Shown: piece by piece, positions 1 through 55,367 of the stretch
How positions within the stretch are numbered: position 1 is the stretch's first letter
Layout: every line of letters starts with the position of its first letter
DNA from: Lachnospiraceae bacterium
GTDB taxonomy: Bacteria; Bacillota; Clostridia; Lachnospirales; Lachnospiraceae
Direction: 5' to 3'
Length of the DNA: 55,367 bases
Assembly (NCBI GenBank): GCA_017431345.1
Contig: JAFRLH010000062.1
Location: 1-55,367 of the forward strand
Program-made: the position numbers and the translations under genes
The notes under the pieces: generated by a model
What the model was told of the DNA's origin: nothing
The model's database searches: none
Seen by the model: only the letters and a program-made list of their open reading frames with translations

Positions 1-30
1 AATCCTGAAATTAATGTTACAATATCCATG
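1..30 (-). CDS. 5' end of a gene running off the left edge
   Basis: On the minus strand an ATG at 30-28 follows AAGGAGG with an 8-base spacer and opens a frame reading MDIVTLISG up to the window edge. A TATAAT box (minus strand, about 72-77) lies some 45 bases upstream. Only nine residues are visible, hydrophobic after the first two, so it could be the start of a membrane protein. No function can be given. Confidence 0.45.
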
Positions 31-187
31 AGAGCAGCCTCCTTTGAGCTTAAGGTTTTGTCGTGATTACCATTATACTCAAAAGTCTGGTTGCTCTCTT
101 TAATTATTTTTTATTCAACTGATGAAATCTTTACTCCGTGAACTCCTGTCCGCAGATCGGAGTACTTGTCTCCGTTCAAAATCACAC

Positions 188-215
188 TTGAAAATGAAAT
201 CTGTTATTTTATAAT
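188..215 (+). promoter_or_regulatory. sigma-A-type promoter for nudC
   Basis: TTGAAA at 188-193 and TATAAT at 210-215 are separated by 16 bases, about 42 bases upstream of the nudC start codon. The rest of 31-257 is AT-rich leader shared by this gene and the divergent gene at the left edge. I see no other gene there. Confidence 0.65.
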
Positions 216-257
216 TATATTGAAGCTATACAAATAATAAAAAGGAGACGCAGGACA

Positions 258-1187
258 ATGATCCAGGATCTTGAGAACAAGGAAGTGTTTACCACTGAAT
301 ATCTCGTCGCCGCCCCGAAGCCCGGCGATCTCGCTGCAATCTATGAAAACGGCGGCAGAAAACTGCTGATGCACAGAGAGGAAGACGGAACCATGACACT
401 GCCTGAAGCGGTGCTTTTCGCAGATTACTGGATCGATCCTTCCGATCCGGAGGCAAAGGAAAAAGCCGCTGAAGCAGGCGGACAGCTGGTCTATCTGTTC
501 ACCATCAGCAGCAGAAATTACTACAGTTTTATCTACACGGATTCCCGTCAGCCTGATTTCTCTTTCACCGGAATGGATTATCTCCCGTTCTCTTTCCAGA
601 ACAGGCCGATCCCGAAAAATGTCTACTTCGGCGCGGAAACCGCCTGGCAGCTTTCTTCCTGGTACAACGACAACCGGCGCTGCGGACGCTGCGGCGGGAA
701 AATGACGGTACACCCCAAGCTCCGATGCGTACAATGCAGTTCCTGCGGATACATGGTCTTCCCCCGCGTCATGCCTGCTGTTATCATCGCGGTCGTTCAT
801 GACGACAAGCTGCTTAAGATCCGTTACAGAGGACGTGCGGAAGACGGCTATGCCGGCACGGCACTCATTGCAGGTTTTGTAGAGATCGGAGAAACAATCG
901 AAGATACCGTAAGGCGTGAAGTCATGGAAGAAGCAGGACTGAAGGCCGTGGATATCCGCTACTACAAATCCCAGCCCTGGGGATTCGCTTCCAACCTTCT
1001 GCTCGGCGTGATCTGTGATATCGAGGGGACGGAAAGGATCAACGTCCACGATACGGAGGAAGTCGCCGAAGCAGTCTGGCTGACCAGGGATCAGATCGAT
1101 GAACCGTATAAGGATAATTCCCTGACGAATGAGCTGATCTCTTATTTCAAATACGGCGATGATTTTCCGAATCACAAGAAGATCTGA
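258..1187 (+). CDS. nudC: NADH pyrophosphatase (Nudix, NudC type)
   Basis: This cytosolic Nudix hydrolase is expected to cleave NADH (and NAD-capped RNA in characterised NudC enzymes) into NMNH and AMP. The architecture is the NudC one. It has an N-terminal domain to about residue 125, a zinc ribbon with Cys142, Cys145, Cys160 and Cys163 ending in a FPR motif, and a Nudix box at about 206-228 with the REVMEEAG core. The NudC-specific SQPWGF motif follows at 238-243. Its length of 309 residues is normal. The ATG follows AAAGGAGA with about a 9-base spacer. It is monocistronic, with its own promoter and a terminator hairpin 27 bases past the stop. Family assignment is firm; in vivo substrate preference is inferred from the family. 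Confidence 0.93.
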   Translation: MIQDLENKEVFTTEYLVAAPKPGDLAAIYENGGRKLLMHREEDGTMTLPEAVLFADYWIDPSDPEAKEKAAEAGGQLVYLFTISSRNYYSFIYTDSRQPDFSFTGMDYLPFSFQNRPIPKNVYFGAETAWQLSSWYNDNRRCGRCGGKMTVHPKLRCVQCSSCGYMVFPRVMPAVIIAVVHDDKLLKIRYRGRAEDGYAGTALIAGFVEIGETIEDTVRREVMEEAGLKAVDIRYYKSQPWGFASNLLLGVICDIEGTERINVHDTEEVAEAVWLTRDQIDEPYKDNSLTNELISYFKYGDDFPNHKKI

Positions 1188-1213
1188 ATATAGTTTTCCC
1201 CTGAAAGCAGAAC

Positions 1214-1240
1214 ACAGCCGGCGCGATGTGCGCCGGCTGT
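1214..1240. terminator. terminator hairpin between convergent nudC and panE-like genes
   Basis: An 11-bp perfect stem, ACAGCCGGCGC (1214-1224) pairing with 1230-1240, has a 5-base loop and is followed by ATTTAT on the plus strand. It lies between the two stop codons and may serve both directions, although neither side has a long T run. Confidence 0.7.
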
Positions 1241-1246
1241 ATTTAT

Positions 1247-2167
1247 CTAACTGATCTTCCCGCTGTTCTTCTCTTCCAGCGCTTTCACGGCGTGATAAGC
1301 AAATTCACAAAAAGGCGTCGGTATGCCGTACTCCTTTCCCATCTTCACCATCGCGCCGCAGAACATATCAATTTCGGTAGGGCGTTTCGCGTCCAGATCC
1401 TGCAGTGTGGAGAATCTCGTCTCCGGTGCCAGCTTTGTATTCTTTCCTGCCGGATTGTCCGGATCAGAAATATCCACGCCTTTCGCGGCAGCCACCTGAA
1501 TAACTTCTTCCCTCATCCGGTCGCTGATATAAGCGACATGTTCACTGTCCGTATAGGCGCCAAATCCGCAGTTCAGGATCGCCTGAGGGATATTCTTGCT
1601 GACGTTCAGGGCGTATTTGTACCAGATTTCCTGCCAGATATGTTCCCGCACCTGATAGTTTACGCCGGTGCCGTCGAACAGATCGCAGATCGCCCGGATC
1701 CGTTCTGTCCTGACACCGTCCTTCTCACCGAAGAAAACACCGAGCGTAACAGCCGGATTAAAGCGCATCGTGTTGCCGATCCGTCTGGACGAAAGCTTCA
1801 TCACGGCGTAGATCATATGCTCCATACCGATTCTCTCACCGATGATCTCCTCACTGTCCACGCCGTTCAGCGTGCTTATAACAATGGTGTTGTCCTGTAC
1901 GATCGTTTCAATCGCAGGCAGGATCTCCTGCAAGCCGCCGTATTTTACACAGACGATCAGAAGATCTGCGCCGGCTGCTTCCTCCGGCGTTTTTACATGC
2001 AGCCTGACGGTATGATCATTTACAATAATTCCATCTCTTCTCAGCTTTTCAGCACGTTCCCCCTCTGCAATGACCCAGAGATTCCCGCCCAGTTTTTCTT
2101 CCAGGCCTGCCAGAAAATACGCACCGATCGCTCCTGCGCCGATTACTGCAGCTGTGTTGATCCTCAT
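1247..2167 (-). CDS. panE: 2-dehydropantoate 2-reductase family protein (PanE/ApbA)
   Basis: This is an NADPH-dependent ketopantoate reductase-type protein; the classical role is 2-dehydropantoate to pantoate in pantothenate synthesis. The N-terminus carries a Rossmann motif, GAGAIGAYF, at about residues 10-18. A catalytic Lys candidate lies in the IWYKYALNVSKN segment near residue 180, the place of the family's conserved Lys-Asn motif. At 306 residues the length is normal. The start follows GCAGGAGGAACAGG. No panB, panC or panD lies nearby, so it may be one of the many PanE paralogues acting on other 2-keto acids. Confidence 0.8.
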   Translation of the reverse strand: MRINTAAVIGAGAIGAYFLAGLEEKLGGNLWVIAEGERAEKLRRDGIIVNDHTVRLHVKTPEEAAGADLLIVCVKYGGLQEILPAIETIVQDNTIVISTLNGVDSEEIIGERIGMEHMIYAVMKLSSRRIGNTMRFNPAVTLGVFFGEKDGVRTERIRAICDLFDGTGVNYQVREHIWQEIWYKYALNVSKNIPQAILNCGFGAYTDSEHVAYISDRMREEVIQVAAAKGVDISDPDNPAGKNTKLAPETRFSTLQDLDAKRPTEIDMFCGAMVKMGKEYGIPTPFCEFAYHAVKALEEKNSGKIS

Positions 2168-2197
2168 CCTGTTCCTCCTGCCCGCTCACCGGTTCTC

Positions 2198-2268
2198 CGG
2201 ACCGGAAACGCTTTCTTTTATCTCTCCGGTCCGAAAAACATTATATCCTCAAAACGCGGGCAAACCAA
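2198..2268 (-). promoter_or_regulatory. promoter and leader hairpin of the panE-like gene
   Basis: On the minus strand TTGGTT (2268-2263) and TATAAT (2245-2240) are 17 bases apart. The predicted leader then contains an inverted repeat, CGGACCGG (2198-2205) against CCGGTCCG (2226-2233), a stem of 8 bp with a 20-base loop. No riboswitch class is recognisable. Confidence 0.5.
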
Positions 2269-2363
2269 GCAGTTTTTCCCATGTTCTGAGGATATTGTAA
2301 ATCTATGATCCTATGATCCCCTGCTGTCCGGACTTCTGACAAAATTTGCCGTGCATTCGAAGA

Positions 2364-2870
2364 TCATCCCTGCCCGGCAGGGATCTTGTCAAGCAGTTCC
2401 CTTACTGCATACCATCCCGGCTCCTCCGGGAGGTCAGCGGAATAAAGATCCCTGATCCTGTTGACGCCTTTCCTTTTCAGGCTGCGCATCGCCCGGTCCG
2501 AGAGGCCGTAACGTTCGATCTCCGTATCCCAGACCTTCTTTGCCGGAACGATCAGTTTGTACTTTGTACCGGCATTGCTTCCGGCCGGGCTCTGCGTGGG
2601 TGATCCGCAGATCTCCTGATAATGTGCAAGGCTTTCCTTGATCTCGTTTTCACTGCGGGTCCCGAGATTTCTGATCTTCCGAAGTCCCTCCTCATCGTCT
2701 TCAAGGATCTTCAGGACATCGCTGATCTTATGGCAGCCTGCCCGTTTCAGACAGTTGAATGATCTGACTGAAAGGCCCAGTTCCTCGATATCCCCCGAAT
2801 AATCCTCAATGCGCGCCGGCCGTTCCTCCTCCTTCTTCCAGATGCTCCTGTTCCAGATGTCTTTGTACAT
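2364..2870 (-). CDS. RNA polymerase alpha-CTD-like protein
   Basis: This small cytosolic protein has two helix-hairpin-helix segments resembling the C-terminal domain of RNA polymerase alpha. The first is around IEELGLSVRSFNCLKRAG with the following KIRNLGTRSENEIKESL. The second, weaker one begins RYGLSDRAMRSLKRKGVN. In RpoA this fold binds UP-element DNA and activators; here there is no assembly domain, so a regulatory DNA-binding or adaptor role is inferred. I place the start at the ATG at 2870, which has GGAGG eight bases upstream, rather than the ATG five codons earlier. It overlaps the lrp-like gene by 65 bases. A second strong GGAGGAGG inside the overlap stands about 13 bases before an ATT codon, a possible rare alternative start. 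Confidence 0.7.
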   Translation of the reverse strand: MYKDIWNRSIWKKEEERPARIEDYSGDIEELGLSVRSFNCLKRAGCHKISDVLKILEDDEEGLRKIRNLGTRSENEIKESLAHYQEICGSPTQSPAGSNAGTKYKLIVPAKKVWDTEIERYGLSDRAMRSLKRKGVNRIRDLYSADLPEEPGWYAVRELLDKIPAGQG

Positions 2871-3327
2871 ATTCGATGCCTCCATCCAAATCCTTCAGTG
2901 TGCTGAGGATAATACTGCAGTTCAGCTTCAGCACGCCCTTCTGGCTGCGATAGAGATACCTGGTATAGACCTGAAGCGTATTGCGGTTCGGTGCAAGGCC
3001 CTCCGCATGGATACGGCAGTTCCCGCTGACAAGATACAGACGGCGGATCACGGAATCCCTGGCCAGCTGGTCCAGTACTTCATCTGTCAGCTGCGGATCC
3101 GTTTCGATATCCAGATAAAACGGGATGGATTCCGGCACTTTTTCCGCAGAGATTTCCGTGCGGTACCCTTTGATCACCCCGTTCTTTTCCATCTGATCCA
3201 TGCGTTTTTTCACGGCGACCCTGGACAGACCGACTTTTTCTCCGATGTCAGAATAGGACATTCTGGCATTGTCTGCGATCACTTCCAGGATGCGGTTGTC
3301 CATCTCATCCAAACCTTCTATCTGCAT
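2806..3327 (-). CDS. Lrp/AsnC family transcriptional regulator
   Basis: An N-terminal winged HTH (about residues 5-60, with LDEMDNRILEVIADNARMSY and SRVAVKKRMDQMEKNGVIKG) is followed by a C-terminal region in the place of the RAM ligand-binding domain. It is shorter and more divergent than classical Lrp, at 173 residues. The start follows AGGAGG with a 5-base spacer. It is the first gene of a two-gene unit with the RpoA-CTD-like protein, whose coding region it overlaps. A perfect 13-bp inverted repeat 105-147 bases upstream is a candidate autoregulatory site. The effector is unknown. Confidence 0.82.
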   Translation of the reverse strand: MQIEGLDEMDNRILEVIADNARMSYSDIGEKVGLSRVAVKKRMDQMEKNGVIKGYRTEISAEKVPESIPFYLDIETDPQLTDEVLDQLARDSVIRRLYLVSGNCRIHAEGLAPNRNTLQVYTRYLYRSQKGVLKLNCSIILSTLKDLDGGIEYVQRHLEQEHLEEGGGTAGAH

Positions 3328-3431
3328 CAGATCCTCCTGTTCCCTATCATCGATGTCGACTTCGATAATGATATTGTAACAGGCAGAAAATGCGGATGCA
3401 AGATAACGTTTTACAAAACGAAATCAAAAAA

Positions 3432-3474
3432 TTCCGATATGTATCATTTTCAGTTAAAACAATACATATCGGAA
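3432..3474. promoter_or_regulatory. perfect 13-bp inverted repeat upstream of the Lrp-like gene
   Basis: TTCCGATATGTAT (3432-3444) is mirrored exactly at 3462-3474, separated by 17 bases. It is AT-rich, has no T run, and lies only upstream of the Lrp-like gene, so an operator is more likely than a terminator. The intergenic stretch 3328-3634 otherwise holds only the short repeat at 3534-3560. Confidence 0.5.
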
Positions 3475-3533
3475 CCATTTAATATCATTATAACATTCTG
3501 ACCTGCTGACATATTGACTGACCTACTAGCGCC

Positions 3534-3560
3534 CTGTCATCCTGAGCCTGTCGAAGGATC
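3534..3560. repeat. short dispersed repeat of the HPEPVEG type
   Basis: The core CATCCTGAGC then CTGTCGAAGGATC is a motif I recognise from many unrelated bacterial assemblies. It translates in one frame as CHPEPVEGS. Only one copy is present in this window, in an intergenic region between the ends and starts of minus-strand genes. Confidence 0.5.
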
Positions 3561-3634
3561 CACGCCCTGCATCATGCGGTTTTACCGGAGGATCCAAACC
3601 AACACCAGCGTCTGTCCCTGTACACCAGATCCTG

Positions 3635-4810
3635 TTACACCATCATTTTGTAAATTTCAGTGCAGTCTTCCTCATCCAGCGTCACAAATCCGGAAATCGT
3701 GCCGTCCCTTCCGTCTCCGCGGCAAAGTACTCTGACCAGTTCGGGAATATCTTCTTCCTTTGCGCCAAGCTCCTCAAAGTTCGCCGGCATTCCGAGCGAG
3801 ACCAGGAACCACTGCAGCGCGTCGATGCCAGCAGCTGCCGTCTTTTCCGGATGCGCAAAATCCATCTGGCAGCCCCAGACACGTACGGCAAGCTGGGCGA
3901 ACCGCATCACATCATGATCCATCACATAACGGAAAACAGCAGGCATCGTCACAGCCAGTCCTGCGCCGTGGGCACAGTCATACATTGCAGAAAGTTCGTG
4001 TTCGATATTGTGGCTGTTCCAGTCCTGGCTCCGACCGACGCCGCAGGAATTGTTGTGCGCCATCATGCCGGCCCACATAATGTTCGCGCGGGCTTCATAA
4101 CAGTCCGGATCAGCGATCACGCGCGGCCCCTCATGGATCATCGTCAGCATCAGCCCCTCGATCAGGCGGTCTGTTACTTCGACTTCTTTCGTATTCGTCA
4201 GATAACGCTCATGCAGATGGGCCAGAATATCCGTGATGCCTGCAGCCGTCTGATACGGCGGCAATGTCTGCGTCAGCGCAGGATTCAGAATGCTGAATTT
4301 CGGCCGAATCGCGTCACCGCTGGCGCCGCGCTTGAACATACCGTCTTCCAGTGTGATCACGGAATCAGGGCTCCCTTCGCTGCCGGCTGCAGCGATCGTC
4401 AGGATCGTCCCGACCGGAAGGGCCTCCTCGATGCGCTTTCCGCTGTAAAAATCCCAGAAGTCTCCGTCATAGATCGTTCCGGCAGCGATCGCCTTGGAAG
4501 AATCGATCACGCTGCCGCCGCCCACGGCAAGGATAAAATCCACCTTTTCCCTGCGGCAGAGTTCGATCCCTTCATAGACCAGGCCGCTGCGCGGGTTCGG
4601 ACGCACACCGCCCAGAACAATGTACGGCAGTTCTTCTTTCTCCAGCGAGGCTTTCACCCGGTCCAGCAGACCGGAGCGGACCACGCTGCCGCCGCCGTAA
4701 TGGATCAGTACCTTCGAGCCGCCGAAGCGTTTCACGAGACTGCCTGTTTCCAGTTCCCTGTCTTTTCCGAATGCAAAGAAGGTCGGTGAATAGAAATTGA
4801 AGTTTTCCAT
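3635..4810 (-). CDS. iron-containing alcohol dehydrogenase (butanol dehydrogenase/YqhD-like)
   Basis: This is a group III, metal-dependent NAD(P)H alcohol or aldehyde oxidoreductase acting in the cytosol, probably in disposal of fermentation aldehydes. The GGGSVIDSSK nucleotide-binding motif lies at about 97-106. Metal ligands are provided by the Asp/His around ITDILAHLHERY and by histidines in the NIEHELSAMYDCAHGAGL segment. At 391 residues it is full length, and the N-terminus is typical of butanol dehydrogenases. Its start follows GGGGGA. It is the last gene of a minus-strand run with a GNAT gene 38 bases upstream. The substrate is not determined. Confidence 0.92.
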   Translation of the reverse strand: MENFNFYSPTFFAFGKDRELETGSLVKRFGGSKVLIHYGGGSVVRSGLLDRVKASLEKEELPYIVLGGVRPNPRSGLVYEGIELCRREKVDFILAVGGGSVIDSSKAIAAGTIYDGDFWDFYSGKRIEEALPVGTILTIAAAGSEGSPDSVITLEDGMFKRGASGDAIRPKFSILNPALTQTLPPYQTAAGITDILAHLHERYLTNTKEVEVTDRLIEGLMLTMIHEGPRVIADPDCYEARANIMWAGMMAHNNSCGVGRSQDWNSHNIEHELSAMYDCAHGAGLAVTMPAVFRYVMDHDVMRFAQLAVRVWGCQMDFAHPEKTAAAGIDALQWFLVSLGMPANFEELGAKEEDIPELVRVLCRGDGRDGTISGFVTLDEEDCTEIYKMMV

Positions 4811-4848
4811 AGTGCATTCCCCCTCTGGTTATATTTGTAAAGATCCTT

Positions 4849-5337
4849 TCAGAATCCTTCCGTCTGCTGACCCTGCGGCATATCCTCCGTCTGTCCGAGT
4901 TTTTTCTCCATATGCACACAGGTAAAGGTATCTCCGTGAATGATCATGCTTTCATCCACAATATAACCGAGTTTTTCATAGAACCCGGTCTTGTTCAGCC
5001 TGCTCTCAAGGACTGTTCTTTGGAACCCGAGATCCGCTGCCCAGGCTTCCGCCGCTGTTACAGCCATGCGTCCGAGGCCTCTGTTCCTGTATTCCGGCAG
5101 AACGACGATCCGGCCGAGCATCACCGCTTCTTCATCCAGCGGATAGAGCCTGGCTGTGGCCACCGGAAGAACGTCATCATAGATTACGATGTATTTTGTC
5201 TCCGGGGTGTCATGCTCATCGAATTCATCTTCCGGCGGAATGCTGTGCTTTACCGCCATCGCCTGGATCCGGACATAATAAGCGCCTGCCTGGAACGGCA
5301 ATGAATCTGCTCTGACTGTTCTGAAATCATTTCCCAT
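4849..5337 (-). CDS. GNAT family N-acetyltransferase
   Basis: This is a single-domain, 162-residue acetyl-CoA-dependent acetyltransferase. Acetyl-CoA binding motif A is seen as VVLPEYRNRGLGRMAV, followed by the NKTGFYEKLGY motif B region typical of GNAT proteins. It lies between the C39-like lipoprotein gene and the alcohol dehydrogenase gene on the same strand, with gaps of 34 and 38 bases, so cotranscription is likely. The substrate (amine, peptide or antibiotic) is unknown. Confidence 0.85.
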   Translation of the reverse strand: MGNDFRTVRADSLPFQAGAYYVRIQAMAVKHSIPPEDEFDEHDTPETKYIVIYDDVLPVATARLYPLDEEAVMLGRIVVLPEYRNRGLGRMAVTAAEAWAADLGFQRTVLESRLNKTGFYEKLGYIVDESMIIHGDTFTCVHMEKKLGQTEDMPQGQQTEGF

Positions 5338-5371
5338 TGTACACCACCATGATGCCGGGAATCAGGAAAGA

Positions 5372-6289
5372 TCAATCTGACGCCTCTGCATCCTCCGCTT
5401 TATAGTTTACCGTCATATACTGCGCGTCGCTGGCCATCTTCAGCGCGTTGTAGATATCCTCCAGCTGTACACGCATCCTGTTGAACATGCTGCTGGAATC
5501 CGTCACGAACACGGTATCTGTCTCCGGATCATATTCCCATATATTGACATAATGTCCCTTCGTATAGGACCAGAGCTTGTCATCATCATCCTTGCAGACG
5601 AGCACGATCGCAGTATCCGAATCTGCAATGATTTCCTGGAACCGGCTGTAATCCCCGGGCTTTTCCCTTACCGATACTTCCTCCGCAAAAGTTTTGGCCA
5701 TCCGCTTAAGCTGATTCCAGCTGAGTGCCCCTACGCCGGAATCCGGATCGTAGCCGGCCTCCTCACGGGCTCTTTCATACATCACATCCGGCGGCACTGC
5801 GGTTCCCGTAAATGTACTGCACATATTGGACAGGCAGCAGATCCCGCAGCCGAAATAGAAGAACTGCTGGCCTCCGGCTTCTATATACGTCCAGTCCCCT
5901 GTCCATACCGGATCATGGGAGTACTTCAGCGGCACCTGCAGATAGGAATAGATCTCCTTCTCCCTGTCGGATTCCACATAGCCTTTCAGATTCGCGCCGT
6001 CATTTTCCTCCGGTGCTCCCAGGTATTCATCCTGATCGGCCTCTGAATTGCTGCCGGGATGGATGCCGGATGTTTCGGATTCTTTTTCTGTCAGGACCAT
6101 CCCCGCAATTTCAGCCGGATCGGCTGTCTCTGCCTGAAAGGGTTCCCTGTCCGCGGAAGAAACAGCAGCTGTTTCCGCCGCGGCAGCATCTTCCGCCGGC
6201 GGCTGCGTCTCCGCGCCGCCGTTCCCGGCTTTACAGCCGGTAAGGAACATAATACAGATAAGAACGGTCAGCATCAATACCTTTTTCAT
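5372..6289 (-). CDS. C39-like peptidase-fold lipoprotein
   Basis: This is a surface lipoprotein. The N-terminus MKKVLMLTVLICIMFLTGC ends in a lipobox (LTGC), followed by an Ala/Glu/Thr-rich linker of about 90 residues. The C-terminal half looks like the papain-like C39_2 family, with a Cys in FGCGICCLSN, a His in GHYVNIWEYD and an Asp in VTDSS as a plausible catalytic triad. I choose the ATG at 6289 because the signal peptide begins there. The frame extends 40 codons upstream, but that extension translates one copy of the adjacent 74-bp repeat. The family often acts on peptides at the cell surface; the substrate is unknown. Confidence 0.8.
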   Translation of the reverse strand: MKKVLMLTVLICIMFLTGCKAGNGGAETQPPAEDAAAAETAAVSSADREPFQAETADPAEIAGMVLTEKESETSGIHPGSNSEADQDEYLGAPEENDGANLKGYVESDREKEIYSYLQVPLKYSHDPVWTGDWTYIEAGGQQFFYFGCGICCLSNMCSTFTGTAVPPDVMYERAREEAGYDPDSGVGALSWNQLKRMAKTFAEEVSVREKPGDYSRFQEIIADSDTAIVLVCKDDDDKLWSYTKGHYVNIWEYDPETDTVFVTDSSSMFNRMRVQLEDIYNALKMASDAQYMTVNYKAEDAEASD

Positions 6290-6317
6290 TCCCTGACTGC
6301 CCCCCGATGATAAATAA

Positions 6318-6547
6318 GTGACCTGTTTCAGCGAATTACCGATTTCAGGATACTTTCTCCTGCCATTTCCCGCCTCCAACAGCGGTTTTCCGTGACCTGA
6401 TTCAGCCATTCTTCAATTTCAGGATACTTTCTCCTGTCAATTTCCGCCTCCGACAGCGGTTTTCCGTGACCTGATTCAGCCATTCTTCAATTTCAGGATA
6501 CTTTCTCCTGTCAATTTCCGCCTCCGACAGCGGTTTTCCGTGACCTG
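6318..6547. repeat. 74-bp tandem repeat, about three copies
   Basis: The junctions GTGACCTG recur at 6318, 6392, 6466 and 6540, exactly 74 bases apart. The two right-hand copies are nearly identical and the left-hand one (6318-6391) has diverged. The array fills the gap between the eamA-type gene and the C39-like lipoprotein gene. Because 74 is not a multiple of three, the same peptide (starting SGHGKPLSEAEIDRRKYPEI on the minus strand) moves through the frames. No transposase or integrase is nearby. Confidence 0.9.
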
Positions 6548-6586
6548 AAATATCGAAAACGCCTGTCCAGGACACCAGTTCCCAAT

Positions 6587-7489
6587 CTACGTCCGCTGCA
6601 CCCCGTATATCCCGACCAGTATCATCACGCAGAACAGCAGCCCGACCGCCGAAAACGGCTCTTTCAGGAACACGGCACCGGCAAACACCGACACCGCCGT
6701 TGTCAGATTCGCGAACACCGTCGCCCTGGCTACGGATATATACGTAATAGCATAGGAGGTCATGAAAAAGCTGCCTACCGAACAACATACCCCCAGGAAC
6801 AAAACAGCCAGCAGATAACGGGAATCTGCAAGCGGGCGCAGATAGACGCCCGGATCTCCCTTGCAGTAACACACAGCAAGCAATGTAAACACGCCTGCGC
6901 CGAGCCCCATCATCACATATGTACGCTCAAACGGCGTATAGCTGCCGGAAATGCTCCGTCCCAGAAGGGTATATACCATGGCGGACAAGACCGCCACCAG
7001 TAACCCGATCACGCCGCCAATCTTCAGCGCACCCGAACCGCTGCTCAGCATTCCTGTTCCGATCACGCCTGCCACGGACAATACGCTGAAGAACAGCTGC
7101 CCGGCTGAAGGGATCTCCTTCAGCACCGGTGCGGCGGCCAGCGTGCACGCCACCGGGATCATCGCGATCATCACGCCGGAAAAGATCGTATTGGAATTTA
7201 ATATCCCGTACTGCTCCCCGAGGAAATAAACGACCGGCTCTGCCATGCCGAGAACAAGGACCGGCAGAATCTTCTTGCGTCTGAGCCCGGTCTTCACGAT
7301 TCCTGTCAGGACAAGCACGCTCAGGATCGCAAAGGCAAGAATGAACCGGTGGCTCAGGAGCAGGAACATATGAGCCCGGTCAAGCGCGACTCTGGAAGCC
7401 ATGAAACTGAAGCCCCAGAAAGTATGCCCGACGATCGCCGCCAGATAGACCGTTTTCTTATTGGAAGCTTTTTCTCTATTGTTTCCCAT
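6587..7489 (-). CDS. EamA/DMT family transporter
   Basis: This is a cytoplasmic-membrane protein of 300 residues with about ten hydrophobic helices in two EamA repeats, as in drug/metabolite exporters. Examples are the helix near VGHTFWGFSFMASRVAL and the second-repeat segments ending in VGLLFCVMILVGIYGV. It starts 33 bases after the stop of the nitrilase-like gene and probably forms a unit with it. Export of an amino acid or related metabolite is typical for the family; the substrate here is unknown. Confidence 0.88.
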   Translation of the reverse strand: MGNNREKASNKKTVYLAAIVGHTFWGFSFMASRVALDRAHMFLLLSHRFILAFAILSVLVLTGIVKTGLRRKKILPVLVLGMAEPVVYFLGEQYGILNSNTIFSGVMIAMIPVACTLAAAPVLKEIPSAGQLFFSVLSVAGVIGTGMLSSGSGALKIGGVIGLLVAVLSAMVYTLLGRSISGSYTPFERTYVMMGLGAGVFTLLAVCYCKGDPGVYLRPLADSRYLLAVLFLGVCCSVGSFFMTSYAITYISVARATVFANLTTAVSVFAGAVFLKEPFSAVGLLFCVMILVGIYGVQRT

Positions 7490-7522
7490 ATCCTGTTCCG
7501 CTTATACGGATCACCTTTCCCG

Positions 7523-8350
7523 TCATTTCTGTTTCCACTCTACTTCGTACAGATCCGTGCGTCTGTTCTTCATGATCGGCAGCTGGGCACGGATACTGTT
7601 CACCAGATCGAGATCCGGTTCCTGATACAAAATGCCTTCTTTCTCGTCCAGCCTTCCTGTCACATCCCCCCAGGGAGATACTGCGATTGAATTGCCATAC
7701 GAGATATACGGCCCATTCTCATCCCGGGCAGGGGCGCATCCGCACACAAATACCTGATTATCCACAGCCCTGCCTCTGAAGTGCAGTTCCCAGTGTGCCG
7801 GTCCGGTGGTCATATTGAACGCTGCAGGAATAAAGATCATCTTCGCACCTGCAAGCGCGGTGATCCGCGCAAGCTCCTGGAACCGGATGTCAAAGCAGAT
7901 CTCCACGCCCATTTTCCCGAATTCGGTATCAAATACCGTATAGGAATGACCGGGTGTAAATGTATCGCTCTCTCGGAAATGCTGCCCGCCTTCAATATCA
8001 ATATCGAAGAGATGCACTTTTCTGTGCCGTGCGATCTGCTTTCCTTCCCGGTCAAAGACAAAGCATGTATTATAGATCCTGCCGTCTTCCTCTTCCGGCA
8101 TCGAACCGCCGATCAGATAAACATGATTTTCCGCCGCCGCTTTCTGAAGCACAGACCAGATCCTGCCGCCCTTCGGTTCCTTTGCAGCGACAAAAGCCTT
8201 ATTTGTATACAGACAGCAGAACATTTCCGGCAGGACGACGATATCCGCACGTTCCGCAGCCTGCCGGATCATAGTTTCGGCTGTCCGCAGATTCACCGCA
8301 GTGTCCCTGCAGACCTTCATCTGGATAAGTGCGATCCTTACTTTTTTCAT
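7523..8350 (-). CDS. carbon-nitrogen hydrolase, omega-amidase (NIT2) type
   Basis: This is a cytosolic nitrilase-superfamily amidase. The Glu-Lys-Cys triad is readable: Glu42 in VVLPEMF, Lys111 in RHRKVHLFDID and Cys152 in GVEICFDIRF. The HLFDIDI segment and overall length (275 residues) resemble omega-amidases, which hydrolyse 2-oxoglutaramate or 2-oxosuccinamate to the keto acid and ammonia. The start follows AAAAGGAG with a 5-base spacer. A DMT exporter gene follows closely. It diverges from uridine phosphorylase across an 87-base gap. Superfamily is certain; the exact substrate is inferred. Confidence 0.88.
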   Translation of the reverse strand: MKKVRIALIQMKVCRDTAVNLRTAETMIRQAAERADIVVLPEMFCCLYTNKAFVAAKEPKGGRIWSVLQKAAAENHVYLIGGSMPEEEDGRIYNTCFVFDREGKQIARHRKVHLFDIDIEGGQHFRESDTFTPGHSYTVFDTEFGKMGVEICFDIRFQELARITALAGAKMIFIPAAFNMTTGPAHWELHFRGRAVDNQVFVCGCAPARDENGPYISYGNSIAVSPWGDVTGRLDEKEGILYQEPDLDLVNSIRAQLPIMKNRRTDLYEVEWKQK

Positions 8351-8376
8351 GAAAACTCCTTTTCAGCTTTCCCTCA

Positions 8377-8405
8377 TTGCATTACATCCGTCATTTAATT
8401 ATAAT
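8377..8405 (+). promoter_or_regulatory. promoter of uridine phosphorylase gene
   Basis: TTGCAT (8377-8382) and TATAAT (8400-8405) are 17 bases apart and end 32 bases before the start codon. Confidence 0.7.
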
Positions 8406-8437
8406 ATATCATAACAAAGATGCGGAGGGAATGAAAA

Positions 8438-9205
8438 ATGGTAGATTACACAGAAGGCTCCGGAAAACAGTATCACGTCCAGGTCGGCCCCGACGATGTG
8501 GGCGAATATGTGATCATGCCCGGCGATCCCAAGCGCTGCAAAAAGATCGCGGCTTATTTTGACGACGCAAAGCTGATCGCGGACAGCAGGGAATATGTCA
8601 CCTATACCGGTTATCTCGACGGTGTGAAGGTCAGTGTAACATCTACCGGCATCGGCGGTCCCTCTGCTTCGATTGCCATGGAGGAACTGAGCCGGTGCGG
8701 CGCGAAGACATTCCTCCGCGTCGGGACCTGCGGCGGTATGCAGCTTGACGTGAAGGGCGGCGATCTGGTAATCGCGACAGGTGCGATCCGTATGGAGGGC
8801 ACCAGCAAAGAATATGCGCCGATCGAATTTCCTGCAGTCGCTGACATAGATGTTACAAATGCTCTCCGGGAAGCCGCCGGGAAACTCGGGTTCACAGCCC
8901 ATACCGGCGTAGTGCAGTGCAAGGATTCCTTCTACGGGCAGCATGAACCGGAGAACAAGCCGGTCGGTTATGAACTGCTGAACAAATGGGACGCCTGGAT
9001 CCGCTGCGGCGCGCTGGCTTCCGAGATGGAATCCGCCGCGATGTTTGTCGTGGGCAGCGTACTCCGCGTAAAAGTGGGAACGGTACTCCTTGTCGTCGCG
9101 AATCAGGAAAGAGCCAAAGCCGGTCTGGACAATACACAGGCGCACGACACGGACAGCGCGATCCGGACAGCCGTGGAAGCGATCCGGATACTGATCAGGA
9201 AATGA
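8438..9205 (+). CDS. udp: uridine phosphorylase
   Basis: This nucleoside phosphorylase of the PNP/UDP family converts uridine and phosphate to uracil and ribose-1-phosphate in pyrimidine salvage. The phosphate-binding MPGDPKRC motif is near residues 27-34, with [11 protein letters not shown] and RVGTCGGMQ motifs. The uridine-phosphorylase-like [12 protein letters not shown] segment carries the conserved Glu-Met-Glu for ribose. At 255 residues it is full length. It is monocistronic, with a promoter and a 10-bp-stem terminator after the stop. Confidence 0.92.
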
Positions 9206-9230
9206 CCGATAAACAGAATCAATTACAACA

Positions 9231-9256
9231 CAGGGGCTGCCTGCCGGCAGCCCCTG
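9231..9256 (+). terminator. terminator after udp
   Basis: CAGGGGCTGC (9231-9240) pairs with 9247-9256, a 10-bp stem with a 6-base loop. CTTATTTCCATTTAT follows on the plus strand. It lies 25 bases past the udp stop and just beyond the convergent PfkB gene end, so it may also serve that gene. Confidence 0.75.
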
Positions 9257-9267
9257 CTTATTTCCAT

Positions 9268-10230
9268 TTATCTGTAAGTTTCCGCCATAAATTCCAGCAC
9301 CTGCGCGCGGTCTTTCAGTGCCGTTCCGGCACCGACCGCCGTCGTGCAGATCGCCCCGCAGGCATTCGCAAAACGCAGCGCATCGGAAGGATCCGCTCCC
9401 CGCAGGATCTCCGAAACATAGCCTGCCAGGAAATTGTCTCCGGCACCGGTCGCATCCACCGCATCGATATGACAGGCAGGCAGATATTCCGTCCGTTCCG
9501 CATTCTTAAAAAGACATCCTCTGCCGCCGAGCTTGATCAGTACATTTCCGACGCCATATCCCAGAAAAACATCCGCCATTTCTTCCGGATCCTCTTTCCC
9601 AGAATAGTACCGGGCTTCATCCTCATTCGGCGTGATATAATCGATCATTGCCAGGGAATCCGCTATATCCGGAAGCGTCAGCTTTCTGAAATTCGGCAGT
9701 TTTGTATCGGCAAAAATGAGCACATTGTTTTCATATGCTGTCCGGACTACCTCCCGGATCACAGCCGGATCATCAAACGGTGCCCTGAACAGAGAGCCCA
9801 GGATCACCGCCTTCGTATCTGCCAGGCAGTCACAAAAACGTTCCGGATGGAAATTATATCGGTGGGCAGCGTTGGTCACCGATTTTCTGCTCCCGTCGTC
9901 TCTCACGAACATCGTTGTGACCGGCGTCTGATGATCGGGATCCCGGATCACCAGTGAAGTATCCACACAGTTCTTTGCAAGTTCTGAAGCGATCAGATCA
10001 CCGGCTGCATCAGCACCGAGTGAGCACAGAACTCCGGTCCGGCAGCCGAGTTTCGCAGCGGCGGCAGCTTCGTTCACAGCTTCTCCGCCGGCATTCAGAG
10101 AACCTGAAGCGGCTCTGAAGCCCGAGGCGGATACCGGTTCCGGATCAAATCCCCTGATGATCGAATCCACAAGCGCCGTTCCGATACAGACAATATCAAA
10201 TTTTCTTTCCTTAATTGTACTCATGATCAT
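9268..10230 (-). CDS. PfkB family carbohydrate kinase
   Basis: This is an ATP-dependent sugar or nucleoside kinase of the ribokinase family. The N-terminal substrate motif NAGGEAVNEAAAAAKLG and the C-terminal anion-hole and catalytic-base motif DATGAGDNFLAGY are both present. The start is taken at 10230, preceded by GGGAA; a second ATG two codons on is possible. Upstream residues in the same frame are non-conserved and discarded. It resembles the second PfkB kinase in the window (43.1-44.1 kb) but stands alone here, divergent from a DUF4317 gene. Substrate unknown. Confidence 0.85.
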   Translation of the reverse strand: MIMSTIKERKFDIVCIGTALVDSIIRGFDPEPVSASGFRAASGSLNAGGEAVNEAAAAAKLGCRTGVLCSLGADAAGDLIASELAKNCVDTSLVIRDPDHQTPVTTMFVRDDGSRKSVTNAAHRYNFHPERFCDCLADTKAVILGSLFRAPFDDPAVIREVVRTAYENNVLIFADTKLPNFRKLTLPDIADSLAMIDYITPNEDEARYYSGKEDPEEMADVFLGYGVGNVLIKLGGRGCLFKNAERTEYLPACHIDAVDATGAGDNFLAGYVSEILRGADPSDALRFANACGAICTTAVGAGTALKDRAQVLEFMAETYR

Positions 10231-10375
10231 TATAAAATTCCCGTGACCGGAGAACGGCAGCAGGCGAACCCGGTAATTTGCAATTCCCTGTAATTGTAAC
10301 AGATTCCGGAACAAAACAAAACCGAAAGACGAAAAAAGAGGAGTATCGTCATAATTCCCTGCTGTTCTTTCCTGC

Positions 10376-10404
10376 TTCACAAATCCCGGCTGCAGTGCTA
10401 AAAT
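10376..10404 (+). promoter_or_regulatory. promoter of the DUF4317 gene
   Basis: TTCACA (10376-10381) and TAAAAT (10399-10404) with 17-base spacing lie 39 bases before the start codon. Further left in the same divergent region, TTGCAATT (10278-10285) and AATTGTAA (10292-10299) form a near-perfect inverted repeat that might be an operator for the PfkB gene. Confidence 0.5.
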
Positions 10405-10443
10405 GTTGAAACAGTTCCAAAAACAGCAGGAAAGGGGAACGGT

Positions 10444-11052
10444 ATGGGAAAAATCAACCGCGAAGACATGATGGAGCTCACCAGACGAATGACGCCGGCG
10501 CGGTCTCATTTTACAAGGATCGCCGGCGCTTATATCGATGAAGAGGGCTATATCGACAATACCTTCAACACCAGCTTCCGGGGTCTTTCGGCAACCGAGA
10601 AAAAGTCCATGCTGGCAGCAGCAAAAGAAGTTGTCTTTTCAGAAACGAACACACAGCTTGAGCAGTTCCGCATCCCCGGACTGACCCCCGGCAGTTTCTG
10701 GCAGTTTTTCGCTGCCATGTGCCAGTGTGATCTGAAGAATGACGCTTTGCTTCTGAGCTTTTATGAAGCAATTGCAGAGCAGTATCCCAAAGGGAAAGAA
10801 TACGCGGTCTATGTTATCCATGGCATGTATGATGTCCCGATCAAGACAACAGATCATCAGCAGACCATGGAATCCGAGGAAGTGTATTCCTATCTGATCG
10901 TTTCCATTTGCCCGCTGATCGGGGAATACGAACCCGGAAAGCCCGTATGCGGACTGCTGTATCCGGCCTTTACCGGCCGAAGTGCAGATCCGGCGCATGT
11001 CAATATTTATTCGGGAAGCCGGTCGTTCTTCCGGGAATTCCTCAGGCTGTAA
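10444..11052 (+). CDS. DUF4317 family protein, short form
   Basis: This cytosolic protein of unknown function is found mainly in Clostridia. The start MGKINREDMMELTRRMTPAR with the FTRIAGAYIDEEG segment, and the later IHGMYDVPIKTTD and EEVYSYLIVSICPL segments, match my knowledge of DUF4317. Typical members are around twice this length; at 202 residues this one appears to lack the C-terminal half. The end is a clean stop followed by unrelated sequence, so it is a short family version or an old truncation. The start follows AAAGGGGAA. Confidence 0.72.
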   Translation: MGKINREDMMELTRRMTPARSHFTRIAGAYIDEEGYIDNTFNTSFRGLSATEKKSMLAAAKEVVFSETNTQLEQFRIPGLTPGSFWQFFAAMCQCDLKNDALLLSFYEAIAEQYPKGKEYAVYVIHGMYDVPIKTTDHQQTMESEEVYSYLIVSICPLIGEYEPGKPVCGLLYPAFTGRSADPAHVNIYSGSRSFFREFLRL

Positions 11053-11069
11053 CGCCGCGCATATACGAT

Positions 11070-11107
11070 CAAAAACGGAGGCAGCCGCTTATAGCGAACT
11101 GCCTCCG
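11070..11107 (-). terminator. terminator of the Big_2/FN3 secreted protein gene
   Basis: On the minus strand CGGAGGCAG and CTGCCTCCG (11107-11099 and 11084-11076) form a 9-bp stem with a 14-base loop, immediately followed by TTTTTGATCG. It is 63 bases past that gene's stop and also lies just beyond the convergent DUF4317 stop. Confidence 0.75.
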
Positions 11108-11169
11108 CCCGTATCCGTTCTCCGGACAGGTCCCGCCTCTGCAGTATTCTCCGCAAAACCCCATCCGTC

Positions 11170-12387
11170 CTATTTCTTAACTTCAACTTTTACCTTCGCA
11201 TATTTTCCATTTTGCGCATAAACATAGATCGTTGCTTTTCCTGCTTTCTTTGCAGTCACTTTTCCTTTGCTGTTCACAGACGCCACCGAAGACTTCGTCG
11301 ATTCATATCTGAACCCGCATATTTTTTTCACGCTTCGTTTCCGGGCCCCCGCCTTCATCTTTGCTTTGATCTTAGCCATCTTCTTATTCTTTTTCAGGCG
11401 GAGTTTGATCTTCTTGCTGCTTACAGTGACTTTGCCGGGATTGGTGCGCTTGCCGGTATTCAATGCTGCATAGATCGTTTTTGAAACAGCCGATGCCTTT
11501 TCATTACCGGACTTACCGGTCACCGCTGTTACCACAAATTTATAATAGGTGTTCTTTTTGAGTTTCTTCCCATATACCTTCCTGACCTTCAGGGACCGTT
11601 TCTTTGTTTCTTTCAGCTCCTTCAGTTTTTTCCCGGCAGGCGCAGCATATACTTTGTATTTTTTTGCCCCTTTTATCTTCGACCATTGGATGGTGATGGA
11701 TTTCTTATCCGCTTTTTTCTGCACCGCTTTCAGAGAGGAGAAAGAAGATCCTTTTGTATCTTTATTCTTTGCGCTTTTCTTTATGACAGCAGCGACATTC
11801 TTCAGAGATTTTTTGTCTTTCCCCGCTGTCTTCTTCACTTCCAGATCTGTCTTTTTATTTGTCAGAACGGTCTCTTTATCAATTACTGTACCGGTCTTTT
11901 CACCGTTCTCCTCTTCGTCCTCATCCTCATCAAACTCTGCGTCATCATCCGCATCTTCCATCCAGAACGAAGGGTTGCAGGATACGATCTCGCTTCCATT
12001 ACAGCGGAACGTGAAATTGATATGAATTTCTTCTCCGGGATCCCAGAGATCCGGGTACTGCGAAAGCTTTTCTCCGTATACCGTCATCTCCCGTTTTACT
12101 GCATCCCATTCATAGGTATCAGCAGGAAGTGTGACCGCAGTCTCTGTTTCCGTATCCGGATCGATAACCGAGAAGCCTGTATCGATCGTAATATTATTCC
12201 AGGAATACCCGTTAAAAGCCGATGCAGATGTATTTACCGTATACACCAGCGTGGTATCCTGATACAGACTGTTATCCCCGTCATCCTTTACCTCCACAAG
12301 CTCTTCCGCCATGGCAGCCTGCGGGATCAGAAAGGCAAGTACAAAAGCCATCAAAATCATACACAGTACATTTCTTCTTTTTTTCAT
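11170..12387 (-). CDS. secreted lysine-rich protein with FN3-like and Big_2 Ig-like domains
   Basis: An N-terminal signal peptide (MKKRRNVLCMILMAFVLAFL, cut near AMAEE) directs export. An Asp/Glu-rich region around residue 150 separates the N-terminal beta-rich part from a very lysine-rich half. That half has an FN3-like segment (ITIQWSKIKGAKKYKVYAA to YYKFVVTAV) and a C-terminal Big_2 domain (SSVASVNSKGKVTAKKAGKA). There is no LPXTG motif or membrane anchor, so it may bind the wall through charge. I chose the start at the signal peptide rather than 20 codons upstream. A TTGTCT/TATTAT promoter lies just upstream. Confidence 0.82.
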   Translation of the reverse strand: MKKRRNVLCMILMAFVLAFLIPQAAMAEELVEVKDDGDNSLYQDTTLVYTVNTSASAFNGYSWNNITIDTGFSVIDPDTETETAVTLPADTYEWDAVKREMTVYGEKLSQYPDLWDPGEEIHINFTFRCNGSEIVSCNPSFWMEDADDDAEFDEDEDEEENGEKTGTVIDKETVLTNKKTDLEVKKTAGKDKKSLKNVAAVIKKSAKNKDTKGSSFSSLKAVQKKADKKSITIQWSKIKGAKKYKVYAAPAGKKLKELKETKKRSLKVRKVYGKKLKKNTYYKFVVTAVTGKSGNEKASAVSKTIYAALNTGKRTNPGKVTVSSKKIKLRLKKNKKMAKIKAKMKAGARKRSVKKICGFRYESTKSSVASVNSKGKVTAKKAGKATIYVYAQNGKYAKVKVEVKK

Positions 12388-12473
12388 CCTTTTACGTCTC
12401 CCTCCGGGTATATTTGCTGTTTCATGGACATACCTGCTGTCTTTCACAAGTTGTCTCCCAAACGACTATTATT

Positions 12474-12502
12474 ATAATATCACAGCAGTTTACAGAAGAC
12501 AA
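12474..12502 (-). promoter_or_regulatory. promoter of the Big_2/FN3 secreted protein gene
   Basis: On the minus strand TTGTCT (12502-12497) and TATTAT (12479-12474) are 17 bases apart. The -35 box lies inside the 3' end of the upstream Nudix gene, so the secreted protein can be transcribed independently. Confidence 0.6.
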
Positions 12503-13098
12503 TCTTCGAGGACGGCAGCAAATGCATTCACGATCTTCGCTGTCATGCCCCAGATCACGCGGCCTTCATATTCATAAAACAGAATATTGTCCTCCTGCAC
12601 TCTCCAGCCGTACTGTCTGCCGCCATGGATCTTTTCAAAAGGAAAATCTTCTCCGAACACCGGTCTGTATTCCACTTTATAAATCGCGGGCGCATTCTCT
12701 GCAAAGAAGGAAAGCGGAACGGTAAACACGTCCGCCACTTCCGCTTCATTGAACCGGTGATCATACCCTTTCAGGATGCATACAAAAGGATAAACAAAAC
12801 GGGTGCCGGCAGCAAAAACATCGGCCGGACCGATGATCTCCGCCTGTGCCGGCGATACCAGCAGTTCCTCGGTCAGTTCCCGCAGTGCAGCTTCCTCCGG
12901 TGTTTCTCCTTCTTCGATCCCGCCGCCCGGGAAACAGATGTCGCCCGGCTGATGTTCCAGTTTTTCCGAGCGGACTTCAAGCAGAAGGTGCGGGCCTTCC
13001 GGCGTTTCAAGGACAGGGATCATCACCGCGGAATGATGGACGCTGTGTTCCCCGATCACTGCCGGTATTCTGTTTCTGAAAATAGAAATGTCAGACAT
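12490..13098 (-). CDS. Nudix hydrolase, CoA pyrophosphatase type
   Basis: This 202-residue cytosolic Nudix enzyme has the upstream LLEVRSEKLEHQPGDICFPG signature of the NudL/YeaB CoA-pyrophosphatase group. It is followed by the Nudix box GGGIEEGETPEEAALRELTEE. Such enzymes cut CoA to 3',5'-ADP and phosphopantetheine. The start at 13098 follows AGGGGGTGA; residues upstream in frame are not conserved. It lies 69 bases after the lipoprotein gene of the two-component operon and may be the fourth gene of that unit. Confidence 0.85.
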   Translation of the reverse strand: MSDISIFRNRIPAVIGEHSVHHSAVMIPVLETPEGPHLLLEVRSEKLEHQPGDICFPGGGIEEGETPEEAALRELTEELLVSPAQAEIIGPADVFAAGTRFVYPFVCILKGYDHRFNEAEVADVFTVPLSFFAENAPAIYKVEYRPVFGEDFPFEKIHGGRQYGWRVQEDNILFYEYEGRVIWGMTAKIVNAFAAVLEDCLL

Positions 13099-13167
13099 TG
13101 AATCACCCCCTGAATAATCCAATCCGTATCTGCAGATCTCCCGCATCAGGCAGAAGCACGCCGGCAG

Positions 13168-14592
13168 TCAGTACCGCAGGCACACCAGTTCAAATTCCGG
13201 TTCATCGAAACCGGCTGTTCGTTTATCAAGATAGTTGATCAGGATCTCCCCGTTCTCCTCCTGCAGCGCAAGTCCGACTGCCAGCTGGTCCGGCCTCCCC
13301 CTGTAAAGAAGCTCTTTTGTACCCGGGCCCAGCCTGTAAAGATCCGGCCCGCACATTGCCAGCACCCCTGTCATGTCCTTTTCAGGATTATGCTCCGCGA
13401 CAATCTGTGTGATGTATTCTGCTTCCGGCACCTCAACATAGACGCCGGAAACTGCATCTTCACCGACGAGTTCCGTCCTTATGAGCTGATTCTCATAAGC
13501 CCAGATCAGCACATCTCCGTTCAGACATGCCCGCTGATCCAGCTCACGCAGATTCCGGTCGGCGTTATAATACAGGATTTCATGATCCCCTCTGTATCTG
13601 GCAATGAGATGGGCATCCATATCAGAAGCATTATAATAGTCATAATAAGTCAGAATGTTCTGTCCGTCCTGTCCTGCGAACAGATTCGGCCCGTCCCGGA
13701 AATCTCCTTCCGGGACAGCGCGCACTTCCGGGCCGTTTTCAGTACGGACGACCTTCCACAATTCCCTGAAATACTGCAGTTCCTTTTCTTCAGACATATC
13801 CTCTGAAATCGTCACGGCATCTCCGTCTGTCACTGTCTGGCCATCTTCGGATGTTTCCGAATCGTTATATTCTGCAAAAAGATCTGTGACCGCTGTGACT
13901 GCCAGTTCATCCCAGTTTCCGCCCATCCCTGTCAGAAAACAGAGTCTCAGGCAGGCAGTACTGCTGTCTGCGCTCCATGCGCACTGCCACAGGGAGCCTT
14001 CCGGAATCGCTCTGTCAGTCAGTTTCAGTTCCTCCGCCTTTCCGTCCGGCGTCTCAAAAAAAAGCTTTCCGGCGCCCCAGCCGGTCTTCTCTTCCCTGAT
14101 CCTGGCGCTGCCGTCCGGCGCCGTCCAGACATGTTCCAGTCTGCCGGCTTTTTTTATATTCTTAAATGCTTCTTCGTAAAAACCGGAGGACGGATCGATA
14201 TATCGGAAGCTGACACCGTCTTCTCCCGCGCTCTGAAGCCATATTTTCCCGTCCGCAAAGCCTGCCTGGGCAAGCCCGTAGGAACGCAGCATCTGCACCA
14301 GCATATCATAGTACTCCGGACTTTTCACTATCTCTGACCAGATATCTTTGAGTGCCTCCCTCAGCTTTTCATCCGCCTCTGCAATACGGATAGTGTACTG
14401 ATATACATCGATATCATTTACTTCACTGCCGGTACTGATTTCCTGCTGATCCGGGAGTGTCATTTCCAGTTCAACAGTCTGCGTCCCTCCTGCAGCGCAG
14501 CCGGACAGCATACCGGATACCATGAGCAATACAGCCAAGAACGGGATGAACCTTCTGCAGCATCTGCGGATCGTTCTCCTCATTATACTCAT
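13168..14592 (-). CDS. large lipoprotein coupled to a two-component system
   Basis: The N-terminus has a basic start and a hydrophobic stretch ending in the lipobox LSGC, so this is a surface lipoprotein of 474 residues. The mature part looks beta-rich and repetitive, with many WSADSS or YNADRN-like turns suggestive of a propeller, but I do not recognise a named family. The ATG overlaps the kinase stop codon (ATGA), so translation is coupled. Lipoproteins placed after a regulator-kinase pair often modulate the sensor; that role is inferred here. Confidence 0.75.
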   Translation of the reverse strand: MSIMRRTIRRCCRRFIPFLAVLLMVSGMLSGCAAGGTQTVELEMTLPDQQEISTGSEVNDIDVYQYTIRIAEADEKLREALKDIWSEIVKSPEYYDMLVQMLRSYGLAQAGFADGKIWLQSAGEDGVSFRYIDPSSGFYEEAFKNIKKAGRLEHVWTAPDGSARIREEKTGWGAGKLFFETPDGKAEELKLTDRAIPEGSLWQCAWSADSSTACLRLCFLTGMGGNWDELAVTAVTDLFAEYNDSETSEDGQTVTDGDAVTISEDMSEEKELQYFRELWKVVRTENGPEVRAVPEGDFRDGPNLFAGQDGQNILTYYDYYNASDMDAHLIARYRGDHEILYYNADRNLRELDQRACLNGDVLIWAYENQLIRTELVGEDAVSGVYVEVPEAEYITQIVAEHNPEKDMTGVLAMCGPDLYRLGPGTKELLYRGRPDQLAVGLALQEENGEILINYLDKRTAGFDEPEFELVCLRY

Positions 14593-16091
14593 ACCGCCGC
14601 ATCACCTTCTTCCTCTGATCCGCGGGCCAGCTCCACACGGAAAACCGTCTTCCCGTCCCGGCTTCGCACATCGATCCTGCCGCCGTGATCTTCCGCGATC
14701 CTGCGGCAGATGGAAAGCCCGAGTCCGGCGCTTCCCATCTCTCTTGAACGCTCCTTGTCCGTCCTGTAAAACGGTTCGAAGATCTTCCCGGCGTCCGCTT
14801 CGGAGATTTCGGGACCATAGTTGATCACATAAAGCAATACGCTGCCGCCCCTGCCTTCCGTCCTGATCAGGATCGGCCGGTTCTCATATCCGTATTTCAC
14901 AGCATTGTCGGTGAGATTGATGATCAGCTGTTTCAGGCGGCCCGGCTGCCCGGTCATCGTGCAGTCTCCTTTTCCCGAAAAATGAAGCTCGTTCCCGTAG
15001 CGGTTCGCCTTCAGCTGCATCGCACCGGCGACTTCCTCCGCGACCGCAGAAAGATCCAGCCTGATCCGGCTCTCTGTTTCCCGCCTGTCCGACAGTTCCA
15101 GCAGTTCAATGACCATATTGTGCAGCCGTTCGCTCTCGGAAAGGATGTGGTCCATGCCGGTCTCAAACAGTTCCTGATCCTGTCCTCCGTCTTCGCTGAT
15201 CAGCTGCGCATAGCCTTTTATGGTGGTCAGCGGCGTTTTCAGCTCATGCGTCGCGTGATCAAAGAAAGTCTGTCTTGCCTGCATCAGATCCAGGATGCGT
15301 TTCTGATCTTTCCTGCTCTGTGTGAACTGTCCGCTGATCGTCCCGATCATCCTGCCGAAGTTCCCGGCAAGTTCTCCCGTCTCATCGCGCCTTGCAAGCA
15401 GTCTTTCATCCGGGGACGGCAGTTCGTCCATCCGGCCCTCCCCGACCAGCTGCGAGATCCGGCCGGACAGCGCCGAAAGCTGCAGCACAGGCCGGATGAC
15501 CCTGCCCATCAGGATATAGCTCATGGCAAGCGCCGCCAGAAGTGCCAGCAGGATCCATCGCATGACCAGCTGCAGCAGTTCCATGCCGCTGCGGCGCCTG
15601 TCCGTATAATCCGCCTCGATCCGCACGGCCCCTACGGTCTTTCCGTCAACGATGACCGGGAGCAGCGCACGGGCTGTGCAGACATCATTTTCAGAATACT
15701 CTATTTTCAGGGATGTCTTCCCGGCTTCCAGCCGCTGCCGGTCCTCCGGAGAGAAAGATGCCGCATCATCTCCGGTCTTCTTTCCGGCCAGCACGGTTCC
15801 TTCCTCAGAACAGATCGTATAAACGCCTTCCTTATCCAGCATCTCTGAAAGACCGCTGCTGATATTTTCCAGCCCGCTGCCGTCATTGTTGTATTTCCCC
15901 GCGATCAGAAGCTGCCGCGCGTAGAGATTCGTATCCTGCCAAGTACGCATCATATCCTGCTGTATCTGATCGGAGAGCTGTACATCCATGCGTTGCCCCA
16001 GAAGAACAGCAAGCAGACCCGCGCTGGCAGCAAATACCAGCAGCAGGCCTGCGAGCATCCTGAATCTCATCCCCAGGCGGAACCGCTTCAT
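14589..16091 (-). CDS. sensor histidine kinase with HAMP domain
   Basis: This is a membrane-bound sensor kinase. The first membrane helix is near residues 12-34, an extracytoplasmic sensor region of about 140 residues follows, and the second helix is near 178-195. A HAMP linker comes next, then HisKA with the phospho-acceptor in HATHELKTPL (His about 282). The HATPase domain has an N box (INLTDNAVKYGYE), a GSAGLGLSICRRI G box and an F-type motif. I take the second in-frame ATG (16091) because GGAGG touches the first ATG but lies six bases from the second. It follows the response regulator by 15 bases. The signal is unknown. Confidence 0.92.
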   Translation of the reverse strand: MKRFRLGMRFRMLAGLLLVFAASAGLLAVLLGQRMDVQLSDQIQQDMMRTWQDTNLYARQLLIAGKYNNDGSGLENISSGLSEMLDKEGVYTICSEEGTVLAGKKTGDDAASFSPEDRQRLEAGKTSLKIEYSENDVCTARALLPVIVDGKTVGAVRIEADYTDRRRSGMELLQLVMRWILLALLAALAMSYILMGRVIRPVLQLSALSGRISQLVGEGRMDELPSPDERLLARRDETGELAGNFGRMIGTISGQFTQSRKDQKRILDLMQARQTFFDHATHELKTPLTTIKGYAQLISEDGGQDQELFETGMDHILSESERLHNMVIELLELSDRRETESRIRLDLSAVAEEVAGAMQLKANRYGNELHFSGKGDCTMTGQPGRLKQLIINLTDNAVKYGYENRPILIRTEGRGGSVLLYVINYGPEISEADAGKIFEPFYRTDKERSREMGSAGLGLSICRRIAEDHGGRIDVRSRDGKTVFRVELARGSEEEGDAAV

Positions 16092-16106
16092 CTTCATCCT
16101 CCCCTG

Positions 16107-16814
16107 TCATTGTTCTTTCTGCTGCTGCCGCCCGTCTCCTTCCGGCGAATATCTGTATCCCACGCCGTAGACAGTCACCAGATGATCGGAAAGCCCCAGC
16201 TTTTTCCGGAGACGCTGGATATGGATATCCACCGTCCTGGTATCCCCGGCGTAATCATAGCCCCATACATGCTCCAGCAGCTGGTCGCGGGTGAACGCCC
16301 GCTTCGGATTATCAAGCAGATAAATCAGAAGCTCGTATTCTTTCGGCGTCAGCGTGACTGTTTCACCATGGCTTGCCACCCTGTGCTCGGCGCGGTACAG
16401 CCTGACGCCTCCGGCATATTTTTCAGGCTCTTCCGCATTTTTCTGCACCCGGTCCATTCTGCGAAGGATCGCCTGCACACGCAGGATCACTTCCCGCAGA
16501 TCAAAAGGTTTTGTAATGTAATCATCCGCGCCTGCTGAAAGACCGGCAAGCTTATCATCGATCGACCCCTTTGCAGTAAGCATGATGATCGGCACGTTGA
16601 CCTGCTCTGTGACCATCCTGCAGATGTCCACCCCGTCTATATCCGGCAGCATCCAGTCCAGGATCAGCAGATCCGGGCGGATCTCCAGCAGCATCTGAAA
16701 GCCTTCTGCGCCGCGGTACGCCGCATAGACATCGTACCCTGCTTTCTTCAGTCCGTAGCGGAGGATATCCGAGATCGGTTTTTCATCTTCTATAATCAGG
16801 ATCTTTTCAGGCAT
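16107..16814 (-). CDS. OmpR/PhoB-type response regulator
   Basis: The receiver domain has acidic Glu9/Asp10, the phospho-acceptor Asp53 in LLILDWMLPDIDG, a Thr in IIMLTAKG and the Lys of ITKPFD. A C-terminal winged helix (about residues 130-225) includes TPKEYELLIYLLDNP and GYDYAGDTRTVDIHIQRLRK. It is the first gene of the operon regulator-kinase-lipoprotein and probably activates its own operon. At 235 residues it is normal length. Confidence 0.93.
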   Translation of the reverse strand: MPEKILIIEDEKPISDILRYGLKKAGYDVYAAYRGAEGFQMLLEIRPDLLILDWMLPDIDGVDICRMVTEQVNVPIIMLTAKGSIDDKLAGLSAGADDYITKPFDLREVILRVQAILRRMDRVQKNAEEPEKYAGGVRLYRAEHRVASHGETVTLTPKEYELLIYLLDNPKRAFTRDQLLEHVWGYDYAGDTRTVDIHIQRLRKKLGLSDHLVTVYGVGYRYSPEGDGRQQQKEQ

Positions 16815-16918
16815 AAAAACACCCCTGTCTGTCTTTATAGTGCAGATTGTACCATATCAGGGGCGGAATAATGTATCCAAAATGTAAATATTTCCTGCAG
16901 CACGGGGATGCGCCTGCC

Positions 16919-17578
16919 TCAGCTCATCCTGTAATGGCCGGTCACGTCATCCCTGCCTTCCAGAATATCCTCTTCGTATTCCTGCTGTCCGGGTCTTCCG
17001 TGGTGAATGATATACGGAATCCCTTTCCTGTTCCTGCGGTCAGAGACCACGCCGATGTGACCTGGAAAGAGCACGATATCGCCGCCTTCCCACTGATCGA
17101 TCTGATAAATGTCTGTAGTAAGATCATACGCTGCATGTCTTTTAAACCAGACCTCCAGATTGACGACCCTCCTGAAATCGATCCTCTCATCTGCTGCCTT
17201 CGGATATGCCTCCGGCACAGCCAGCACATCCTCATGCACCAGCTTCATCAGATCATACCCGGAATGCAGCATCGCGTAGCCTACGACATCCGTACACACG
17301 CCGCAGTCGCCGACCGGGTATCCCGTCTCGTAGTATTCGCTCCGGTAACTCGGCTTTGATGCTACATATTTCTTCGCCTGCTCCAGGATCTCAGTCTGAT
17401 CGTCTATGCCGTCTCCGTTTGCGTCCGTACTGCTGATATACGGTTCGAATCCGAAATCCTGATCGTAATATCTCCTGCCGTCCAGCAGTTTTCCGATGAG
17501 CAGGCATACCAGCAGGAACACGAGCGCCACAGCTGTAAGCCCGGCCATTACCAGCGGAAATTCTCTTTTTCTTCTCAT
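16919..17578 (-). CDS. DUF1287 family membrane-anchored protein
   Basis: This 219-residue protein has one N-terminal membrane helix (about residues 9-30) and an extracytoplasmic domain. GDCGVCTDVVGYAML, LVHEDVLAVPEAYP and FPGHIGVVSDRRNRKGIPYIIHH match the DUF1287 family, which has an NlpC/P60-like Cys-His fold. Cys is in VCTDVV and His in PGHIGVV. A peptidase or amidase role at the wall is a family-level guess. An Asp-rich DANGDGIDDQ segment looks like a calcium-binding dockerin-type loop. The start follows AAAGGAG. Confidence 0.82.
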   Translation of the reverse strand: MRRKREFPLVMAGLTAVALVFLLVCLLIGKLLDGRRYYDQDFGFEPYISSTDANGDGIDDQTEILEQAKKYVASKPSYRSEYYETGYPVGDCGVCTDVVGYAMLHSGYDLMKLVHEDVLAVPEAYPKAADERIDFRRVVNLEVWFKRHAAYDLTTDIYQIDQWEGGDIVLFPGHIGVVSDRRNRKGIPYIIHHGRPGQQEYEEDILEGRDDVTGHYRMS

Positions 17579-17718
17579 AACAGATGCTCCTTTCAGGCAG
17601 TCTGTCCGGCCGCTGCTTTTTCATTTATCTTTCTTCTGCCTGCAGTGTATCACCCGGACATCTCTGAAATGAGTCGGAATTGTATCGGAATTGTATCAGA
17701 TAACCGAATACAAAATGA

Positions 17719-17743
17719 AAGCGGAGACAGTCCGTCTCCGCTT
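17719..17743 (-). terminator. terminator of the nitroreductase-HD-cysteine desulfidase operon
   Basis: AAGCGGAGAC (17719-17728) pairs with 17734-17743, a 10-bp stem with a 5-base loop. On the minus strand it is followed by TTTCATTTTG, 28 bases beyond the desulfidase stop. Confidence 0.75.
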
Positions 17744-17770
17744 CAGGCAGGAATTATTCCTATCCGTTTT

Positions 17771-19048
17771 TCATTCACCGATCATCATATGGAGTATTTC
17801 TATATCGGTCTGGCGCATTCCGACTTTGCCGAGCCTTCCGACATTATCAACGGTATTGTCAACGCCTTTTTTAATAATCCCGTCTCCGCCGCGGAATTGC
17901 TGGCCATGCTTTATCATATCATATCCCAGCAGGCCGGCATCCAGCGCCAGGACGATCTTGCCGGCACAGGAAGCTTTTGCGCCGTCACAGATCATTCCCG
18001 AAGACACGGCCAGCGCATTGACCAGCGTATGGGCGATGATCCTGTAATCCCCGCCTTCCAGGAAAGCGATGCCGCAGGCGGCGGCTGCGCCGGCATTGAC
18101 AGCGCCGCAGTAGGCTGACAGCCTTCCGATCCCGGTCTTCTGATAAACAGACGTAAGGTTCGAGAGAACCAGGGCTCTGTACAGAAGTTCTTTATCCAGT
18201 TTCTTTTCCTTTGCATAAACGATCAGCGGCACTGAAACAGTGATCCCCTGGTTGCCGCTTCCGGAATTAATAATGACCGGCAGACTGCAGCCGTTCATCC
18301 TTGCATCGCTTCCCGCGGCAGCCATACTGATGCATCGGTTCCTGACCGTATCGCCTCTGCCCTGCAGCACGATCTTTCCGATATTGGCACCGTAGTCTTC
18401 CCGCATTCCTTCTTCGGCGATCGCCATATTATAACTGATCTGACGGTCCAGAATCTCCTTCACATCGGGAATATCCACAGTCTTTGCAAAATCGTATACG
18501 ATCTGAAGCGAAAGGAACTCCCGGTCCGTCATTCCCGCTTCATCATTATCCGTTACAGGGTCATCCTTCAATACGCATCCGTTCTTTTCGATATGTACAA
18601 CGTTTGTATGGTTGTTTACAATGCGGACGGATGCTTCGGATGCTCCTGCCCAAACTTTCACGCCGAGATCAAATACCAGATCCGTATCTGCCAGTTCGGT
18701 CCCGATCTCTGTTTTTTTCAGATAATCCGCGATCAGATGCACTTTCTCTTCCGGAACGGCTGCGATCGCCTGCAGCTTTTTATCCGCTTCGCCAACAGCA
18801 ATGCCGGCTGCCGCAGCAGCCGGTATCCCCTTCAGGCCTCCGGTATTCGGAACGATAACGCTCTTGACATTTTTGATGATATTTCCGCTTGCAGTGACCA
18901 GCACTTTGTCGGGCATTTCTCCCAGCGTATCCCTGGCAAGGGCCGCCGCATACGCGATGGCCACCGGCTCGGTGCATCCCATCGCCGGGATCAGTTCTTC
19001 CTCCAGAATAGTAATGCAATTCCTGTAGTAATCGTCCCTTGCTGTCAT
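17771..19048 (-). CDS. cyuA: L-cysteine desulfidase family protein (CyuA/YhaM, UPF0597)
   Basis: This family uses an oxygen-sensitive 4Fe-4S cluster to split L-cysteine into sulfide, ammonia and pyruvate. The hallmark GCTEPVAIAYA segment is intact with Cys25. Further conserved cysteines lie in RNRCISMAAAGSDARMNGC and MICDGAKASCAGK, as expected for cluster ligands and the glycine-rich SGSGNQGIT loop. At 425 residues it is full length. It is the third gene of an operon with an HD protein (3-base gap) and a nitroreductase, and has an altered relative 2.7 kb away. Confidence 0.87.
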   Translation of the reverse strand: MTARDDYYRNCITILEEELIPAMGCTEPVAIAYAAALARDTLGEMPDKVLVTASGNIIKNVKSVIVPNTGGLKGIPAAAAAGIAVGEADKKLQAIAAVPEEKVHLIADYLKKTEIGTELADTDLVFDLGVKVWAGASEASVRIVNNHTNVVHIEKNGCVLKDDPVTDNDEAGMTDREFLSLQIVYDFAKTVDIPDVKEILDRQISYNMAIAEEGMREDYGANIGKIVLQGRGDTVRNRCISMAAAGSDARMNGCSLPVIINSGSGNQGITVSVPLIVYAKEKKLDKELLYRALVLSNLTSVYQKTGIGRLSAYCGAVNAGAAAACGIAFLEGGDYRIIAHTLVNALAVSSGMICDGAKASCAGKIVLALDAGLLGYDMIKHGQQFRGGDGIIKKGVDNTVDNVGRLGKVGMRQTDIEILHMMIGE

Positions 19049-19051
19049 TTT

Positions 19052-19621
19052 TTATTCTCCGCCGGTTCCGAGAAGTCCCAGTTCCTCCGCATACGGCTTC
19101 ATGCCCTCAATACAGATCTCCGCGACATCCCTCACTTCCATGCCGAGCAGTGCACAGCCGCCTTTGATCAGTTCGCGGTTGCATTTCGCTGCAAATCTTT
19201 TATCCTTGAATTTCTTCATAAAGCTGGAGACCTTCAGATCGGTAAGACCGTTCGGACGCATCCTCGCACAGGCGCCGATGATTCCCGTCAGTTCATCCAC
19301 GGTATACAGGCTTTTCTCCATATTGGTGATCGGTTCGACATCCGTGCAGATGCCCCAGCCGTGCGAAAGGATCGCCCTGACCTCCTCCTCCGAGACGCCT
19401 GCTGCCAGCAGCGGTTCTGCAGTATGCTGCAGGTGCTCCTCTGGATATTTCTCATAATCGTAATCATGCAGATATCCCACTGCCTGCCAGTGTTCCTTAT
19501 CCTCGCCAAAATGTTCCGCCATGGCACCCATCGCCGTGGATACGCTGAGCGAATGATGGATCAGCGCCTCTGTTGTAACCATTTCGGAATTCAGTTCCTT
19601 TGCTCTTTCCAATGTAAGCAT
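19052..19621 (-). CDS. HD domain phosphohydrolase-like protein
   Basis: This is a 189-residue cytosolic protein with a compact HD-type metal site. His is in LIHHSLSVS, the HD pair in GYLHDYDYEKYPEEH, and a further His in ILSHGWG. Members hydrolyse phosphoesters of nucleotides or metabolites, but this subgroup has no firm substrate. The start follows GGGAGG. It lies between nitroreductase and cysteine desulfidase genes, and all three are probably cotranscribed. Confidence 0.78.
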   Translation of the reverse strand: MLTLERAKELNSEMVTTEALIHHSLSVSTAMGAMAEHFGEDKEHWQAVGYLHDYDYEKYPEEHLQHTAEPLLAAGVSEEEVRAILSHGWGICTDVEPITNMEKSLYTVDELTGIIGACARMRPNGLTDLKVSSFMKKFKDKRFAAKCNRELIKGGCALLGMEVRDVAEICIEGMKPYAEELGLLGTGGE

Positions 19622-19660
19622 AGTATCCTCCCTGTTCTGCCGGTATCTTTTCCTGTTTTC

Positions 19661-20485
19661 TTATTCCTGTCCGGGTACTGTCACGGTCGCGATATACTCT
19701 GTATTCTCAGTGCACTGTATTCCGGGATCACTCACCGAAACTTCGGCTTTTATCCCTTTCTCTTTCAGTCCCACCACGAAGTGGCACAGTGCGATCCCCA
19801 CGTCGATCTTCTGAAGATCTCCTGCAGCCTCGTTTACATACCCCTTGTCTTTTTTCTTGTAGAAATGATACTGTCCGTCTTTACAGACGATCCGCCAGGG
19901 CTGTTTGTTGACAGCGGACGGTGCAAATCGCACCAGATCGATCAGATCTGCGATCTCTTCCTTTTCCTGTCCGGCAAGCGGGATGTCGAAAACGCCGTCA
20001 AAGAACAGCTTTTCCGCCGGGAACCGGCTGTCCGCGCCGACGCCTTTCCGCATCAGGCTTTCCTTTACGGATCTCTTTTTGGCAGGATATCCCAGCGGGC
20101 TGATGCACGGCATCATTTCTCCCTCTGCGACGCCGGCTTCCTTCTCGAACACTTCCCGCTTCATCGTGCCCGCGATCCAGGTCGTCCCGATGCCGAGCGA
20201 CCATGCATAGAGGACCAGCTTCTCGAAAGAGAAGCCAAAGGCGACGTCTGCATAAGGCTTCTTTTCGACCTTCCCCGCGACATACATTTTCTCTCCCGTA
20301 ATCACAGGACTGGAAAGTCCGTGTGCCTCTGCGTCCAGGAATACGAACTGCACCGGTATGCCGAACGGATTGGTGATTTTTTCCGCGTACCGCTTCAGCT
20401 TTTCAAGATCCTCTGCGGCAAGTTCCCTGCCGTCAAAACTTCTGACGCTTTTTCTTGTTCTGATCAGTTCCGATAATGCTGACAT
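19661..20485 (-). CDS. nitroreductase-fold protein, double-domain (TM1586-like) type
   Basis: This is an FMN-dependent nitroreductase family protein of 274 residues. RTRKSVRSF at residues 9-17 is the usual FMN-binding start. The long C-terminal half, with IDLVRFAPSAVNKQPWRIV, repeats a nitroreductase motif in a second place, as in the fused pseudo-dimeric TM1586 type. A reductase for quinones or nitro compounds, or a thiol- or flavin-linked step, is possible. It is first in the operon with the HD protein and CyuA. Confidence 0.82.
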   Translation of the reverse strand: MSALSELIRTRKSVRSFDGRELAAEDLEKLKRYAEKITNPFGIPVQFVFLDAEAHGLSSPVITGEKMYVAGKVEKKPYADVAFGFSFEKLVLYAWSLGIGTTWIAGTMKREVFEKEAGVAEGEMMPCISPLGYPAKKRSVKESLMRKGVGADSRFPAEKLFFDGVFDIPLAGQEKEEIADLIDLVRFAPSAVNKQPWRIVCKDGQYHFYKKKDKGYVNEAAGDLQKIDVGIALCHFVVGLKEKGIKAEVSVSDPGIQCTENTEYIATVTVPGQE

Positions 20486-20622
20486 AGTGATTCCCCGCTT
20501 TTTATAGTTTCAGACTGCTTTGTCTTCTTCCATAATAACACATTCTGCTCCGTTTCAAACCCCTTGTTCAGGATAATTTCCTGCAGTTTCTCTGTCTGCC
20601 ATACCTGAAATCAAATGAAACA

Positions 20623-20653
20623 GCCGGTACCGCATGATATTTGCAGTACCGGC
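20623..20653 (-). terminator. terminator of the membrane protein-XRE operon
   Basis: GCCGGTAC (20623-20630) pairs with GTACCGGC (20646-20653). On the minus strand it is followed by TGTTTCATTTGATTT, 16 bases after the XRE stop. The T tract is interrupted, so strength is uncertain. Confidence 0.55.
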
Positions 20654-20668
20654 AGGATCCTGTTATTT

Positions 20669-20866
20669 TTATTCCTCTGTCCAGAACAGCTCGTCCAGCG
20701 TCTTATCCAGCACTTTGCAGATCTTTATGCACAGATTGATGGTCGGATTGTAGTCTCCCTTCTCAATCGCGCTGATCGTCTGCCTGGATACGCCGCACAG
20801 CTTTGCCAGCTCATCCTGCGACAGGTCCTTCGCCGCACGGGCGGATTTCAGTTTCAGATTTTTCAC
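20669..20866 (-). CDS. small XRE/Cro-type HTH regulator
   Basis: This is a 65-residue, single-domain helix-turn-helix protein with LSQDELAKLCGVSRQTISAI as the recognition region. It starts with GTG; a GGAGGAGG lies upstream and the upstream gene's stop is only a few bases away, so the two are translationally coupled. Such XRE plus small membrane protein pairs are common in Clostridia. The HTH protein probably represses its own operon; a direct repeat flanks the operon promoter. Confidence 0.88.
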   Translation of the reverse strand: MKNLKLKSARAAKDLSQDELAKLCGVSRQTISAIEKGDYNPTINLCIKICKVLDKTLDELFWTEE

Positions 20867-20869
20867 CGG

Positions 20870-21400
20870 TCATTCCTCCTCCGCTGCACGGGCATCCATG
20901 ATCAGCTTCACGATCATTTCCGCGCCCAGGATGAACATCATGATCACGACCAGCAGATTAACAAACGGTGTTCCGAGCCTGCCGTTCTCAATCAATTCTC
21001 CGCTTTTATAAGCAGCCCAGACCGGAACCAGGTTAAAGATGCCCACGATCACAAAAATGACGGCATATTTTTTCCGGTCATTATTCAGCCCCCAGTAGAC
21101 TCCCGTCCAGATGCTGTAGCACGCCAGCACCATGCATCCGAACAGAATCGCGCCGAAATGAAGGATAGAACCTTCGATCGGGAAAGATGCATTAGCCAGA
21201 TCGAACAGGATCATGACTGCTTCATAGATAAGGACCGCGTAAAAACTGTACATATACGCTCTCCCGCGTATGATCTTCTGTCTCTCGTCATATTCCGTCT
21301 TTATTTTATGATCCTTGTTTGCAGCTTTGAAAAGGATCACTACAAGTACCAGTCCGATAACTACACCGATTGCAAATCCTGCCGATCTGAAGATATTCAT
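20870..21400 (-). CDS. four-helix integral membrane protein paired with XRE regulator
   Basis: This is a 176-residue protein with four or five hydrophobic helices (near residues 5-25, 50-70, 80-105, 112-132 and 147-168). A conserved-looking KTEYDERQKIIRGRAYMYSF loop precedes the second helix, a feature I associate with small membrane proteins encoded beside XRE regulators. No enzymatic motif is visible. It is the first gene of the two-gene operon. Confidence 0.75.
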   Translation of the reverse strand: MNIFRSAGFAIGVVIGLVLVVILFKAANKDHKIKTEYDERQKIIRGRAYMYSFYAVLIYEAVMILFDLANASFPIEGSILHFGAILFGCMVLACYSIWTGVYWGLNNDRKKYAVIFVIVGIFNLVPVWAAYKSGELIENGRLGTPFVNLLVVIMMFILGAEMIVKLIMDARAAEEE

Positions 21401-21465
21401 GTCTGTTCTCCTTTATGGTTTAATCTTTGCCTGTCTCTCAGGCTCTGTTTTCCTCTTGCAGTCTC

Positions 21466-21507
21466 ATAATAGCATTTACATAGCTTTTTGTCAAGTATAA
21501 TTTACAT
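21466..21507 (-). promoter_or_regulatory. promoter and direct-repeat operator of the membrane protein-XRE operon
   Basis: On the minus strand consensus TTGACA (21494-21489) and TATTAT (21471-21466) are exactly 17 bases apart. ATTTACAT occurs at 21474-21481 and again at 21500-21507, 26 bases apart, one copy in the spacer and one just upstream of the -35 box. The rest of the 334-base gap 21401-21734 is AT-rich, with an imperfect TTTGCT/AGCAAA inverted repeat near 21530-21550. It also holds the leader of the plus-strand cassette, where I could not place a convincing promoter. Confidence 0.65.
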
Positions 21508-21734
21508 TTTGACATAAAAAATATTCTGTTTGCTATTTTGATAAGCAAAATGCTAAAACAGGTCTGTGCAGGGCACGAAAATCCGGAAATCAAAAAAACT
21601 GATGTTCCGGCAGAGAACGATCAAACCAAATGAATTGTGCCAGCCTGTCATTAATGATATTCTGAAAGCGGAAAACAGACCGCTGCAATACCATTACACT
21701 GATTCTGTTTCTGCTATGGAGGGAACGATCCGCA

Positions 21735-23090
21735 ATGACACACAAAGAAATCACAGCGCTGCTGCACAGTGAGATCGTACCGGTCACAGGCTGCACCGGC
21801 CCGACAGCTTATGCGCTGGCTGCAGCCGCCTGCCGTCCTTATGTTACCGGCAGCATCCTCTCCTGGAATGTTGTTGTTTCCCCCGCTTATCTGAAAATGG
21901 GGTTCGGGGTGGCCACGCCCGGCACTTCCCGGACAGGAATCGGCGTCGCTGCCGCGGCCGGTTTTATCGGCGGAGACGCCTCTCTTGGCCTGCAGGTCCT
22001 GAAGAATACAACTGCTGACGATCTGCGAAAAGCGCTGGCGATCTGCGACAGCGGCATCATCAGGATATCAGCAGCCGAAAAGGAGACCGGCATTTACGTC
22101 AGAAATGAAATGACCACGGATCATGAAACGGTCACCGCCGTGGTCCGGCATACCCATGACGGTCTGCGTCTTATCCGTGTTGGAGATGAGACCGTTTATT
22201 CCGTCGATCCGGATGTACAGGAAGAACGGCTCGAAGATCATCCCGATCTGCTCTCCCTGGACGATATCTTTTCCTATGCGGAGACCTGCACCGATGAGGA
22301 AACCGCTTTCCTTGAAGGAGCTTACCGGATCAATCTCGCGCTGGCGGAGGATGGCATCCGGGGCGGCTTCGGGCTGAAGACCGGCCGCGCTCTCCTGGAA
22401 AGAACAGCGGGAAACGCTGCCGGAGATCTGTTCGAACATCCTTTCCGCTATCTTCCCGACTCCGTGGAAGACCGGATCAATCTTCTGGTATGCGCGGCAT
22501 CAGACGCCCGCATGGGCGGCAGCCGCCTTCCCGCATCTGCTGCCATGGGCGACGGGAACCAGGGGATCACGCTGCTCCTGCCCATCGGTATCTATGGGGA
22601 ATCTCTGCATAAACCTGCGTATGAGATCACCCGGGCGATGGCTTTCGGCGCACTGATGCTGTTCTATGTAAAAATGCACATCGGCCGCGCAGCTGCCATG
22701 TGTATGTGCGCCATCGCAGCATCTGCCGGCGCCGCTGCAGGCATCTGCGCGCTGCGCGGATTGACCCGCAGCCAGACGGAAGCCGCTGTCAAAAATGCCA
22801 TCACCCCGCTTGCGGGAATGCTGTGCGACGGCGCCAAAAATGCCTGTGCGCTGAAAATGTCCGTCGCTGTACGGAGCGCGCTGCAGGCTGCAGATCTGGC
22901 TTCCCTGGGCGTGGAAGCCGGGTATTACGACGGGATCTGCGACGATTCACTGAAGGATACCGTTTCTGCTGTGACTGATATCGCCAATCAATCAATGGAT
23001 TTTCTGGACAGCTGCATGGTACAGACGATCCTGCAAAAAGAAATGCGAGGGAGGAATTCAGATGAAAGTCCTGAAAGGCAGGCTCATTGA
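21735..23090 (+). CDS. divergent cysteine desulfidase-like protein (CyuA/UPF0597 paralogue)
   Basis: This 451-residue protein belongs to the L-cysteine desulfidase family but differs clearly from the copy at 17.8-19.0 kb. The hallmark GCTEP reads GCTGP here, with the Cys kept (Cys20) and Glu replaced by Gly at 22. The downstream LVCAASDARMGGSRLP, MGDGNQGIT and GMLCDGAKNACAL segments retain the other presumed cluster cysteines and loop. It may act on a different thiol or amino acid. It is first of a three-gene cassette; the amidohydrolase start lies inside its last 29 bases. The ATG follows GGAGGGA. Confidence 0.82.
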   Translation: MTHKEITALLHSEIVPVTGCTGPTAYALAAAACRPYVTGSILSWNVVVSPAYLKMGFGVATPGTSRTGIGVAAAAGFIGGDASLGLQVLKNTTADDLRKALAICDSGIIRISAAEKETGIYVRNEMTTDHETVTAVVRHTHDGLRLIRVGDETVYSVDPDVQEERLEDHPDLLSLDDIFSYAETCTDEETAFLEGAYRINLALAEDGIRGGFGLKTGRALLERTAGNAAGDLFEHPFRYLPDSVEDRINLLVCAASDARMGGSRLPASAAMGDGNQGITLLLPIGIYGESLHKPAYEITRAMAFGALMLFYVKMHIGRAAAMCMCAIAASAGAAAGICALRGLTRSQTEAAVKNAITPLAGMLCDGAKNACALKMSVAVRSALQAADLASLGVEAGYYDGICDDSLKDTVSAVTDIANQSMDFLDSCMVQTILQKEMRGRNSDESPERQAH

Positions 23091-24315
23091 CTGCACCGGC
23101 GCAGCACCGATCGAAGCAGGGGCTGTCGCGATCGACAAAAATAAGATCTGTTATGCGGGGGAAGCAGCCGGCCTTCCGGCAGAATACAGCAAAGCAGAGG
23201 TCCTGGAGATCCGGGACGGGACGATCCTCCCCGGGCTGATCGAGGGACATGTCCATATGTCCTGGGGCGGCGCCAATTCCATCCACTGGATCGATTACAC
23301 GCCGCAGCTGGAAATGGCACGCGCCCTGCGCGATCTTCAGTTCCTGCGCAGCGAAGGTTATACTGCAGTGCGCGATATGGGCAGCGGCTGCGTTTTCCTC
23401 AAGGAATGCGTCCGGGAAGGGCTTCTCGACCTGCCCCGTCTTTTCGCTGCGGGAAGGATTCTGACACAGATCGGCGGACATGGAGATGCTTATCAGAAGC
23501 TCACGCTGGAAGCCAGTGAAAAAGTCTACGGCCCGGCTTTTATCGTGACTGGAGTCGATGAAGTCCGCAGAGCCATCCGCACCAACTTCCGGAACGGTGC
23601 TGACTTTGTCAAGATCATGACCACAGGCGGTGTGTTCTCCCAGGGAGATAAAGCCTGCGAGACATGTCATTTCAGCAGGGAAGAGATCCGCGCCGCTGTG
23701 GAAGAGGCAGAGAACCAGGGGACCTATGTCTCCTCCCACGCCCAGGCGAACAAAGGGATCCGTACAGCGCTTGAAAACGGCGTCTGCTGTATTGAGCACG
23801 GCTTCTATCTGGATGAATACTGCATAGAGCTGATGCTGAAGAACGACTGTTATCTGGTCCCTACGCTTTCCATCATGCACACTTCGAAGGTATTCAATGA
23901 ATCGAATCCGCACGTACTTCCGGAGCTGAAAGAAAAAACGCTGCGGTCCTATGAAGCACACTACCGCAGTCTGGATCTGGCGCACAAAGCCGGTGTAAAG
24001 ATCGGAATGGGATGTGATTTTGTGAACGATCCCGCTTTGGGATGCACCTATGACCGGGCAAATATGGAATTTGAAAGGATGGAAGCGGCGGGGTTCGCAC
24101 CTATGGAGATCCTGCAGGCAGCGACAAAGACCAATGCGGAGCTTCTTCTCATGGCCGACCGCATCGGTACCCTGGAAGCCGGAAAGCTGGCGGACGTCAT
24201 ACTGGTTCAGGGAAACCCGCTCAATGATATCAGGCTCATGTGTGATGCGGATAACATTAAGCTCGTGATCCAGGACGGACGGATCGTAAAAGACATCACT
24301 GCGCAGGCAGACTGA
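23062..24315 (+). CDS. metal-dependent amidohydrolase (imidazolonepropionase/prolidase-like subgroup)
   Basis: This 417-residue TIM-barrel amidohydrolase has all usual metal ligands visible: His63 and His65 (GHVHM), Lys184 (FVKIMTTGG, probably carbamylated), His226 (SSHAQ), His246 (IEHGFYLD) and Asp319 (MGCDF). The composite beta domain is made from both ends, with VILVQGNPL near the C-terminus. Subgroup members hydrolyse cyclic amides or dipeptides. The start has GAGGGAGG upstream, inside the preceding gene. The cassette context, between a desulfidase relative and an ATC-hydrolase relative, suggests opening of a ring or amide in a cysteine derivative. That is inference. Confidence 0.87.
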   Translation: MKVLKGRLIDCTGAAPIEAGAVAIDKNKICYAGEAAGLPAEYSKAEVLEIRDGTILPGLIEGHVHMSWGGANSIHWIDYTPQLEMARALRDLQFLRSEGYTAVRDMGSGCVFLKECVREGLLDLPRLFAAGRILTQIGGHGDAYQKLTLEASEKVYGPAFIVTGVDEVRRAIRTNFRNGADFVKIMTTGGVFSQGDKACETCHFSREEIRAAVEEAENQGTYVSSHAQANKGIRTALENGVCCIEHGFYLDEYCIELMLKNDCYLVPTLSIMHTSKVFNESNPHVLPELKEKTLRSYEAHYRSLDLAHKAGVKIGMGCDFVNDPALGCTYDRANMEFERMEAAGFAPMEILQAATKTNAELLLMADRIGTLEAGKLADVILVQGNPLNDIRLMCDADNIKLVIQDGRIVKDITAQAD

Positions 24316-24392
24316 CGGCTGCGGTGTACTGCAGCAACCGGTCTGAAATTACAAAGATCACCCTACAGCAAATAAACAGGAGGCAACCCGCT

Positions 24393-24881
24393 ATGGAAAA
24401 AACAATGGCAGTATCAGAGGTACCCTGGCTTACCCGCCGTGAAATCGAAGCGCTGATGATCGCGCCTTTTCTCGACGCATTTGCGGAAGAGATCGGACGC
24501 GAAAGAACACTGGAGATTGCCGGCAGCGTCATTGACCGGCTTGCCCGTGAATCCGGCAGAGCATATGCCGCTGAGATGGGTCTTGCGGAAGATGCGCATC
24601 TCATTCCCGCGATCCGCCGGCAGCTGCTCTCCCATAATGATGCGGGGGACTGCGACAACCGCCTGATCGAGGAAACAGCTGACCATGTCACAGTACACAC
24701 CTGTGACTGTGCATATGTCCGTATGTATGAGCGGATCGGTCTGAAGGATCTCGGCTGGCTTCTCTCCTGCCGCCGGGATATCGGCTTTTATGAAGGGATG
24801 GAAAAAGCCCTCCGCCTGGTCCGGGAAGGGACGCGCATGGAGGGCTGTGAAGTCTGCGATTTCCGCGTGGAAAAAGAGTGA
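24393..24881 (+). CDS. L-2-amino-thiazoline-4-carboxylate (ATC) hydrolase family protein
   Basis: This 162-residue cytosolic protein ends in MEGCEVCDFRVEKE and has CDCAYVRMYERIGLKDLGWLLSC. Both agree with the small ATC-hydrolase family (PF14196 as I recall it), known from Pseudomonas conversion of 2-aminothiazoline-4-carboxylate to a carbamoyl-cysteine. The ATG at 24393 follows AGGAGG with a 9-base spacer; earlier in-frame residues are leader. It closes the cassette and is followed by a strong terminator. Family members in gut anaerobes are mostly uncharacterised, so the real substrate is open. Confidence 0.75.
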   Translation: MEKTMAVSEVPWLTRREIEALMIAPFLDAFAEEIGRERTLEIAGSVIDRLARESGRAYAAEMGLAEDAHLIPAIRRQLLSHNDAGDCDNRLIEETADHVTVHTCDCAYVRMYERIGLKDLGWLLSCRRDIGFYEGMEKALRLVREGTRMEGCEVCDFRVEKE

Positions 24882-24885
24882 ATTC

Positions 24886-24914
24886 CGGCTGGCGTAAAGC
24901 CAGCCGCTTTTTTT
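24886..24914 (+). terminator. terminator of the desulfidase-amidohydrolase-ATC hydrolase cassette
   Basis: CGGCTGGC (24886-24893) pairs with GCCAGCCG (24899-24906), with a 5-base loop and then CTTTTTTT. It lies 5 bases past the last stop. Confidence 0.9.
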
Positions 24915-24970
24915 ATTCGATTTTCTCTGTCAATATAGCCTTCTGTCTCTTCATCCGGGATATCCGATCT

Positions 24971-25573
24971 TTACTGGTCGGGCTGCTGGCCGTCATGCGC
25001 TTTCCACGCACATTCCGTGATCTTCATATCCGTAAATACTGCTCTGAAACTCGATTCCTCGGGACTGCAGGCATAGATGCCGAACCGGATCTTCCCGGCG
25101 CCCTCCCACATGTGGCAGACCCGCATCTGCGTAAAATTCTCCCCATCCTGCGAACACTCAATGCAGTAATCATCTTCCCGTCTGCTGAACCGGTACCACA
25201 TGATCTTTACGTCAGACGGGATCGCAGTCGTTGCCCAGTCCGAATAACCGTGATTCGTGACAACAGAACCGAGATGCTGGAACTGTTCATTCTCGTATTC
25301 GACCGAGCCTTTCAGCCAGTTTTCCGAATCAAGATACATTACGATGCCGCACTGGTCGAAACGATGGCCGCTTTCGGTAAAATCGGTCTTCACGATAAAA
25401 GAAAAGAATTTCTCTTCCGTCTCCATCTGGAGCACCGGCGCATTATCATTGCGGAAATGATAATACGTCCTCTGCCAGAGATCGGTATGCGGCATGGTCA
25501 CGATCTCGATCCGGTCCTGCTGAACACAATACTGATCAGGTTCTCTTATCCATTGCAGTTTTTTAGTATCCAT
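24971..25573 (-). CDS. DUF1349 family protein (concanavalin-like fold)
   Basis: This is a 200-residue cytosolic protein without a signal peptide. The DQCGIVMYLDSENWLKGSVE segment, the Trp-rich strands and the final FGIYACSPEESSFRAVFTD strand match DUF1349 (YkrA-like beta-sandwich proteins). Related folds bind or act on carbohydrates; the function is unknown. The ATG at 25573 follows GAGGATGA. It lies 51 bases after the ferredoxin/F420-dehydrogenase-like gene on the same strand. Confidence 0.8.
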   Translation of the reverse strand: MDTKKLQWIREPDQYCVQQDRIEIVTMPHTDLWQRTYYHFRNDNAPVLQMETEEKFFSFIVKTDFTESGHRFDQCGIVMYLDSENWLKGSVEYENEQFQHLGSVVTNHGYSDWATTAIPSDVKIMWYRFSRREDDYCIECSQDGENFTQMRVCHMWEGAGKIRFGIYACSPEESSFRAVFTDMKITECAWKAHDGQQPDQ

Positions 25574-25624
25574 CACTCATCCTCTCCATCGATCAGGAAC
25601 CGGGAACCCCTGTGCTCCCCGCTC

Positions 25625-26719
25625 TCAATGGTCTCCAAATTCCCTTGCCGCCTCCGCAAAGCCGTACTTCCTGTATACATTCCAGAACTGCGCTCTGTCT
25701 GCAGGTTCCTCCGCCGGCGCGGACAGTTTTTTCTGCTGGGACAACGCTTCCTGCGGATCTCTCTGTTCAAACAACAGATTCCTGCTGCGCTTCAGAAGCG
25801 CCTCCCCGGCCTGCGTATTGACCAGGATCAGGGAAACGCCGCGCCGGTCACACCATTCCTCACTGAATTTTTCAATCCCCCAATAGTCGGCGATGGTAAG
25901 ATCAGCGGTCCTGTGCCTGTCGGTATACGGACAGGAATAACAGCTGGGACGCAGCAGATACCGTTTCCTGAAGAACATTTCAAAAAACCTGGTATCTTCC
26001 AGCCGCTCTTCTTTTCCCGCCACTTTATAGTAGACCTGGTACTGGCCGCGGAACCAGCCTTTTTCTTTCGACCGGAAGGAAGCAAAGACCAACGGCGATC
26101 CCTGTTCCTCCTCCAGTGTCTTTTTATAATCCGTCCAGCTGCGCGGGCTGGGCGCACCGAAGCAGACAAGATCCACAAGAATAAGATTCTCCGGCCTGCC
26201 GAAGACAGAACGGACCGCTGCGGTCTGACAGGGCGTTCCGGTAAACATGACCAGCCGCCCGCTGTCCAGATCCGCTTTGATCTTTTCGTAGATATCCTTC
26301 TCAAGCCTGCTCTGGACATACTTTGAAAAACGCATTGCATCTCTGCCGGCGGCGGTTTCCGTACGCGCATGGCACACGTCCAGATGGTCATCGAAAACAA
26401 CGCCGTAGACCGTGCCGTTTTCCGCCAGTACAGCATCGGATAAACCGGTAAAAGCTCCTCCGGAGGTCGACCGGAAGAGAACATCGCCGTCGGTATGTTT
26501 TGCAGCATAAAAAGAAGGTGCTGTTCTCTCTTTCAGGTCTTCCGCATGTGCTGCCGGACAGATATCCCTGCATGCTCCGCAGTCTGTGCATTGTTCTTCT
26601 GCAATCACAGGGATGGCAAAACCTTCGTCGTCTGCCGACATTGTGACCGCGCCGTGCGGACAGATAAAACTGCAGGCGCCGCAGCCGCTGCAGTTACCGT
26701 GTTCCATAATGCTCTTCAT
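25625..26719 (-). CDS. 2x[4Fe-4S] ferredoxin / coenzyme F420 hydrogenase beta-like protein
   Basis: An N-terminal two-cluster ferredoxin (CSGCGACSFICP and CTDCGACRDICP, about residues 9-57) is fused to an FrhB-type F420 hydrogenase/dehydrogenase beta domain. Its motifs include STSGGAF, FTGTPCQTAAVR and a cysteine set in CYSCPYTDRHRTADLTIAD. In Clostridia such proteins often stand with polysaccharide biosynthesis genes; the redox partner is probably not F420 itself. AAGGG lies 6 bases before the ATG at 26719, so I prefer it to the ATG one codon upstream and to the distal ATG at 26749. Confidence 0.85.
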   Translation of the reverse strand: MKSIMEHGNCSGCGACSFICPHGAVTMSADDEGFAIPVIAEEQCTDCGACRDICPAAHAEDLKERTAPSFYAAKHTDGDVLFRSTSGGAFTGLSDAVLAENGTVYGVVFDDHLDVCHARTETAAGRDAMRFSKYVQSRLEKDIYEKIKADLDSGRLVMFTGTPCQTAAVRSVFGRPENLILVDLVCFGAPSPRSWTDYKKTLEEEQGSPLVFASFRSKEKGWFRGQYQVYYKVAGKEERLEDTRFFEMFFRKRYLLRPSCYSCPYTDRHRTADLTIADYWGIEKFSEEWCDRRGVSLILVNTQAGEALLKRSRNLLFEQRDPQEALSQQKKLSAPAEEPADRAQFWNVYRKYGFAEAAREFGDH

Positions 26720-26763
26720 CATAATCCCTTCCGTTTTTCTCTCTGCCATCCCCTGCCTGCAGA

Positions 26764-26797
26764 TAAAACCAGCTGCCGGGAGGATCTCCCGGCAGCT
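26764..26797 (-). terminator. terminator after glgA
   Basis: AGCTGCCGGGA (26771-26781) pairs with 26787-26797, an 11-bp stem with a 5-base loop. On the minus strand GGTTTTATC follows. The hairpin lies 16 bases past the glgA stop. Confidence 0.75.
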
Positions 26798-26812
26798 TCC
26801 GGAAACCGGTAC

Positions 26813-28831
26813 TTACGGTTTCAGCTGAAGATAAAGATTCCTGTACTCCCATGCGGATTTTCTCCAGGAAACGTCTTTCTCCATATCCCTCACGATGATC
26901 TCGTCCCATCTGTCCCGCGCAGTAAAGTAGACGGTCTTTGCGCGGTTGACGGCATCCAGAAGCAATCCGGCTTCATAACGGTCAAATGTAAAGCCGTTCC
27001 CATCATCCGTAAACGCATTGTAAGGCTGCACGGTATCCTTCAGGCCGCCGGTCTCCCGGACGATCGGGACTGTACCATAGCGCATGGCGATCAGCTGCGT
27101 CAGTCCGCAGGGCTCGAACAGGCTGGGTACCAGCAATGCATCTGCGCCGGCGTAAATCTGATGCGCAAGAGATTCGTCGTACGCAATGTATGCGCACACT
27201 GTTCCTCTGTTCACACCCTCGTAATAGCGGAAGGAATCCTCATACTGACGGTCTCCAGTCCCGAGGATCACGATCTGTGTATTTCCGTCGATCATGGCGG
27301 GCATGACAGCGTTCACAAGATCCAGCCCCTTCTGATCCGTCAGGCGGGAGATCAGGCCGATCACCATCTTGCCTTCATCCTGTACCAGGCCGAGGCGCTC
27401 CTGCAGTGCAAGCTTGTTGGCGCGCTTCTTCTGCAGCACATCCTTTTCATCATAGTTTTCCGTCAGCAGTTTATCTGTCCGGCTGTTCCAGATCCCGGTA
27501 TCGATGCCGTTGACGATCCCGCGGAGTTTGCCGGCGTGGAAACGAAGATGGGCGTCCAGGCCTTCTCCGTAGAAAGGAGTCTGGATCTCTCCGGCATATG
27601 TCCCGCTGACTGTCGTGATGATGTTGGCGTATGCCAGACCGCCCTTGAACATGTTCGCATCTTCATAATTCTGCTTCAGCAGCGTGTGATCAAATACGTA
27701 TCCGGGTAGTCCTGACCAATACTGTATGGTCGGAATATTATAGATGCCCTGGAAACGAAGATTATGGATCGTGATGATGGAGGCTGCGCGGCCCACAGGC
27801 GAATCAGCAAAAAGCGTCCGCAGATATACCGGGACCAGTCCGGCCTGCCAGTCGTGGCAGTGAATGATGTCCGGAATCCAGTTCAGATAATTGAGCGCTG
27901 CCAGCGCCGCTTTTCCAAAGAAGCAGTATTTCGGGATATCCTTCACCAGATCGGTATACGGATTGCCCCAGTTGAAGAATTCATCATTGTCAATGAAATC
28001 ATAGACAACGCCGTCCATCTCCATTTCCATGATGCCGACGTAAAATGCTCTCCCGTCAGCGCACAGATTCATAGAGAAAGCACCCCGATACTCCATCTTC
28101 TCTTTGTATTTATCCGGAATGCATTTGTATTTCGGCAGAATTACTTTTACATCACAGTTCAGTTTCGTCAGCTCGCGGGGAAGCGCATACATTACATCAC
28201 CCAGACCGCCGGTCTTGACGAACGGATAGCATTCCGATCCGATAAAGGCGATACTCCTGCGGGGTTCGGGAAGCGGCTCGATGACAGGGGCCGGTTCTTC
28301 CGCTTCTTCAGGCTGCTCTGCGACCGGCGCCTCGGCTGTCTCCTCAGCCGGCTTTTCGACCGGTGCTTCCGCCACTTCCGCTGTCTCCACGGCTGCTTCT
28401 TCGACAGCTTCTTTGACCGGTTCTTCAACAATCTCCTCAGCAGCTATCCCGACCGGTGCTTCCACCGCTTTCTCAACAGTTTCCTTGACCGGCGCTTCCA
28501 CCGCTTTTTCAACGGTTTCCTTGACCGGCGCTTCCACCGCTTTCTCAACGGTTTCCTTGACCGGTGCTTTCACTGCTTTCTCAACGGTTTCCTTGACCGG
28601 TGCTTTCACTGCTTTCTCAACGGTTTTCTTAACCGGTGCTTTCACTGTTTTCTTAACGGTTTTCTTAACGGTTTCCTTAACCGGTTCCTCTATTGTCTTC
28701 CTGACAACTTCTTTTACCGGTTCCTCTGCTGCTTTTTCGATCACTTCCGGTTCTGCAGCAGACTGAATGGTCTTCTTTGCTTTTTCTGTGGTCTTACGCG
28801 TTTTCTTTGTTCCGTTCTTTTTTTCCGGCAT
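26813..28831 (-). CDS. glgA: glycogen synthase (GT5) with long repetitive N-terminal linker
   Basis: This enzyme transfers glucose from ADP-glucose to alpha-1,4-glucan. The catalytic part begins near residue 193, with the ADP-glucose motif VKTGGLGD at 205-212, the N-domain HCHDWQAGLVP segment and the C-domain SLFEPCGLTQ motif with the conserved Glu. Residues 1-190 are a Lys/Glu/Ala/Val/Pro linker; residues about 64-128 are a 12-residue repeat (APVKETVEKAVK type). The ATG at 28831 has a perfect AGGAGG with a 7-base spacer, so a stand-alone GlgA of 672 residues is expected. The same frame is open upstream through a GNAT domain. Confidence 0.9.
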   Translation of the reverse strand: MPEKKNGTKKTRKTTEKAKKTIQSAAEPEVIEKAAEEPVKEVVRKTIEEPVKETVKKTVKKTVKAPVKKTVEKAVKAPVKETVEKAVKAPVKETVEKAVEAPVKETVEKAVEAPVKETVEKAVEAPVGIAAEEIVEEPVKEAVEEAAVETAEVAEAPVEKPAEETAEAPVAEQPEEAEEPAPVIEPLPEPRRSIAFIGSECYPFVKTGGLGDVMYALPRELTKLNCDVKVILPKYKCIPDKYKEKMEYRGAFSMNLCADGRAFYVGIMEMEMDGVVYDFIDNDEFFNWGNPYTDLVKDIPKYCFFGKAALAALNYLNWIPDIIHCHDWQAGLVPVYLRTLFADSPVGRAASIITIHNLRFQGIYNIPTIQYWSGLPGYVFDHTLLKQNYEDANMFKGGLAYANIITTVSGTYAGEIQTPFYGEGLDAHLRFHAGKLRGIVNGIDTGIWNSRTDKLLTENYDEKDVLQKKRANKLALQERLGLVQDEGKMVIGLISRLTDQKGLDLVNAVMPAMIDGNTQIVILGTGDRQYEDSFRYYEGVNRGTVCAYIAYDESLAHQIYAGADALLVPSLFEPCGLTQLIAMRYGTVPIVRETGGLKDTVQPYNAFTDDGNGFTFDRYEAGLLLDAVNRAKTVYFTARDRWDEIIVRDMEKDVSWRKSAWEYRNLYLQLKP

Positions 28832-29434
28832 TAAAACACCTCCTGTATTTGAGAAGACAGCATCCGGTCCCGGAAGACGCGATTCTGTCTTCTTCCTTTT
28901 TTCTTCATTCCCGCAGCCGATCCATTTTTCCAGCAAAACAAGATTCACACCGGGTATTCCGTTAAATACCGTCGGCACAATATCCGTTTCCGTGTACCCC
29001 AGCTTCCGATACATTTCTCTTGCAGTGCTGTTTATGGCATTCGTATCGATCCGTAATTCCGGACATTGATGCGCTGCTGCATACTCTTCGTAAAACTTTA
29101 CAAACGCTCTTCCCAGTCCCCGTTTTCCGGCCTGCGGCGAGATCACAAGCGTATGCAGAACGCACACCTGCTCATCCTCTGCAGGATGCATCCATGGCGC
29201 TCCGTAATACACATCCACCTGAATCTGATTGATGATCGCTGCACCGGCGATGATCCCTTCCGTTTCAAGGACAAAGAGATCGCCTCTTTGCAGCGCGTCT
29301 TCCGCCGTTTTCCGCACCGGGTAGATCCCACGGATCCATCCGACTGACATTTGTCCGTTTTCTTCAGCCTGATGGATCTCATCGTAGATCTTTACGACAG
29401 CATCCAGATCAGATCTCGTCGCTTTTCGAATCAT
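26813..29434 (-). CDS. GNAT acetyltransferase domain in frame with glgA (possible fusion)
   Basis: An ATG at 29434, preceded by AGGAG and a 7-base spacer, opens a complete GNAT domain (residues about 1-172; acetyl-CoA motif ISPQAGKRGLGRAFVKF at 99-115; NSTAREMYRKLGY at 135-147). Instead of stopping, the frame runs through 30 unstructured residues straight into the glgA ATG (residue 202). Read-through would give an 873-residue GNAT-GlgA protein, while initiation at the internal site gives GlgA alone. Either this is a real two-start arrangement or a lost stop or sequence error ended a former separate gene. No stop occurs in frame between 29434 and 26815. Confidence 0.65.
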   Translation of the reverse strand: MIRKATRSDLDAVVKIYDEIHQAEENGQMSVGWIRGIYPVRKTAEDALQRGDLFVLETEGIIAGAAIINQIQVDVYYGAPWMHPAEDEQVCVLHTLVISPQAGKRGLGRAFVKFYEEYAAAHQCPELRIDTNAINSTAREMYRKLGYTETDIVPTVFNGIPGVNLVLLEKWIGCGNEEKRKKTESRLPGPDAVFSNTGGVLMPEKKNGTKKTRKTTEKAKKTIQSAAEPEVIEKAAEEPVKEVVRKTIEEPVKETVKKTVKKTVKAPVKKTVEKAVKAPVKETVEKAVKAPVKETVEKAVEAPVKETVEKAVEAPVKETVEKAVEAPVGIAAEEIVEEPVKEAVEEAAVETAEVAEAPVEKPAEETAEAPVAEQPEEAEEPAPVIEPLPEPRRSIAFIGSECYPFVKTGGLGDVMYALPRELTKLNCDVKVILPKYKCIPDKYKEKMEYRGAFSMNLCADGRAFYVGIMEMEMDGVVYDFIDNDEFFNWGNPYTDLVKDIPKYCFFGKAALAALNYLNWIPDIIHCHDWQAGLVPVYLRTLFADSPVGRAASIITIHNLRFQGIYNIPTIQYWSGLPGYVFDHTLLKQNYEDANMFKGGLAYANIITTVSGTYAGEIQTPFYGEGLDAHLRFHAGKLRGIVNGIDTGIWNSRTDKLLTENYDEKDVLQKKRANKLALQERLGLVQDEGKMVIGLISRLTDQKGLDLVNAVMPAMIDGNTQIVILGTGDRQYEDSFRYYEGVNRGTVCAYIAYDESLAHQIYAGADALLVPSLFEPCGLTQLIAMRYGTVPIVRETGGLKDTVQPYNAFTDDGNGFTFDRYEAGLLLDAVNRAKTVYFTARDRWDEIIVRDMEKDVSWRKSAWEYRNLYLQLKP
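28451..28642 (-). repeat. 36-bp coding tandem repeat in the GlgA linker
   Basis: Five to six units of 36 bases encode 12-residue repeats of the form TVEKAVKAPVKE or TVEKAVEAPVKE. Copies are nearly identical at the DNA level, which suggests recent expansion. Looser VKE/PVK repeats continue on both sides. Confidence 0.85.
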
Positions 29435-29522
29435 CGTCCGTCTCCTGCGGGAGTATAACAACCGTTGCTGCAAGACTATAATATCACAAGAACCTTACAA
29501 ACACCAAATAAATATTCCAGCA

Positions 29523-29547
29523 CAAAAACAGACCCGGCAGAACCGGG
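29523..29547 (-). terminator. terminator of the glycosyltransferase gene
   Basis: On the minus strand CCCGG (29547-29543) and CCGGG (29537-29533) form a short GC stem followed by TCTGTTTTTGTG. It lies 35 bases past the stop of the family 2 glycosyltransferase. Confidence 0.65.
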
Positions 29548-29581
29548 CCTGATCAGTCAGACGAATGCATACATCATCGTT

Positions 29582-30607
29582 TCAACCGTGCGTATAACAT
29601 AAATACGGAAGTTCCGGCAGCTGTACGGCGCTCTCCGGCAGTTTTCCGTCATACCAGTCCATCGCCTGCTGTAAAGGAACACTGTAATGCGAACGATACG
29701 CCCGCGCTTTGTCCATATAAGCGTCGATCACCGGCCGGCATTCCCTGCGTGTATCCGGGTCTGCCTGATAATAAAAGAGCATTGTGTAAAAGATCATCCG
29801 CTCGCTGTGACGGATAAACAGGAATCGATCCGATGCAGAATCTGTCTGTTCGCAGGCATTCATGATCTTCAGGTATGCATGCCGGTATCCCTGCACAGAA
29901 TCCAGCAGCCTTTTTGTATACATAATCGAACCGCTGCGAAGACGCCGCTCCAGCAGAACATCGCCGATCTGTTCGACTCTCTCCGCATACAGATACGTAA
30001 AGAATCCGAAATCCTCATCCTCATGGATCAGCCCTTCCGGGTACCGGATCCCGCAGCGTGTCAGGTACTCCCTGCGGTAAAGCCGTGTCCACACAGGCGC
30101 AGGATATTCCTCACGCAGTTCTTTATACAGCTGCAGAAGGCTCTCCCGTCCGGTCACGACATCCTGCTTTGCCGCACGGATAAACTCATCTCTGTGCGCT
30201 GCAACGTCTTTCTGCAGAGCCGGATCATCCGAAAAAACCTCTGCACAAAAGAGAACAAGATCCAGGCTGCGGGATTCAGCCTCTCTGTACAGCGTCTCCA
30301 GCGCATGTCTGACGAGCCGGTCGTCACTGTCCAGGAAATGAACATACTTCCCGCCGGCTATATCGAAGCCGGCATTTCTCGCAGCGGCCGGGCCCTGGTT
30401 CTTCTGATGAAGGACCCTTACCTTATCCGGATATTTTCTCCGGTATTCTTCCGCAATTTCTCCGGATCCGTCGGACGAACCGTCATCCACCAGGATCAGT
30501 TCCAGACTGCCGAGCGTCTGTCCGAGCACCGACTCCACACTGTCCGCAAGATAGTCTGCTGAATTATAAAACGGAATGATCACACTGACGTCAGGATTTA
30601 TCTGCAT
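29582..30607 (-). CDS. family 2 glycosyltransferase
   Basis: This is an inverting GT-A glycosyltransferase of 341 residues. VSVIIPFYNSADYL at residues 9-22 starts the nucleotide-sugar fold. The VDDGSSDGS motif follows near 40-48, and HFLDSDD near 92-98 supplies the metal-binding Asp. The C-terminal part has no membrane helix. It likely adds a sugar to a wall or exopolysaccharide. No other polysaccharide synthesis genes flank it except the F420-like protein 3 kb away, so the pathway is open. Confidence 0.88.
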   Translation of the reverse strand: MQINPDVSVIIPFYNSADYLADSVESVLGQTLGSLELILVDDGSSDGSGEIAEEYRRKYPDKVRVLHQKNQGPAAARNAGFDIAGGKYVHFLDSDDRLVRHALETLYREAESRSLDLVLFCAEVFSDDPALQKDVAAHRDEFIRAAKQDVVTGRESLLQLYKELREEYPAPVWTRLYRREYLTRCGIRYPEGLIHEDEDFGFFTYLYAERVEQIGDVLLERRLRSGSIMYTKRLLDSVQGYRHAYLKIMNACEQTDSASDRFLFIRHSERMIFYTMLFYYQADPDTRRECRPVIDAYMDKARAYRSHYSVPLQQAMDWYDGKLPESAVQLPELPYLCYTHG

Positions 30608-30686
30608 ATTTCCAACCCCTTATTGCTCTGAACGGATTCCGTATTTACTGCCCGGTTCCGTTCGGTCTCTTTTTACTATCATACCA

Positions 30687-30720
30687 CAAAAAACCACGCA
30701 GGGCACTGAAGCCCGCGTGG
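30687..30720 (-). terminator. terminator of the DUF3798 gene
   Basis: CCACGC (30694-30699) with GGGC (30701-30704) pairs with GCCC and GCGTGG (30711-30720), with one bulged A. On the minus strand TTTTTT follows at 30693-30688. It lies 57 bases past the DUF3798 stop. A TGG-TATGAT extended -10 box just beyond could start the glycosyltransferase transcript. Confidence 0.8.
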
Positions 30721-30776
30721 TTATTTGCTTTTTGGAAATATTCTTCCCGATTATTATGATCTGATTTGTTTCCGGA

Positions 30777-32420
30777 TCATCTTGCTCTCGTCGGTTCCCC
30801 GAAATTCAGGAAATCTTCCAGATAGAGCAGATAGTTCGAATATGTTTTTCCGCTTTCCTTATAAACCGACAGGGTTATATCGGAACCGCAATAGTCCGAG
30901 ATCAGGGCTTTGAATTTAGAAGAATTGCACTTGGTGACATCTCCGTTCATCCAGAGGAAGGCATATTCAGTCGCTGCAACCGTATTGGTAATGTTCACAG
31001 GTACTTTCCAGGTCGAAAAATGTCCGTCAAGGCCATCGTTATGAAGCTTCTTCGTGATGGCATTGATGGTCGGCTCCAGTCCTTTTACCGGATCTTCAGG
31101 CATTTTAATACCCAGCGCATCAGGGAAGCCGTGGTACGGGCTCGGGCAGCAGGGAAGCGCATAGTAGGCCTTACAGTCATGAACAGCCTTGATCAGCGGA
31201 GGCTGCAGCGCGCAGTTAGTGGTAAAGAAGCAGGTGTCCTTTCCATACTGCTTGACTTTCTTCGGAACATCCTCGCGGATGAACTCCACCGCGGCATCGA
31301 TTCCTTCTTTTTCGACCGGATCCACCGCATTCGCGGAAACGAATTTAATACCGTACTCCTTACACTTGGCTTCGATCTTGTCGCGGCATCCTGCAAGAGG
31401 CGCCTGCGCCATATGACGGGGGAAGCTGTAATGAACAACTGTCTTGCAGCCCATTCTGTAAGCCTGTTCAGCAATACGGGTGCCCTTGCCGATTTCATCG
31501 ATATTCAGGATGATGTCAGCCCGTTTGGATACATCGTCCGCATTTTCCTGCGGCGTGCAGTAAACGACCAGCAGATCATCTTTCTTCCTGGTTTTCAGGA
31601 CCTGATCGACGCCTTCGTTGCAGCCCGGTACAGCCTGGTTAATGATCAGCGCCTTGTAATCCGGGTCTTTTCCATACTTGCTTATAACGGATATGGTCTT
31701 CCCGATCTCCTCCATAAAATTGTCGGGCAGGGTGGCATGGGTGATCCTTGCGGAACCATATTTTTTCACCATCAGCTCCGCAGAGTAATATTCTTCTACC
31801 CCCTGCTCCTTCGTAACGGTAATGATCGCGATCTTGCCTTTTGTCGCGGCTGCAGCGGCATCCACCTGATCCTGCAGGCTGGCAGACTTTGCTTTTACAG
31901 TAACGGTACACTTGAACTTCTTTTTCAGATAAGTCGCCGTGATGACTGCCGTGCCGGCGCCTTTTGCCGCAACAACGCCTTTTTTGGATACAGTGGCTGC
32001 TTTTGTATTATTGGATTTCCATTTTACTTTTCCGGAGGCGCCCTTAAGCTTCAGGGTGACCGTACCACCGACATTCAGCGATTCCTTTTTACTGCTGATA
32101 GACGGCGTCTCTACCGTTATTTTGCATTTGAGTGTCGCCTTGCCGGCTTTGGCGGTAATGGTGGCTTTTCCCTTTTTCAGGGCTGTCACCTTTCCTTTTT
32201 TCACTTTGGCGGTCTTTTTGCTGCTTGTGCTCCATTTGACCGCTTTTTTATAATTTTTCACTTTCAGTTTCAGGGTCTGGCCTTTAATAAGCACAGCCTT
32301 TGATTTCGAAAGCTTCGGTTTTGCGGCGGATACAGGGGTCGCGAAAGCAATGAACATTAACGATATTGCTGCCAATGAAAGCATTGCATGCATGACACCT
32401 TTGCGTAGGTACTGCTTCAT
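30777..32420 (-). CDS. secreted protein: two Big_2 Ig-like domains plus DUF3798
   Basis: This 547-residue exported protein has a signal peptide cut near VSAAKP. Two lysine-rich Big_2-type domains follow (about residues 34-180; the second ends AKGAGTAVITATYLKKKFKC). The DUF3798 domain begins at about residue 190, with KIAIITVTKEQGVEEYYSAE, HATLPDNFMEEIGKTIS, VHYSFPRHMAQAPLAG and CCPSPYHGFPDALGI. DUF3798 resembles a periplasmic-binding fold and is usually found as a lipoprotein beside uptake systems. Here there is no lipobox, so the Ig-like domains may hold it at the wall. The start follows AGGAGA. Confidence 0.85.
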   Translation of the reverse strand: MKQYLRKGVMHAMLSLAAISLMFIAFATPVSAAKPKLSKSKAVLIKGQTLKLKVKNYKKAVKWSTSSKKTAKVKKGKVTALKKGKATITAKAGKATLKCKITVETPSISSKKESLNVGGTVTLKLKGASGKVKWKSNNTKAATVSKKGVVAAKGAGTAVITATYLKKKFKCTVTVKAKSASLQDQVDAAAAATKGKIAIITVTKEQGVEEYYSAELMVKKYGSARITHATLPDNFMEEIGKTISVISKYGKDPDYKALIINQAVPGCNEGVDQVLKTRKKDDLLVVYCTPQENADDVSKRADIILNIDEIGKGTRIAEQAYRMGCKTVVHYSFPRHMAQAPLAGCRDKIEAKCKEYGIKFVSANAVDPVEKEGIDAAVEFIREDVPKKVKQYGKDTCFFTTNCALQPPLIKAVHDCKAYYALPCCPSPYHGFPDALGIKMPEDPVKGLEPTINAITKKLHNDGLDGHFSTWKVPVNITNTVAATEYAFLWMNGDVTKCNSSKFKALISDYCGSDITLSVYKESGKTYSNYLLYLEDFLNFGEPTRAR

Positions 32421-32503
32421 TGATCTCTCCTTTCCCGATCTGGTTCACCCTGCGGTAATCCCGAAATGAACAGGTTTTCTGATTTTGGATGGATTTTGGC
32501 ACC

Positions 32504-32517
32504 TGAAAACCGTGACA
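32504..32517 (+). promoter_or_regulatory. cre-like site (weak)
   Basis: TGAAAACCGTGACA fits the CcpA operator pattern TGWNANCGNTNWCA except at the central G. It lies 84 bases upstream of the DUF3798 start and upstream of the GRE1 promoter. Confidence 0.3.
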
Positions 32518-32582
32518 AACAGTGCTGCTTTTATAATACTGAATGGATTGTACTACGTCAAGCGACGATTCTGCCTTTCATT

Positions 32583-32603
32583 TTTATTAATTCGCTTAAC
32601 AAA
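32583..32603 (+). promoter_or_regulatory. candidate ROK operator upstream of GRE1
   Basis: TTTATTAA-TTCGC-TTAACAAA is a 21-bp imperfect palindrome (half-sites of 8 bases, spacer of 5). It matches the sites at 36737, 48203, 50638 and 52958. Here it sits just upstream of the presumed -35 box. Confidence 0.6.
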
Positions 32604-32637
32604 AACGGTTTCATTTCCTGCCCATTCCTGCTATAGT
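32600..32637 (+). promoter_or_regulatory. GRE1 promoter with overlapping cre-like site
   Basis: TATAGT at 32632-32637 is the likely -10 box, with TTTCAT at 32609-32614 as a poor -35 (17-base spacing). CAAAAACGGTTTCA (32600-32613) matches 12 of 14 positions of the CcpA cre pattern and covers the -35 region. That would put GRE1 under carbon catabolite repression. Confidence 0.5.
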
Positions 32638-32685
32638 ATGTATACCTCAGAAGTCTCATTACTATTCCGGAAAGGTGATCGTGTT

Positions 32686-34665
32686 ATGAGTCCTGAATTA
32701 TCCTGTTTATACGAGCTGACTGCAAATCTGAAAGAACATCGAAAGTATCGGCATCCCGTCCGCGAAGATCTCGCTTCCGCCTATGCTGCGGCAGGTCTCC
32801 CTCCGGAAGAACGCGTCATCCGCAGATTCGAATATCTGTGCAGAACCGAGACACCGGTCATTTTTCCCGGAGAAAGGATCTGCTTCCTGCGCACTTCGGA
32901 GAATCTTCCCGACCTGTTCACTCCCGAAGAATGGGACTCGATCAGGGAGAACCATTACATTCATGAGCTTGGTTTCCATTCCAACCTCTGTGCCGACTAT
33001 GAAAAGATCCTGCAGCACGGGCTGCTGGCATTCAGAACGGATACAAACGCCAGAAGCATAGACGCTTTGCTGGCACTGACGGAAAGATACCGGCAGGAAG
33101 CCCTGAAAAAAGGCCGGGAGGATATCGCTTCCGTCCTTTCGCGTGTTCCTGCTTACGGTGCCCGCACCTTACGGGAAGCCATGCAGTCTTTTCGTATCTT
33201 AAGTTTTGCACTCTGGCTCGAAGGCAATTATCACAACAACATCGGCCGTCTCGACAAATTCATGGGACCGTATATGGAATCCGACATTGAAAACGGCCTG
33301 CTGACCGAACAGGAAGCCTTTGATCTCCTTTGTGAGTTTTTCCTGACCTTTAACCGCGACAGTGATCTGTACCCCGGGGTCCAGCAGGGCGATAACGGAC
33401 AGAGTATGATGCTCGGAGCCCTTCCGGACCGGGAAAACGGCTTCTCCCGTTTTTCCATGCTGTGTCTTAAGGCGAGCCATGAACTGAAACTGATCGATCC
33501 CAAGATCAACGTCCGGGTAAACAAAGATACACCGGATGACATCTTCACTTCCTGCAGTGAACTGACAAAAGCCGGTCTCGGATTTCCGCAGTATTCCAAT
33601 GATGACGTAGTCATTCCCGGTCTGGAAGCACTCGGCTATTCACCGGAAGACGCCTCTGACTATACGGTTGCCGCCTGCTGGGAATATATCATCCCCGGCG
33701 TCGGCGGAGATATTCCGAATATCTGTGCGCTGTCATTTCCCGGCATCGTCGATACCTGCCTTCACAGGGATCTGCCCGGTTGTAAGACGATGACCGATTT
33801 TCTCGGGTGCATAAAAGAAGAGATCCGCCGGAAATGTGATGAACTGACGGATATCAGAAATGTCTGGTTTGTTCCCTCTCCGATGCTGTCAACCATGATG
33901 GATTATGAAAACGGCGTTCCACGCTACCGGAATTTCGGTATGCACGGTGTCGGCGCTTCCACTGCGGTGGATTCCCTGACTGCCATAGAAAAGTATGTGT
34001 TTGACGAAGAAACGGTAAGCGCAGCTGAACTGATCGCTGCAGTGGATGAGGATTTTGCGAATGCCCCCGAGCTGCTCCATAAACTTCGCTTTGAGACGCC
34101 CAAACTCGGCTGCGATTCCGACCGGGCCGATGCACTTCTGGAATGGCTGCTCGGCACTTTTTCCGATGAACTTGCCGGAAGGCGCAATGAATACGGCGGG
34201 ATCTGGCGGGCCGGAACAGGATCTGCCATGTACTATCTCTGGTCAGCGGATGAGATCGGCGCGTCACCTGACGGACGCAGAAGAGGAGAACCTTTTGCAG
34301 CGAACTATTCCGTAAGCCTGTTCGCAAAACCGGAAGGCCCCTTCTCCGTACTGGCATCCATGACAGCGCCGGATCTGAAGAAAGTGATCAACGGCGGGCC
34401 GCTTACACTGGAATTCCATCAATCGATGTTCAACACCCCCGAAGCAGTTTATCAGGTCGGACAGTTCGTCAAACGGTTCATTACCCTTGGCGGCCATCAG
34501 CTTCAGCTGAATGCTGTCAATGCTGAAACGCTGAAAGACGCAAAAGCCCATCCCGAAAAATATCCTCATCTGATCGTACGGATCTGGGGCTGGAGTGCCT
34601 ATTTCACCGAACTGGAAGAAGCCTATCAGGATCATGTCATAAGAAGGCAGGAATACTGTCTGTGA
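32686..34665 (+). CDS. glycyl radical enzyme, pyruvate formate-lyase family (GRE1)
   Basis: This is an oxygen-sensitive radical enzyme of 659 residues, short for the family (usually 750-850). The thiyl-radical Cys331 sits in VAACWEY with Glu333 in the CxE position, as in eliminase/dehydratase-type GREs rather than true pyruvate formate-lyase (Cys-Cys). The glycyl radical site is Gly635 in VRIWGWSAYF, followed by QDHVIRRQ. The ATG at 32686 has GGAAAGGTGAT upstream. It is followed after 44 bases by its activase. Neighbouring kinases, aldolases and reductases suggest a phosphorylated or free polyol or sugar substrate, which is inferred. Confidence 0.88.
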   Translation: MSPELSCLYELTANLKEHRKYRHPVREDLASAYAAAGLPPEERVIRRFEYLCRTETPVIFPGERICFLRTSENLPDLFTPEEWDSIRENHYIHELGFHSNLCADYEKILQHGLLAFRTDTNARSIDALLALTERYRQEALKKGREDIASVLSRVPAYGARTLREAMQSFRILSFALWLEGNYHNNIGRLDKFMGPYMESDIENGLLTEQEAFDLLCEFFLTFNRDSDLYPGVQQGDNGQSMMLGALPDRENGFSRFSMLCLKASHELKLIDPKINVRVNKDTPDDIFTSCSELTKAGLGFPQYSNDDVVIPGLEALGYSPEDASDYTVAACWEYIIPGVGGDIPNICALSFPGIVDTCLHRDLPGCKTMTDFLGCIKEEIRRKCDELTDIRNVWFVPSPMLSTMMDYENGVPRYRNFGMHGVGASTAVDSLTAIEKYVFDEETVSAAELIAAVDEDFANAPELLHKLRFETPKLGCDSDRADALLEWLLGTFSDELAGRRNEYGGIWRAGTGSAMYYLWSADEIGASPDGRRRGEPFAANYSVSLFAKPEGPFSVLASMTAPDLKKVINGGPLTLEFHQSMFNTPEAVYQVGQFVKRFITLGGHQLQLNAVNAETLKDAKAHPEKYPHLIVRIWGWSAYFTELEEAYQDHVIRRQEYCL

Positions 34666-34709
34666 CCGCCCGCGGCGGTTCAGACACCGGCAGTCAGGAG
34701 ATGCGGGAA

Positions 34710-35465
34710 ATGGACGGCATACTATTCGATATCAAGCAGCTGGCGATCCATGACGGACCCGGACTGCGTACAACTGTCTTTTTCAAAGGCTGTCCGCTGC
34801 GATGCCGCTGGTGCCATAACCCGGAGGGACTTTCTCCGGCGCCGCAGCTGATGTATAAAAAAACCTCCTGTACGCATTGCGGTCTGTGCCGGAAGCCCTG
34901 CACGCATGAAGAATGCCGCCCGTTCGGAAGATGTCTTCATATCTGTCCGAACAATCTGCTGACCGTATCCGGCAGGCGGATCGGAGCTGAGGAACTTGCC
35001 GCCCGTCTGGCAAGAATCAACAGGATCTCGCACGGAGGCGTGACGTTTTCCGGCGGCGAGCCGCTGATGCAGGCGGCTTTCCTGAAGGAACTGATCCCGC
35101 TGATCCGGCCTTTTGTCCATGATCTGGCGATCGAAACATCAGGCTATGCGGATCCGTCGGTCTTTCATGAGATCACGGAAGAGATGGATCACATTTTCAT
35201 GGATATCAAGCTCGCGGATCCCTCCATGCACAGAGAGCATACCGGCGTTTCCAATGAACTGATCCTGCAGAATCTTACTTCCCTTTACGGAAGAACAAAC
35301 GTGACCATTCGCACACCGCTCATCCCCGGTATTACGGATACGCCGGAGAATCTTTCCGCAATCAAAAAGCTCATAAGAGATCTCCCTCATGAGCTTCTGC
35401 CTTATAATGAATTTTCTCCCGTAAAATATGAGATGCTCGGCATGGAATACCCGCTGAAACGGTAA
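34710..35465 (+). CDS. glycyl radical enzyme activase with ferredoxin insert
   Basis: This radical SAM enzyme installs the glycyl radical on GRE1. The SAM-cluster motif CPLRCRWC lies near residues 28-35 with NPEG after it. Six more cysteines (CTHCGLCRKPC onward to HICPNN) mark the inserted two-cluster region of eliminase-class activases. GGEPL and DIKLADPSMH are typical later motifs. A GTG at 34662 overlaps the GRE1 stop, but AGGAG at 34696-34700 points to the ATG at 34710 (251 residues). A terminator overlaps its stop codon. Confidence 0.9.
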   Translation: MDGILFDIKQLAIHDGPGLRTTVFFKGCPLRCRWCHNPEGLSPAPQLMYKKTSCTHCGLCRKPCTHEECRPFGRCLHICPNNLLTVSGRRIGAEELAARLARINRISHGGVTFSGGEPLMQAAFLKELIPLIRPFVHDLAIETSGYADPSVFHEITEEMDHIFMDIKLADPSMHREHTGVSNELILQNLTSLYGRTNVTIRTPLIPGITDTPENLSAIKKLIRDLPHELLPYNEFSPVKYEMLGMEYPLKR

Positions 35466-35480
35466 GCGGGTATTTTTTAT
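35446..35480 (+). terminator. terminator of GRE1-activase operon, overlapping the stop codon
   Basis: AATACCCGCT (35446-35455) pairs with AGCGGGTATT (35465-35474), a 10-bp stem with a 9-base loop, and TTTTATC follows. The left arm lies in the last codons of the activase. It also covers the 3' end of the convergent ROK gene. Confidence 0.88.
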
Positions 35481-36616
35481 CCTGCCAGGATCCTGTCAAA
35501 CACCACATCTGCTGCAGCCAGGATCCTGATCCCTGCATTGTTCGATGCGGATCTTACACGGACAGGCTGTCTGTTTCTTGTCAGGATCCTCTGATTGACA
35601 AGCTCTTCTATGACCGGTGACAGTTTGCCTGCTTCATACCAGATATCACCTGTCAGCAGTACGGTATCTATACTGATCAGATTGGTAAGGGTAACGATGC
35701 CTGCGCTCAGATATTCAGCTTCCTGGTACATGATCTCCACGGCGTCTTCGTCCCTGCCGATATTATTCATCAGTTCTTCCCAGTTTCTGTAACCTGTTCC
35801 ATACAGAATGTGCGGCATGGCCGCGTAGGCTTCCAGACAGCCTATATTTCCGCATGAGCATTTTCTGCCATGCATATCGATGGAAACATGCCCGATCTCA
35901 CTGGTATAATAACCGGCGCCCTTCAGGATCTTTCCCTTTGATATCACGCCGGATCCGACACCGGAATCGACCAGAAGCAGAAGAAAGTTCTCGCTGCCGC
36001 CCGCTTCCGGCTTTCCCTGATGATATCTCGCAAGGCAGGTCGCATTGTTCTCCAGAAAAACGGGAAGTCCCAGTGCCTCTGAAAGTGCCGGTCCGATGAG
36101 AGTATTATGCCACAGATCGAATCTCGGAGGATTCAGGATCTCTCCGCCTTCGCCGTTCAGGGGACCGGGTGCCGAGATCCCGATGCCGAGGATCTTTTTC
36201 TGTTCAATGCCTGATCGTTCGATCAGATCTGACACAGCGCTTCCGAGAAAATTCAGTTTTCTTCCCGGAACGATGTCATTCAGTTTTACTTCATCCTGAA
36301 TGACAAGATTCTCCGTCATATTCGTGATCCCGATGGAACATCCGTCGCGGTTAAGATAGATCCCGACCGCATACCCGGCCTCGGGATTGATCCGGAGCGG
36401 TGTCGGCGTTCTTCCCCGCATCCCCGCTACCGGTTCCATTTCGACAATGATCCCTTCCTCGATCAGCTCAGCGGTGATCAGGGAAGCCGCTGCCCTCGTA
36501 AGCCCCATTCGCCTTGCCAGTTCGGCTCTGGAGAGCGGTTCTTTCCTTAAAAGCCTTAACAGAAGATTCCGGTTGTATTTTTTTGTGTATTCCGCATTTC
36601 TTGTTCTGATTGCCAT
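35477..36616 (-). CDS. ROK family transcriptional regulator
   Basis: An N-terminal winged HTH (SRAELARRMGLTRAAASLI, about residues 28-46) is joined to a ROK sugar-kinase-like domain. That domain has GIGISAPGPLNGEGG, LENNATCLA and the zinc motif CSCGNIGCLEAYAA. In XylR/NagC-type repressors the ROK domain senses a sugar. The start at 36616 follows GGGG; an earlier ATG adds seven non-conserved residues. It lies between the two glycyl radical enzyme operons and is the prime candidate to bind the repeated palindromes of the island. Its own promoter is consensus-like. Confidence 0.9.
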   Translation of the reverse strand: MAIRTRNAEYTKKYNRNLLLRLLRKEPLSRAELARRMGLTRAAASLITAELIEEGIIVEMEPVAGMRGRTPTPLRINPEAGYAVGIYLNRDGCSIGITNMTENLVIQDEVKLNDIVPGRKLNFLGSAVSDLIERSGIEQKKILGIGISAPGPLNGEGGEILNPPRFDLWHNTLIGPALSEALGLPVFLENNATCLARYHQGKPEAGGSENFLLLLVDSGVGSGVISKGKILKGAGYYTSEIGHVSIDMHGRKCSCGNIGCLEAYAAMPHILYGTGYRNWEELMNNIGRDEDAVEIMYQEAEYLSAGIVTLTNLISIDTVLLTGDIWYEAGKLSPVIEELVNQRILTRNRQPVRVRSASNNAGIRILAAADVVFDRILAG

Positions 36617-36639
36617 ATCTGCCCCGGTGCCCGACAATA

Positions 36640-36698
36640 CTGTCAGCTTCTTAACAATTAATTAATTGGATTATATTACAGTCCCAAAACCATGTCAA
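36640..36698 (-). promoter_or_regulatory. promoter of the ROK regulator with half-site downstream
   Basis: On the minus strand TTGACA (36698-36693) and TATAAT (36675-36670) are exactly 17 bases apart. Just downstream lies ATTGTTAA (36658-36651), then CTGACA, a one-and-a-half copy of the island operator with a spacer one base short. An AT palindrome (AATTAATTAATT) partly overlaps. Autorepression is plausible. Confidence 0.6.
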
Positions 36699-36736
36699 TT
36701 TTCCCTGCTGCAAATCATGATTCAGGCATTTTTTAT

Positions 36737-36778
36737 TTTGTTAATTCATTTGACATTTGCGCATTGCTTTGCTATCAT
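36737..36778 (+). promoter_or_regulatory. operator-promoter of the activase2-GRE2-kinase operon
   Basis: TTTGTTAA-TTCAT-TTGACATT (36737-36757) carries the -35 box TTGACA in its right half. The -10 box TATCAT (36773-36778) follows after 17 bases. This arrangement recurs at 48.2, 50.6 and 52.9 kb. Confidence 0.65.
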
Positions 36779-36800
36779 TCATTATATAAGGAAGGGAAAA

Positions 36801-37529
36801 ATGAAACTCAATATCTTTCAAAAAGGTTTTAATTACTCTCAGGACGGCCCCGGAAACCGTCTGATCTACCATCTTTCCGGGTGCAATATGCGTTGCCCGT
36901 GGTGTTCCAATCCGGAAGGCCTGAAGCCTTCCGCCGGAAGCCCCTATACCGTCGAAGAACTGACCGGGGAGGTCTTGCGAAGCAGCATGCTTTTTTTTGA
37001 TGGCGGCGGGCTTACGCTTACAGGAGGAGAGTTCAGTCTCCAGCTGCCCGCAGCGTCAGCGCTGCTGGCTTCCGTTCACGGCAGCGGAATAGATACCTGC
37101 GTTGAGACGAACGGAACTGCCCCTGCCCTGCAGACAGTTTTTCCTTCACTCGATCACCTGATCATTGACGTGAAGCATTATGATGAGAACCGCCTGTCTG
37201 CAGTATGCGGAGCCGGACTGAAAAACACGCTTTCCAATCTGGCCTGTGCACTGGATTTAAAAATGGATGTGCTGATCAGGATCCCTCTGATCGGAGGATT
37301 CAATGCTTCTCCGGAGGACGCCGCACGGTTTGCAGAATTGTTCTGCAGTCTGGACGTGCCCGGCCATGCACGGGTCGAAGTCCTGAAATACCACGAATTC
37401 GGAAAAGACAAATATCAAAAACTCGGCCTTCCGTACACGATGACAGAAGAGGCTTTTATATCAACGGAGTGTTTTCACACATTCAGGGATATTCTGGTCT
37501 CCCATGGAATAGAACCTGCAACAACCTGA
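36801..37529 (+). CDS. glycyl radical enzyme activase without ferredoxin insert
   Basis: This is a radical SAM protein of 242 residues with the CNMRCPWCSNPEG cluster motif near 28-40. Unlike the first activase, it goes directly to VEELTGEVL without the extra cysteines, as in PFL-activase-like short forms. TLTGGEF and IDVKHYD motifs follow. It starts after AAGGAAGGG and lies 19 bases before GRE2, its presumed target. It is the first gene of a three-gene operon. Confidence 0.88.
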   Translation: MKLNIFQKGFNYSQDGPGNRLIYHLSGCNMRCPWCSNPEGLKPSAGSPYTVEELTGEVLRSSMLFFDGGGLTLTGGEFSLQLPAASALLASVHGSGIDTCVETNGTAPALQTVFPSLDHLIIDVKHYDENRLSAVCGAGLKNTLSNLACALDLKMDVLIRIPLIGGFNASPEDAARFAELFCSLDVPGHARVEVLKYHEFGKDKYQKLGLPYTMTEEAFISTECFHTFRDILVSHGIEPATT

Positions 37530-37548
37530 ATCCCGGAGGAATCTCATC

Positions 37549-39924
37549 ATGAAACTGTTTGAAAATACCACCACAGACTATATTTCAGCGCTTGCCAAAG
37601 ATCTTTACAATGAAGAACGCGAAGAACACAAGATCCTGAACGGATGGCTGCTTTCCCGCGAGACTGCGCTTGACACAGCGGAAACGCTGAAGGACGTTCC
37701 TGCGGAGATGCGTGCTGCAGAAGAACTGGAAAAGATCATTGAGACCATGCCGCTTGAGATCAGCCGGTATGCTGTCTTTGCCGGCACACAGCGGGATGCC
37801 TTTGCAGCAAGCTATGCGCTGATCAATCCTGCCTTCCAGGTAGAAACATTTAAAGGCTACTGCGATCCGCTGGAGGTTTACAATTTTGCCAGTCCCGACG
37901 GTGATGTTACGACCGAACGCATTGAGAACATGCGCCGCAGAATGGCTGAGACAGACTGGGTCAGATCACTTAACGCCGTATATTCCGAGAACAATGTTTA
38001 TACGGATGAGGTAGCTTTTTTCGTAGAGCATGTCACCGGCCATGTCGTTCCGGATTTCAGACAGGCGCTTAAGCACGGTGTTCTTTATCTTATCGATGAG
38101 ATAGACGGCAGACTGAAAGATCCCTCCATACCGAAGAAAAAACGCATCAATTATGAAGCAATGAAAACGGCTCTTTCCTGTTGTGTCACCCTTGCCCGCA
38201 GATATTCCGATCTGGCCGGTTCCATGGCGCTTTCCGCGGCGGGAGAAGCCCGGGCACGGCTTGAAATGATGCGGGATAATCTTCTCAAAGTTCCTGCGTA
38301 CGGCGCAGGCTCCCTCATGGAAGCCCTGCAGTCCTATCTGATCCTGTGGCAGGTCATGTGTATAGAGCAGGCGCCGAATCCTTTCGCTTTTTCCGTAGGA
38401 AATGCTGACCGGATCTTTGAACCGTACAGGCAGATGGACAATGCTTCCAGGGAGGAAGCCGCCGCTCTTTTCAAACATTTTCTTGTATTCTATAATGTAG
38501 GCGAGCGGTCCTGGGCAATCTCGCAGAACGTCCTTCTTGGCGGCCGCGATCTTTCCGGGAACGATCTTACGAATCCCATGACGTATGCGATCCTGGATGC
38601 CTATTATGATATGATCCTGCCCCAGCCGATCCTGTCCGTAAAGCTGCACAGGAACACGCCGGAAGAATTCTATGCAAGTCTCGGCAGATTTCTTTTTACC
38701 CCCGGCTGCCTTACGCCGTCCTTCTTCAATGACGACAGTCTTTTTGAAACGCTGAAGGAGCACGGGATCGCGGAAGAAGATCTTCCGGATTATTCCGTAG
38801 CCGGCTGTCAGGAACCGCTGATCATGGGAAAGGACAACGGGAATACGACCAACAGCTGGCTCAACCTCGGAAAGATCCTGGAACTGACCCTGAACGATGG
38901 TGCATCCATGCTGACGGGTCATCAGATCGGCGTAAAGACCGGAAAGAGTACGGAGGAAATCCTGGCCGGCCTGAAAGAGAATTTCTACACCAACTGTGAA
39001 TTTTATATTGACAAAATGTGCGAGGCTGCAAACGGTGCATCCAGGGCGCTCTCTCTTCTTCCGGTACCGTTCCTTTCCTGTTTCATGGGCGGGATCGATA
39101 CCGGGATCGACATGAGGGATCCCGAAGAACAGGGGACCAGATACAACGGCAGCGGATGTCTGATCCACGGGCTTTCCACCGCAGCCGATTCCCTGATCGC
39201 CGTGGAGCATCTGCTCCGGGAAAGGCCGGAAGACGCCGGCCGGCTCATCGATGCACTGAAAGCGGATTTCAGGGGATATGAAGACCTGAAGGAATACCTC
39301 AGCGCGTGCCCGAAATACGGCAACAATATCCCGGAAGTTGATCTCGAAACAGCGGAGATGGCGGAGAAAATCTCTCAGATGGTCCGGGCCAGGAAAAACT
39401 ATCTGGGGAATCCTTTCCGTCCGGACTGGAGCTCGCCTTCCACCCATCTGCTGTACGGTTACTGGGTAGCCGCGACGCCTGACGGACGTTCTGCCAGAGA
39501 TATGCTGAATTACGGAGTCGATCCTCTTTACGGGACATCTGATTCCGGGCTTGGCTTCAGAGTCCTTTCGATGATGCACCTGCCTTACCGGGAAATGAAC
39601 GGAGGCATGGCCTGTCATTTCGGGATCGATCCGAAATTCTTCACCGGCAGTTCTTTCGAAGAAAAGGGCATCCAGTTCCGGGACAGGGTCATGAAACCGC
39701 TGTTCTTCAACCCAAAGCTTGACGGACGCGCCCCCTTCTACCTGTATGTCAATGTAACAACAGCCGAGACCTTAAGAAAAGTGCTGGCAGAGCCGAAGAA
39801 ATATGCTCCGAACGGCGTATATATCATGCGCATCCACGGAACATTTGTGAATTTCCTGGATCTGTCCCCGGCGATCCAGCAGGATATCATCACCCGGCTC
39901 GATCCCATGTCGACCGCCTGTTAA
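37549..39924 (+). CDS. glycyl radical enzyme, divergent (GRE2)
   Basis: This 791-residue PFL-superfamily protein has the thiyl Cys420 in VAGCQEPLIMGKDNGN, with Glu422 in CxE position. The C-terminal loop reads MRIHGTFVNF then IQQDIITR. Gly764 is the radical site, and the spacing and VNF/QQDIITR residues resemble true pyruvate formate-lyase. However, the usual aromatic residue after the Gly is Thr. GRE1 and GRE2 are only distantly alike. The ATG follows CGGAGGA. With an FGGY kinase 15 bases downstream, the substrate may be a polyol, sugar or sugar acid. Confidence 0.87.
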   Translation: MKLFENTTTDYISALAKDLYNEEREEHKILNGWLLSRETALDTAETLKDVPAEMRAAEELEKIIETMPLEISRYAVFAGTQRDAFAASYALINPAFQVETFKGYCDPLEVYNFASPDGDVTTERIENMRRRMAETDWVRSLNAVYSENNVYTDEVAFFVEHVTGHVVPDFRQALKHGVLYLIDEIDGRLKDPSIPKKKRINYEAMKTALSCCVTLARRYSDLAGSMALSAAGEARARLEMMRDNLLKVPAYGAGSLMEALQSYLILWQVMCIEQAPNPFAFSVGNADRIFEPYRQMDNASREEAAALFKHFLVFYNVGERSWAISQNVLLGGRDLSGNDLTNPMTYAILDAYYDMILPQPILSVKLHRNTPEEFYASLGRFLFTPGCLTPSFFNDDSLFETLKEHGIAEEDLPDYSVAGCQEPLIMGKDNGNTTNSWLNLGKILELTLNDGASMLTGHQIGVKTGKSTEEILAGLKENFYTNCEFYIDKMCEAANGASRALSLLPVPFLSCFMGGIDTGIDMRDPEEQGTRYNGSGCLIHGLSTAADSLIAVEHLLRERPEDAGRLIDALKADFRGYEDLKEYLSACPKYGNNIPEVDLETAEMAEKISQMVRARKNYLGNPFRPDWSSPSTHLLYGYWVAATPDGRSARDMLNYGVDPLYGTSDSGLGFRVLSMMHLPYREMNGGMACHFGIDPKFFTGSSFEEKGIQFRDRVMKPLFFNPKLDGRAPFYLYVNVTTAETLRKVLAEPKKYAPNGVYIMRIHGTFVNFLDLSPAIQQDIITRLDPMSTAC

Positions 39925-39939
39925 AGATAAGGAAATGCT

Positions 39940-41271
39940 ATGAAGTATATTGGATTGGATATAGGCACCACGACGATCAGTGCCGCAGTCATTGACTGCG
40001 GCGCTTCGGATATTCCGGCACAGCCTGTATTTTACAGAACGGTGCCGAACAATGCGGCGCTTTCCGACGCTGATCCCCTGCGCCGTATACAGGACCCGGG
40101 AGCGATCATAAGAACCGCTGCAGATCTTCTGGACGATCTTCTTTCCCTGTATCCGGAAGTTTCCGGCATAGGCATTACCGGCCAGCAGCACGGTATTCTT
40201 TATACGGATAAGAACGGGGATGCCGTCAGTCCGCTGTATACCTGGCAGGATAAATGCGCGGACAATCCCTTTCAGAACGAAACTACGTATGCCGCGTATC
40301 TGACAGACATTTCCGGCGCCATGCAGGCTTCCGGCTATGGAAATGTTACTCATTTTTATCAGCAAAGCACCGGCTGTGTCCCGCAGGATGCAGCAAAGTA
40401 CTGCACTGTTCCGGATTACTTTGCCATGAAGATCACCGGACGCAGGGTACCGGCAGCCGATCCTTCCATGTCGGCAAGCCTGGGCATGTACGATCTCCGG
40501 TCCGGGGATTTCATGCGCGATGTCATGGAAAAGGCAGGATTCGATCTATCTCTTCTTCCCGAAAAAGCGACTGCTCCCGTCATCGGATATTACCGGGGCA
40601 TACCGGTAACTGCGGCGATCGGCGATAATCAGGCCAGCTTCATCGGCGGTACGGAGGCAGATATAAAGAGTATTCTTGTCAATGTGGGCACCGGAAGCCA
40701 GATCTCCATCTATACTGAGAAATACATGGAATGCTCCGGTCTTGAGACCAGGCCGTTCCCGCTTGGCGGATATCTGATCGTAGGCGCCTCCTTATGCGGA
40801 GGCAGAGCCTATGCGCTGTTAAACAAATTCTTTGAAGAGACTGCCCTGATGCTGGGCACAGACACAAATGACTGCTATGCGAATATGGCGGCACTTCTTG
40901 AAAAGAACCCGAAGCCGCAGAATATTCCCGTCTTTGACACCCGTTTCCAGGGAACACGCACTGATCCGACGCTGAAAGGCAGCATTACCGGACTTGACGC
41001 CAACAACTTTCACCCGCTGCATTTTATTTACGGAATGCTGGACGGCATCAGCAGCGAACTGTTTGATATGTTCACACTTTACAGAGACAGTCTCAGCGAA
41101 AGCGGTTCTTCACCGCTCCCTGCCAGTCTTTACGGTTCAGGCGGCGGGCTCCGGAAAAACCCTGCTCTGATCAAAAGCTTTGAAGAACATTTCGGACTGC
41201 CTCTGCACCTTTCCGCCTTTCAGGAAGAAGCCGCTTCCGGCGCTGCAGTCTATGCATCCCTGGTGATTTGA
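39940..41271 (+). CDS. FGGY family carbohydrate kinase, sedoheptulokinase-like
   Basis: This ATP-dependent sugar kinase of 443 residues has IGLDIGTTTISAAVID (phosphate 1) at the start and GIGITGQQHGILYTD with WQDKC in the sugar site. GDNQASFIGGTE, VNVGTGSQISIYT and YGSGGGLRKNP form the ATP site. The GQQHG and WQDKC pattern is nearer sedoheptulokinase/xylulokinase than glycerol kinase. It is third in the activase2-GRE2 operon, so it phosphorylates either the GRE substrate or its product. A bidirectional terminator follows. Confidence 0.88.
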   Translation: MKYIGLDIGTTTISAAVIDCGASDIPAQPVFYRTVPNNAALSDADPLRRIQDPGAIIRTAADLLDDLLSLYPEVSGIGITGQQHGILYTDKNGDAVSPLYTWQDKCADNPFQNETTYAAYLTDISGAMQASGYGNVTHFYQQSTGCVPQDAAKYCTVPDYFAMKITGRRVPAADPSMSASLGMYDLRSGDFMRDVMEKAGFDLSLLPEKATAPVIGYYRGIPVTAAIGDNQASFIGGTEADIKSILVNVGTGSQISIYTEKYMECSGLETRPFPLGGYLIVGASLCGGRAYALLNKFFEETALMLGTDTNDCYANMAALLEKNPKPQNIPVFDTRFQGTRTDPTLKGSITGLDANNFHPLHFIYGMLDGISSELFDMFTLYRDSLSESGSSPLPASLYGSGGGLRKNPALIKSFEEHFGLPLHLSAFQEEAASGAAVYASLVI

Positions 41272-41283
41272 GAACACAAAAAA

Positions 41284-41309
41284 ACTGCAGGAAATCTCCT
41301 GCAGTTTTT
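41284..41309. terminator. bidirectional terminator between convergent operons
   Basis: ACTGCAGGA (41284-41292) pairs with TCCTGCAGT (41297-41305). An A run stands on the left (41277-41284) and a T run on the right (41305-41309), so it can stop both the FGGY kinase and the aldo/keto reductase transcripts. Confidence 0.9.
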
Positions 41310-41315
41310 CATTCC

Positions 41316-42239
41316 TCAGATATCGTGATATTTACGGGAAACATGGGCCGGCGCAGCAGCGCGGAGGATATCATACCACTGCTCTCTTGTCAGTCTGTAT
41401 TCCAGCGCCTTTACCGCTCTTAACACCCGCTCCTTCTTTCCCGTGCCGGTAACCGGGATCACCTTTACAGGCAGTCTGTAGAGCCATGCATACAGCACTT
41501 CATCCAGCGTTTCGGCACCGATTTCCTCCTGAATTTCCTTCAGCACACCGACCGTTTCATAATCTTCCTGCGACAGATCCTTTCTGAAATAAGCGCCTCC
41601 CGCACACGGGGAGTAGGCCATGAGCGGCATTCTTCTTACCAGCGCATCTTCCTGCGTACCATCAGCCAGGAAATCCATGCACCGTACGCTCATCTGGATC
41701 TGATTTGTCACCATAGGGATATCCGTATAGGCATCCAGCAGTTTCAGCTGTTCCGGCCGGAAATTGGATACGCCGAAGTTCCGTGTTTTTCCGGCTGTTT
41801 TTATTTCCTCCAGGGTTTCCGCCACTTCTTCCGGATCCATCAGCGGGCAGGGACGGTGCAGCAGATACAGATCCACATAATCCACGCCGAGACGTGCGAG
41901 GGACGCGTCACAGGCCGAAAGCAAATGCTCCTTCGTGAGATTCCACGATTCAGCGCCAAAATACGGCCGTCTCTTTTTGTCAAATACAATGCATCCTTTG
42001 GTGACGATCTCTATCTGGTCCCGGATGGACGGATCAGCTCTCAGCGCTTTTCCGAAAAGCGTTTCACATTCCCCGTCTCCGTAAATATCCGCCAGGTCAA
42101 ATGTCGTCAGACCCAGTTCGATGTATTCGTGAATGCGTTTTACCAGACCGTTGACGTCAAGCCCCCAGTCCATCAATCCCATTGTTCCGACAGCGACCGG
42201 TGCCAGTTTCAGATCTTTTCCGACATTAACCTTTTCCAT
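41316..42239 (-). CDS. aldo/keto reductase (AKR-a)
   Basis: This is an NADPH-dependent carbonyl reductase of 307 residues. The AKR tetrad is visible: Asp in TFDLADIYGDGE, Tyr in IYGDGE, Lys near VTKGC and His in YLLHRPCP. The NFGVSNF segment and C-terminal VIPVTGTGK nucleotide site are present. The start ATG overlaps the aldolase stop (TGATG), so translation is coupled. It is last of the seven-gene ABC operon. It could reduce a small aldehyde or hydroxyketone formed by the aldolase. Confidence 0.88.
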   Translation of the reverse strand: MEKVNVGKDLKLAPVAVGTMGLMDWGLDVNGLVKRIHEYIELGLTTFDLADIYGDGECETLFGKALRADPSIRDQIEIVTKGCIVFDKKRRPYFGAESWNLTKEHLLSACDASLARLGVDYVDLYLLHRPCPLMDPEEVAETLEEIKTAGKTRNFGVSNFRPEQLKLLDAYTDIPMVTNQIQMSVRCMDFLADGTQEDALVRRMPLMAYSPCAGGAYFRKDLSQEDYETVGVLKEIQEEIGAETLDEVLYAWLYRLPVKVIPVTGTGKKERVLRAVKALEYRLTREQWYDILRAAAPAHVSRKYHDI

Positions 42240-43111
42240 CACATGTCCTCTTTCAGTTTGTGCTTTGCCAGCAGACGCATTTTGTGTTCCGCATAGACCT
42301 TCAGGTCTTCATAAGCTTCCGCATAAAGATTCGCCACAGAATAGCCGAATCCTTCCTTCTGCTGGACCCTTGCTGTGGCAAGTCCGACTGTTTTGACGAG
42401 ATCCGTGGCAAGATTCAGTTTTGTGATGCCGTTTTCCACCGCTTCCGCCACCTTGTCTTCCGGCGTTCCCGAACCGCCGTGCATGACAAGCGGAATCGAC
42501 ACTTTTTCTGCGATTTTCTTCAGGCGGGGGATGTTGATATGCGGCTCAAACTTATACAAGCCGTGAACCGTGCCGATCGAAACGGCCAGGATATCGATGC
42601 CCGTATCCTTTACAAATTTCACGGCGTCATCCGGATCTGTCTGCAGCGCCTGCTCCTCATCCACGGACAGATGCTGTTCATATCCCGCGATCCTGCCGAG
42701 TTCGCCTTCCACCGTAACGCCGGCTTTATGGGCAAATTCCACCACTTCCGCCGTACGTTCAATATTTTCCTCAAAAGGATAGGCTGAAGCGTCGATCATA
42801 ACAGACCGGAAGCCTGCATCCACCGCTCTTTTGATGCTCTCGAAATCCCGGAAATGATCCGCATGCAGAATGACCGGAACATCTACTTCCGAAGCGATCG
42901 TCCTGCAGGCCTGCACGGCGTTCTTCTCGCCGCCGAAGAATCCGATCTCCGCATCACCGATGATATAAAGCATCGGAAGGCCGAGTTTGTTCGCCACATC
43001 CGCCACGGCTTTTCCGTAAGCATAAGTCCAGATACAGAATCCGCCGAGCGCATATTTCCCGGCTCTCGCATCCACAAGATACTCTTTTAACGGCATAATA
43101 TCCTTTGCCAT
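42239..43111 (-). CDS. class II (zinc) aldolase, fructose-bisphosphate aldolase family (aldolase-a)
   Basis: This 290-residue TIM-barrel aldolase has zinc histidines in VILHADHF, GTVHGLYK and LVMHGGSG, and the MIDASAYPFEENI and EGELGRI motifs. It cleaves a phosphorylated ketose to dihydroxyacetone phosphate or an analogue plus an aldehyde; the sugar is unknown. It is 14 bases after the PfkB gene and overlaps AKR-a. The sequence differs considerably from the second aldolase at 50.8-51.7 kb, suggesting different substrates. Confidence 0.88.
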   Translation of the reverse strand: MAKDIMPLKEYLVDARAGKYALGGFCIWTYAYGKAVADVANKLGLPMLYIIGDAEIGFFGGEKNAVQACRTIASEVDVPVILHADHFRDFESIKRAVDAGFRSVMIDASAYPFEENIERTAEVVEFAHKAGVTVEGELGRIAGYEQHLSVDEEQALQTDPDDAVKFVKDTGIDILAVSIGTVHGLYKFEPHINIPRLKKIAEKVSIPLVMHGGSGTPEDKVAEAVENGITKLNLATDLVKTVGLATARVQQKEGFGYSVANLYAEAYEDLKVYAEHKMRLLAKHKLKEDM

Positions 43112-43125
43112 AATCCGTCACCTCT

Positions 43126-44097
43126 TTAAAAACCTTTCCTTGCACGGATCAGACAGTCTGCCTGTTCCCTGCTCTTCAATGCGGCAAAACCGCCTTCCGC
43201 AGTCACACTGACAGCGCCGGCTGCACAGCCGAGCTCTGCCGCATCAAAAATATTCATGCCTTCCGCTATGCCTGTCAGGAACCCGCCGACGAAGGAATCG
43301 CCGGCACCGGTCGTATCGACACAGTGATCCACCGAAAAAGCCGGGATCATCCGGTCTTCTTTGCCGGTGTTGACATAGCAGCCTTTTTCTCCCATTTTTA
43401 TGACCAGATTCCTGCATCCCCGTGCGAACAGCCTGTCTGCCATTTTCTCAGGATCCTTTTCTCCCGAGACATATTCAGCCTCTACTCTGCTGGGAATGAA
43501 AAAATCTATGTACGGGAGATTCTTCAGAACTGTTTCCGCGCCTTCTCCGAAGGAATCGTCCGAACAATCCGCAGCGGTAAGCGCCCCCGCTTTCTGTGCG
43601 CGTTGGAACAGTTCCGTGCATCCGCCCTTATCCAGCTCATTCAGCCAGAAGAAATTACCATAGCTTACGATCTTCGACTCTTCCAGTACAGTCAGATCCA
43701 GATCTTTCAGCGATAACGTCCGGTTATTCGTTCCGGGGTATCCCAGAAAATGCCGGGATCCGTCCGGCCGTACCAGTGCAAAGGACTGCAGCATCTCATC
43801 CTTTTCCGACAAACGGAGATACGTCCGGTCAACGCCCGCCTGATCCAGCGTTTCCAGGCAGGCGCGCCCGAGAATGTCATCCGATACTTTTCCCGCAATG
43901 GCGGCCCTGGCCCCCAGCGTTGCCGCAGTCAGGCTCTGGATCATGGCATTTCCGCCCACGGAACTCTTCACACTGGAAAGGACTGTGGTGTCCCGCGAAA
44001 ACACGCTTTCATCAACAGTCCTCAGGATCGTATCGTATGCGATTATTCCAATCGATACAATATCAAATTTCTTATCCATTGCAGCATCTGAAACCAT
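43126..44097 (-). CDS. PfkB family sugar kinase in the ABC operon
   Basis: This ribokinase-family kinase of 323 residues has SVGGNAMIQSLTAATLGARA (substrate loop), VDTTGAGDSFVGGFL (anion hole, base Asp) and VIKMGEKGCYV. Its start ATG overlaps the stop of AKR-b (TAATG) with no clear ribosome site, so coupling is likely. The next in-frame ATG is six codons on. Placed between reductase and aldolase genes, it probably makes the aldolase substrate, as fructose/tagatose-phosphate kinases do. That is inference from context. Confidence 0.87.
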   Translation of the reverse strand: MVSDAAMDKKFDIVSIGIIAYDTILRTVDESVFSRDTTVLSSVKSSVGGNAMIQSLTAATLGARAAIAGKVSDDILGRACLETLDQAGVDRTYLRLSEKDEMLQSFALVRPDGSRHFLGYPGTNNRTLSLKDLDLTVLEESKIVSYGNFFWLNELDKGGCTELFQRAQKAGALTAADCSDDSFGEGAETVLKNLPYIDFFIPSRVEAEYVSGEKDPEKMADRLFARGCRNLVIKMGEKGCYVNTGKEDRMIPAFSVDHCVDTTGAGDSFVGGFLTGIAEGMNIFDAAELGCAAGAVSVTAEGGFAALKSREQADCLIRARKGF

Positions 44098-45035
44098 TAC
44101 ATAATAGGATATCCGGCAGCAAGATAGATATTGTACCAGTCTTCATAGGTAAGCTTAATATCGCACGCTGCGCAGCACTCTGCGAACCGTTTCATCTTCG
44201 TGGTACCGATCACGACCTGCGGTACAGCCGGATGTCTGAGGATCCATGCGACCGCGATCGTCGTCTTGCTGACACCGTATATGTCTGCAACAGCCTGCAT
44301 GGCGTCGTTCACTTCCTTGTAATCCGGATGATCCATAAAGCATCCTTCGATGAAGCCGTACTGGAACGGCGACCATGCCTGGATCGTAACATCATTCAGT
44401 CTGCAGTAATTCATGATGCCGCCGTCTCTGTCCACCGCATAAAAATCGTGATTGTTTGTTGCGATCGGCTGCACGCACATATCTGCATGCGCGATCGAGA
44501 ACTGCATCTGCGTCAGTTCGATGGGTACTGTACAGTACTTTTTCAGCAGTTCAATGCCGTAAGGCACTTCGTTGGATACGCCGAAATGCAGGACTTTTCC
44601 CTGCTTTTTCATGGTATCAAACGCGTCGGCGACCTCTTCAGGCTCCCACAGCGCGTCCGCCCGGTGAAGCAGGAAGTAATCCAGATGGTCTGTTTTAAGG
44701 CGGGAAAGGGACGCATCCAGCGTCTTCATGAGATGTTCCTTTGAATAATTGTGATACGGCCTTCCGTCAGGATAGAAAGTGATCCCTCCTTTTGACTGCA
44801 GCACGATCTGATCCCTTAAACCCGGATTTTCCTCAAATGTCTTTCCGAGAATGCTTTCCACAAGCCCTTCCGGTTTGCCGTAGCAGTTCGCCGTATCGAC
44901 ATAGTTCGTACCCAGCTCCATTGCATAATTAATCCGTTCGCAGACCTCTTTTGTATTCAGTTCATCATAGTGCATTGTGCCCACCACGATAGCGGGAAGC
45001 GGATTTTTATTCGGTCCGACCAAAGCTGTCTTCAT
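44097..45035 (-). CDS. aldo/keto reductase (AKR-b)
   Basis: This 312-residue AKR has the tetrad Asp/Tyr in VDTANCYGKPE, Lys in LQSKGGI and His in YFLLHRADA. HFGVSNEVP and QVVIGTTKMKR are also present. It is of the YcsN/ydhF-like oxidoreductase type. I place the start at 45035, directly after AAAGGAGG; 50 upstream codons in the frame are not conserved. It lies between the MalG-like permease and the PfkB kinase. Two reductases in one operon suggests oxidation-reduction at a carbon of the imported sugar as well as of a product. Confidence 0.88.
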   Translation of the reverse strand: MKTALVGPNKNPLPAIVVGTMHYDELNTKEVCERINYAMELGTNYVDTANCYGKPEGLVESILGKTFEENPGLRDQIVLQSKGGITFYPDGRPYHNYSKEHLMKTLDASLSRLKTDHLDYFLLHRADALWEPEEVADAFDTMKKQGKVLHFGVSNEVPYGIELLKKYCTVPIELTQMQFSIAHADMCVQPIATNNHDFYAVDRDGGIMNYCRLNDVTIQAWSPFQYGFIEGCFMDHPDYKEVNDAMQAVADIYGVSKTTIAVAWILRHPAVPQVVIGTTKMKRFAECCAACDIKLTYEDWYNIYLAAGYPIM

Positions 45036-45070
45036 TCTGAAGCCTCCTTTATGAAAAATATGCAGCCGCC

Positions 45071-45901
45071 TCAAACCTTTACGGCGCCGGCCGTCATTCC
45101 CGAAATAAAGTATTTCTGGAAGAACAGCGCGATCACGATAACAGGCAGAGAGCCGAAAACACTCATTGCGATTATCTGATTCCATTCAAAAGCGTACTGT
45201 CCCATCAGCGACGCAATACCGATCGGAACGGTGCGCATATCATTCGTCCGTGTCAGTGTCAGTGCGTAAAGATATTCATTCCAGCACTGAATAAAGGTAT
45301 AAAGCCCTACGGAAACAAGTCCGGGCACACAGGACGGAACAAGGACGCCCCATAAAGCCCTGAATCTCGATCCCCCGTCTATCATTACCGCTTCATCAAG
45401 CTCTTTCGGCATTGTGTTCATATACCCTGTCAGCATCAGGATCGCGTACGGAAGCGTAAAACAGACATACGTGAGCACCAGTGCAAGATAGGTGTTGTAA
45501 AATCCGATCGTCACCATCAGGACAAGATAAGGGATCAGAAGGGTGATCGGCGGTATTGCCTGCACACCGATGATAATGGTATTGATCGTCTTCTTTCCGG
45601 GGAAGTTGAACCGGGAAAACGAATACGCGGCAAGCAGCGCTACCACCAGCGTACAGCACACCACGATCGCCGCTATTCCATAGGAATTTATGAAGAACCG
45701 GATCTTTTCGGGATCGCTGAGCACAGCCTTGTATGCATCAAAGCTGAAACTTTCATCGATCAGTTTCGGCGGATAGGCAAAAATATTTGCATTTGCCTTA
45801 AACGAACACGATACCAGCCAGAGCACAGGGAGGCCGCAGAACAGTGCCGCCAGGATCAGGCCGATCCACAGTAAGACTGTCTGGTGTTTTTTTGTCTTCA
45901 T
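45071..45901 (-). CDS. ABC sugar transporter permease (MalG type)
   Basis: This is a cytoplasmic-membrane permease of 276 residues with six helices. The EAA loop reads ELDEAVMIDGGSRFRALWG near residues 168-186 and contacts the ATPase. It belongs to the carbohydrate uptake (CUT1) class. It starts 12 bases after the MalF-like permease stop. Confidence 0.92.
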   Translation of the reverse strand: MKTKKHQTVLLWIGLILAALFCGLPVLWLVSCSFKANANIFAYPPKLIDESFSFDAYKAVLSDPEKIRFFINSYGIAAIVVCCTLVVALLAAYSFSRFNFPGKKTINTIIIGVQAIPPITLLIPYLVLMVTIGFYNTYLALVLTYVCFTLPYAILMLTGYMNTMPKELDEAVMIDGGSRFRALWGVLVPSCVPGLVSVGLYTFIQCWNEYLYALTLTRTNDMRTVPIGIASLMGQYAFEWNQIIAMSVFGSLPVIVIALFFQKYFISGMTAGAVKV

Positions 45902-45913
45902 CCTGACTGCCTC

Positions 45914-46798
45914 CTATTCCCTGAACTGATTCCTGACATAGAATACTGCCAGGATCGTACAGATAATCAATATCAGCACTGCAGCTGCAGAAGCCTTTGC
46001 GTATTGGAAACTCGTAAACGCCGTCGTATAAACATAGGTACTCATCATTTCCGTCGCATGCGACGGCCCGCCTGCCGTCAAAAGCCAGATCAGGGAGAAG
46101 TTCTGCGTTGTCCAGATAAAATCCAGCATCGCTATGCTTATCAGGATCGGCTTCAGCTGCGGGAGCGTCATGTCAAAAAACTGATGGATCCCGTTCGCGC
46201 CGTCAATGCTTGCCGCTTCATAGAGATCCGAAGGAATACCCTGCAGTCCCGCCAGGATACTGATCATGTAAAACGGGTAACCGGCCCAGATATTGATAAA
46301 GGTCAGGACATGAAGTACGATCTTCCTGTTGCTCATCCATTCGATCTTTACCGGCATGCTTTGGGTCAGTGAAAGAAGATAATTTACAATTCCGCTCGGA
46401 TTGAGCAGCAGCTTCCACAGGATGGCAATAACAGTGGCGTTGAACATCCAGGGAAGCAGATAAATGATCCTGAAGACTGCCTTCGGCACATTATGAAGAC
46501 GCTTTGCATTTACCATAAGCGCCAGGCTCATTCCGATCAGCAGATGAAATATCACATTAAGGATAACGAACCAGGCTGTATTCTTCATGGAAAGGCGGAA
46601 CACCTTATCCTTAAGAACTGCGGAATAATTTGCCAGTCCCACGAACTGGGGATCGGGTTTTATGACCACATTGTCAAAGAAAGAATAGCCGATTGCCATG
46701 AAGATCGGTACAAATAAAAGCCCGGCAATCAGTACGATTGTCGGCAGCAGATACATATATGGCTGTAAGGCTTTCCGGATTCTGTTCCTGCTTTTCAT
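45914..46798 (-). CDS. ABC sugar transporter permease (MalF type)
   Basis: This is a six-helix CUT1 permease of 294 residues with the EAA loop DLYEAASIDGANGIHQFFD near residues 195-213. It forms the translocation channel with the MalG-type partner. A stem-loop between the binding-protein gene and this gene probably lowers permease expression relative to the binding protein. Confidence 0.92.
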   Translation of the reverse strand: MKSRNRIRKALQPYMYLLPTIVLIAGLLFVPIFMAIGYSFFDNVVIKPDPQFVGLANYSAVLKDKVFRLSMKNTAWFVILNVIFHLLIGMSLALMVNAKRLHNVPKAVFRIIYLLPWMFNATVIAILWKLLLNPSGIVNYLLSLTQSMPVKIEWMSNRKIVLHVLTFINIWAGYPFYMISILAGLQGIPSDLYEAASIDGANGIHQFFDMTLPQLKPILISIAMLDFIWTTQNFSLIWLLTAGGPSHATEMMSTYVYTTAFTSFQYAKASAAAVLILIICTILAVFYVRNQFRE

Positions 46799-46829
46799 AA
46801 CGTTAAACTGCTTTCGTTTTTTAAGTGAA

Positions 46830-46857
46830 GGGCCGACGCAAGAAACTACGCCGGCCC
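46830..46857 (-). other. intercistronic stem-loop between binding protein and permease genes
   Basis: GGGCCGACG (46830-46838) pairs with CGCCGGCCC (46849-46857) over 9 bp with one mismatch (a G-U pair in the minus-strand RNA), with a 10-base loop and no T run. Such hairpins commonly stabilise the upstream binding-protein mRNA or attenuate transcription. Confidence 0.6.
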
Positions 46858-46871
46858 CGCAAACCAGTTAT

Positions 46872-48131
46872 TTAGTTGTATGCAGCATCATACTGTTCCT
46901 GTACGTCTGCAAGCATTTCATCCACGGTAGTATCGCCGTCCAGATAGAGGATCAGCGCTTCATCGAGGATCTTTTCAAGGTTCTCTGCGGTAGGCAGGGA
47001 GTTGAATTCAGATTTTCCGTAGGTGGTCTTATAGACTTCTTCGATAGTCTTGAAGGCATCGGAAGAATTCTCATAGTTGGCTTCCGCTTTTGTATTTACG
47101 ACGAATCCGCCTGCTGTTACGCACAGTTCAGCATTGACCTGCTGGTCAAGCAGATAAGCGATCCACTTCGCAGCTGCTTCGGGATTTTCGCTCTTTGCAG
47201 AAATTCCGCAGGCCCAGTTGTTCATACGGCAGTAAGCCTGTCCGTCGTAATCATCCTTATGAGGCATATTGATATAAACGATGTTCATATCGGGAGCCTG
47301 CTGGGAGATATCATTCAGATGGGCAACGGAGTCGGGCATGAAAGCGATCCGTCCGTTTACGAATTCCTCAACTTTGTCAGCGTCGGTCATGGTGTACATG
47401 CCGGGGATGCAGAGACCGGAATCATTGAGATCCTTGAACATCTCGCAGGTAGCCTTGAAAAGCTCATTGTCTTTGATGAAAGGCTTTCCTTCTTCCGTAA
47501 GGATCGTGCCGCCGGAATTCCAGCAGAATGCGGTGAAGTTCTCAACACAGGTCGCATTATCCGTGCTCATGTTCATTCCGAAGCCGTATACATTGTTGGC
47601 CGGATCCGTGAGTTTCTGACAGTCTTCTTTCAGCTCTGTCCAGGTCTTGGGCGGCTCGTTGATACCGGCTGCTTTCAGAAGATCCATGTTCACAGCCATC
47701 AGGTTCGGGAAGTTCACGATCGGCTGTGCATAGACCGTTCCGTTGACAGAGATCTGCATGGAAAGATCTGCGGGATCAAATCCGATGCTGTTAAATGCTG
47801 CGCCGAGATCCGCAAGCAGGCCCTGCGTAGCATAATCGTAGATCCAGGGACCATCCAGTGCAACGACATCCGGCAGTGTTCCGGCTGCGGCGGAAGCCTG
47901 CAGCATGGTCTTTGTGTCAGCATAAGGGTTGCTCAAAAGTTCTACGGTAATACCGGTCTCTTCTTTGAATTTGTCAGCCAGGCTCTGAAGATATCCGTCA
48001 GGCATCTCTTTTCCGAACCACTGTACGAATTCAATTGTCGGACCTTCCGCTGCGGCAGCTTGTGCCGGAACAGGTGCAAAAAGCGACAATGTCATAGCCA
48101 TTACTACAAGAAATGATAACAGTTTTTTCAT
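46872..48131 (-). CDS. extracellular sugar-binding protein of the ABC importer
   Basis: This family 1 solute-binding protein has 419 residues. It has a signal peptide starting MKKLLSFLVVMAMTLSLF and a cleavage site near PAQA-AAAE. The mature protein has the usual FVQWFGKEMPDGYLQSLADK start and VVALDGPWIYDYA. No cysteine follows the hydrophobic stretch, so it is not a lipoprotein, which is odd for a monoderm importer. The start at 48131 follows AAGGAGGA; residues upstream in the frame are not conserved. It is the first gene of the seven-gene operon, controlled by the palindromic site at 48203. Confidence 0.9.
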   Translation of the reverse strand: MKKLLSFLVVMAMTLSLFAPVPAQAAAAEGPTIEFVQWFGKEMPDGYLQSLADKFKEETGITVELLSNPYADTKTMLQASAAAGTLPDVVALDGPWIYDYATQGLLADLGAAFNSIGFDPADLSMQISVNGTVYAQPIVNFPNLMAVNMDLLKAAGINEPPKTWTELKEDCQKLTDPANNVYGFGMNMSTDNATCVENFTAFCWNSGGTILTEEGKPFIKDNELFKATCEMFKDLNDSGLCIPGMYTMTDADKVEEFVNGRIAFMPDSVAHLNDISQQAPDMNIVYINMPHKDDYDGQAYCRMNNWACGISAKSENPEAAAKWIAYLLDQQVNAELCVTAGGFVVNTKAEANYENSSDAFKTIEEVYKTTYGKSEFNSLPTAENLEKILDEALILYLDGDTTVDEMLADVQEQYDAAYN

Positions 48132-48181
48132 AGTGCTCCTCCTTATTGGTCTTCGACTCGCCTTCATGCGGTCACAATGCC

Positions 48182-48223
48182 ATTATATTTTTATATGCCG
48201 CTTTCGTCAAGTGCCTTGACAAA
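48182..48223 (-). promoter_or_regulatory. operator-promoter of the ABC importer operon
   Basis: On the minus strand TTTGTCAA-GGCAC-TTGACGAA (48223-48203) contains the -35 TTGACG. TATAAT (48187-48182) follows after exactly 17 bases. The divergent region 48132-48460 (329 bases) also holds the leader of the plus-strand ADP-dependent kinase, with a possible TATTAT box at 48290-48295, and nothing else I can identify. Confidence 0.68.
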
Positions 48224-48460
48224 ATATTTTATCATCATTATTTTGCGTTTTTCATGACATTTTTTTTGGGGTGCTCTGGTCTTTTGTTGTATTATATTGC
48301 TTTTTCAATCTTTTTGATGATGCAGTATACCCCTTAAATTTTCATTGTTATCTATTCTTATGAAAATTTTCAGCGAAACTTCCCTTGCATTTTCTTTCTT
48401 TTTATTGTACTGTTCGATCAGATCATGGAATTTGCCTTTTATGAAAAAGCAGGAGTCGTT

Positions 48461-49687
48461 ATGGGTAATCTTATTGCAGCCGGTTTTCAGAACACCGTCG
48501 ATTTTGAACTGGATTGGGATCCCGGTACGCTCGCCGGGCTCTGCCGTATGTATGGACTTTGCAGAAGTGAGATCAGGGAATACGCTCCCATCAACAGCGA
48601 ACGGGAACTGCTGCTGACCCTTCTGTTTCATATGCAGAACGGAAGCGGGAGTGAATGTCTTGCCGTTTCCAGCAAAATTACCAGAGATTTTGCCGCCCGT
48701 TTCGAGATGACCATCACGCTCGGAGGCACTGCCGTCCGTGCAGCCATGGCTATTGAAAAACTGGGGTATAAGAGTTCCATCCATGCCTGCAGCCTAAACA
48801 GGCATTTCAGGGCGCTGATCCCGGAGAATGTCACCTGGGTCTCTTCGGTAAGCGATGAAGGGGAGGATTTTCATCCTCATGTCATCGTTCAGTATCCCGG
48901 GAATTGCACCCTGCAGGCAAATGATATTGAGATAACAACAAAACGACCCAACCGGGTCATTTTTACCTGCGATCCGCCAAGCGAAAAACTCATCATTACC
49001 GATGATTTTGCAGATCTGGCTGCTGATGCAAAAGTCTTTCTGACGGCCAGTTATAATATCGTAAAACACAGGGAGGATCTCGTCGACAGGCTCAATACCA
49101 CGCTGAAGATCATGGACAGACTGAGCCCCGCCTGTTTTAAGCTGATGGAGGACGGTTGCTTCAGGGATCCCCGCATGCGTGAAATCATCACTGAGATGCT
49201 GGTGCCCCGGCTGACGCTTTTCAGCATGAATGAAGATGAACTGCAGGACCGCATCGGCAGAAAGATCGATATCCTGAATCCTGTGCAGGTCGCGGAGGCG
49301 GTCAAAGAAGAATATGCTGTTCTGAATGTACCGATCCTGGTCTGCCATTCCGCCTGCTGGGCGCTGGCTTACGGGAAAGGAGCAGGCAGGATCAGAGAAG
49401 CCCTGGAAGGCGGTGTGACGATGGCTTCCACCCGCTTCCGTCTGGGAGATCATTACGATCTGTCCGATTACAGGGAGACCGCCGGCCTTCCTCCCAAAAA
49501 AGAATCGCTCGCTTTCATCGCATCCGTCAAAGAGCTTCTTTCCGCAGAGGAACTGGTAATCGTTCCCGCAAAAGATCTGTCCGGCGTCCCGCAGCCTGTC
49601 ACGATCGGGCTTGGCGATTCCTTTATCGGAGGAATGCTGCCGCTTCTGCTCCCGGATGAAATACGGGAAAGCGCACGATTTTCCTGA
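48461..49687 (+). CDS. ADP-dependent sugar kinase family protein (ADP-PFK/GK type)
   Basis: This 408-residue protein resembles the ADP-dependent glucokinase/phosphofructokinase family. Its motifs are ITLGGTAVRAAMAIEKLGYK, TASYNIVKHREDLVDRL, LFSMNEDELQDRIGR and the C-terminal GLGDSFIGGMLPLL, with the catalytic Asp in GD. Such kinases use ADP and give AMP and a sugar phosphate; they are best known from archaea and occur in some bacteria. I take the ATG at 48461, which has AGGAG five bases upstream. The RpiR gene converges on it. Sugar specificity is unknown. Confidence 0.78.
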   Translation: MGNLIAAGFQNTVDFELDWDPGTLAGLCRMYGLCRSEIREYAPINSERELLLTLLFHMQNGSGSECLAVSSKITRDFAARFEMTITLGGTAVRAAMAIEKLGYKSSIHACSLNRHFRALIPENVTWVSSVSDEGEDFHPHVIVQYPGNCTLQANDIEITTKRPNRVIFTCDPPSEKLIITDDFADLAADAKVFLTASYNIVKHREDLVDRLNTTLKIMDRLSPACFKLMEDGCFRDPRMREIITEMLVPRLTLFSMNEDELQDRIGRKIDILNPVQVAEAVKEEYAVLNVPILVCHSACWALAYGKGAGRIREALEGGVTMASTRFRLGDHYDLSDYRETAGLPPKKESLAFIASVKELLSAEELVIVPAKDLSGVPQPVTIGLGDSFIGGMLPLLLPDEIRESARFS

Positions 49688-49695
49688 AGGCGGGA

Positions 49696-50592
49696 TCACA
49701 TTCTTTTTGCATTGATCAGATCCGCAGTCAGTCTGTATCTGTCGATCGCCGATTCATCCGCGGCGGCGACGCACATCAGATACAGACTGTCGACAATGGC
49801 ATACTGAGGCAGATTTTCCGCGTCCGCTTCATAACAGACGATCTGCTGATCTTTCAAAAAACTGCTGTAGTCATAACCGGTCAGAAGCGTAATATCCGCG
49901 CTCTGATCGACCACAGATCCTTTTGCAGATGTGATCGCCACCGTCGCCGCGCCGTTCTTTCTGGCAATCCCCAGACATTCCACAACAGAGGCGGTTCTGC
50001 CCATGTTGCTGATTCCTACCACAAGATCTTCTTCCGTGCAGCTGGCCGCTGCGCCGACCATACTGTGGTAATCCGAATAACAGTTTGCAACGATCCCCAG
50101 TCTCAGGAACCTGCTGCAGGCGTTCATTCCTGCCAGATAGGACCGTCCTTCGCCCAGGAACAGGACCTGTCTGGCGCTCATGATCATGGCGACCACTTCA
50201 CGCATGAGATCATAATCCATCAGTGCCAGCGTATCCTTCAGCATTTCTATCTCGGACTGGATAACAAATCTGCAGATCGATTCCGGACTGCTGTTCTTCC
50301 GGAATTCACTGTTGATCAGCGTTTCGGACGGTTTCCGGATATTCCTGGCGCTTTCAGGCATCTCCTCCAGGAAATAGCGGACGGCAGCGGAGAATTCCTT
50401 GTAGTTCCTGAATCCCAGCACATGGATAAATCTGGTCACGGTCGCATTGCTGACACCGCTTTCCGATGCCATTTTCCCGATCGTCATTTTTCGCAGGCGG
50501 TCTTCATTGGACAGCACTACGTCAGCCACTCTTCTCATGGCCGGATTCATCTGCGGATAGTTCAGTTTGGTTTCGAGAAATGGGTTGATCAT
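49696..50592 (-). CDS. RpiR/MurR family regulator with SIS domain
   Basis: This 298-residue regulator has an N-terminal RpiR helix-turn-helix (about residues 1-77; ESGVSNATVTRFIHVLGFRN) and a SIS domain (about 120-260; VLFLGEGRSYLAG and VVGISNMGRTASVVECL) that binds phosphosugars. It is divergent from aldolase-b and lies next to the island operator at 50638. It may respond to a phosphorylated intermediate of the pathway and control aldolase-b or the ADP-dependent kinase. Confidence 0.88.
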   Translation of the reverse strand: MINPFLETKLNYPQMNPAMRRVADVVLSNEDRLRKMTIGKMASESGVSNATVTRFIHVLGFRNYKEFSAAVRYFLEEMPESARNIRKPSETLINSEFRKNSSPESICRFVIQSEIEMLKDTLALMDYDLMREVVAMIMSARQVLFLGEGRSYLAGMNACSRFLRLGIVANCYSDYHSMVGAAASCTEEDLVVGISNMGRTASVVECLGIARKNGAATVAITSAKGSVVDQSADITLLTGYDYSSFLKDQQIVCYEADAENLPQYAIVDSLYLMCVAAADESAIDRYRLTADLINAKRM

Positions 50593-50637
50593 AGTTCCTC
50601 CGGATTCAGAAAACAGATAAACAGAACGTCTGTCATA

Positions 50638-50680
50638 TTTGTTAACTCTCTTGACAAATAAGCTCTAAGAAAATTATAAT
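50638..50680 (+). promoter_or_regulatory. operator-promoter of aldolase-b
   Basis: TTTGTTAA-CTCTC-TTGACAAA (50638-50658) is the best copy of the island palindrome. TTGACA (50651-50656) is the -35 box and TATAAT (50675-50680) is the -10 box, with 18-base spacing. Confidence 0.72.
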
Positions 50681-50762
50681 ACTTTTGTTACATCCGGTGC
50701 AAGGTCATTCCTTCATCTGTCTCCTGCCCGGTGCAAATCGTGTTATAAGGAAGGGAATGCTT

Positions 50763-51650
50763 ATGCTGTTGAACATGTCTTCACTCCTTAAAGCGGCTAA
50801 CGAAAACAATTTCGCGATCCCCGCTTTCAACACTCCTACGCAGATGATCTTGAGAGGTGCCATCGAAGCCGCCGAAGAGACCGGAACACCTGTCATCATT
50901 GAAGTCCATCCCGACGAACTGGAATTCGCACGCAGTTCCTTCATCACCATGCTTGTGGAAGAAGCCAGAAAAAGCACAGTGCCCGTATGCATTCATATGG
51001 ATCACGGCTCGACCCTTTCACAGATCATGACTGCCATCCAATGCGGCTATACTTCCGTCATGATCGACGCTTCTTCGAAACCTTTTGATGAAAACGTTGC
51101 GATCTGCAGGGAAGTCGTACGTCTTGCCCATATGGTCAATGTATCCGTGGAAGGCGAACTGGGCACGATCGGGACGACTTCGGTATCCCAGGACGTCACC
51201 TCAACGACGGAGATCCACTATACCGAACCGGAAGAAGCCGCCGAATTCGTCGAACGGACCGGCGTGGATACGCTTGCCGTCGCGATCGGGACCTGCCACG
51301 GCCTGTATCCGAAAGGGATGACTCCTACGCTTCAGCTGGACAGGCTCAGGGCAATCAAAAAACGCCTCCCCATTCCCCTTGTTCTTCACGGCGGATCAGC
51401 CAATAAAGACGAAGAGATCGCAGAAGCATCCAGGTGCGGCATTAACAAGATCAATATTTCAAGCGATATAAAAGACCCTTTTTATCAGAAATGCAGGGAA
51501 GTGCTGCAGGATCCGTATATCCGCGAACCGGGCGAGATCTATCCGCCCTGCATAGAAGTCATGAAGGATGTCATGCGTCATAAATTCGACCTCCTGGGCT
51601 GCACCGGCAAAGCAGACCTCTATGACTACAGCATTTTAAGACCCATGTAA
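50763..51650 (+). CDS. class II (zinc) aldolase (aldolase-b)
   Basis: This 295-residue class II aldolase has zinc histidines in CIHMDHGST, GTCHGLYP and LVLHGGSA, with EGELGTIGTTS and MIDASSKPFDENV. HGGSANKDEEI and NINKINISSDIKD-like features place it near ketose-bisphosphate or tagatose aldolases. The start at 50763 has AAGGGA about 7 bases upstream; an ATG two codons earlier is possible. It carries its own strong operator-promoter and is monocistronic, ending at a bidirectional terminator. Confidence 0.88.
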   Translation: MLLNMSSLLKAANENNFAIPAFNTPTQMILRGAIEAAEETGTPVIIEVHPDELEFARSSFITMLVEEARKSTVPVCIHMDHGSTLSQIMTAIQCGYTSVMIDASSKPFDENVAICREVVRLAHMVNVSVEGELGTIGTTSVSQDVTSTTEIHYTEPEEAAEFVERTGVDTLAVAIGTCHGLYPKGMTPTLQLDRLRAIKKRLPIPLVLHGGSANKDEEIAEASRCGINKINISSDIKDPFYQKCREVLQDPYIREPGEIYPPCIEVMKDVMRHKFDLLGCTGKADLYDYSILRPM

Positions 51651-51661
51651 CATGTGCAAAG

Positions 51662-51707
51662 AAAAAGAGGGCGGCATTCCATCCCCCCGAAAAGCCGCTC
51701 TCTTTTT
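51662..51707. terminator. bidirectional terminator between aldolase-b and the ABC ATPase
   Basis: AAAAAGAGGGCGGC (51662-51675) pairs with GCCGCTCTCTTTTT (51694-51707), a long stem with one G-T pair and an 18-base loop. A and T runs lie in the stem on each side. It ends at the last base of the ATPase stop codon. Confidence 0.85.
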
Positions 51708-52894
51708 CAAAACAGATTCTTTTCCGTTTTCTTGTCAAAGAAATGCATCAGGGACGGTTTAAAGGTATAGCATACTTCCCTGTGTCCCGCTTCAAGAAGC
51801 GGATCATCCGATTCGGAAACAGGAACCACGGCAACGATATCCTTTCCATCCGAATTCATATGCAGATGCAGCTCGCTTCCCATCATTTCGGATACATCGA
51901 TCCTGGCTTTGATCCCGTCATCACTCAGGCTGATGTGAACCGGACGAACGCCTACGATCACTTCTTCGGGCACCTTCTCCATAGTCTTAAGCACAGCCTG
52001 CTTAGCTTCCGGGATATCGAACTCCCTTCCCTGAACACGGACTCTGTATCCGTCTTCATGCTTCACGAACGTCCCTTCGAAGAAATTCATCTGCGGCGTG
52101 CCGATAAATCCGGCAACAAAGAGATTGGCGGGATGGGAAAAGACCTCCTGCGGTTTTCCGACCTGCTGGATAAACCCGTCCCGCATGATGACAATGCGGT
52201 CGCCCAGCGTCATCGCCTCCACCTGGTCATGCGTAACATACACGAAAGTCGTATCGATCTTTTCTCTCAGCTTGATGATCTCCGCTCTCATCTGGTTCCT
52301 GAGTTTGGCGTCAAGGTTGGAAAGCGGTTCATCCATCAGGAAGACTTTGGGGTGGCGGACGATCGCGCGTCCGATTGCCACGCGCTGTCTCTGTCCTCCG
52401 GAAAGTGCTTTCGGCTTTCTGTCCAGGTAATCGGTGATGTCAAGGATGGCAGCTGCCTCTTCCACCTTTTCCTTTATTTCCGCTTTGGATTTTTTCTGCA
52501 GTTTGAGTGAATATGCCATGTTTTCAAAAACTGTCATATGCGGATACAGTGCATAATTCTGAAAAACCATGGCGATATCCCTCTCTTTCGGCGCATCGTC
52601 ATTAACAAGTTTTCCGTCTATATACAATTCTCCGCCGCTGATCTCCTCCAATCCTGCGATCATACGCAGTGTAGTGGATTTTCCGCAGCCGGAAGGGCCT
52701 ACCAAAACGATAAATTCCTTGTCCGCTATATCGAGATTAAATTCCTGTACAGCGACCACGCCTTCTTTCGTCACCTGAAGATTGGCTTTTTTCTCGGCGA
52801 ACCGATCCGTCGTCTTTTTCTCTTTCTGCTTCTTTTTCTCGCTCCCGTTAAAAGGGTAAACTTTTTTAATGTTGACTAATTTTACCTCGGCCAT
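51707..52894 (-). CDS. ABC transporter ATPase, MsmK/UgpC type
   Basis: This sugar-importer ATPase has Walker [10 protein letters not shown], signature LSGGQRQR, Walker [13 protein letters not shown] and a C-terminal TOBE-type regulatory domain (GVRPVHISL). At 395 residues it is longer than usual because about 30 Lys/Glu/Thr residues (KKKQKEKK and following) are inserted after the first strand. It lies 3.6 kb from the permease operon but shares the palindromic operator, so it probably powers that importer and possibly others. Confidence 0.92.
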
Positions 52895-52936
52895 GTCCGT
52901 CTCCCACTAAAGTGTATTCACAGCTCCTACGCTCTT

Positions 52937-52978
52937 ATAATACATAATCCGCGATATTTAGTCAATCGAATTTACATA
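52937..52978 (-). promoter_or_regulatory. operator-promoter of the ABC ATPase gene
   Basis: On the minus strand TATGTAAA-TTCGA-TTGACTAA (52978-52958) resembles the island palindrome with a few mismatches. Its TTGACT is the -35 box and TATTAT (52942-52937) follows after 17 bases. The transcript would start about 35 bases before the coding start. Confidence 0.6.
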
Positions 52979-53023
52979 TTCCATGCAGACTTCCGGCTAT
53001 ATCCCTTTCTTCTGCCGCTTATA

Positions 53024-53060
53024 ACGGAAAAAGCCTTCCCGGAAAACACCGGGAAGGCTT
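53024..53060 (-). terminator. terminator of the SSS symporter operon
   Basis: AAGCCTTCCCGG (53031-53042) pairs with CCGGGAAGGCTT (53049-53060), a 12-bp stem with a 6-base loop. TTTCCG follows on the minus strand. It lies 34 bases past the symporter stop. Confidence 0.85.
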
Positions 53061-53093
53061 CATTTGGTTTAATGAATCCGTTTTGTTTTACTA

Positions 53094-54590
53094 TCAGGCA
53101 ATATCTTCCATGGTTACGGTCGCATGTTTTACCATCTCCTGATCCACGCCCTTGATGGCATTCAGGATCCAGGTCACACCGATCATGGCGACGAACGCAC
53201 ATACGATGGAGATAACGATCTGATGCGTCCAGCTCTGATGCATAACAACATTGGAGAACAGAAGCATTGCAGGTCCAACGATCGAAGAGACGATCGCCGC
53301 TTCCTTTCTGGATTCTTTCCAAAGCACACCGCAGAACAGCGGGAAAATGATCGAGGAGGCAACACCTGTCATTCCTAGCATGATGAAGATCTGCAGCATG
53401 TCGGGTGTATGCCAGAAATTGAACAGAATAACAACTGCCATGACTGCAAAGTTGGTGATCTGGCTTACACGGATCTGTCTGGCTTCCGATCCGGGCTTCC
53501 TGTCGATCATGGCGTAGATATCACGGCCGACGCCCTGGCCGATGACCAGAAGGATCGAGGTTGCCGTCGAGATGATTGCCGCGAAGAAACCAATCATACA
53601 TAATCCGGCGATAATGGGATGCAGATAATCGCTGGCAATGGAGATGGTCATCAGATCGGGATCTCCATCAGGCATCAGGACACGGCCGGTCAGACCAAGA
53701 ATGTTCATCGCATTAAAAAGTGTACCGGTGATCAGCGAAATCAGGGAGAAACGGCCGATCGTCCTGCGGTTTACATCCGGAAGAGCCAGATAACGGGAAG
53801 TGACATAAGGCAGACCGTTCATGACGAAGAACGGATGCAGAAGCAGACCGATCATACCGAACACGTCGACCTGTGCATCTCTGGACGGCGCTTCAAAGAT
53901 CTGCAGCATCTCCGGATGGGTCTCAGCCAGATGCATCTCCAGTCCGGAAAGCCATCCGACCTGGCTTAAACCGGTGCAGATCAGGATGATGACCATGACG
54001 ACCATCAGGCAGCCCTGAATCATATCGGTCCACGCAACAGAACGAAGACCGCCGGTATTGGTATAGAAAATAACGACTGCAGCAATGACCAGAAGGCCGA
54101 TCTTAAACGGGATGCCGGTGAAGCGGTTCAACAGGGAAGCAGCTCCCTTGAACTGCGATACCAGAACCAGGGACAAACAGATCGTCATAACGACGGAAAT
54201 GAACCAGCGCAGAAAATTGCTGTGGTAGCGGACCGAGATATACTCTGTGATCGTCATACATCCGTACTTTTCACTCTGCAGACGGAGTTTGCGGATAATG
54301 AAGAAGCCGGGGATAACAAGACCGGGGATCAGGCTCAGGGTGAACCAGTAGTAAGGCCATCCTACGACAGATGTGACACCGGGATCTCCGATGAAGGAAC
54401 CTGCGGAAACAGCAGAGGCTGCATAACTCATGGCAAGAACGAACATAGGTGTTGTTTTTCCGCCCAGGAAATGCTCGGTCGCTTTATCCTGATGTCCGGT
54501 CTTATTCTTCTTGCCGGACCAGATGGCGACATACAGAAGTACGGCAAGAAATCCCACAAAATAAACAATACTTACTGCCTGTAATGACAT
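53094..54590 (-). CDS. sodium:solute symporter (SSS/PanF-like)
   Basis: This is a membrane symporter of 498 residues with about 13 helices of the LeuT fold. VYFVGFLAVLLYVAIWSGKK starts helix 1. The conserved GFFAAIISTATSILLVIGQGVGRD segment near the middle carries the sodium-site serines. It is of the pantothenate, proline or monocarboxylate-like subgroup. It follows a 64-residue membrane protein by 26 bases. It may import another substrate of the island or a carboxylate; the sequence does not say. Confidence 0.9.
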   Translation of the reverse strand: MSLQAVSIVYFVGFLAVLLYVAIWSGKKNKTGHQDKATEHFLGGKTTPMFVLAMSYAASAVSAGSFIGDPGVTSVVGWPYYWFTLSLIPGLVIPGFFIIRKLRLQSEKYGCMTITEYISVRYHSNFLRWFISVVMTICLSLVLVSQFKGAASLLNRFTGIPFKIGLLVIAAVVIFYTNTGGLRSVAWTDMIQGCLMVVMVIILICTGLSQVGWLSGLEMHLAETHPEMLQIFEAPSRDAQVDVFGMIGLLLHPFFVMNGLPYVTSRYLALPDVNRRTIGRFSLISLITGTLFNAMNILGLTGRVLMPDGDPDLMTISIASDYLHPIIAGLCMIGFFAAIISTATSILLVIGQGVGRDIYAMIDRKPGSEARQIRVSQITNFAVMAVVILFNFWHTPDMLQIFIMLGMTGVASSIIFPLFCGVLWKESRKEAAIVSSIVGPAMLLFSNVVMHQSWTHQIVISIVCAFVAMIGVTWILNAIKGVDQEMVKHATVTMEDIA

Positions 54591-54616
54591 GATCTTTTTC
54601 CTCCTCTATCTCAGTG

Positions 54617-54811
54617 TCAGGCTTGTGTTCCGGCTTTCTTTTCAGCCTCTTCCATTTCCTGCTGCACTTTTCTCAGGTGCTTCTGGGTCAGTGCTTCCAG
54701 CATCTTGTCATCTTCATCCAGTTCTTTTACATTCATCCACCTGATGCACCATACCAGGCAGATAATGACGATGACTGCTTCCCAACCTAAAAAGAACATC
54801 CACGTTTGCAT
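54617..54811 (-). CDS. small membrane protein paired with the SSS symporter
   Basis: This 64-residue protein has one helix (FFLGWEAVIVIICLVWCIRW) and then an acidic and basic coiled-coil-like tail (LDEDDKMLEALTQKHLRKVQ). Small proteins of this kind accompany SSS-family symporters and are presumed subunits. The start is preceded by AAAGGAGGG. The operon promoter would lie in 54812-54930, where a TATTAT box is visible at the minus-strand 54900-54895 without a good -35. Confidence 0.75.
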   Translation of the reverse strand: MQTWMFFLGWEAVIVIICLVWCIRWMNVKELDEDDKMLEALTQKHLRKVQQEMEEAEKKAGTQA

Positions 54812-55043
54812 TTTTACCCTCCTTTTTCGTCAGAGTGTTTCCCTGATGCGGAATGCCTGGAGGCAATCTGCATCAGCTGTTATCAGTTATCGTTATAATA
54901 CATTCATCAATACATTATGAATATAAGAATAAAATCAGGAAATGTGAAAAAATTAAACTGACCGGAAAACTGCAGAGAATTGCTGCTGTAATCACGGCAA
55001 TCAGAAAACCGTGTTTTTCCTTCCCTCAGAAGCAAATGTTTGC

Positions 55044-55076
55044 AATAAAAAAATGACAATGTGTGAATTGTCATTT
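55044..55076 (-). terminator. hairpin with flanking A/T runs
   Basis: AAATGACAAT (55051-55060) pairs with ATTGTCATTT (55067-55076), a 10-bp stem with a 6-base loop. On the minus strand the stem is followed by TTTTATTGC. It could be a terminator for a gene to the right or an operator for one starting beyond the window. Confidence 0.45.
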
Positions 55077-55247
55077 CTTAAAAATGTATTGATTTTATGA
55101 TGACTATAATATTTTCGTCAAAGAATATGATTTTTCCCGACTTTTTTTTTTCGTTTTTAATCATTTCTGCGATTGATAATTTTGATGTCTCCGATCAATA
55201 TCATTGAACTATTAATTATAACAAACTCCCGGCTTTGACACTTGGAA

Positions 55248-55298
55248 AAATTAAAAACAGCTGTAAACCACGGTTTTATGCGGTGTGCAGCTGTTTTT
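55248..55298 (-). terminator. long-loop hairpin near the right edge
   Basis: AAAAACAGCTG (55253-55263) pairs with CAGCTGTTTTT (55288-55298), an 11-bp stem with a 24-base loop. On the minus strand TTTTTAATTTTT follows. It most simply ends a minus-strand gene lying mostly to the right of the window. Confidence 0.5.
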
Positions 55299-55367
55299 GC
55301 TTTGTTTGTCGATGTGCGTATTGTGCGCCGGTCCGGCTCCTTCGCCCGCCCCTTTAGTTTTTTCAAA

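Follow-up and report, generated by a model that had tools for sequence, protein, structure and literature searches.

Organization of the locus

The window, by which we mean the whole 55,367-nucleotide contig analyzed from a Lachnospiraceae draft genome, carries two glycyl radical enzyme (GRE) genes, an ABC importer operon and several sugar kinase and aldolase genes, together with a gene for a ROK-family repressor. The genes considered here are as follows.

32686–34662, plus strand: GRE1, glycyl radical enzyme
34662–35462, plus strand: activase 1 (radical SAM)
35480–36616, minus strand: ROK repressor, with winged helix-turn-helix (HTH), ROK domain and zinc-site cysteines; probable start ATG 36616
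36801–37526, plus strand: activase 2 (radical SAM); start ATG 36801
37549–39921, plus strand: GRE2, glycyl radical enzyme, with conserved GCQEPLIMG and RIHGTFVNFLDL motifs
39940–41268, plus strand: FGGY-family sugar kinase
41319–42242, minus strand: aldo-keto reductase 1 (importer operon)
42242–43111, minus strand: class II ketose-bisphosphate aldolase a (importer operon)
43129–44097, minus strand: PfkB-family kinase (importer operon)
44100–45185, minus strand: aldo-keto reductase 2 (importer operon)
45074–45901, minus strand: sugar ABC permease 1
45917–46798, minus strand: sugar ABC permease 2
46875–48167, minus strand: importer sugar-binding protein, first gene of the operon
48425–49684, plus strand: ADP_PFK_GK-type sugar kinase, divergent from the importer
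49699–50592, minus strand: RpiR-family regulator
50757–51647, plus strand: class II ketose-bisphosphate aldolase b; ATG 50757, 297 amino acids, no stop
51710–52894, minus strand: UgpC/MalK-type ABC ATPase (NF008653, 450.8 bits, cutoff 432)

The ROK protein contains the ROK domain PF00480 (127.3 bits, cutoff 22.9) and an N-terminal winged HTH (HTH_24, 23.5 bits, cutoff 21.9) that aligns with those of Mlc and Lmo0178. It also carries GHVSIDMHGRKCSCGNIGCLE, an instance of CxCGxxGC with a preceding GH, which we take to be the ROK zinc-site motif. The closest solved ROK proteins by sequence are 1z05 (named only as ROK family), Escherichia coli Mlc and Lmo0178, and the label "XylR-type" given to the regulator in an earlier, sequence-only reading of this DNA is not established. 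Pfam scans of 17 genes between 32485 and 52894 found neither a xylose isomerase nor a xylanase, and the FGGY kinase matches XylB weakly (84 bits, cutoff 380).

Five candidate operators and their promoters

Reading the window sequence directly, we found five 21-mers where the sequence-only reading had placed them, all of them with two 8-base halves around a 5-base spacer. Matches are given relative to TTTGTYAA-N5-TTRACAAA.

32583–32603, plus strand: operator 1, TTTATTAATTCGCTTAACAAA; 15/16; 5′ of GRE1; matrix rank 3
36737–36757, plus strand: operator 2, TTTGTTAATTCATTTGACATT; 14/16; right half forms the −35 box of the activase2-GRE2-kinase promoter
48203–48223, minus strand: operator 3, TTCGTCAAGTGCCTTGACAAA; 15/16; TTGACG as −35 and TATAAT as −10 of the importer operon
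50638–50658, plus strand: operator 4, TTTGTTAACTCTCTTGACAAA; 16/16; TTGACA as −35 and TATAAT as −10 of aldolase-b
52958–52978, minus strand: operator 5, TTAGTCAATCGAATTTACATA; 13/16, the weakest; TTGACT-17-TATTAT promoter of the ABC ATPase; matrix rank 5

At four of the five sites the right half coincides with a −35 box that is followed by a −10 box after 17 or 18 bp, as had been claimed: in addition to the ATPase promoter, these are TTGACA-17-TATCAT at 36737, TTGACG-17-TATAAT on the minus strand at 48203 and TTGACA-18-TATAAT at 50638. Site 32583 has a weak promoter-like sequence directly downstream. A fitting promoter with the right half as its −35 box is found at 9 of 14 sites, and promoter occlusion is therefore the likely mode of repression.

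Two of the operators also face divergent genes. Operator 3 lies 5′ of the ADP_PFK_GK-type kinase gene, a possible further target, of which a 47.6% identical copy in genome G085 is likewise divergent from the importer. Operator 4, the sole copy of the consensus without a mismatch in the genome, lies 45 bp 5′ of the RpiR gene, which is also a possible target.

The ROK gene has a promoter of its own, behind which a partial operator copy had been proposed.

36670–36698, minus strand: ROK gene promoter, TTGACA (36693–36698), 17 bp, TATAAT (36670–36675)
36639–36658, no strand assigned: doubtful partial copy between the ROK promoter and the ROK start

This copy reaches 12/16 only with a 4-bp spacer, that is, with the wrong one, and ROK autoregulation through it is unsupported.

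Excess of the motif over chance

The consensus was first derived from the window and its relatives jointly; the results free of circularity are those from the later genomes and from a weight matrix that we built from six sites, all in genomes other than that of the window. This relatives-only matrix ranks exactly the five sites first to fifth in the 55-kb window, with scores of 27.5, 23.2, 22.5, 19.9 and 16.4, the sixth-best place scoring 13.6. First-order Markov sequence totaling 20 Mb reached the top four scores 0, 0, 2 and 2 times, respectively, and that of the fifth site on 12 occasions, the latter corresponding to 0.03 expected per window. The 3.27-Mb draft genome has 3 places with up to one mismatch to the consensus, all of them here, as compared with 1 place for a reversed control pattern. 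When up to two mismatches to TTTGTTAA-N5-TTGACAAA are allowed, 7 places are found in the genome (94 contigs), 4 of them within this 18-kb stretch. On these counts the motif lies above chance frequency, contrary to one refuting outcome named in the sequence-only reading. Site 52958 is the weakest of the five, since by simple match count (13/16) it equals two more places in the window, including one within the ROK gene, and about 2 matrix scores like its own are expected per 3.27 Mb.

Among background ROK loci, a 14/16 match was found in 2 of 15 (L132 and L140), and among the 27 genomes scanned those with perfect matches include G049 and G651, both outside the operator-bearing ROK group; operator score alone is therefore not proof in A+T-rich DNA. 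The perfect match in G049 precedes a small gene (L106) whose product, judged by eye, resembles another HTH protein. The background matches, together with the −35 overlap at four of five sites, would fit an account in which no regulator is involved and the likeness stems only from strong TTGACA promoters in A+T-rich intergenic DNA. We regard this as exceedingly improbable: the left half contains no promoter element yet is conserved equally, the window has only five sites at that matrix score, and sites of 13/16 or better are absent from GRE2 operons where the genome lacks ROK.

The operator accompanies the ROK gene in relatives

The position of operator 2, before activase2, is also occupied in relatives. 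We scored the 250 bp before activase2, counting matches of at least 13/16 as sites and genomes with no match to the ROK protein at E ≤ 1e-40 as lacking ROK. Of 10 genomes whose ROK belongs to the two operator-bearing tree groups, 9 had a site, as compared with 0 of 10 genomes without ROK and 0 of 4 GRE2 genomes with a sister-group ROK, before whose activase2 the TTTGTYAA-N5-TTRACAAA motif is absent. The tenth genome of the ROK group (L056) has a 13/16 site 5′ of its ROK-activase2-GRE2 operon. The threshold had been reduced from 14 once locus L145 had been seen; at 14 or more, the counts are 7 of 10 versus 0 of 10. Leaving out G179, in which activase2 is only a 41-residue piece and GRE2 was not found within 20 kb, gives 8 of 9 versus 0 of 10. 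Three loci stand outside the no-ROK group, two (L046 and L055) being without an upstream region and the third (L061) coming from a genome with a sister-group ROK. The motif is thus kept before orthologues in step with the ROK gene, the comparison that the sequence-only reading had proposed. As a separate observation, a related TAGTTYA-N5-TGAAC motif, tentatively assigned to the sister-group ROK, lies before activase2 in 2 of those 4 genomes (L045 and L061).

An extension of this comparison covered the neighborhoods of seven new ROK matches drawn from 14 closer ones (L116–L129), the sites in G926 and G888 being already known when the seven were chosen. Activase2-GRE2 is present in four of the seven, each time preceded by a site (16, 14, 14 and 13); of the other three, two have a site (16 and 14) before a different operon containing ROK, and one is without a site. 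No site of 14 or more was found in the loci, of about 4 kb, of L118, L122, L123, L125, L126, L128 and L129. Genome G672, whose ROK is fairly close (profile E 1.4e-127; LTRA helix), has nothing above 12/16 in 16 kb.

In a first ROK tree the seven operator-bearing ROKs form one group (support 98/97), in which G242, H243, C253, C255, C260 and E262, as well as 'GL[TS]R' and S45, are invariant. A second tree has one group of nine rows (90/92), eight of them operator-bearing ROKs, and another (100/96) with three variant-operator ROKs. This tree omits L128, whose frame is interrupted, and L129, which duplicates L091; L131–L144 were not added, and frames with an internal stop (L036 and L128) contributed only their open stretch between stops. 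Its labels predate the wider stretches, so that the rows of G750, G755, G922 and G925 are marked 'none'. The ROKs of G750 (16/16 site) and G755 (14/16 site) fall outside the nine-row group, within a wider 23-row group (95/96) that includes ROKs without a site, and the operator therefore does not neatly delimit one small clade.

Other candidate regulators

The same genome encodes a second ROK protein, on contig C9, which also matches PF00480 and has a 14/16 site directly 5′ of its gene (L002). That this protein binds the sites, alone or with the local ROK, is very unlikely, as its recognition helix differs (LSRPTVAAS), its similarity to the local ROK does not reach E 1e-40, and the sites of relatives adjoin relatives of the local ROK.

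The RpiR-family regulator must also be weighed, as the sole 16/16 site lies just upstream of its gene and the sites could be the palindromes to which it binds. In G085, which has no ROK at E ≤ 1e-40, an RpiR homologue (45%) occurs alongside aldolase-b, activase1, GRE1 and the importer, and the aldolase-b/activase1 intergenic region holds a 13/16 match whose left arm is intact. Nothing in 20 kb of that genome exceeds 13/16, however, and the best match upstream of its importer is 11/16. This GRE1-importer-RpiR module without ROK disfavors RpiR; an operator wherever the RpiR-importer module occurs is what an RpiR regulon would predict, and that prediction failed in G085, the single genome with the GRE1 module. 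A homologue of aldolase-b was found there (70.7%) and in none of the other eleven of the twelve loci searched. Importer homologues in genomes without this ROK have a site of at least 14 in 0 of 6 cases (loci of 2.7–4.3 kb). Of the eight loci fetched with both GRE2 and a site, six show no RpiR-like match and two a distant one (24–25%; L145 and L056). Before activase2 the sites track ROK rather than RpiR. We consider control by RpiR quite unlikely. When two intergenic regions of G085 were searched for a palindrome that RpiR might use instead, only A+T-rich noise emerged.

A third candidate is the redox sensor Rex, which often controls fermentation genes and whose clostridial consensus, TTGTTAA-N4-TTAACAA, has an almost identical half-site (PMC5367854). 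This genome has a gene for a Rex-type HTH (PF06971), as do 9 of 10 ROK-group genomes and 5 of 10 no-ROK genomes, a weak trend in favor of Rex (one-sided Fisher p 0.07). Rex nonetheless belongs to another protein family, and its boxes have a 4-bp spacer (PMC5367854), whereas the spacer here is 5, which disfavors it. The best-scoring spacer was N5 in 17 of 19 regions, N9 in 2 and N4 in none, a result partly built in because the regions were chosen for N5 sites. Rex boxes with up to two mismatches occur at 8 places in the genome, none of them in the window contig. Nor does the presence of Rex track window-type sites in relatives: G646 has a 16/16 site and ROK with no PF06971 match, and five genomes (G645, G647, G652, G657 and G658) have PF06971 and GRE2 with no site, although these drafts may be incomplete. 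That the sites are Rex boxes is highly improbable.

Comparison with known ROK systems

NagR of Bifidobacterium resembles the present case as a ROK repressor with palindromic operators and with ABC importer and catabolic genes as targets (PMC9599254). In that report, 10 of 11 NagR operators overlap a −10 or −35 box, and the regulon expanded from one local pathway to many targets. It differs in its substrates, GlcNAc glycans, and in that GREs are absent from the report's regulon table (PMC9599254). XylR of Thermotoga and Caldicellulosiruptor is likewise a ROK repressor of sugar import and use, with a low-scoring site before the shared ABC ATPase gene msmK that recalls site 52958; its targets, however, are xylan and xylose genes, with no GRE mentioned in the available portions of these sources (PMC3750489, PMC8579813). 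For RokB of Streptomyces coelicolor, the source describes similar TTTGTT...AACAAA arms with a T-rich left and an A-rich right end, but a different arm spacing (TTTGTTC-N11-GAACAAA) and a role with novobiocin genes and perhaps amino acid metabolism (PMC4856308). In the literature covered, which left out most subscription papers, searches on ROK with glycyl radical, anhydroglucitol GRE, GRE with sugar kinase and GRE with repressor returned no description of this regulon.

Proposed regulon and its meaning

The candidate ROK regulon put forward in the sequence-only reading is supported by the above-chance motif and by its conservation in step with ROK. On this sequence evidence we think it very likely that the five sites are operators of the ROK repressor encoded at 35480–36616 on the minus strand, and the GRE1, activase2-GRE2-kinase, importer, aldolase-b and ATPase genes are very probably one jointly controlled set. 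We infer that, when inducer is absent, a ROK dimer would be bound to TTTGTYAA-N5-TTRACAAA, covering the −35 box and blocking RNA polymerase at four of the five window sites and sitting beside the promoter at 32583. The inducer that would free the operators from ROK is most likely one of the pathway's sugars or sugar phosphates, and it would turn on GRE1, activase2-GRE2-kinase, aldolase-b and the importer operon together, along with a weaker effect on the shared ATPase. The mechanism is an ordinary, well-known kind of gene control; the regulon is apparently new.

The widespread core is ROK, the operator and activase2-GRE2-FGGY. The GRE1/aldolase-b/importer/RpiR module has operators in this genome, and in G085, without ROK, it has no site above 13/16. 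The GRE2 pathway under ROK looks like an uncharacterized, little-studied sugar pathway. One possible wider reading, which we offer tentatively, is that ROK-operator-activase2-GRE2-FGGY is a conserved control unit of such an anaerobic pathway and that the ROK repressor here has annexed a second glycyl-radical pathway. GRE2 (GCQEPLIMG, RIHGTFVNFLDL) would act on a sugar or polyol by elimination, releasing water or a different group; kinase and aldolase steps would follow, with an FSA-type aldolase and a ManA-like isomerase in G925. The annexed pathway would comprise GRE1, aldolase-b and the importer, formerly under RpiR.

If this is true, two oxygen-sensitive radical enzymes would be under one sugar sensor, and the locus would be a case of a repressor apparently spreading its operator to a second pathway. 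The GRE2-type family is found in draft genomes labeled as Clostridia and as Tannerella-type bacteria, and for this glycyl radical enzyme family the analysis provides a defined operator and a testable regulon. Since ROK repressors are released by the sugars of their pathways, a sugar screen on ROK-operator binding could reveal the substrate family of GRE2.

Operator Sites and Gene Content

All five 21-mers claimed in the sequence-only reading are present, at 32583 (GRE1), 36737 (activase2-GRE2-FGGY kinase), 48203 (importer operon), 50638 (aldolase-b) and 52958 (ABC ATPase), with 8-bp arms and a 5-bp spacer. The right arm forms the −35 box in four of them, followed after 17 or 18 bp by a −10 box, and the fifth, at 32583, adjoins weak promoter-like sequence without −35 overlap. 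The gene content of that reading was also borne out: two glycyl radical enzymes (GREs) with activases, an FGGY kinase, a ROK protein and an RpiR regulator; a sugar ABC importer with aldo-keto reductases, a PfkB kinase and an aldolase; and a second aldolase and a UgpC/MalK-type ATPase. One gene is additional to it:

48425-49684, + strand, ADP_PFK_GK-type kinase, divergent from the importer

A copy of this kinase with 47.6% identity occurs in another genome (G085), with the arrangement kept. Because the minus-strand frames at 48305-49699 overlap the kinase and gave no match in a Pfam scan, they are probably spurious.

The Motif Exceeds Chance

Since a consensus (TTTGTYAA-N5-TTRACAAA; scores out of 16 count matching arm positions) could be circular, we built a weight matrix from six foreign sites only (G051, G179, G214, G165, G646 and G015). 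The five window sites take ranks 1–5 in the window with this matrix, the fifth scoring 16.4 and the sixth place 13.6. First-order Markov sequence amounting to 20 Mb reached the four best window scores 0–2 times each and the fifth 12 times. The organism's own 3.27-Mb draft genome holds the consensus with at most one mismatch at three places, all at this locus, and TTTGTTAA-N5-TTGACAAA with two mismatches allowed at seven, four of them here. By matrix, Markov sequence and draft genome, the motif thus lies above chance frequency.

Site 52958 is the weakest of the five: 0.03 are expected per window, but about two genome-wide, which is unremarkable, and by plain match count it is level with two other window places. 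The available text of PMC8579813 offers a precedent in XylR, where a low-scoring ROK site precedes msmK, likewise a shared ABC ATPase gene.

Recurrence with the ROK-GRE2 Unit

The ROK protein matched 18 of 299 family genomes at E≤1e-40 (own genome counted) and 3 of 392 order genomes at E≤1e-55; it was found in none of 10 other genomes of the genus. A GRE2 scan of genome contigs gave 18 loci. The unit that recurs among these matches is ROK with activase2-GRE2-FGGY. In G051 and G299 ROK and activase2 have a site between them; in G646 the site is directly before activase2 (ROK on a different contig), and in G654 it is before the ROK gene, ROK there sharing the activase2-GRE2 operon. A perfect site in G179 separates ROK from a 41-residue activase2 piece followed by the FGGY kinase (L065:10297-11940); GRE2 was not found within 20 kb, and the unit is present here in reduced form. 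In G214 and G165 the operons that follow perfect sites contain ROK together with a ManA-like protein or PfkB kinase, and in G015 a sugar ABC operon ~8 kb from ROK is preceded by a 15/16 site. The 15 more distant family ROK loci (L030-L044, ~3–4 kb each) hold no site of at least 14/16. A consensus scan of 27 genomes found a perfect match in eight: six of the seven in the first operator-bearing ROK group (G000, the window's own; G051, G179, G214, G165 and G646) and two of the remaining 20. The best site of the seventh, G015, has one mismatch.

Three genomes have a gene for a divergent ManA-like cupin protein beside ROK (L066:388-1476; L088:79-1125, assigned by N-terminal likeness only; L151:8193-9206), and in one of them this gene is part of a GRE2 operon with an FSA-type aldolase.

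A profile from seven ROKs matched 53 of 391 class genomes at E≤1e-70, with 30 loci among the matches listed, one being the window's own. The 14 closer new loci (~3–4 kb each) reach at least 14 in L116 (16) and L124 (14, twice). By itself a 14/16 match carries little weight, as it is also reached in L132 and L140 among the 15 weaker loci (~3–4 kb each). Wider neighborhoods were taken for seven of the closer loci, the sites in G926 and G888 being already known at selection. In G926 a perfect site separates ROK from divergent activase2-GRE2; in G888 sites precede both ROK and activase2; and in G925 two TTAGTTAA-N5-TTAACTAA sites precede an activase2-GRE2-FSA aldolase-FGGY-beta-lactamase-like-ManA-like-ROK operon. 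A 13/16 site covers the activase2 −10 box in G922, a perfect site precedes an operon of HAD and PfkB genes with ROK in G750, and a 14/16 site precedes a GH38-ROK operon in G755. The G672 neighborhood has no site (best match 12/16).

Sites before activase2 follow the presence of ROK. Within 250 bp, a site scoring 13/16 or better is present in 9/10 genomes with an operator-group ROK, four of which (the window's, G051, G179 and G646) had helped form the consensus, as against 0/4 with a sister-group ROK and 0/10 with no ROK (one-sided Fisher p 6e-5). The difference persists at threshold 14 (7/10 versus 0/10, p 0.0015) and with G179 left out (8/9, p 1e-4), and the four class-level genomes taken by themselves give 4/4 (scores 16, 14, 14 and 13; p 0.001).

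Genome scans can be misled by the GRE2 motif FVNFLDL, whose codons resemble the operator at L051:4582 (13/16) and L054:12248 (12/16).

ROK Phylogeny and Operator Variants

In the ROK tree the seven operator-bearing ROKs form one group (support 98/97); in the enlarged tree eight fall in a nine-row group (90/92) whose ninth row is G922, with its 13/16 site. The variant-operator ROKs of G299, G654 and G888 form another (100/96); sister to it (97/91) is the G925 ROK, whose TTAGTTAA sites came to light later. G750 and G755, whose sites were also recognized later, fall outside both groups, within a wider 23-row group (95/96). The ROK set marked by the operator is thus broader than first drawn; exceptions in that wider group are G672, G532 and four sister-group rows, which have no site.

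In each of the first seven the recognition helix contains GL[TS]R and an invariant serine; other ROK groups have LTQAS, LKQAT, LTKM, LTKT or MSKSA there. LTRA is present in G672 and G532, yet no site was seen there; the match of helix to operator, as read from sequence, is a correlation and not proof of contact.

The variant operator TTAGTTAA-N5-TTAACTAA occurs at L072:9427-9447, L056:591-611 (right arm TTAATTAA) and L151:1893-1913 and 2015-2035, in three genomes whose ROK helix reads LTKA, not LTRA. In two sister-group ROK genomes, TAGTTYA-N5-TGAAC-like palindromes before activase2 (L045:8972-8992, L061:9196-9216) are perhaps a shifted operator with unchanged spacing.

Rival Regulators and the Joining of Two Modules

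Were the RpiR-family regulator the protein that binds these sites, they should accompany its module. That module is found in G085 (locus L085), with aldolase-b (70.7%), activase1, GRE1, RpiR, an aldo-keto reductase, both permeases, the binding protein and the ADP-type kinase. G085 has no ROK at E≤1e-40, nor, in the 20 kb searched, a copy of the ROK-GRE2 unit, the GRE2 query matching only GRE1 (25%). Its best site, before aldolase-b and activase1, is 13/16 with the left arm alone intact, and its importer upstream region scores 11/16. Six importer homologues in genomes without the window-type ROK likewise show no site of at least 14 (one locus has just 67 bp upstream). Binding by RpiR is accordingly disfavored.

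We also disfavor reading the sites as Rex boxes. The Rex half-site is nearly identical, but its spacer, in the available text of PMC5367854, is 4 bp rather than 5. Over 19 operator regions, which had been selected for N5 sites, the best-fitting spacer was N5 in 17, N9 in two (L056, L151) and N4 in none. Rex-like places in the own genome lie elsewhere than the operators. A Rex-type HTH domain occurs in 9/10 ROK-group genomes, 5/10 no-ROK genomes and G085, but was not found in G646 despite its perfect site. Cross-talk from a second ROK of the own genome, on contig C9, is possible: its gene (L002:1548-2690) has a 14/16 operator copy just upstream (L002:1501-1521).

Regulation by the window ROK is the reading we retain. 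The ROK-GRE2 and RpiR-GRE1-aldolase-b-importer modules are separate elsewhere and joined in the window, with the ROK operator at both. L085 likely represents an unmerged form of part of the window locus, and the ROK operator may have expanded onto the second module, a direction we offer as a hypothesis since G085 is the sole genome found with that module alone.

GRE2 and the Proposed Regulon

The GRE2 motifs GCQEPLIMG[KE]D and RIHGTFVNFLDL, the latter the glycyl loop, occur in all 20 copies examined (37549-39921 in the window, 14 of loci L045-L060, and L064, L072, L145, L149 and L151), which points to a tight family; the Pfam Gly_radical model was not reported on the window copy. Functionally, GRE2 may be a new group of glycyl radical enzymes. 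Nearby kinases, class II or FSA-type aldolases and ManA-like proteins suggest that its substrate is a sugar or polyol, radically rearranged or dehydrated, then phosphorylated and cleaved.

The operator is conserved, co-occurs with ROK and overlaps the −35 box in 9 of 14 sites. A ROK dimer would bind it and repress by blocking RNA polymerase, and a pathway sugar would release the protein. ROK repressors such as NagR work in this way; in the available text of PMC9599254 (section 5), 10 of 11 NagR operators overlap −10 or −35, and that source also describes expansion of the NagR regulon from local to wide. The observation of a shared operator at scattered genes was correct, and its interpretation as a candidate ROK regulon is computationally well supported. 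For a ROK repressor the proposed mechanism is ordinary. Judged by the open-access literature searched, what appears to be new is the regulon, together with its operator and its glycyl-radical target.
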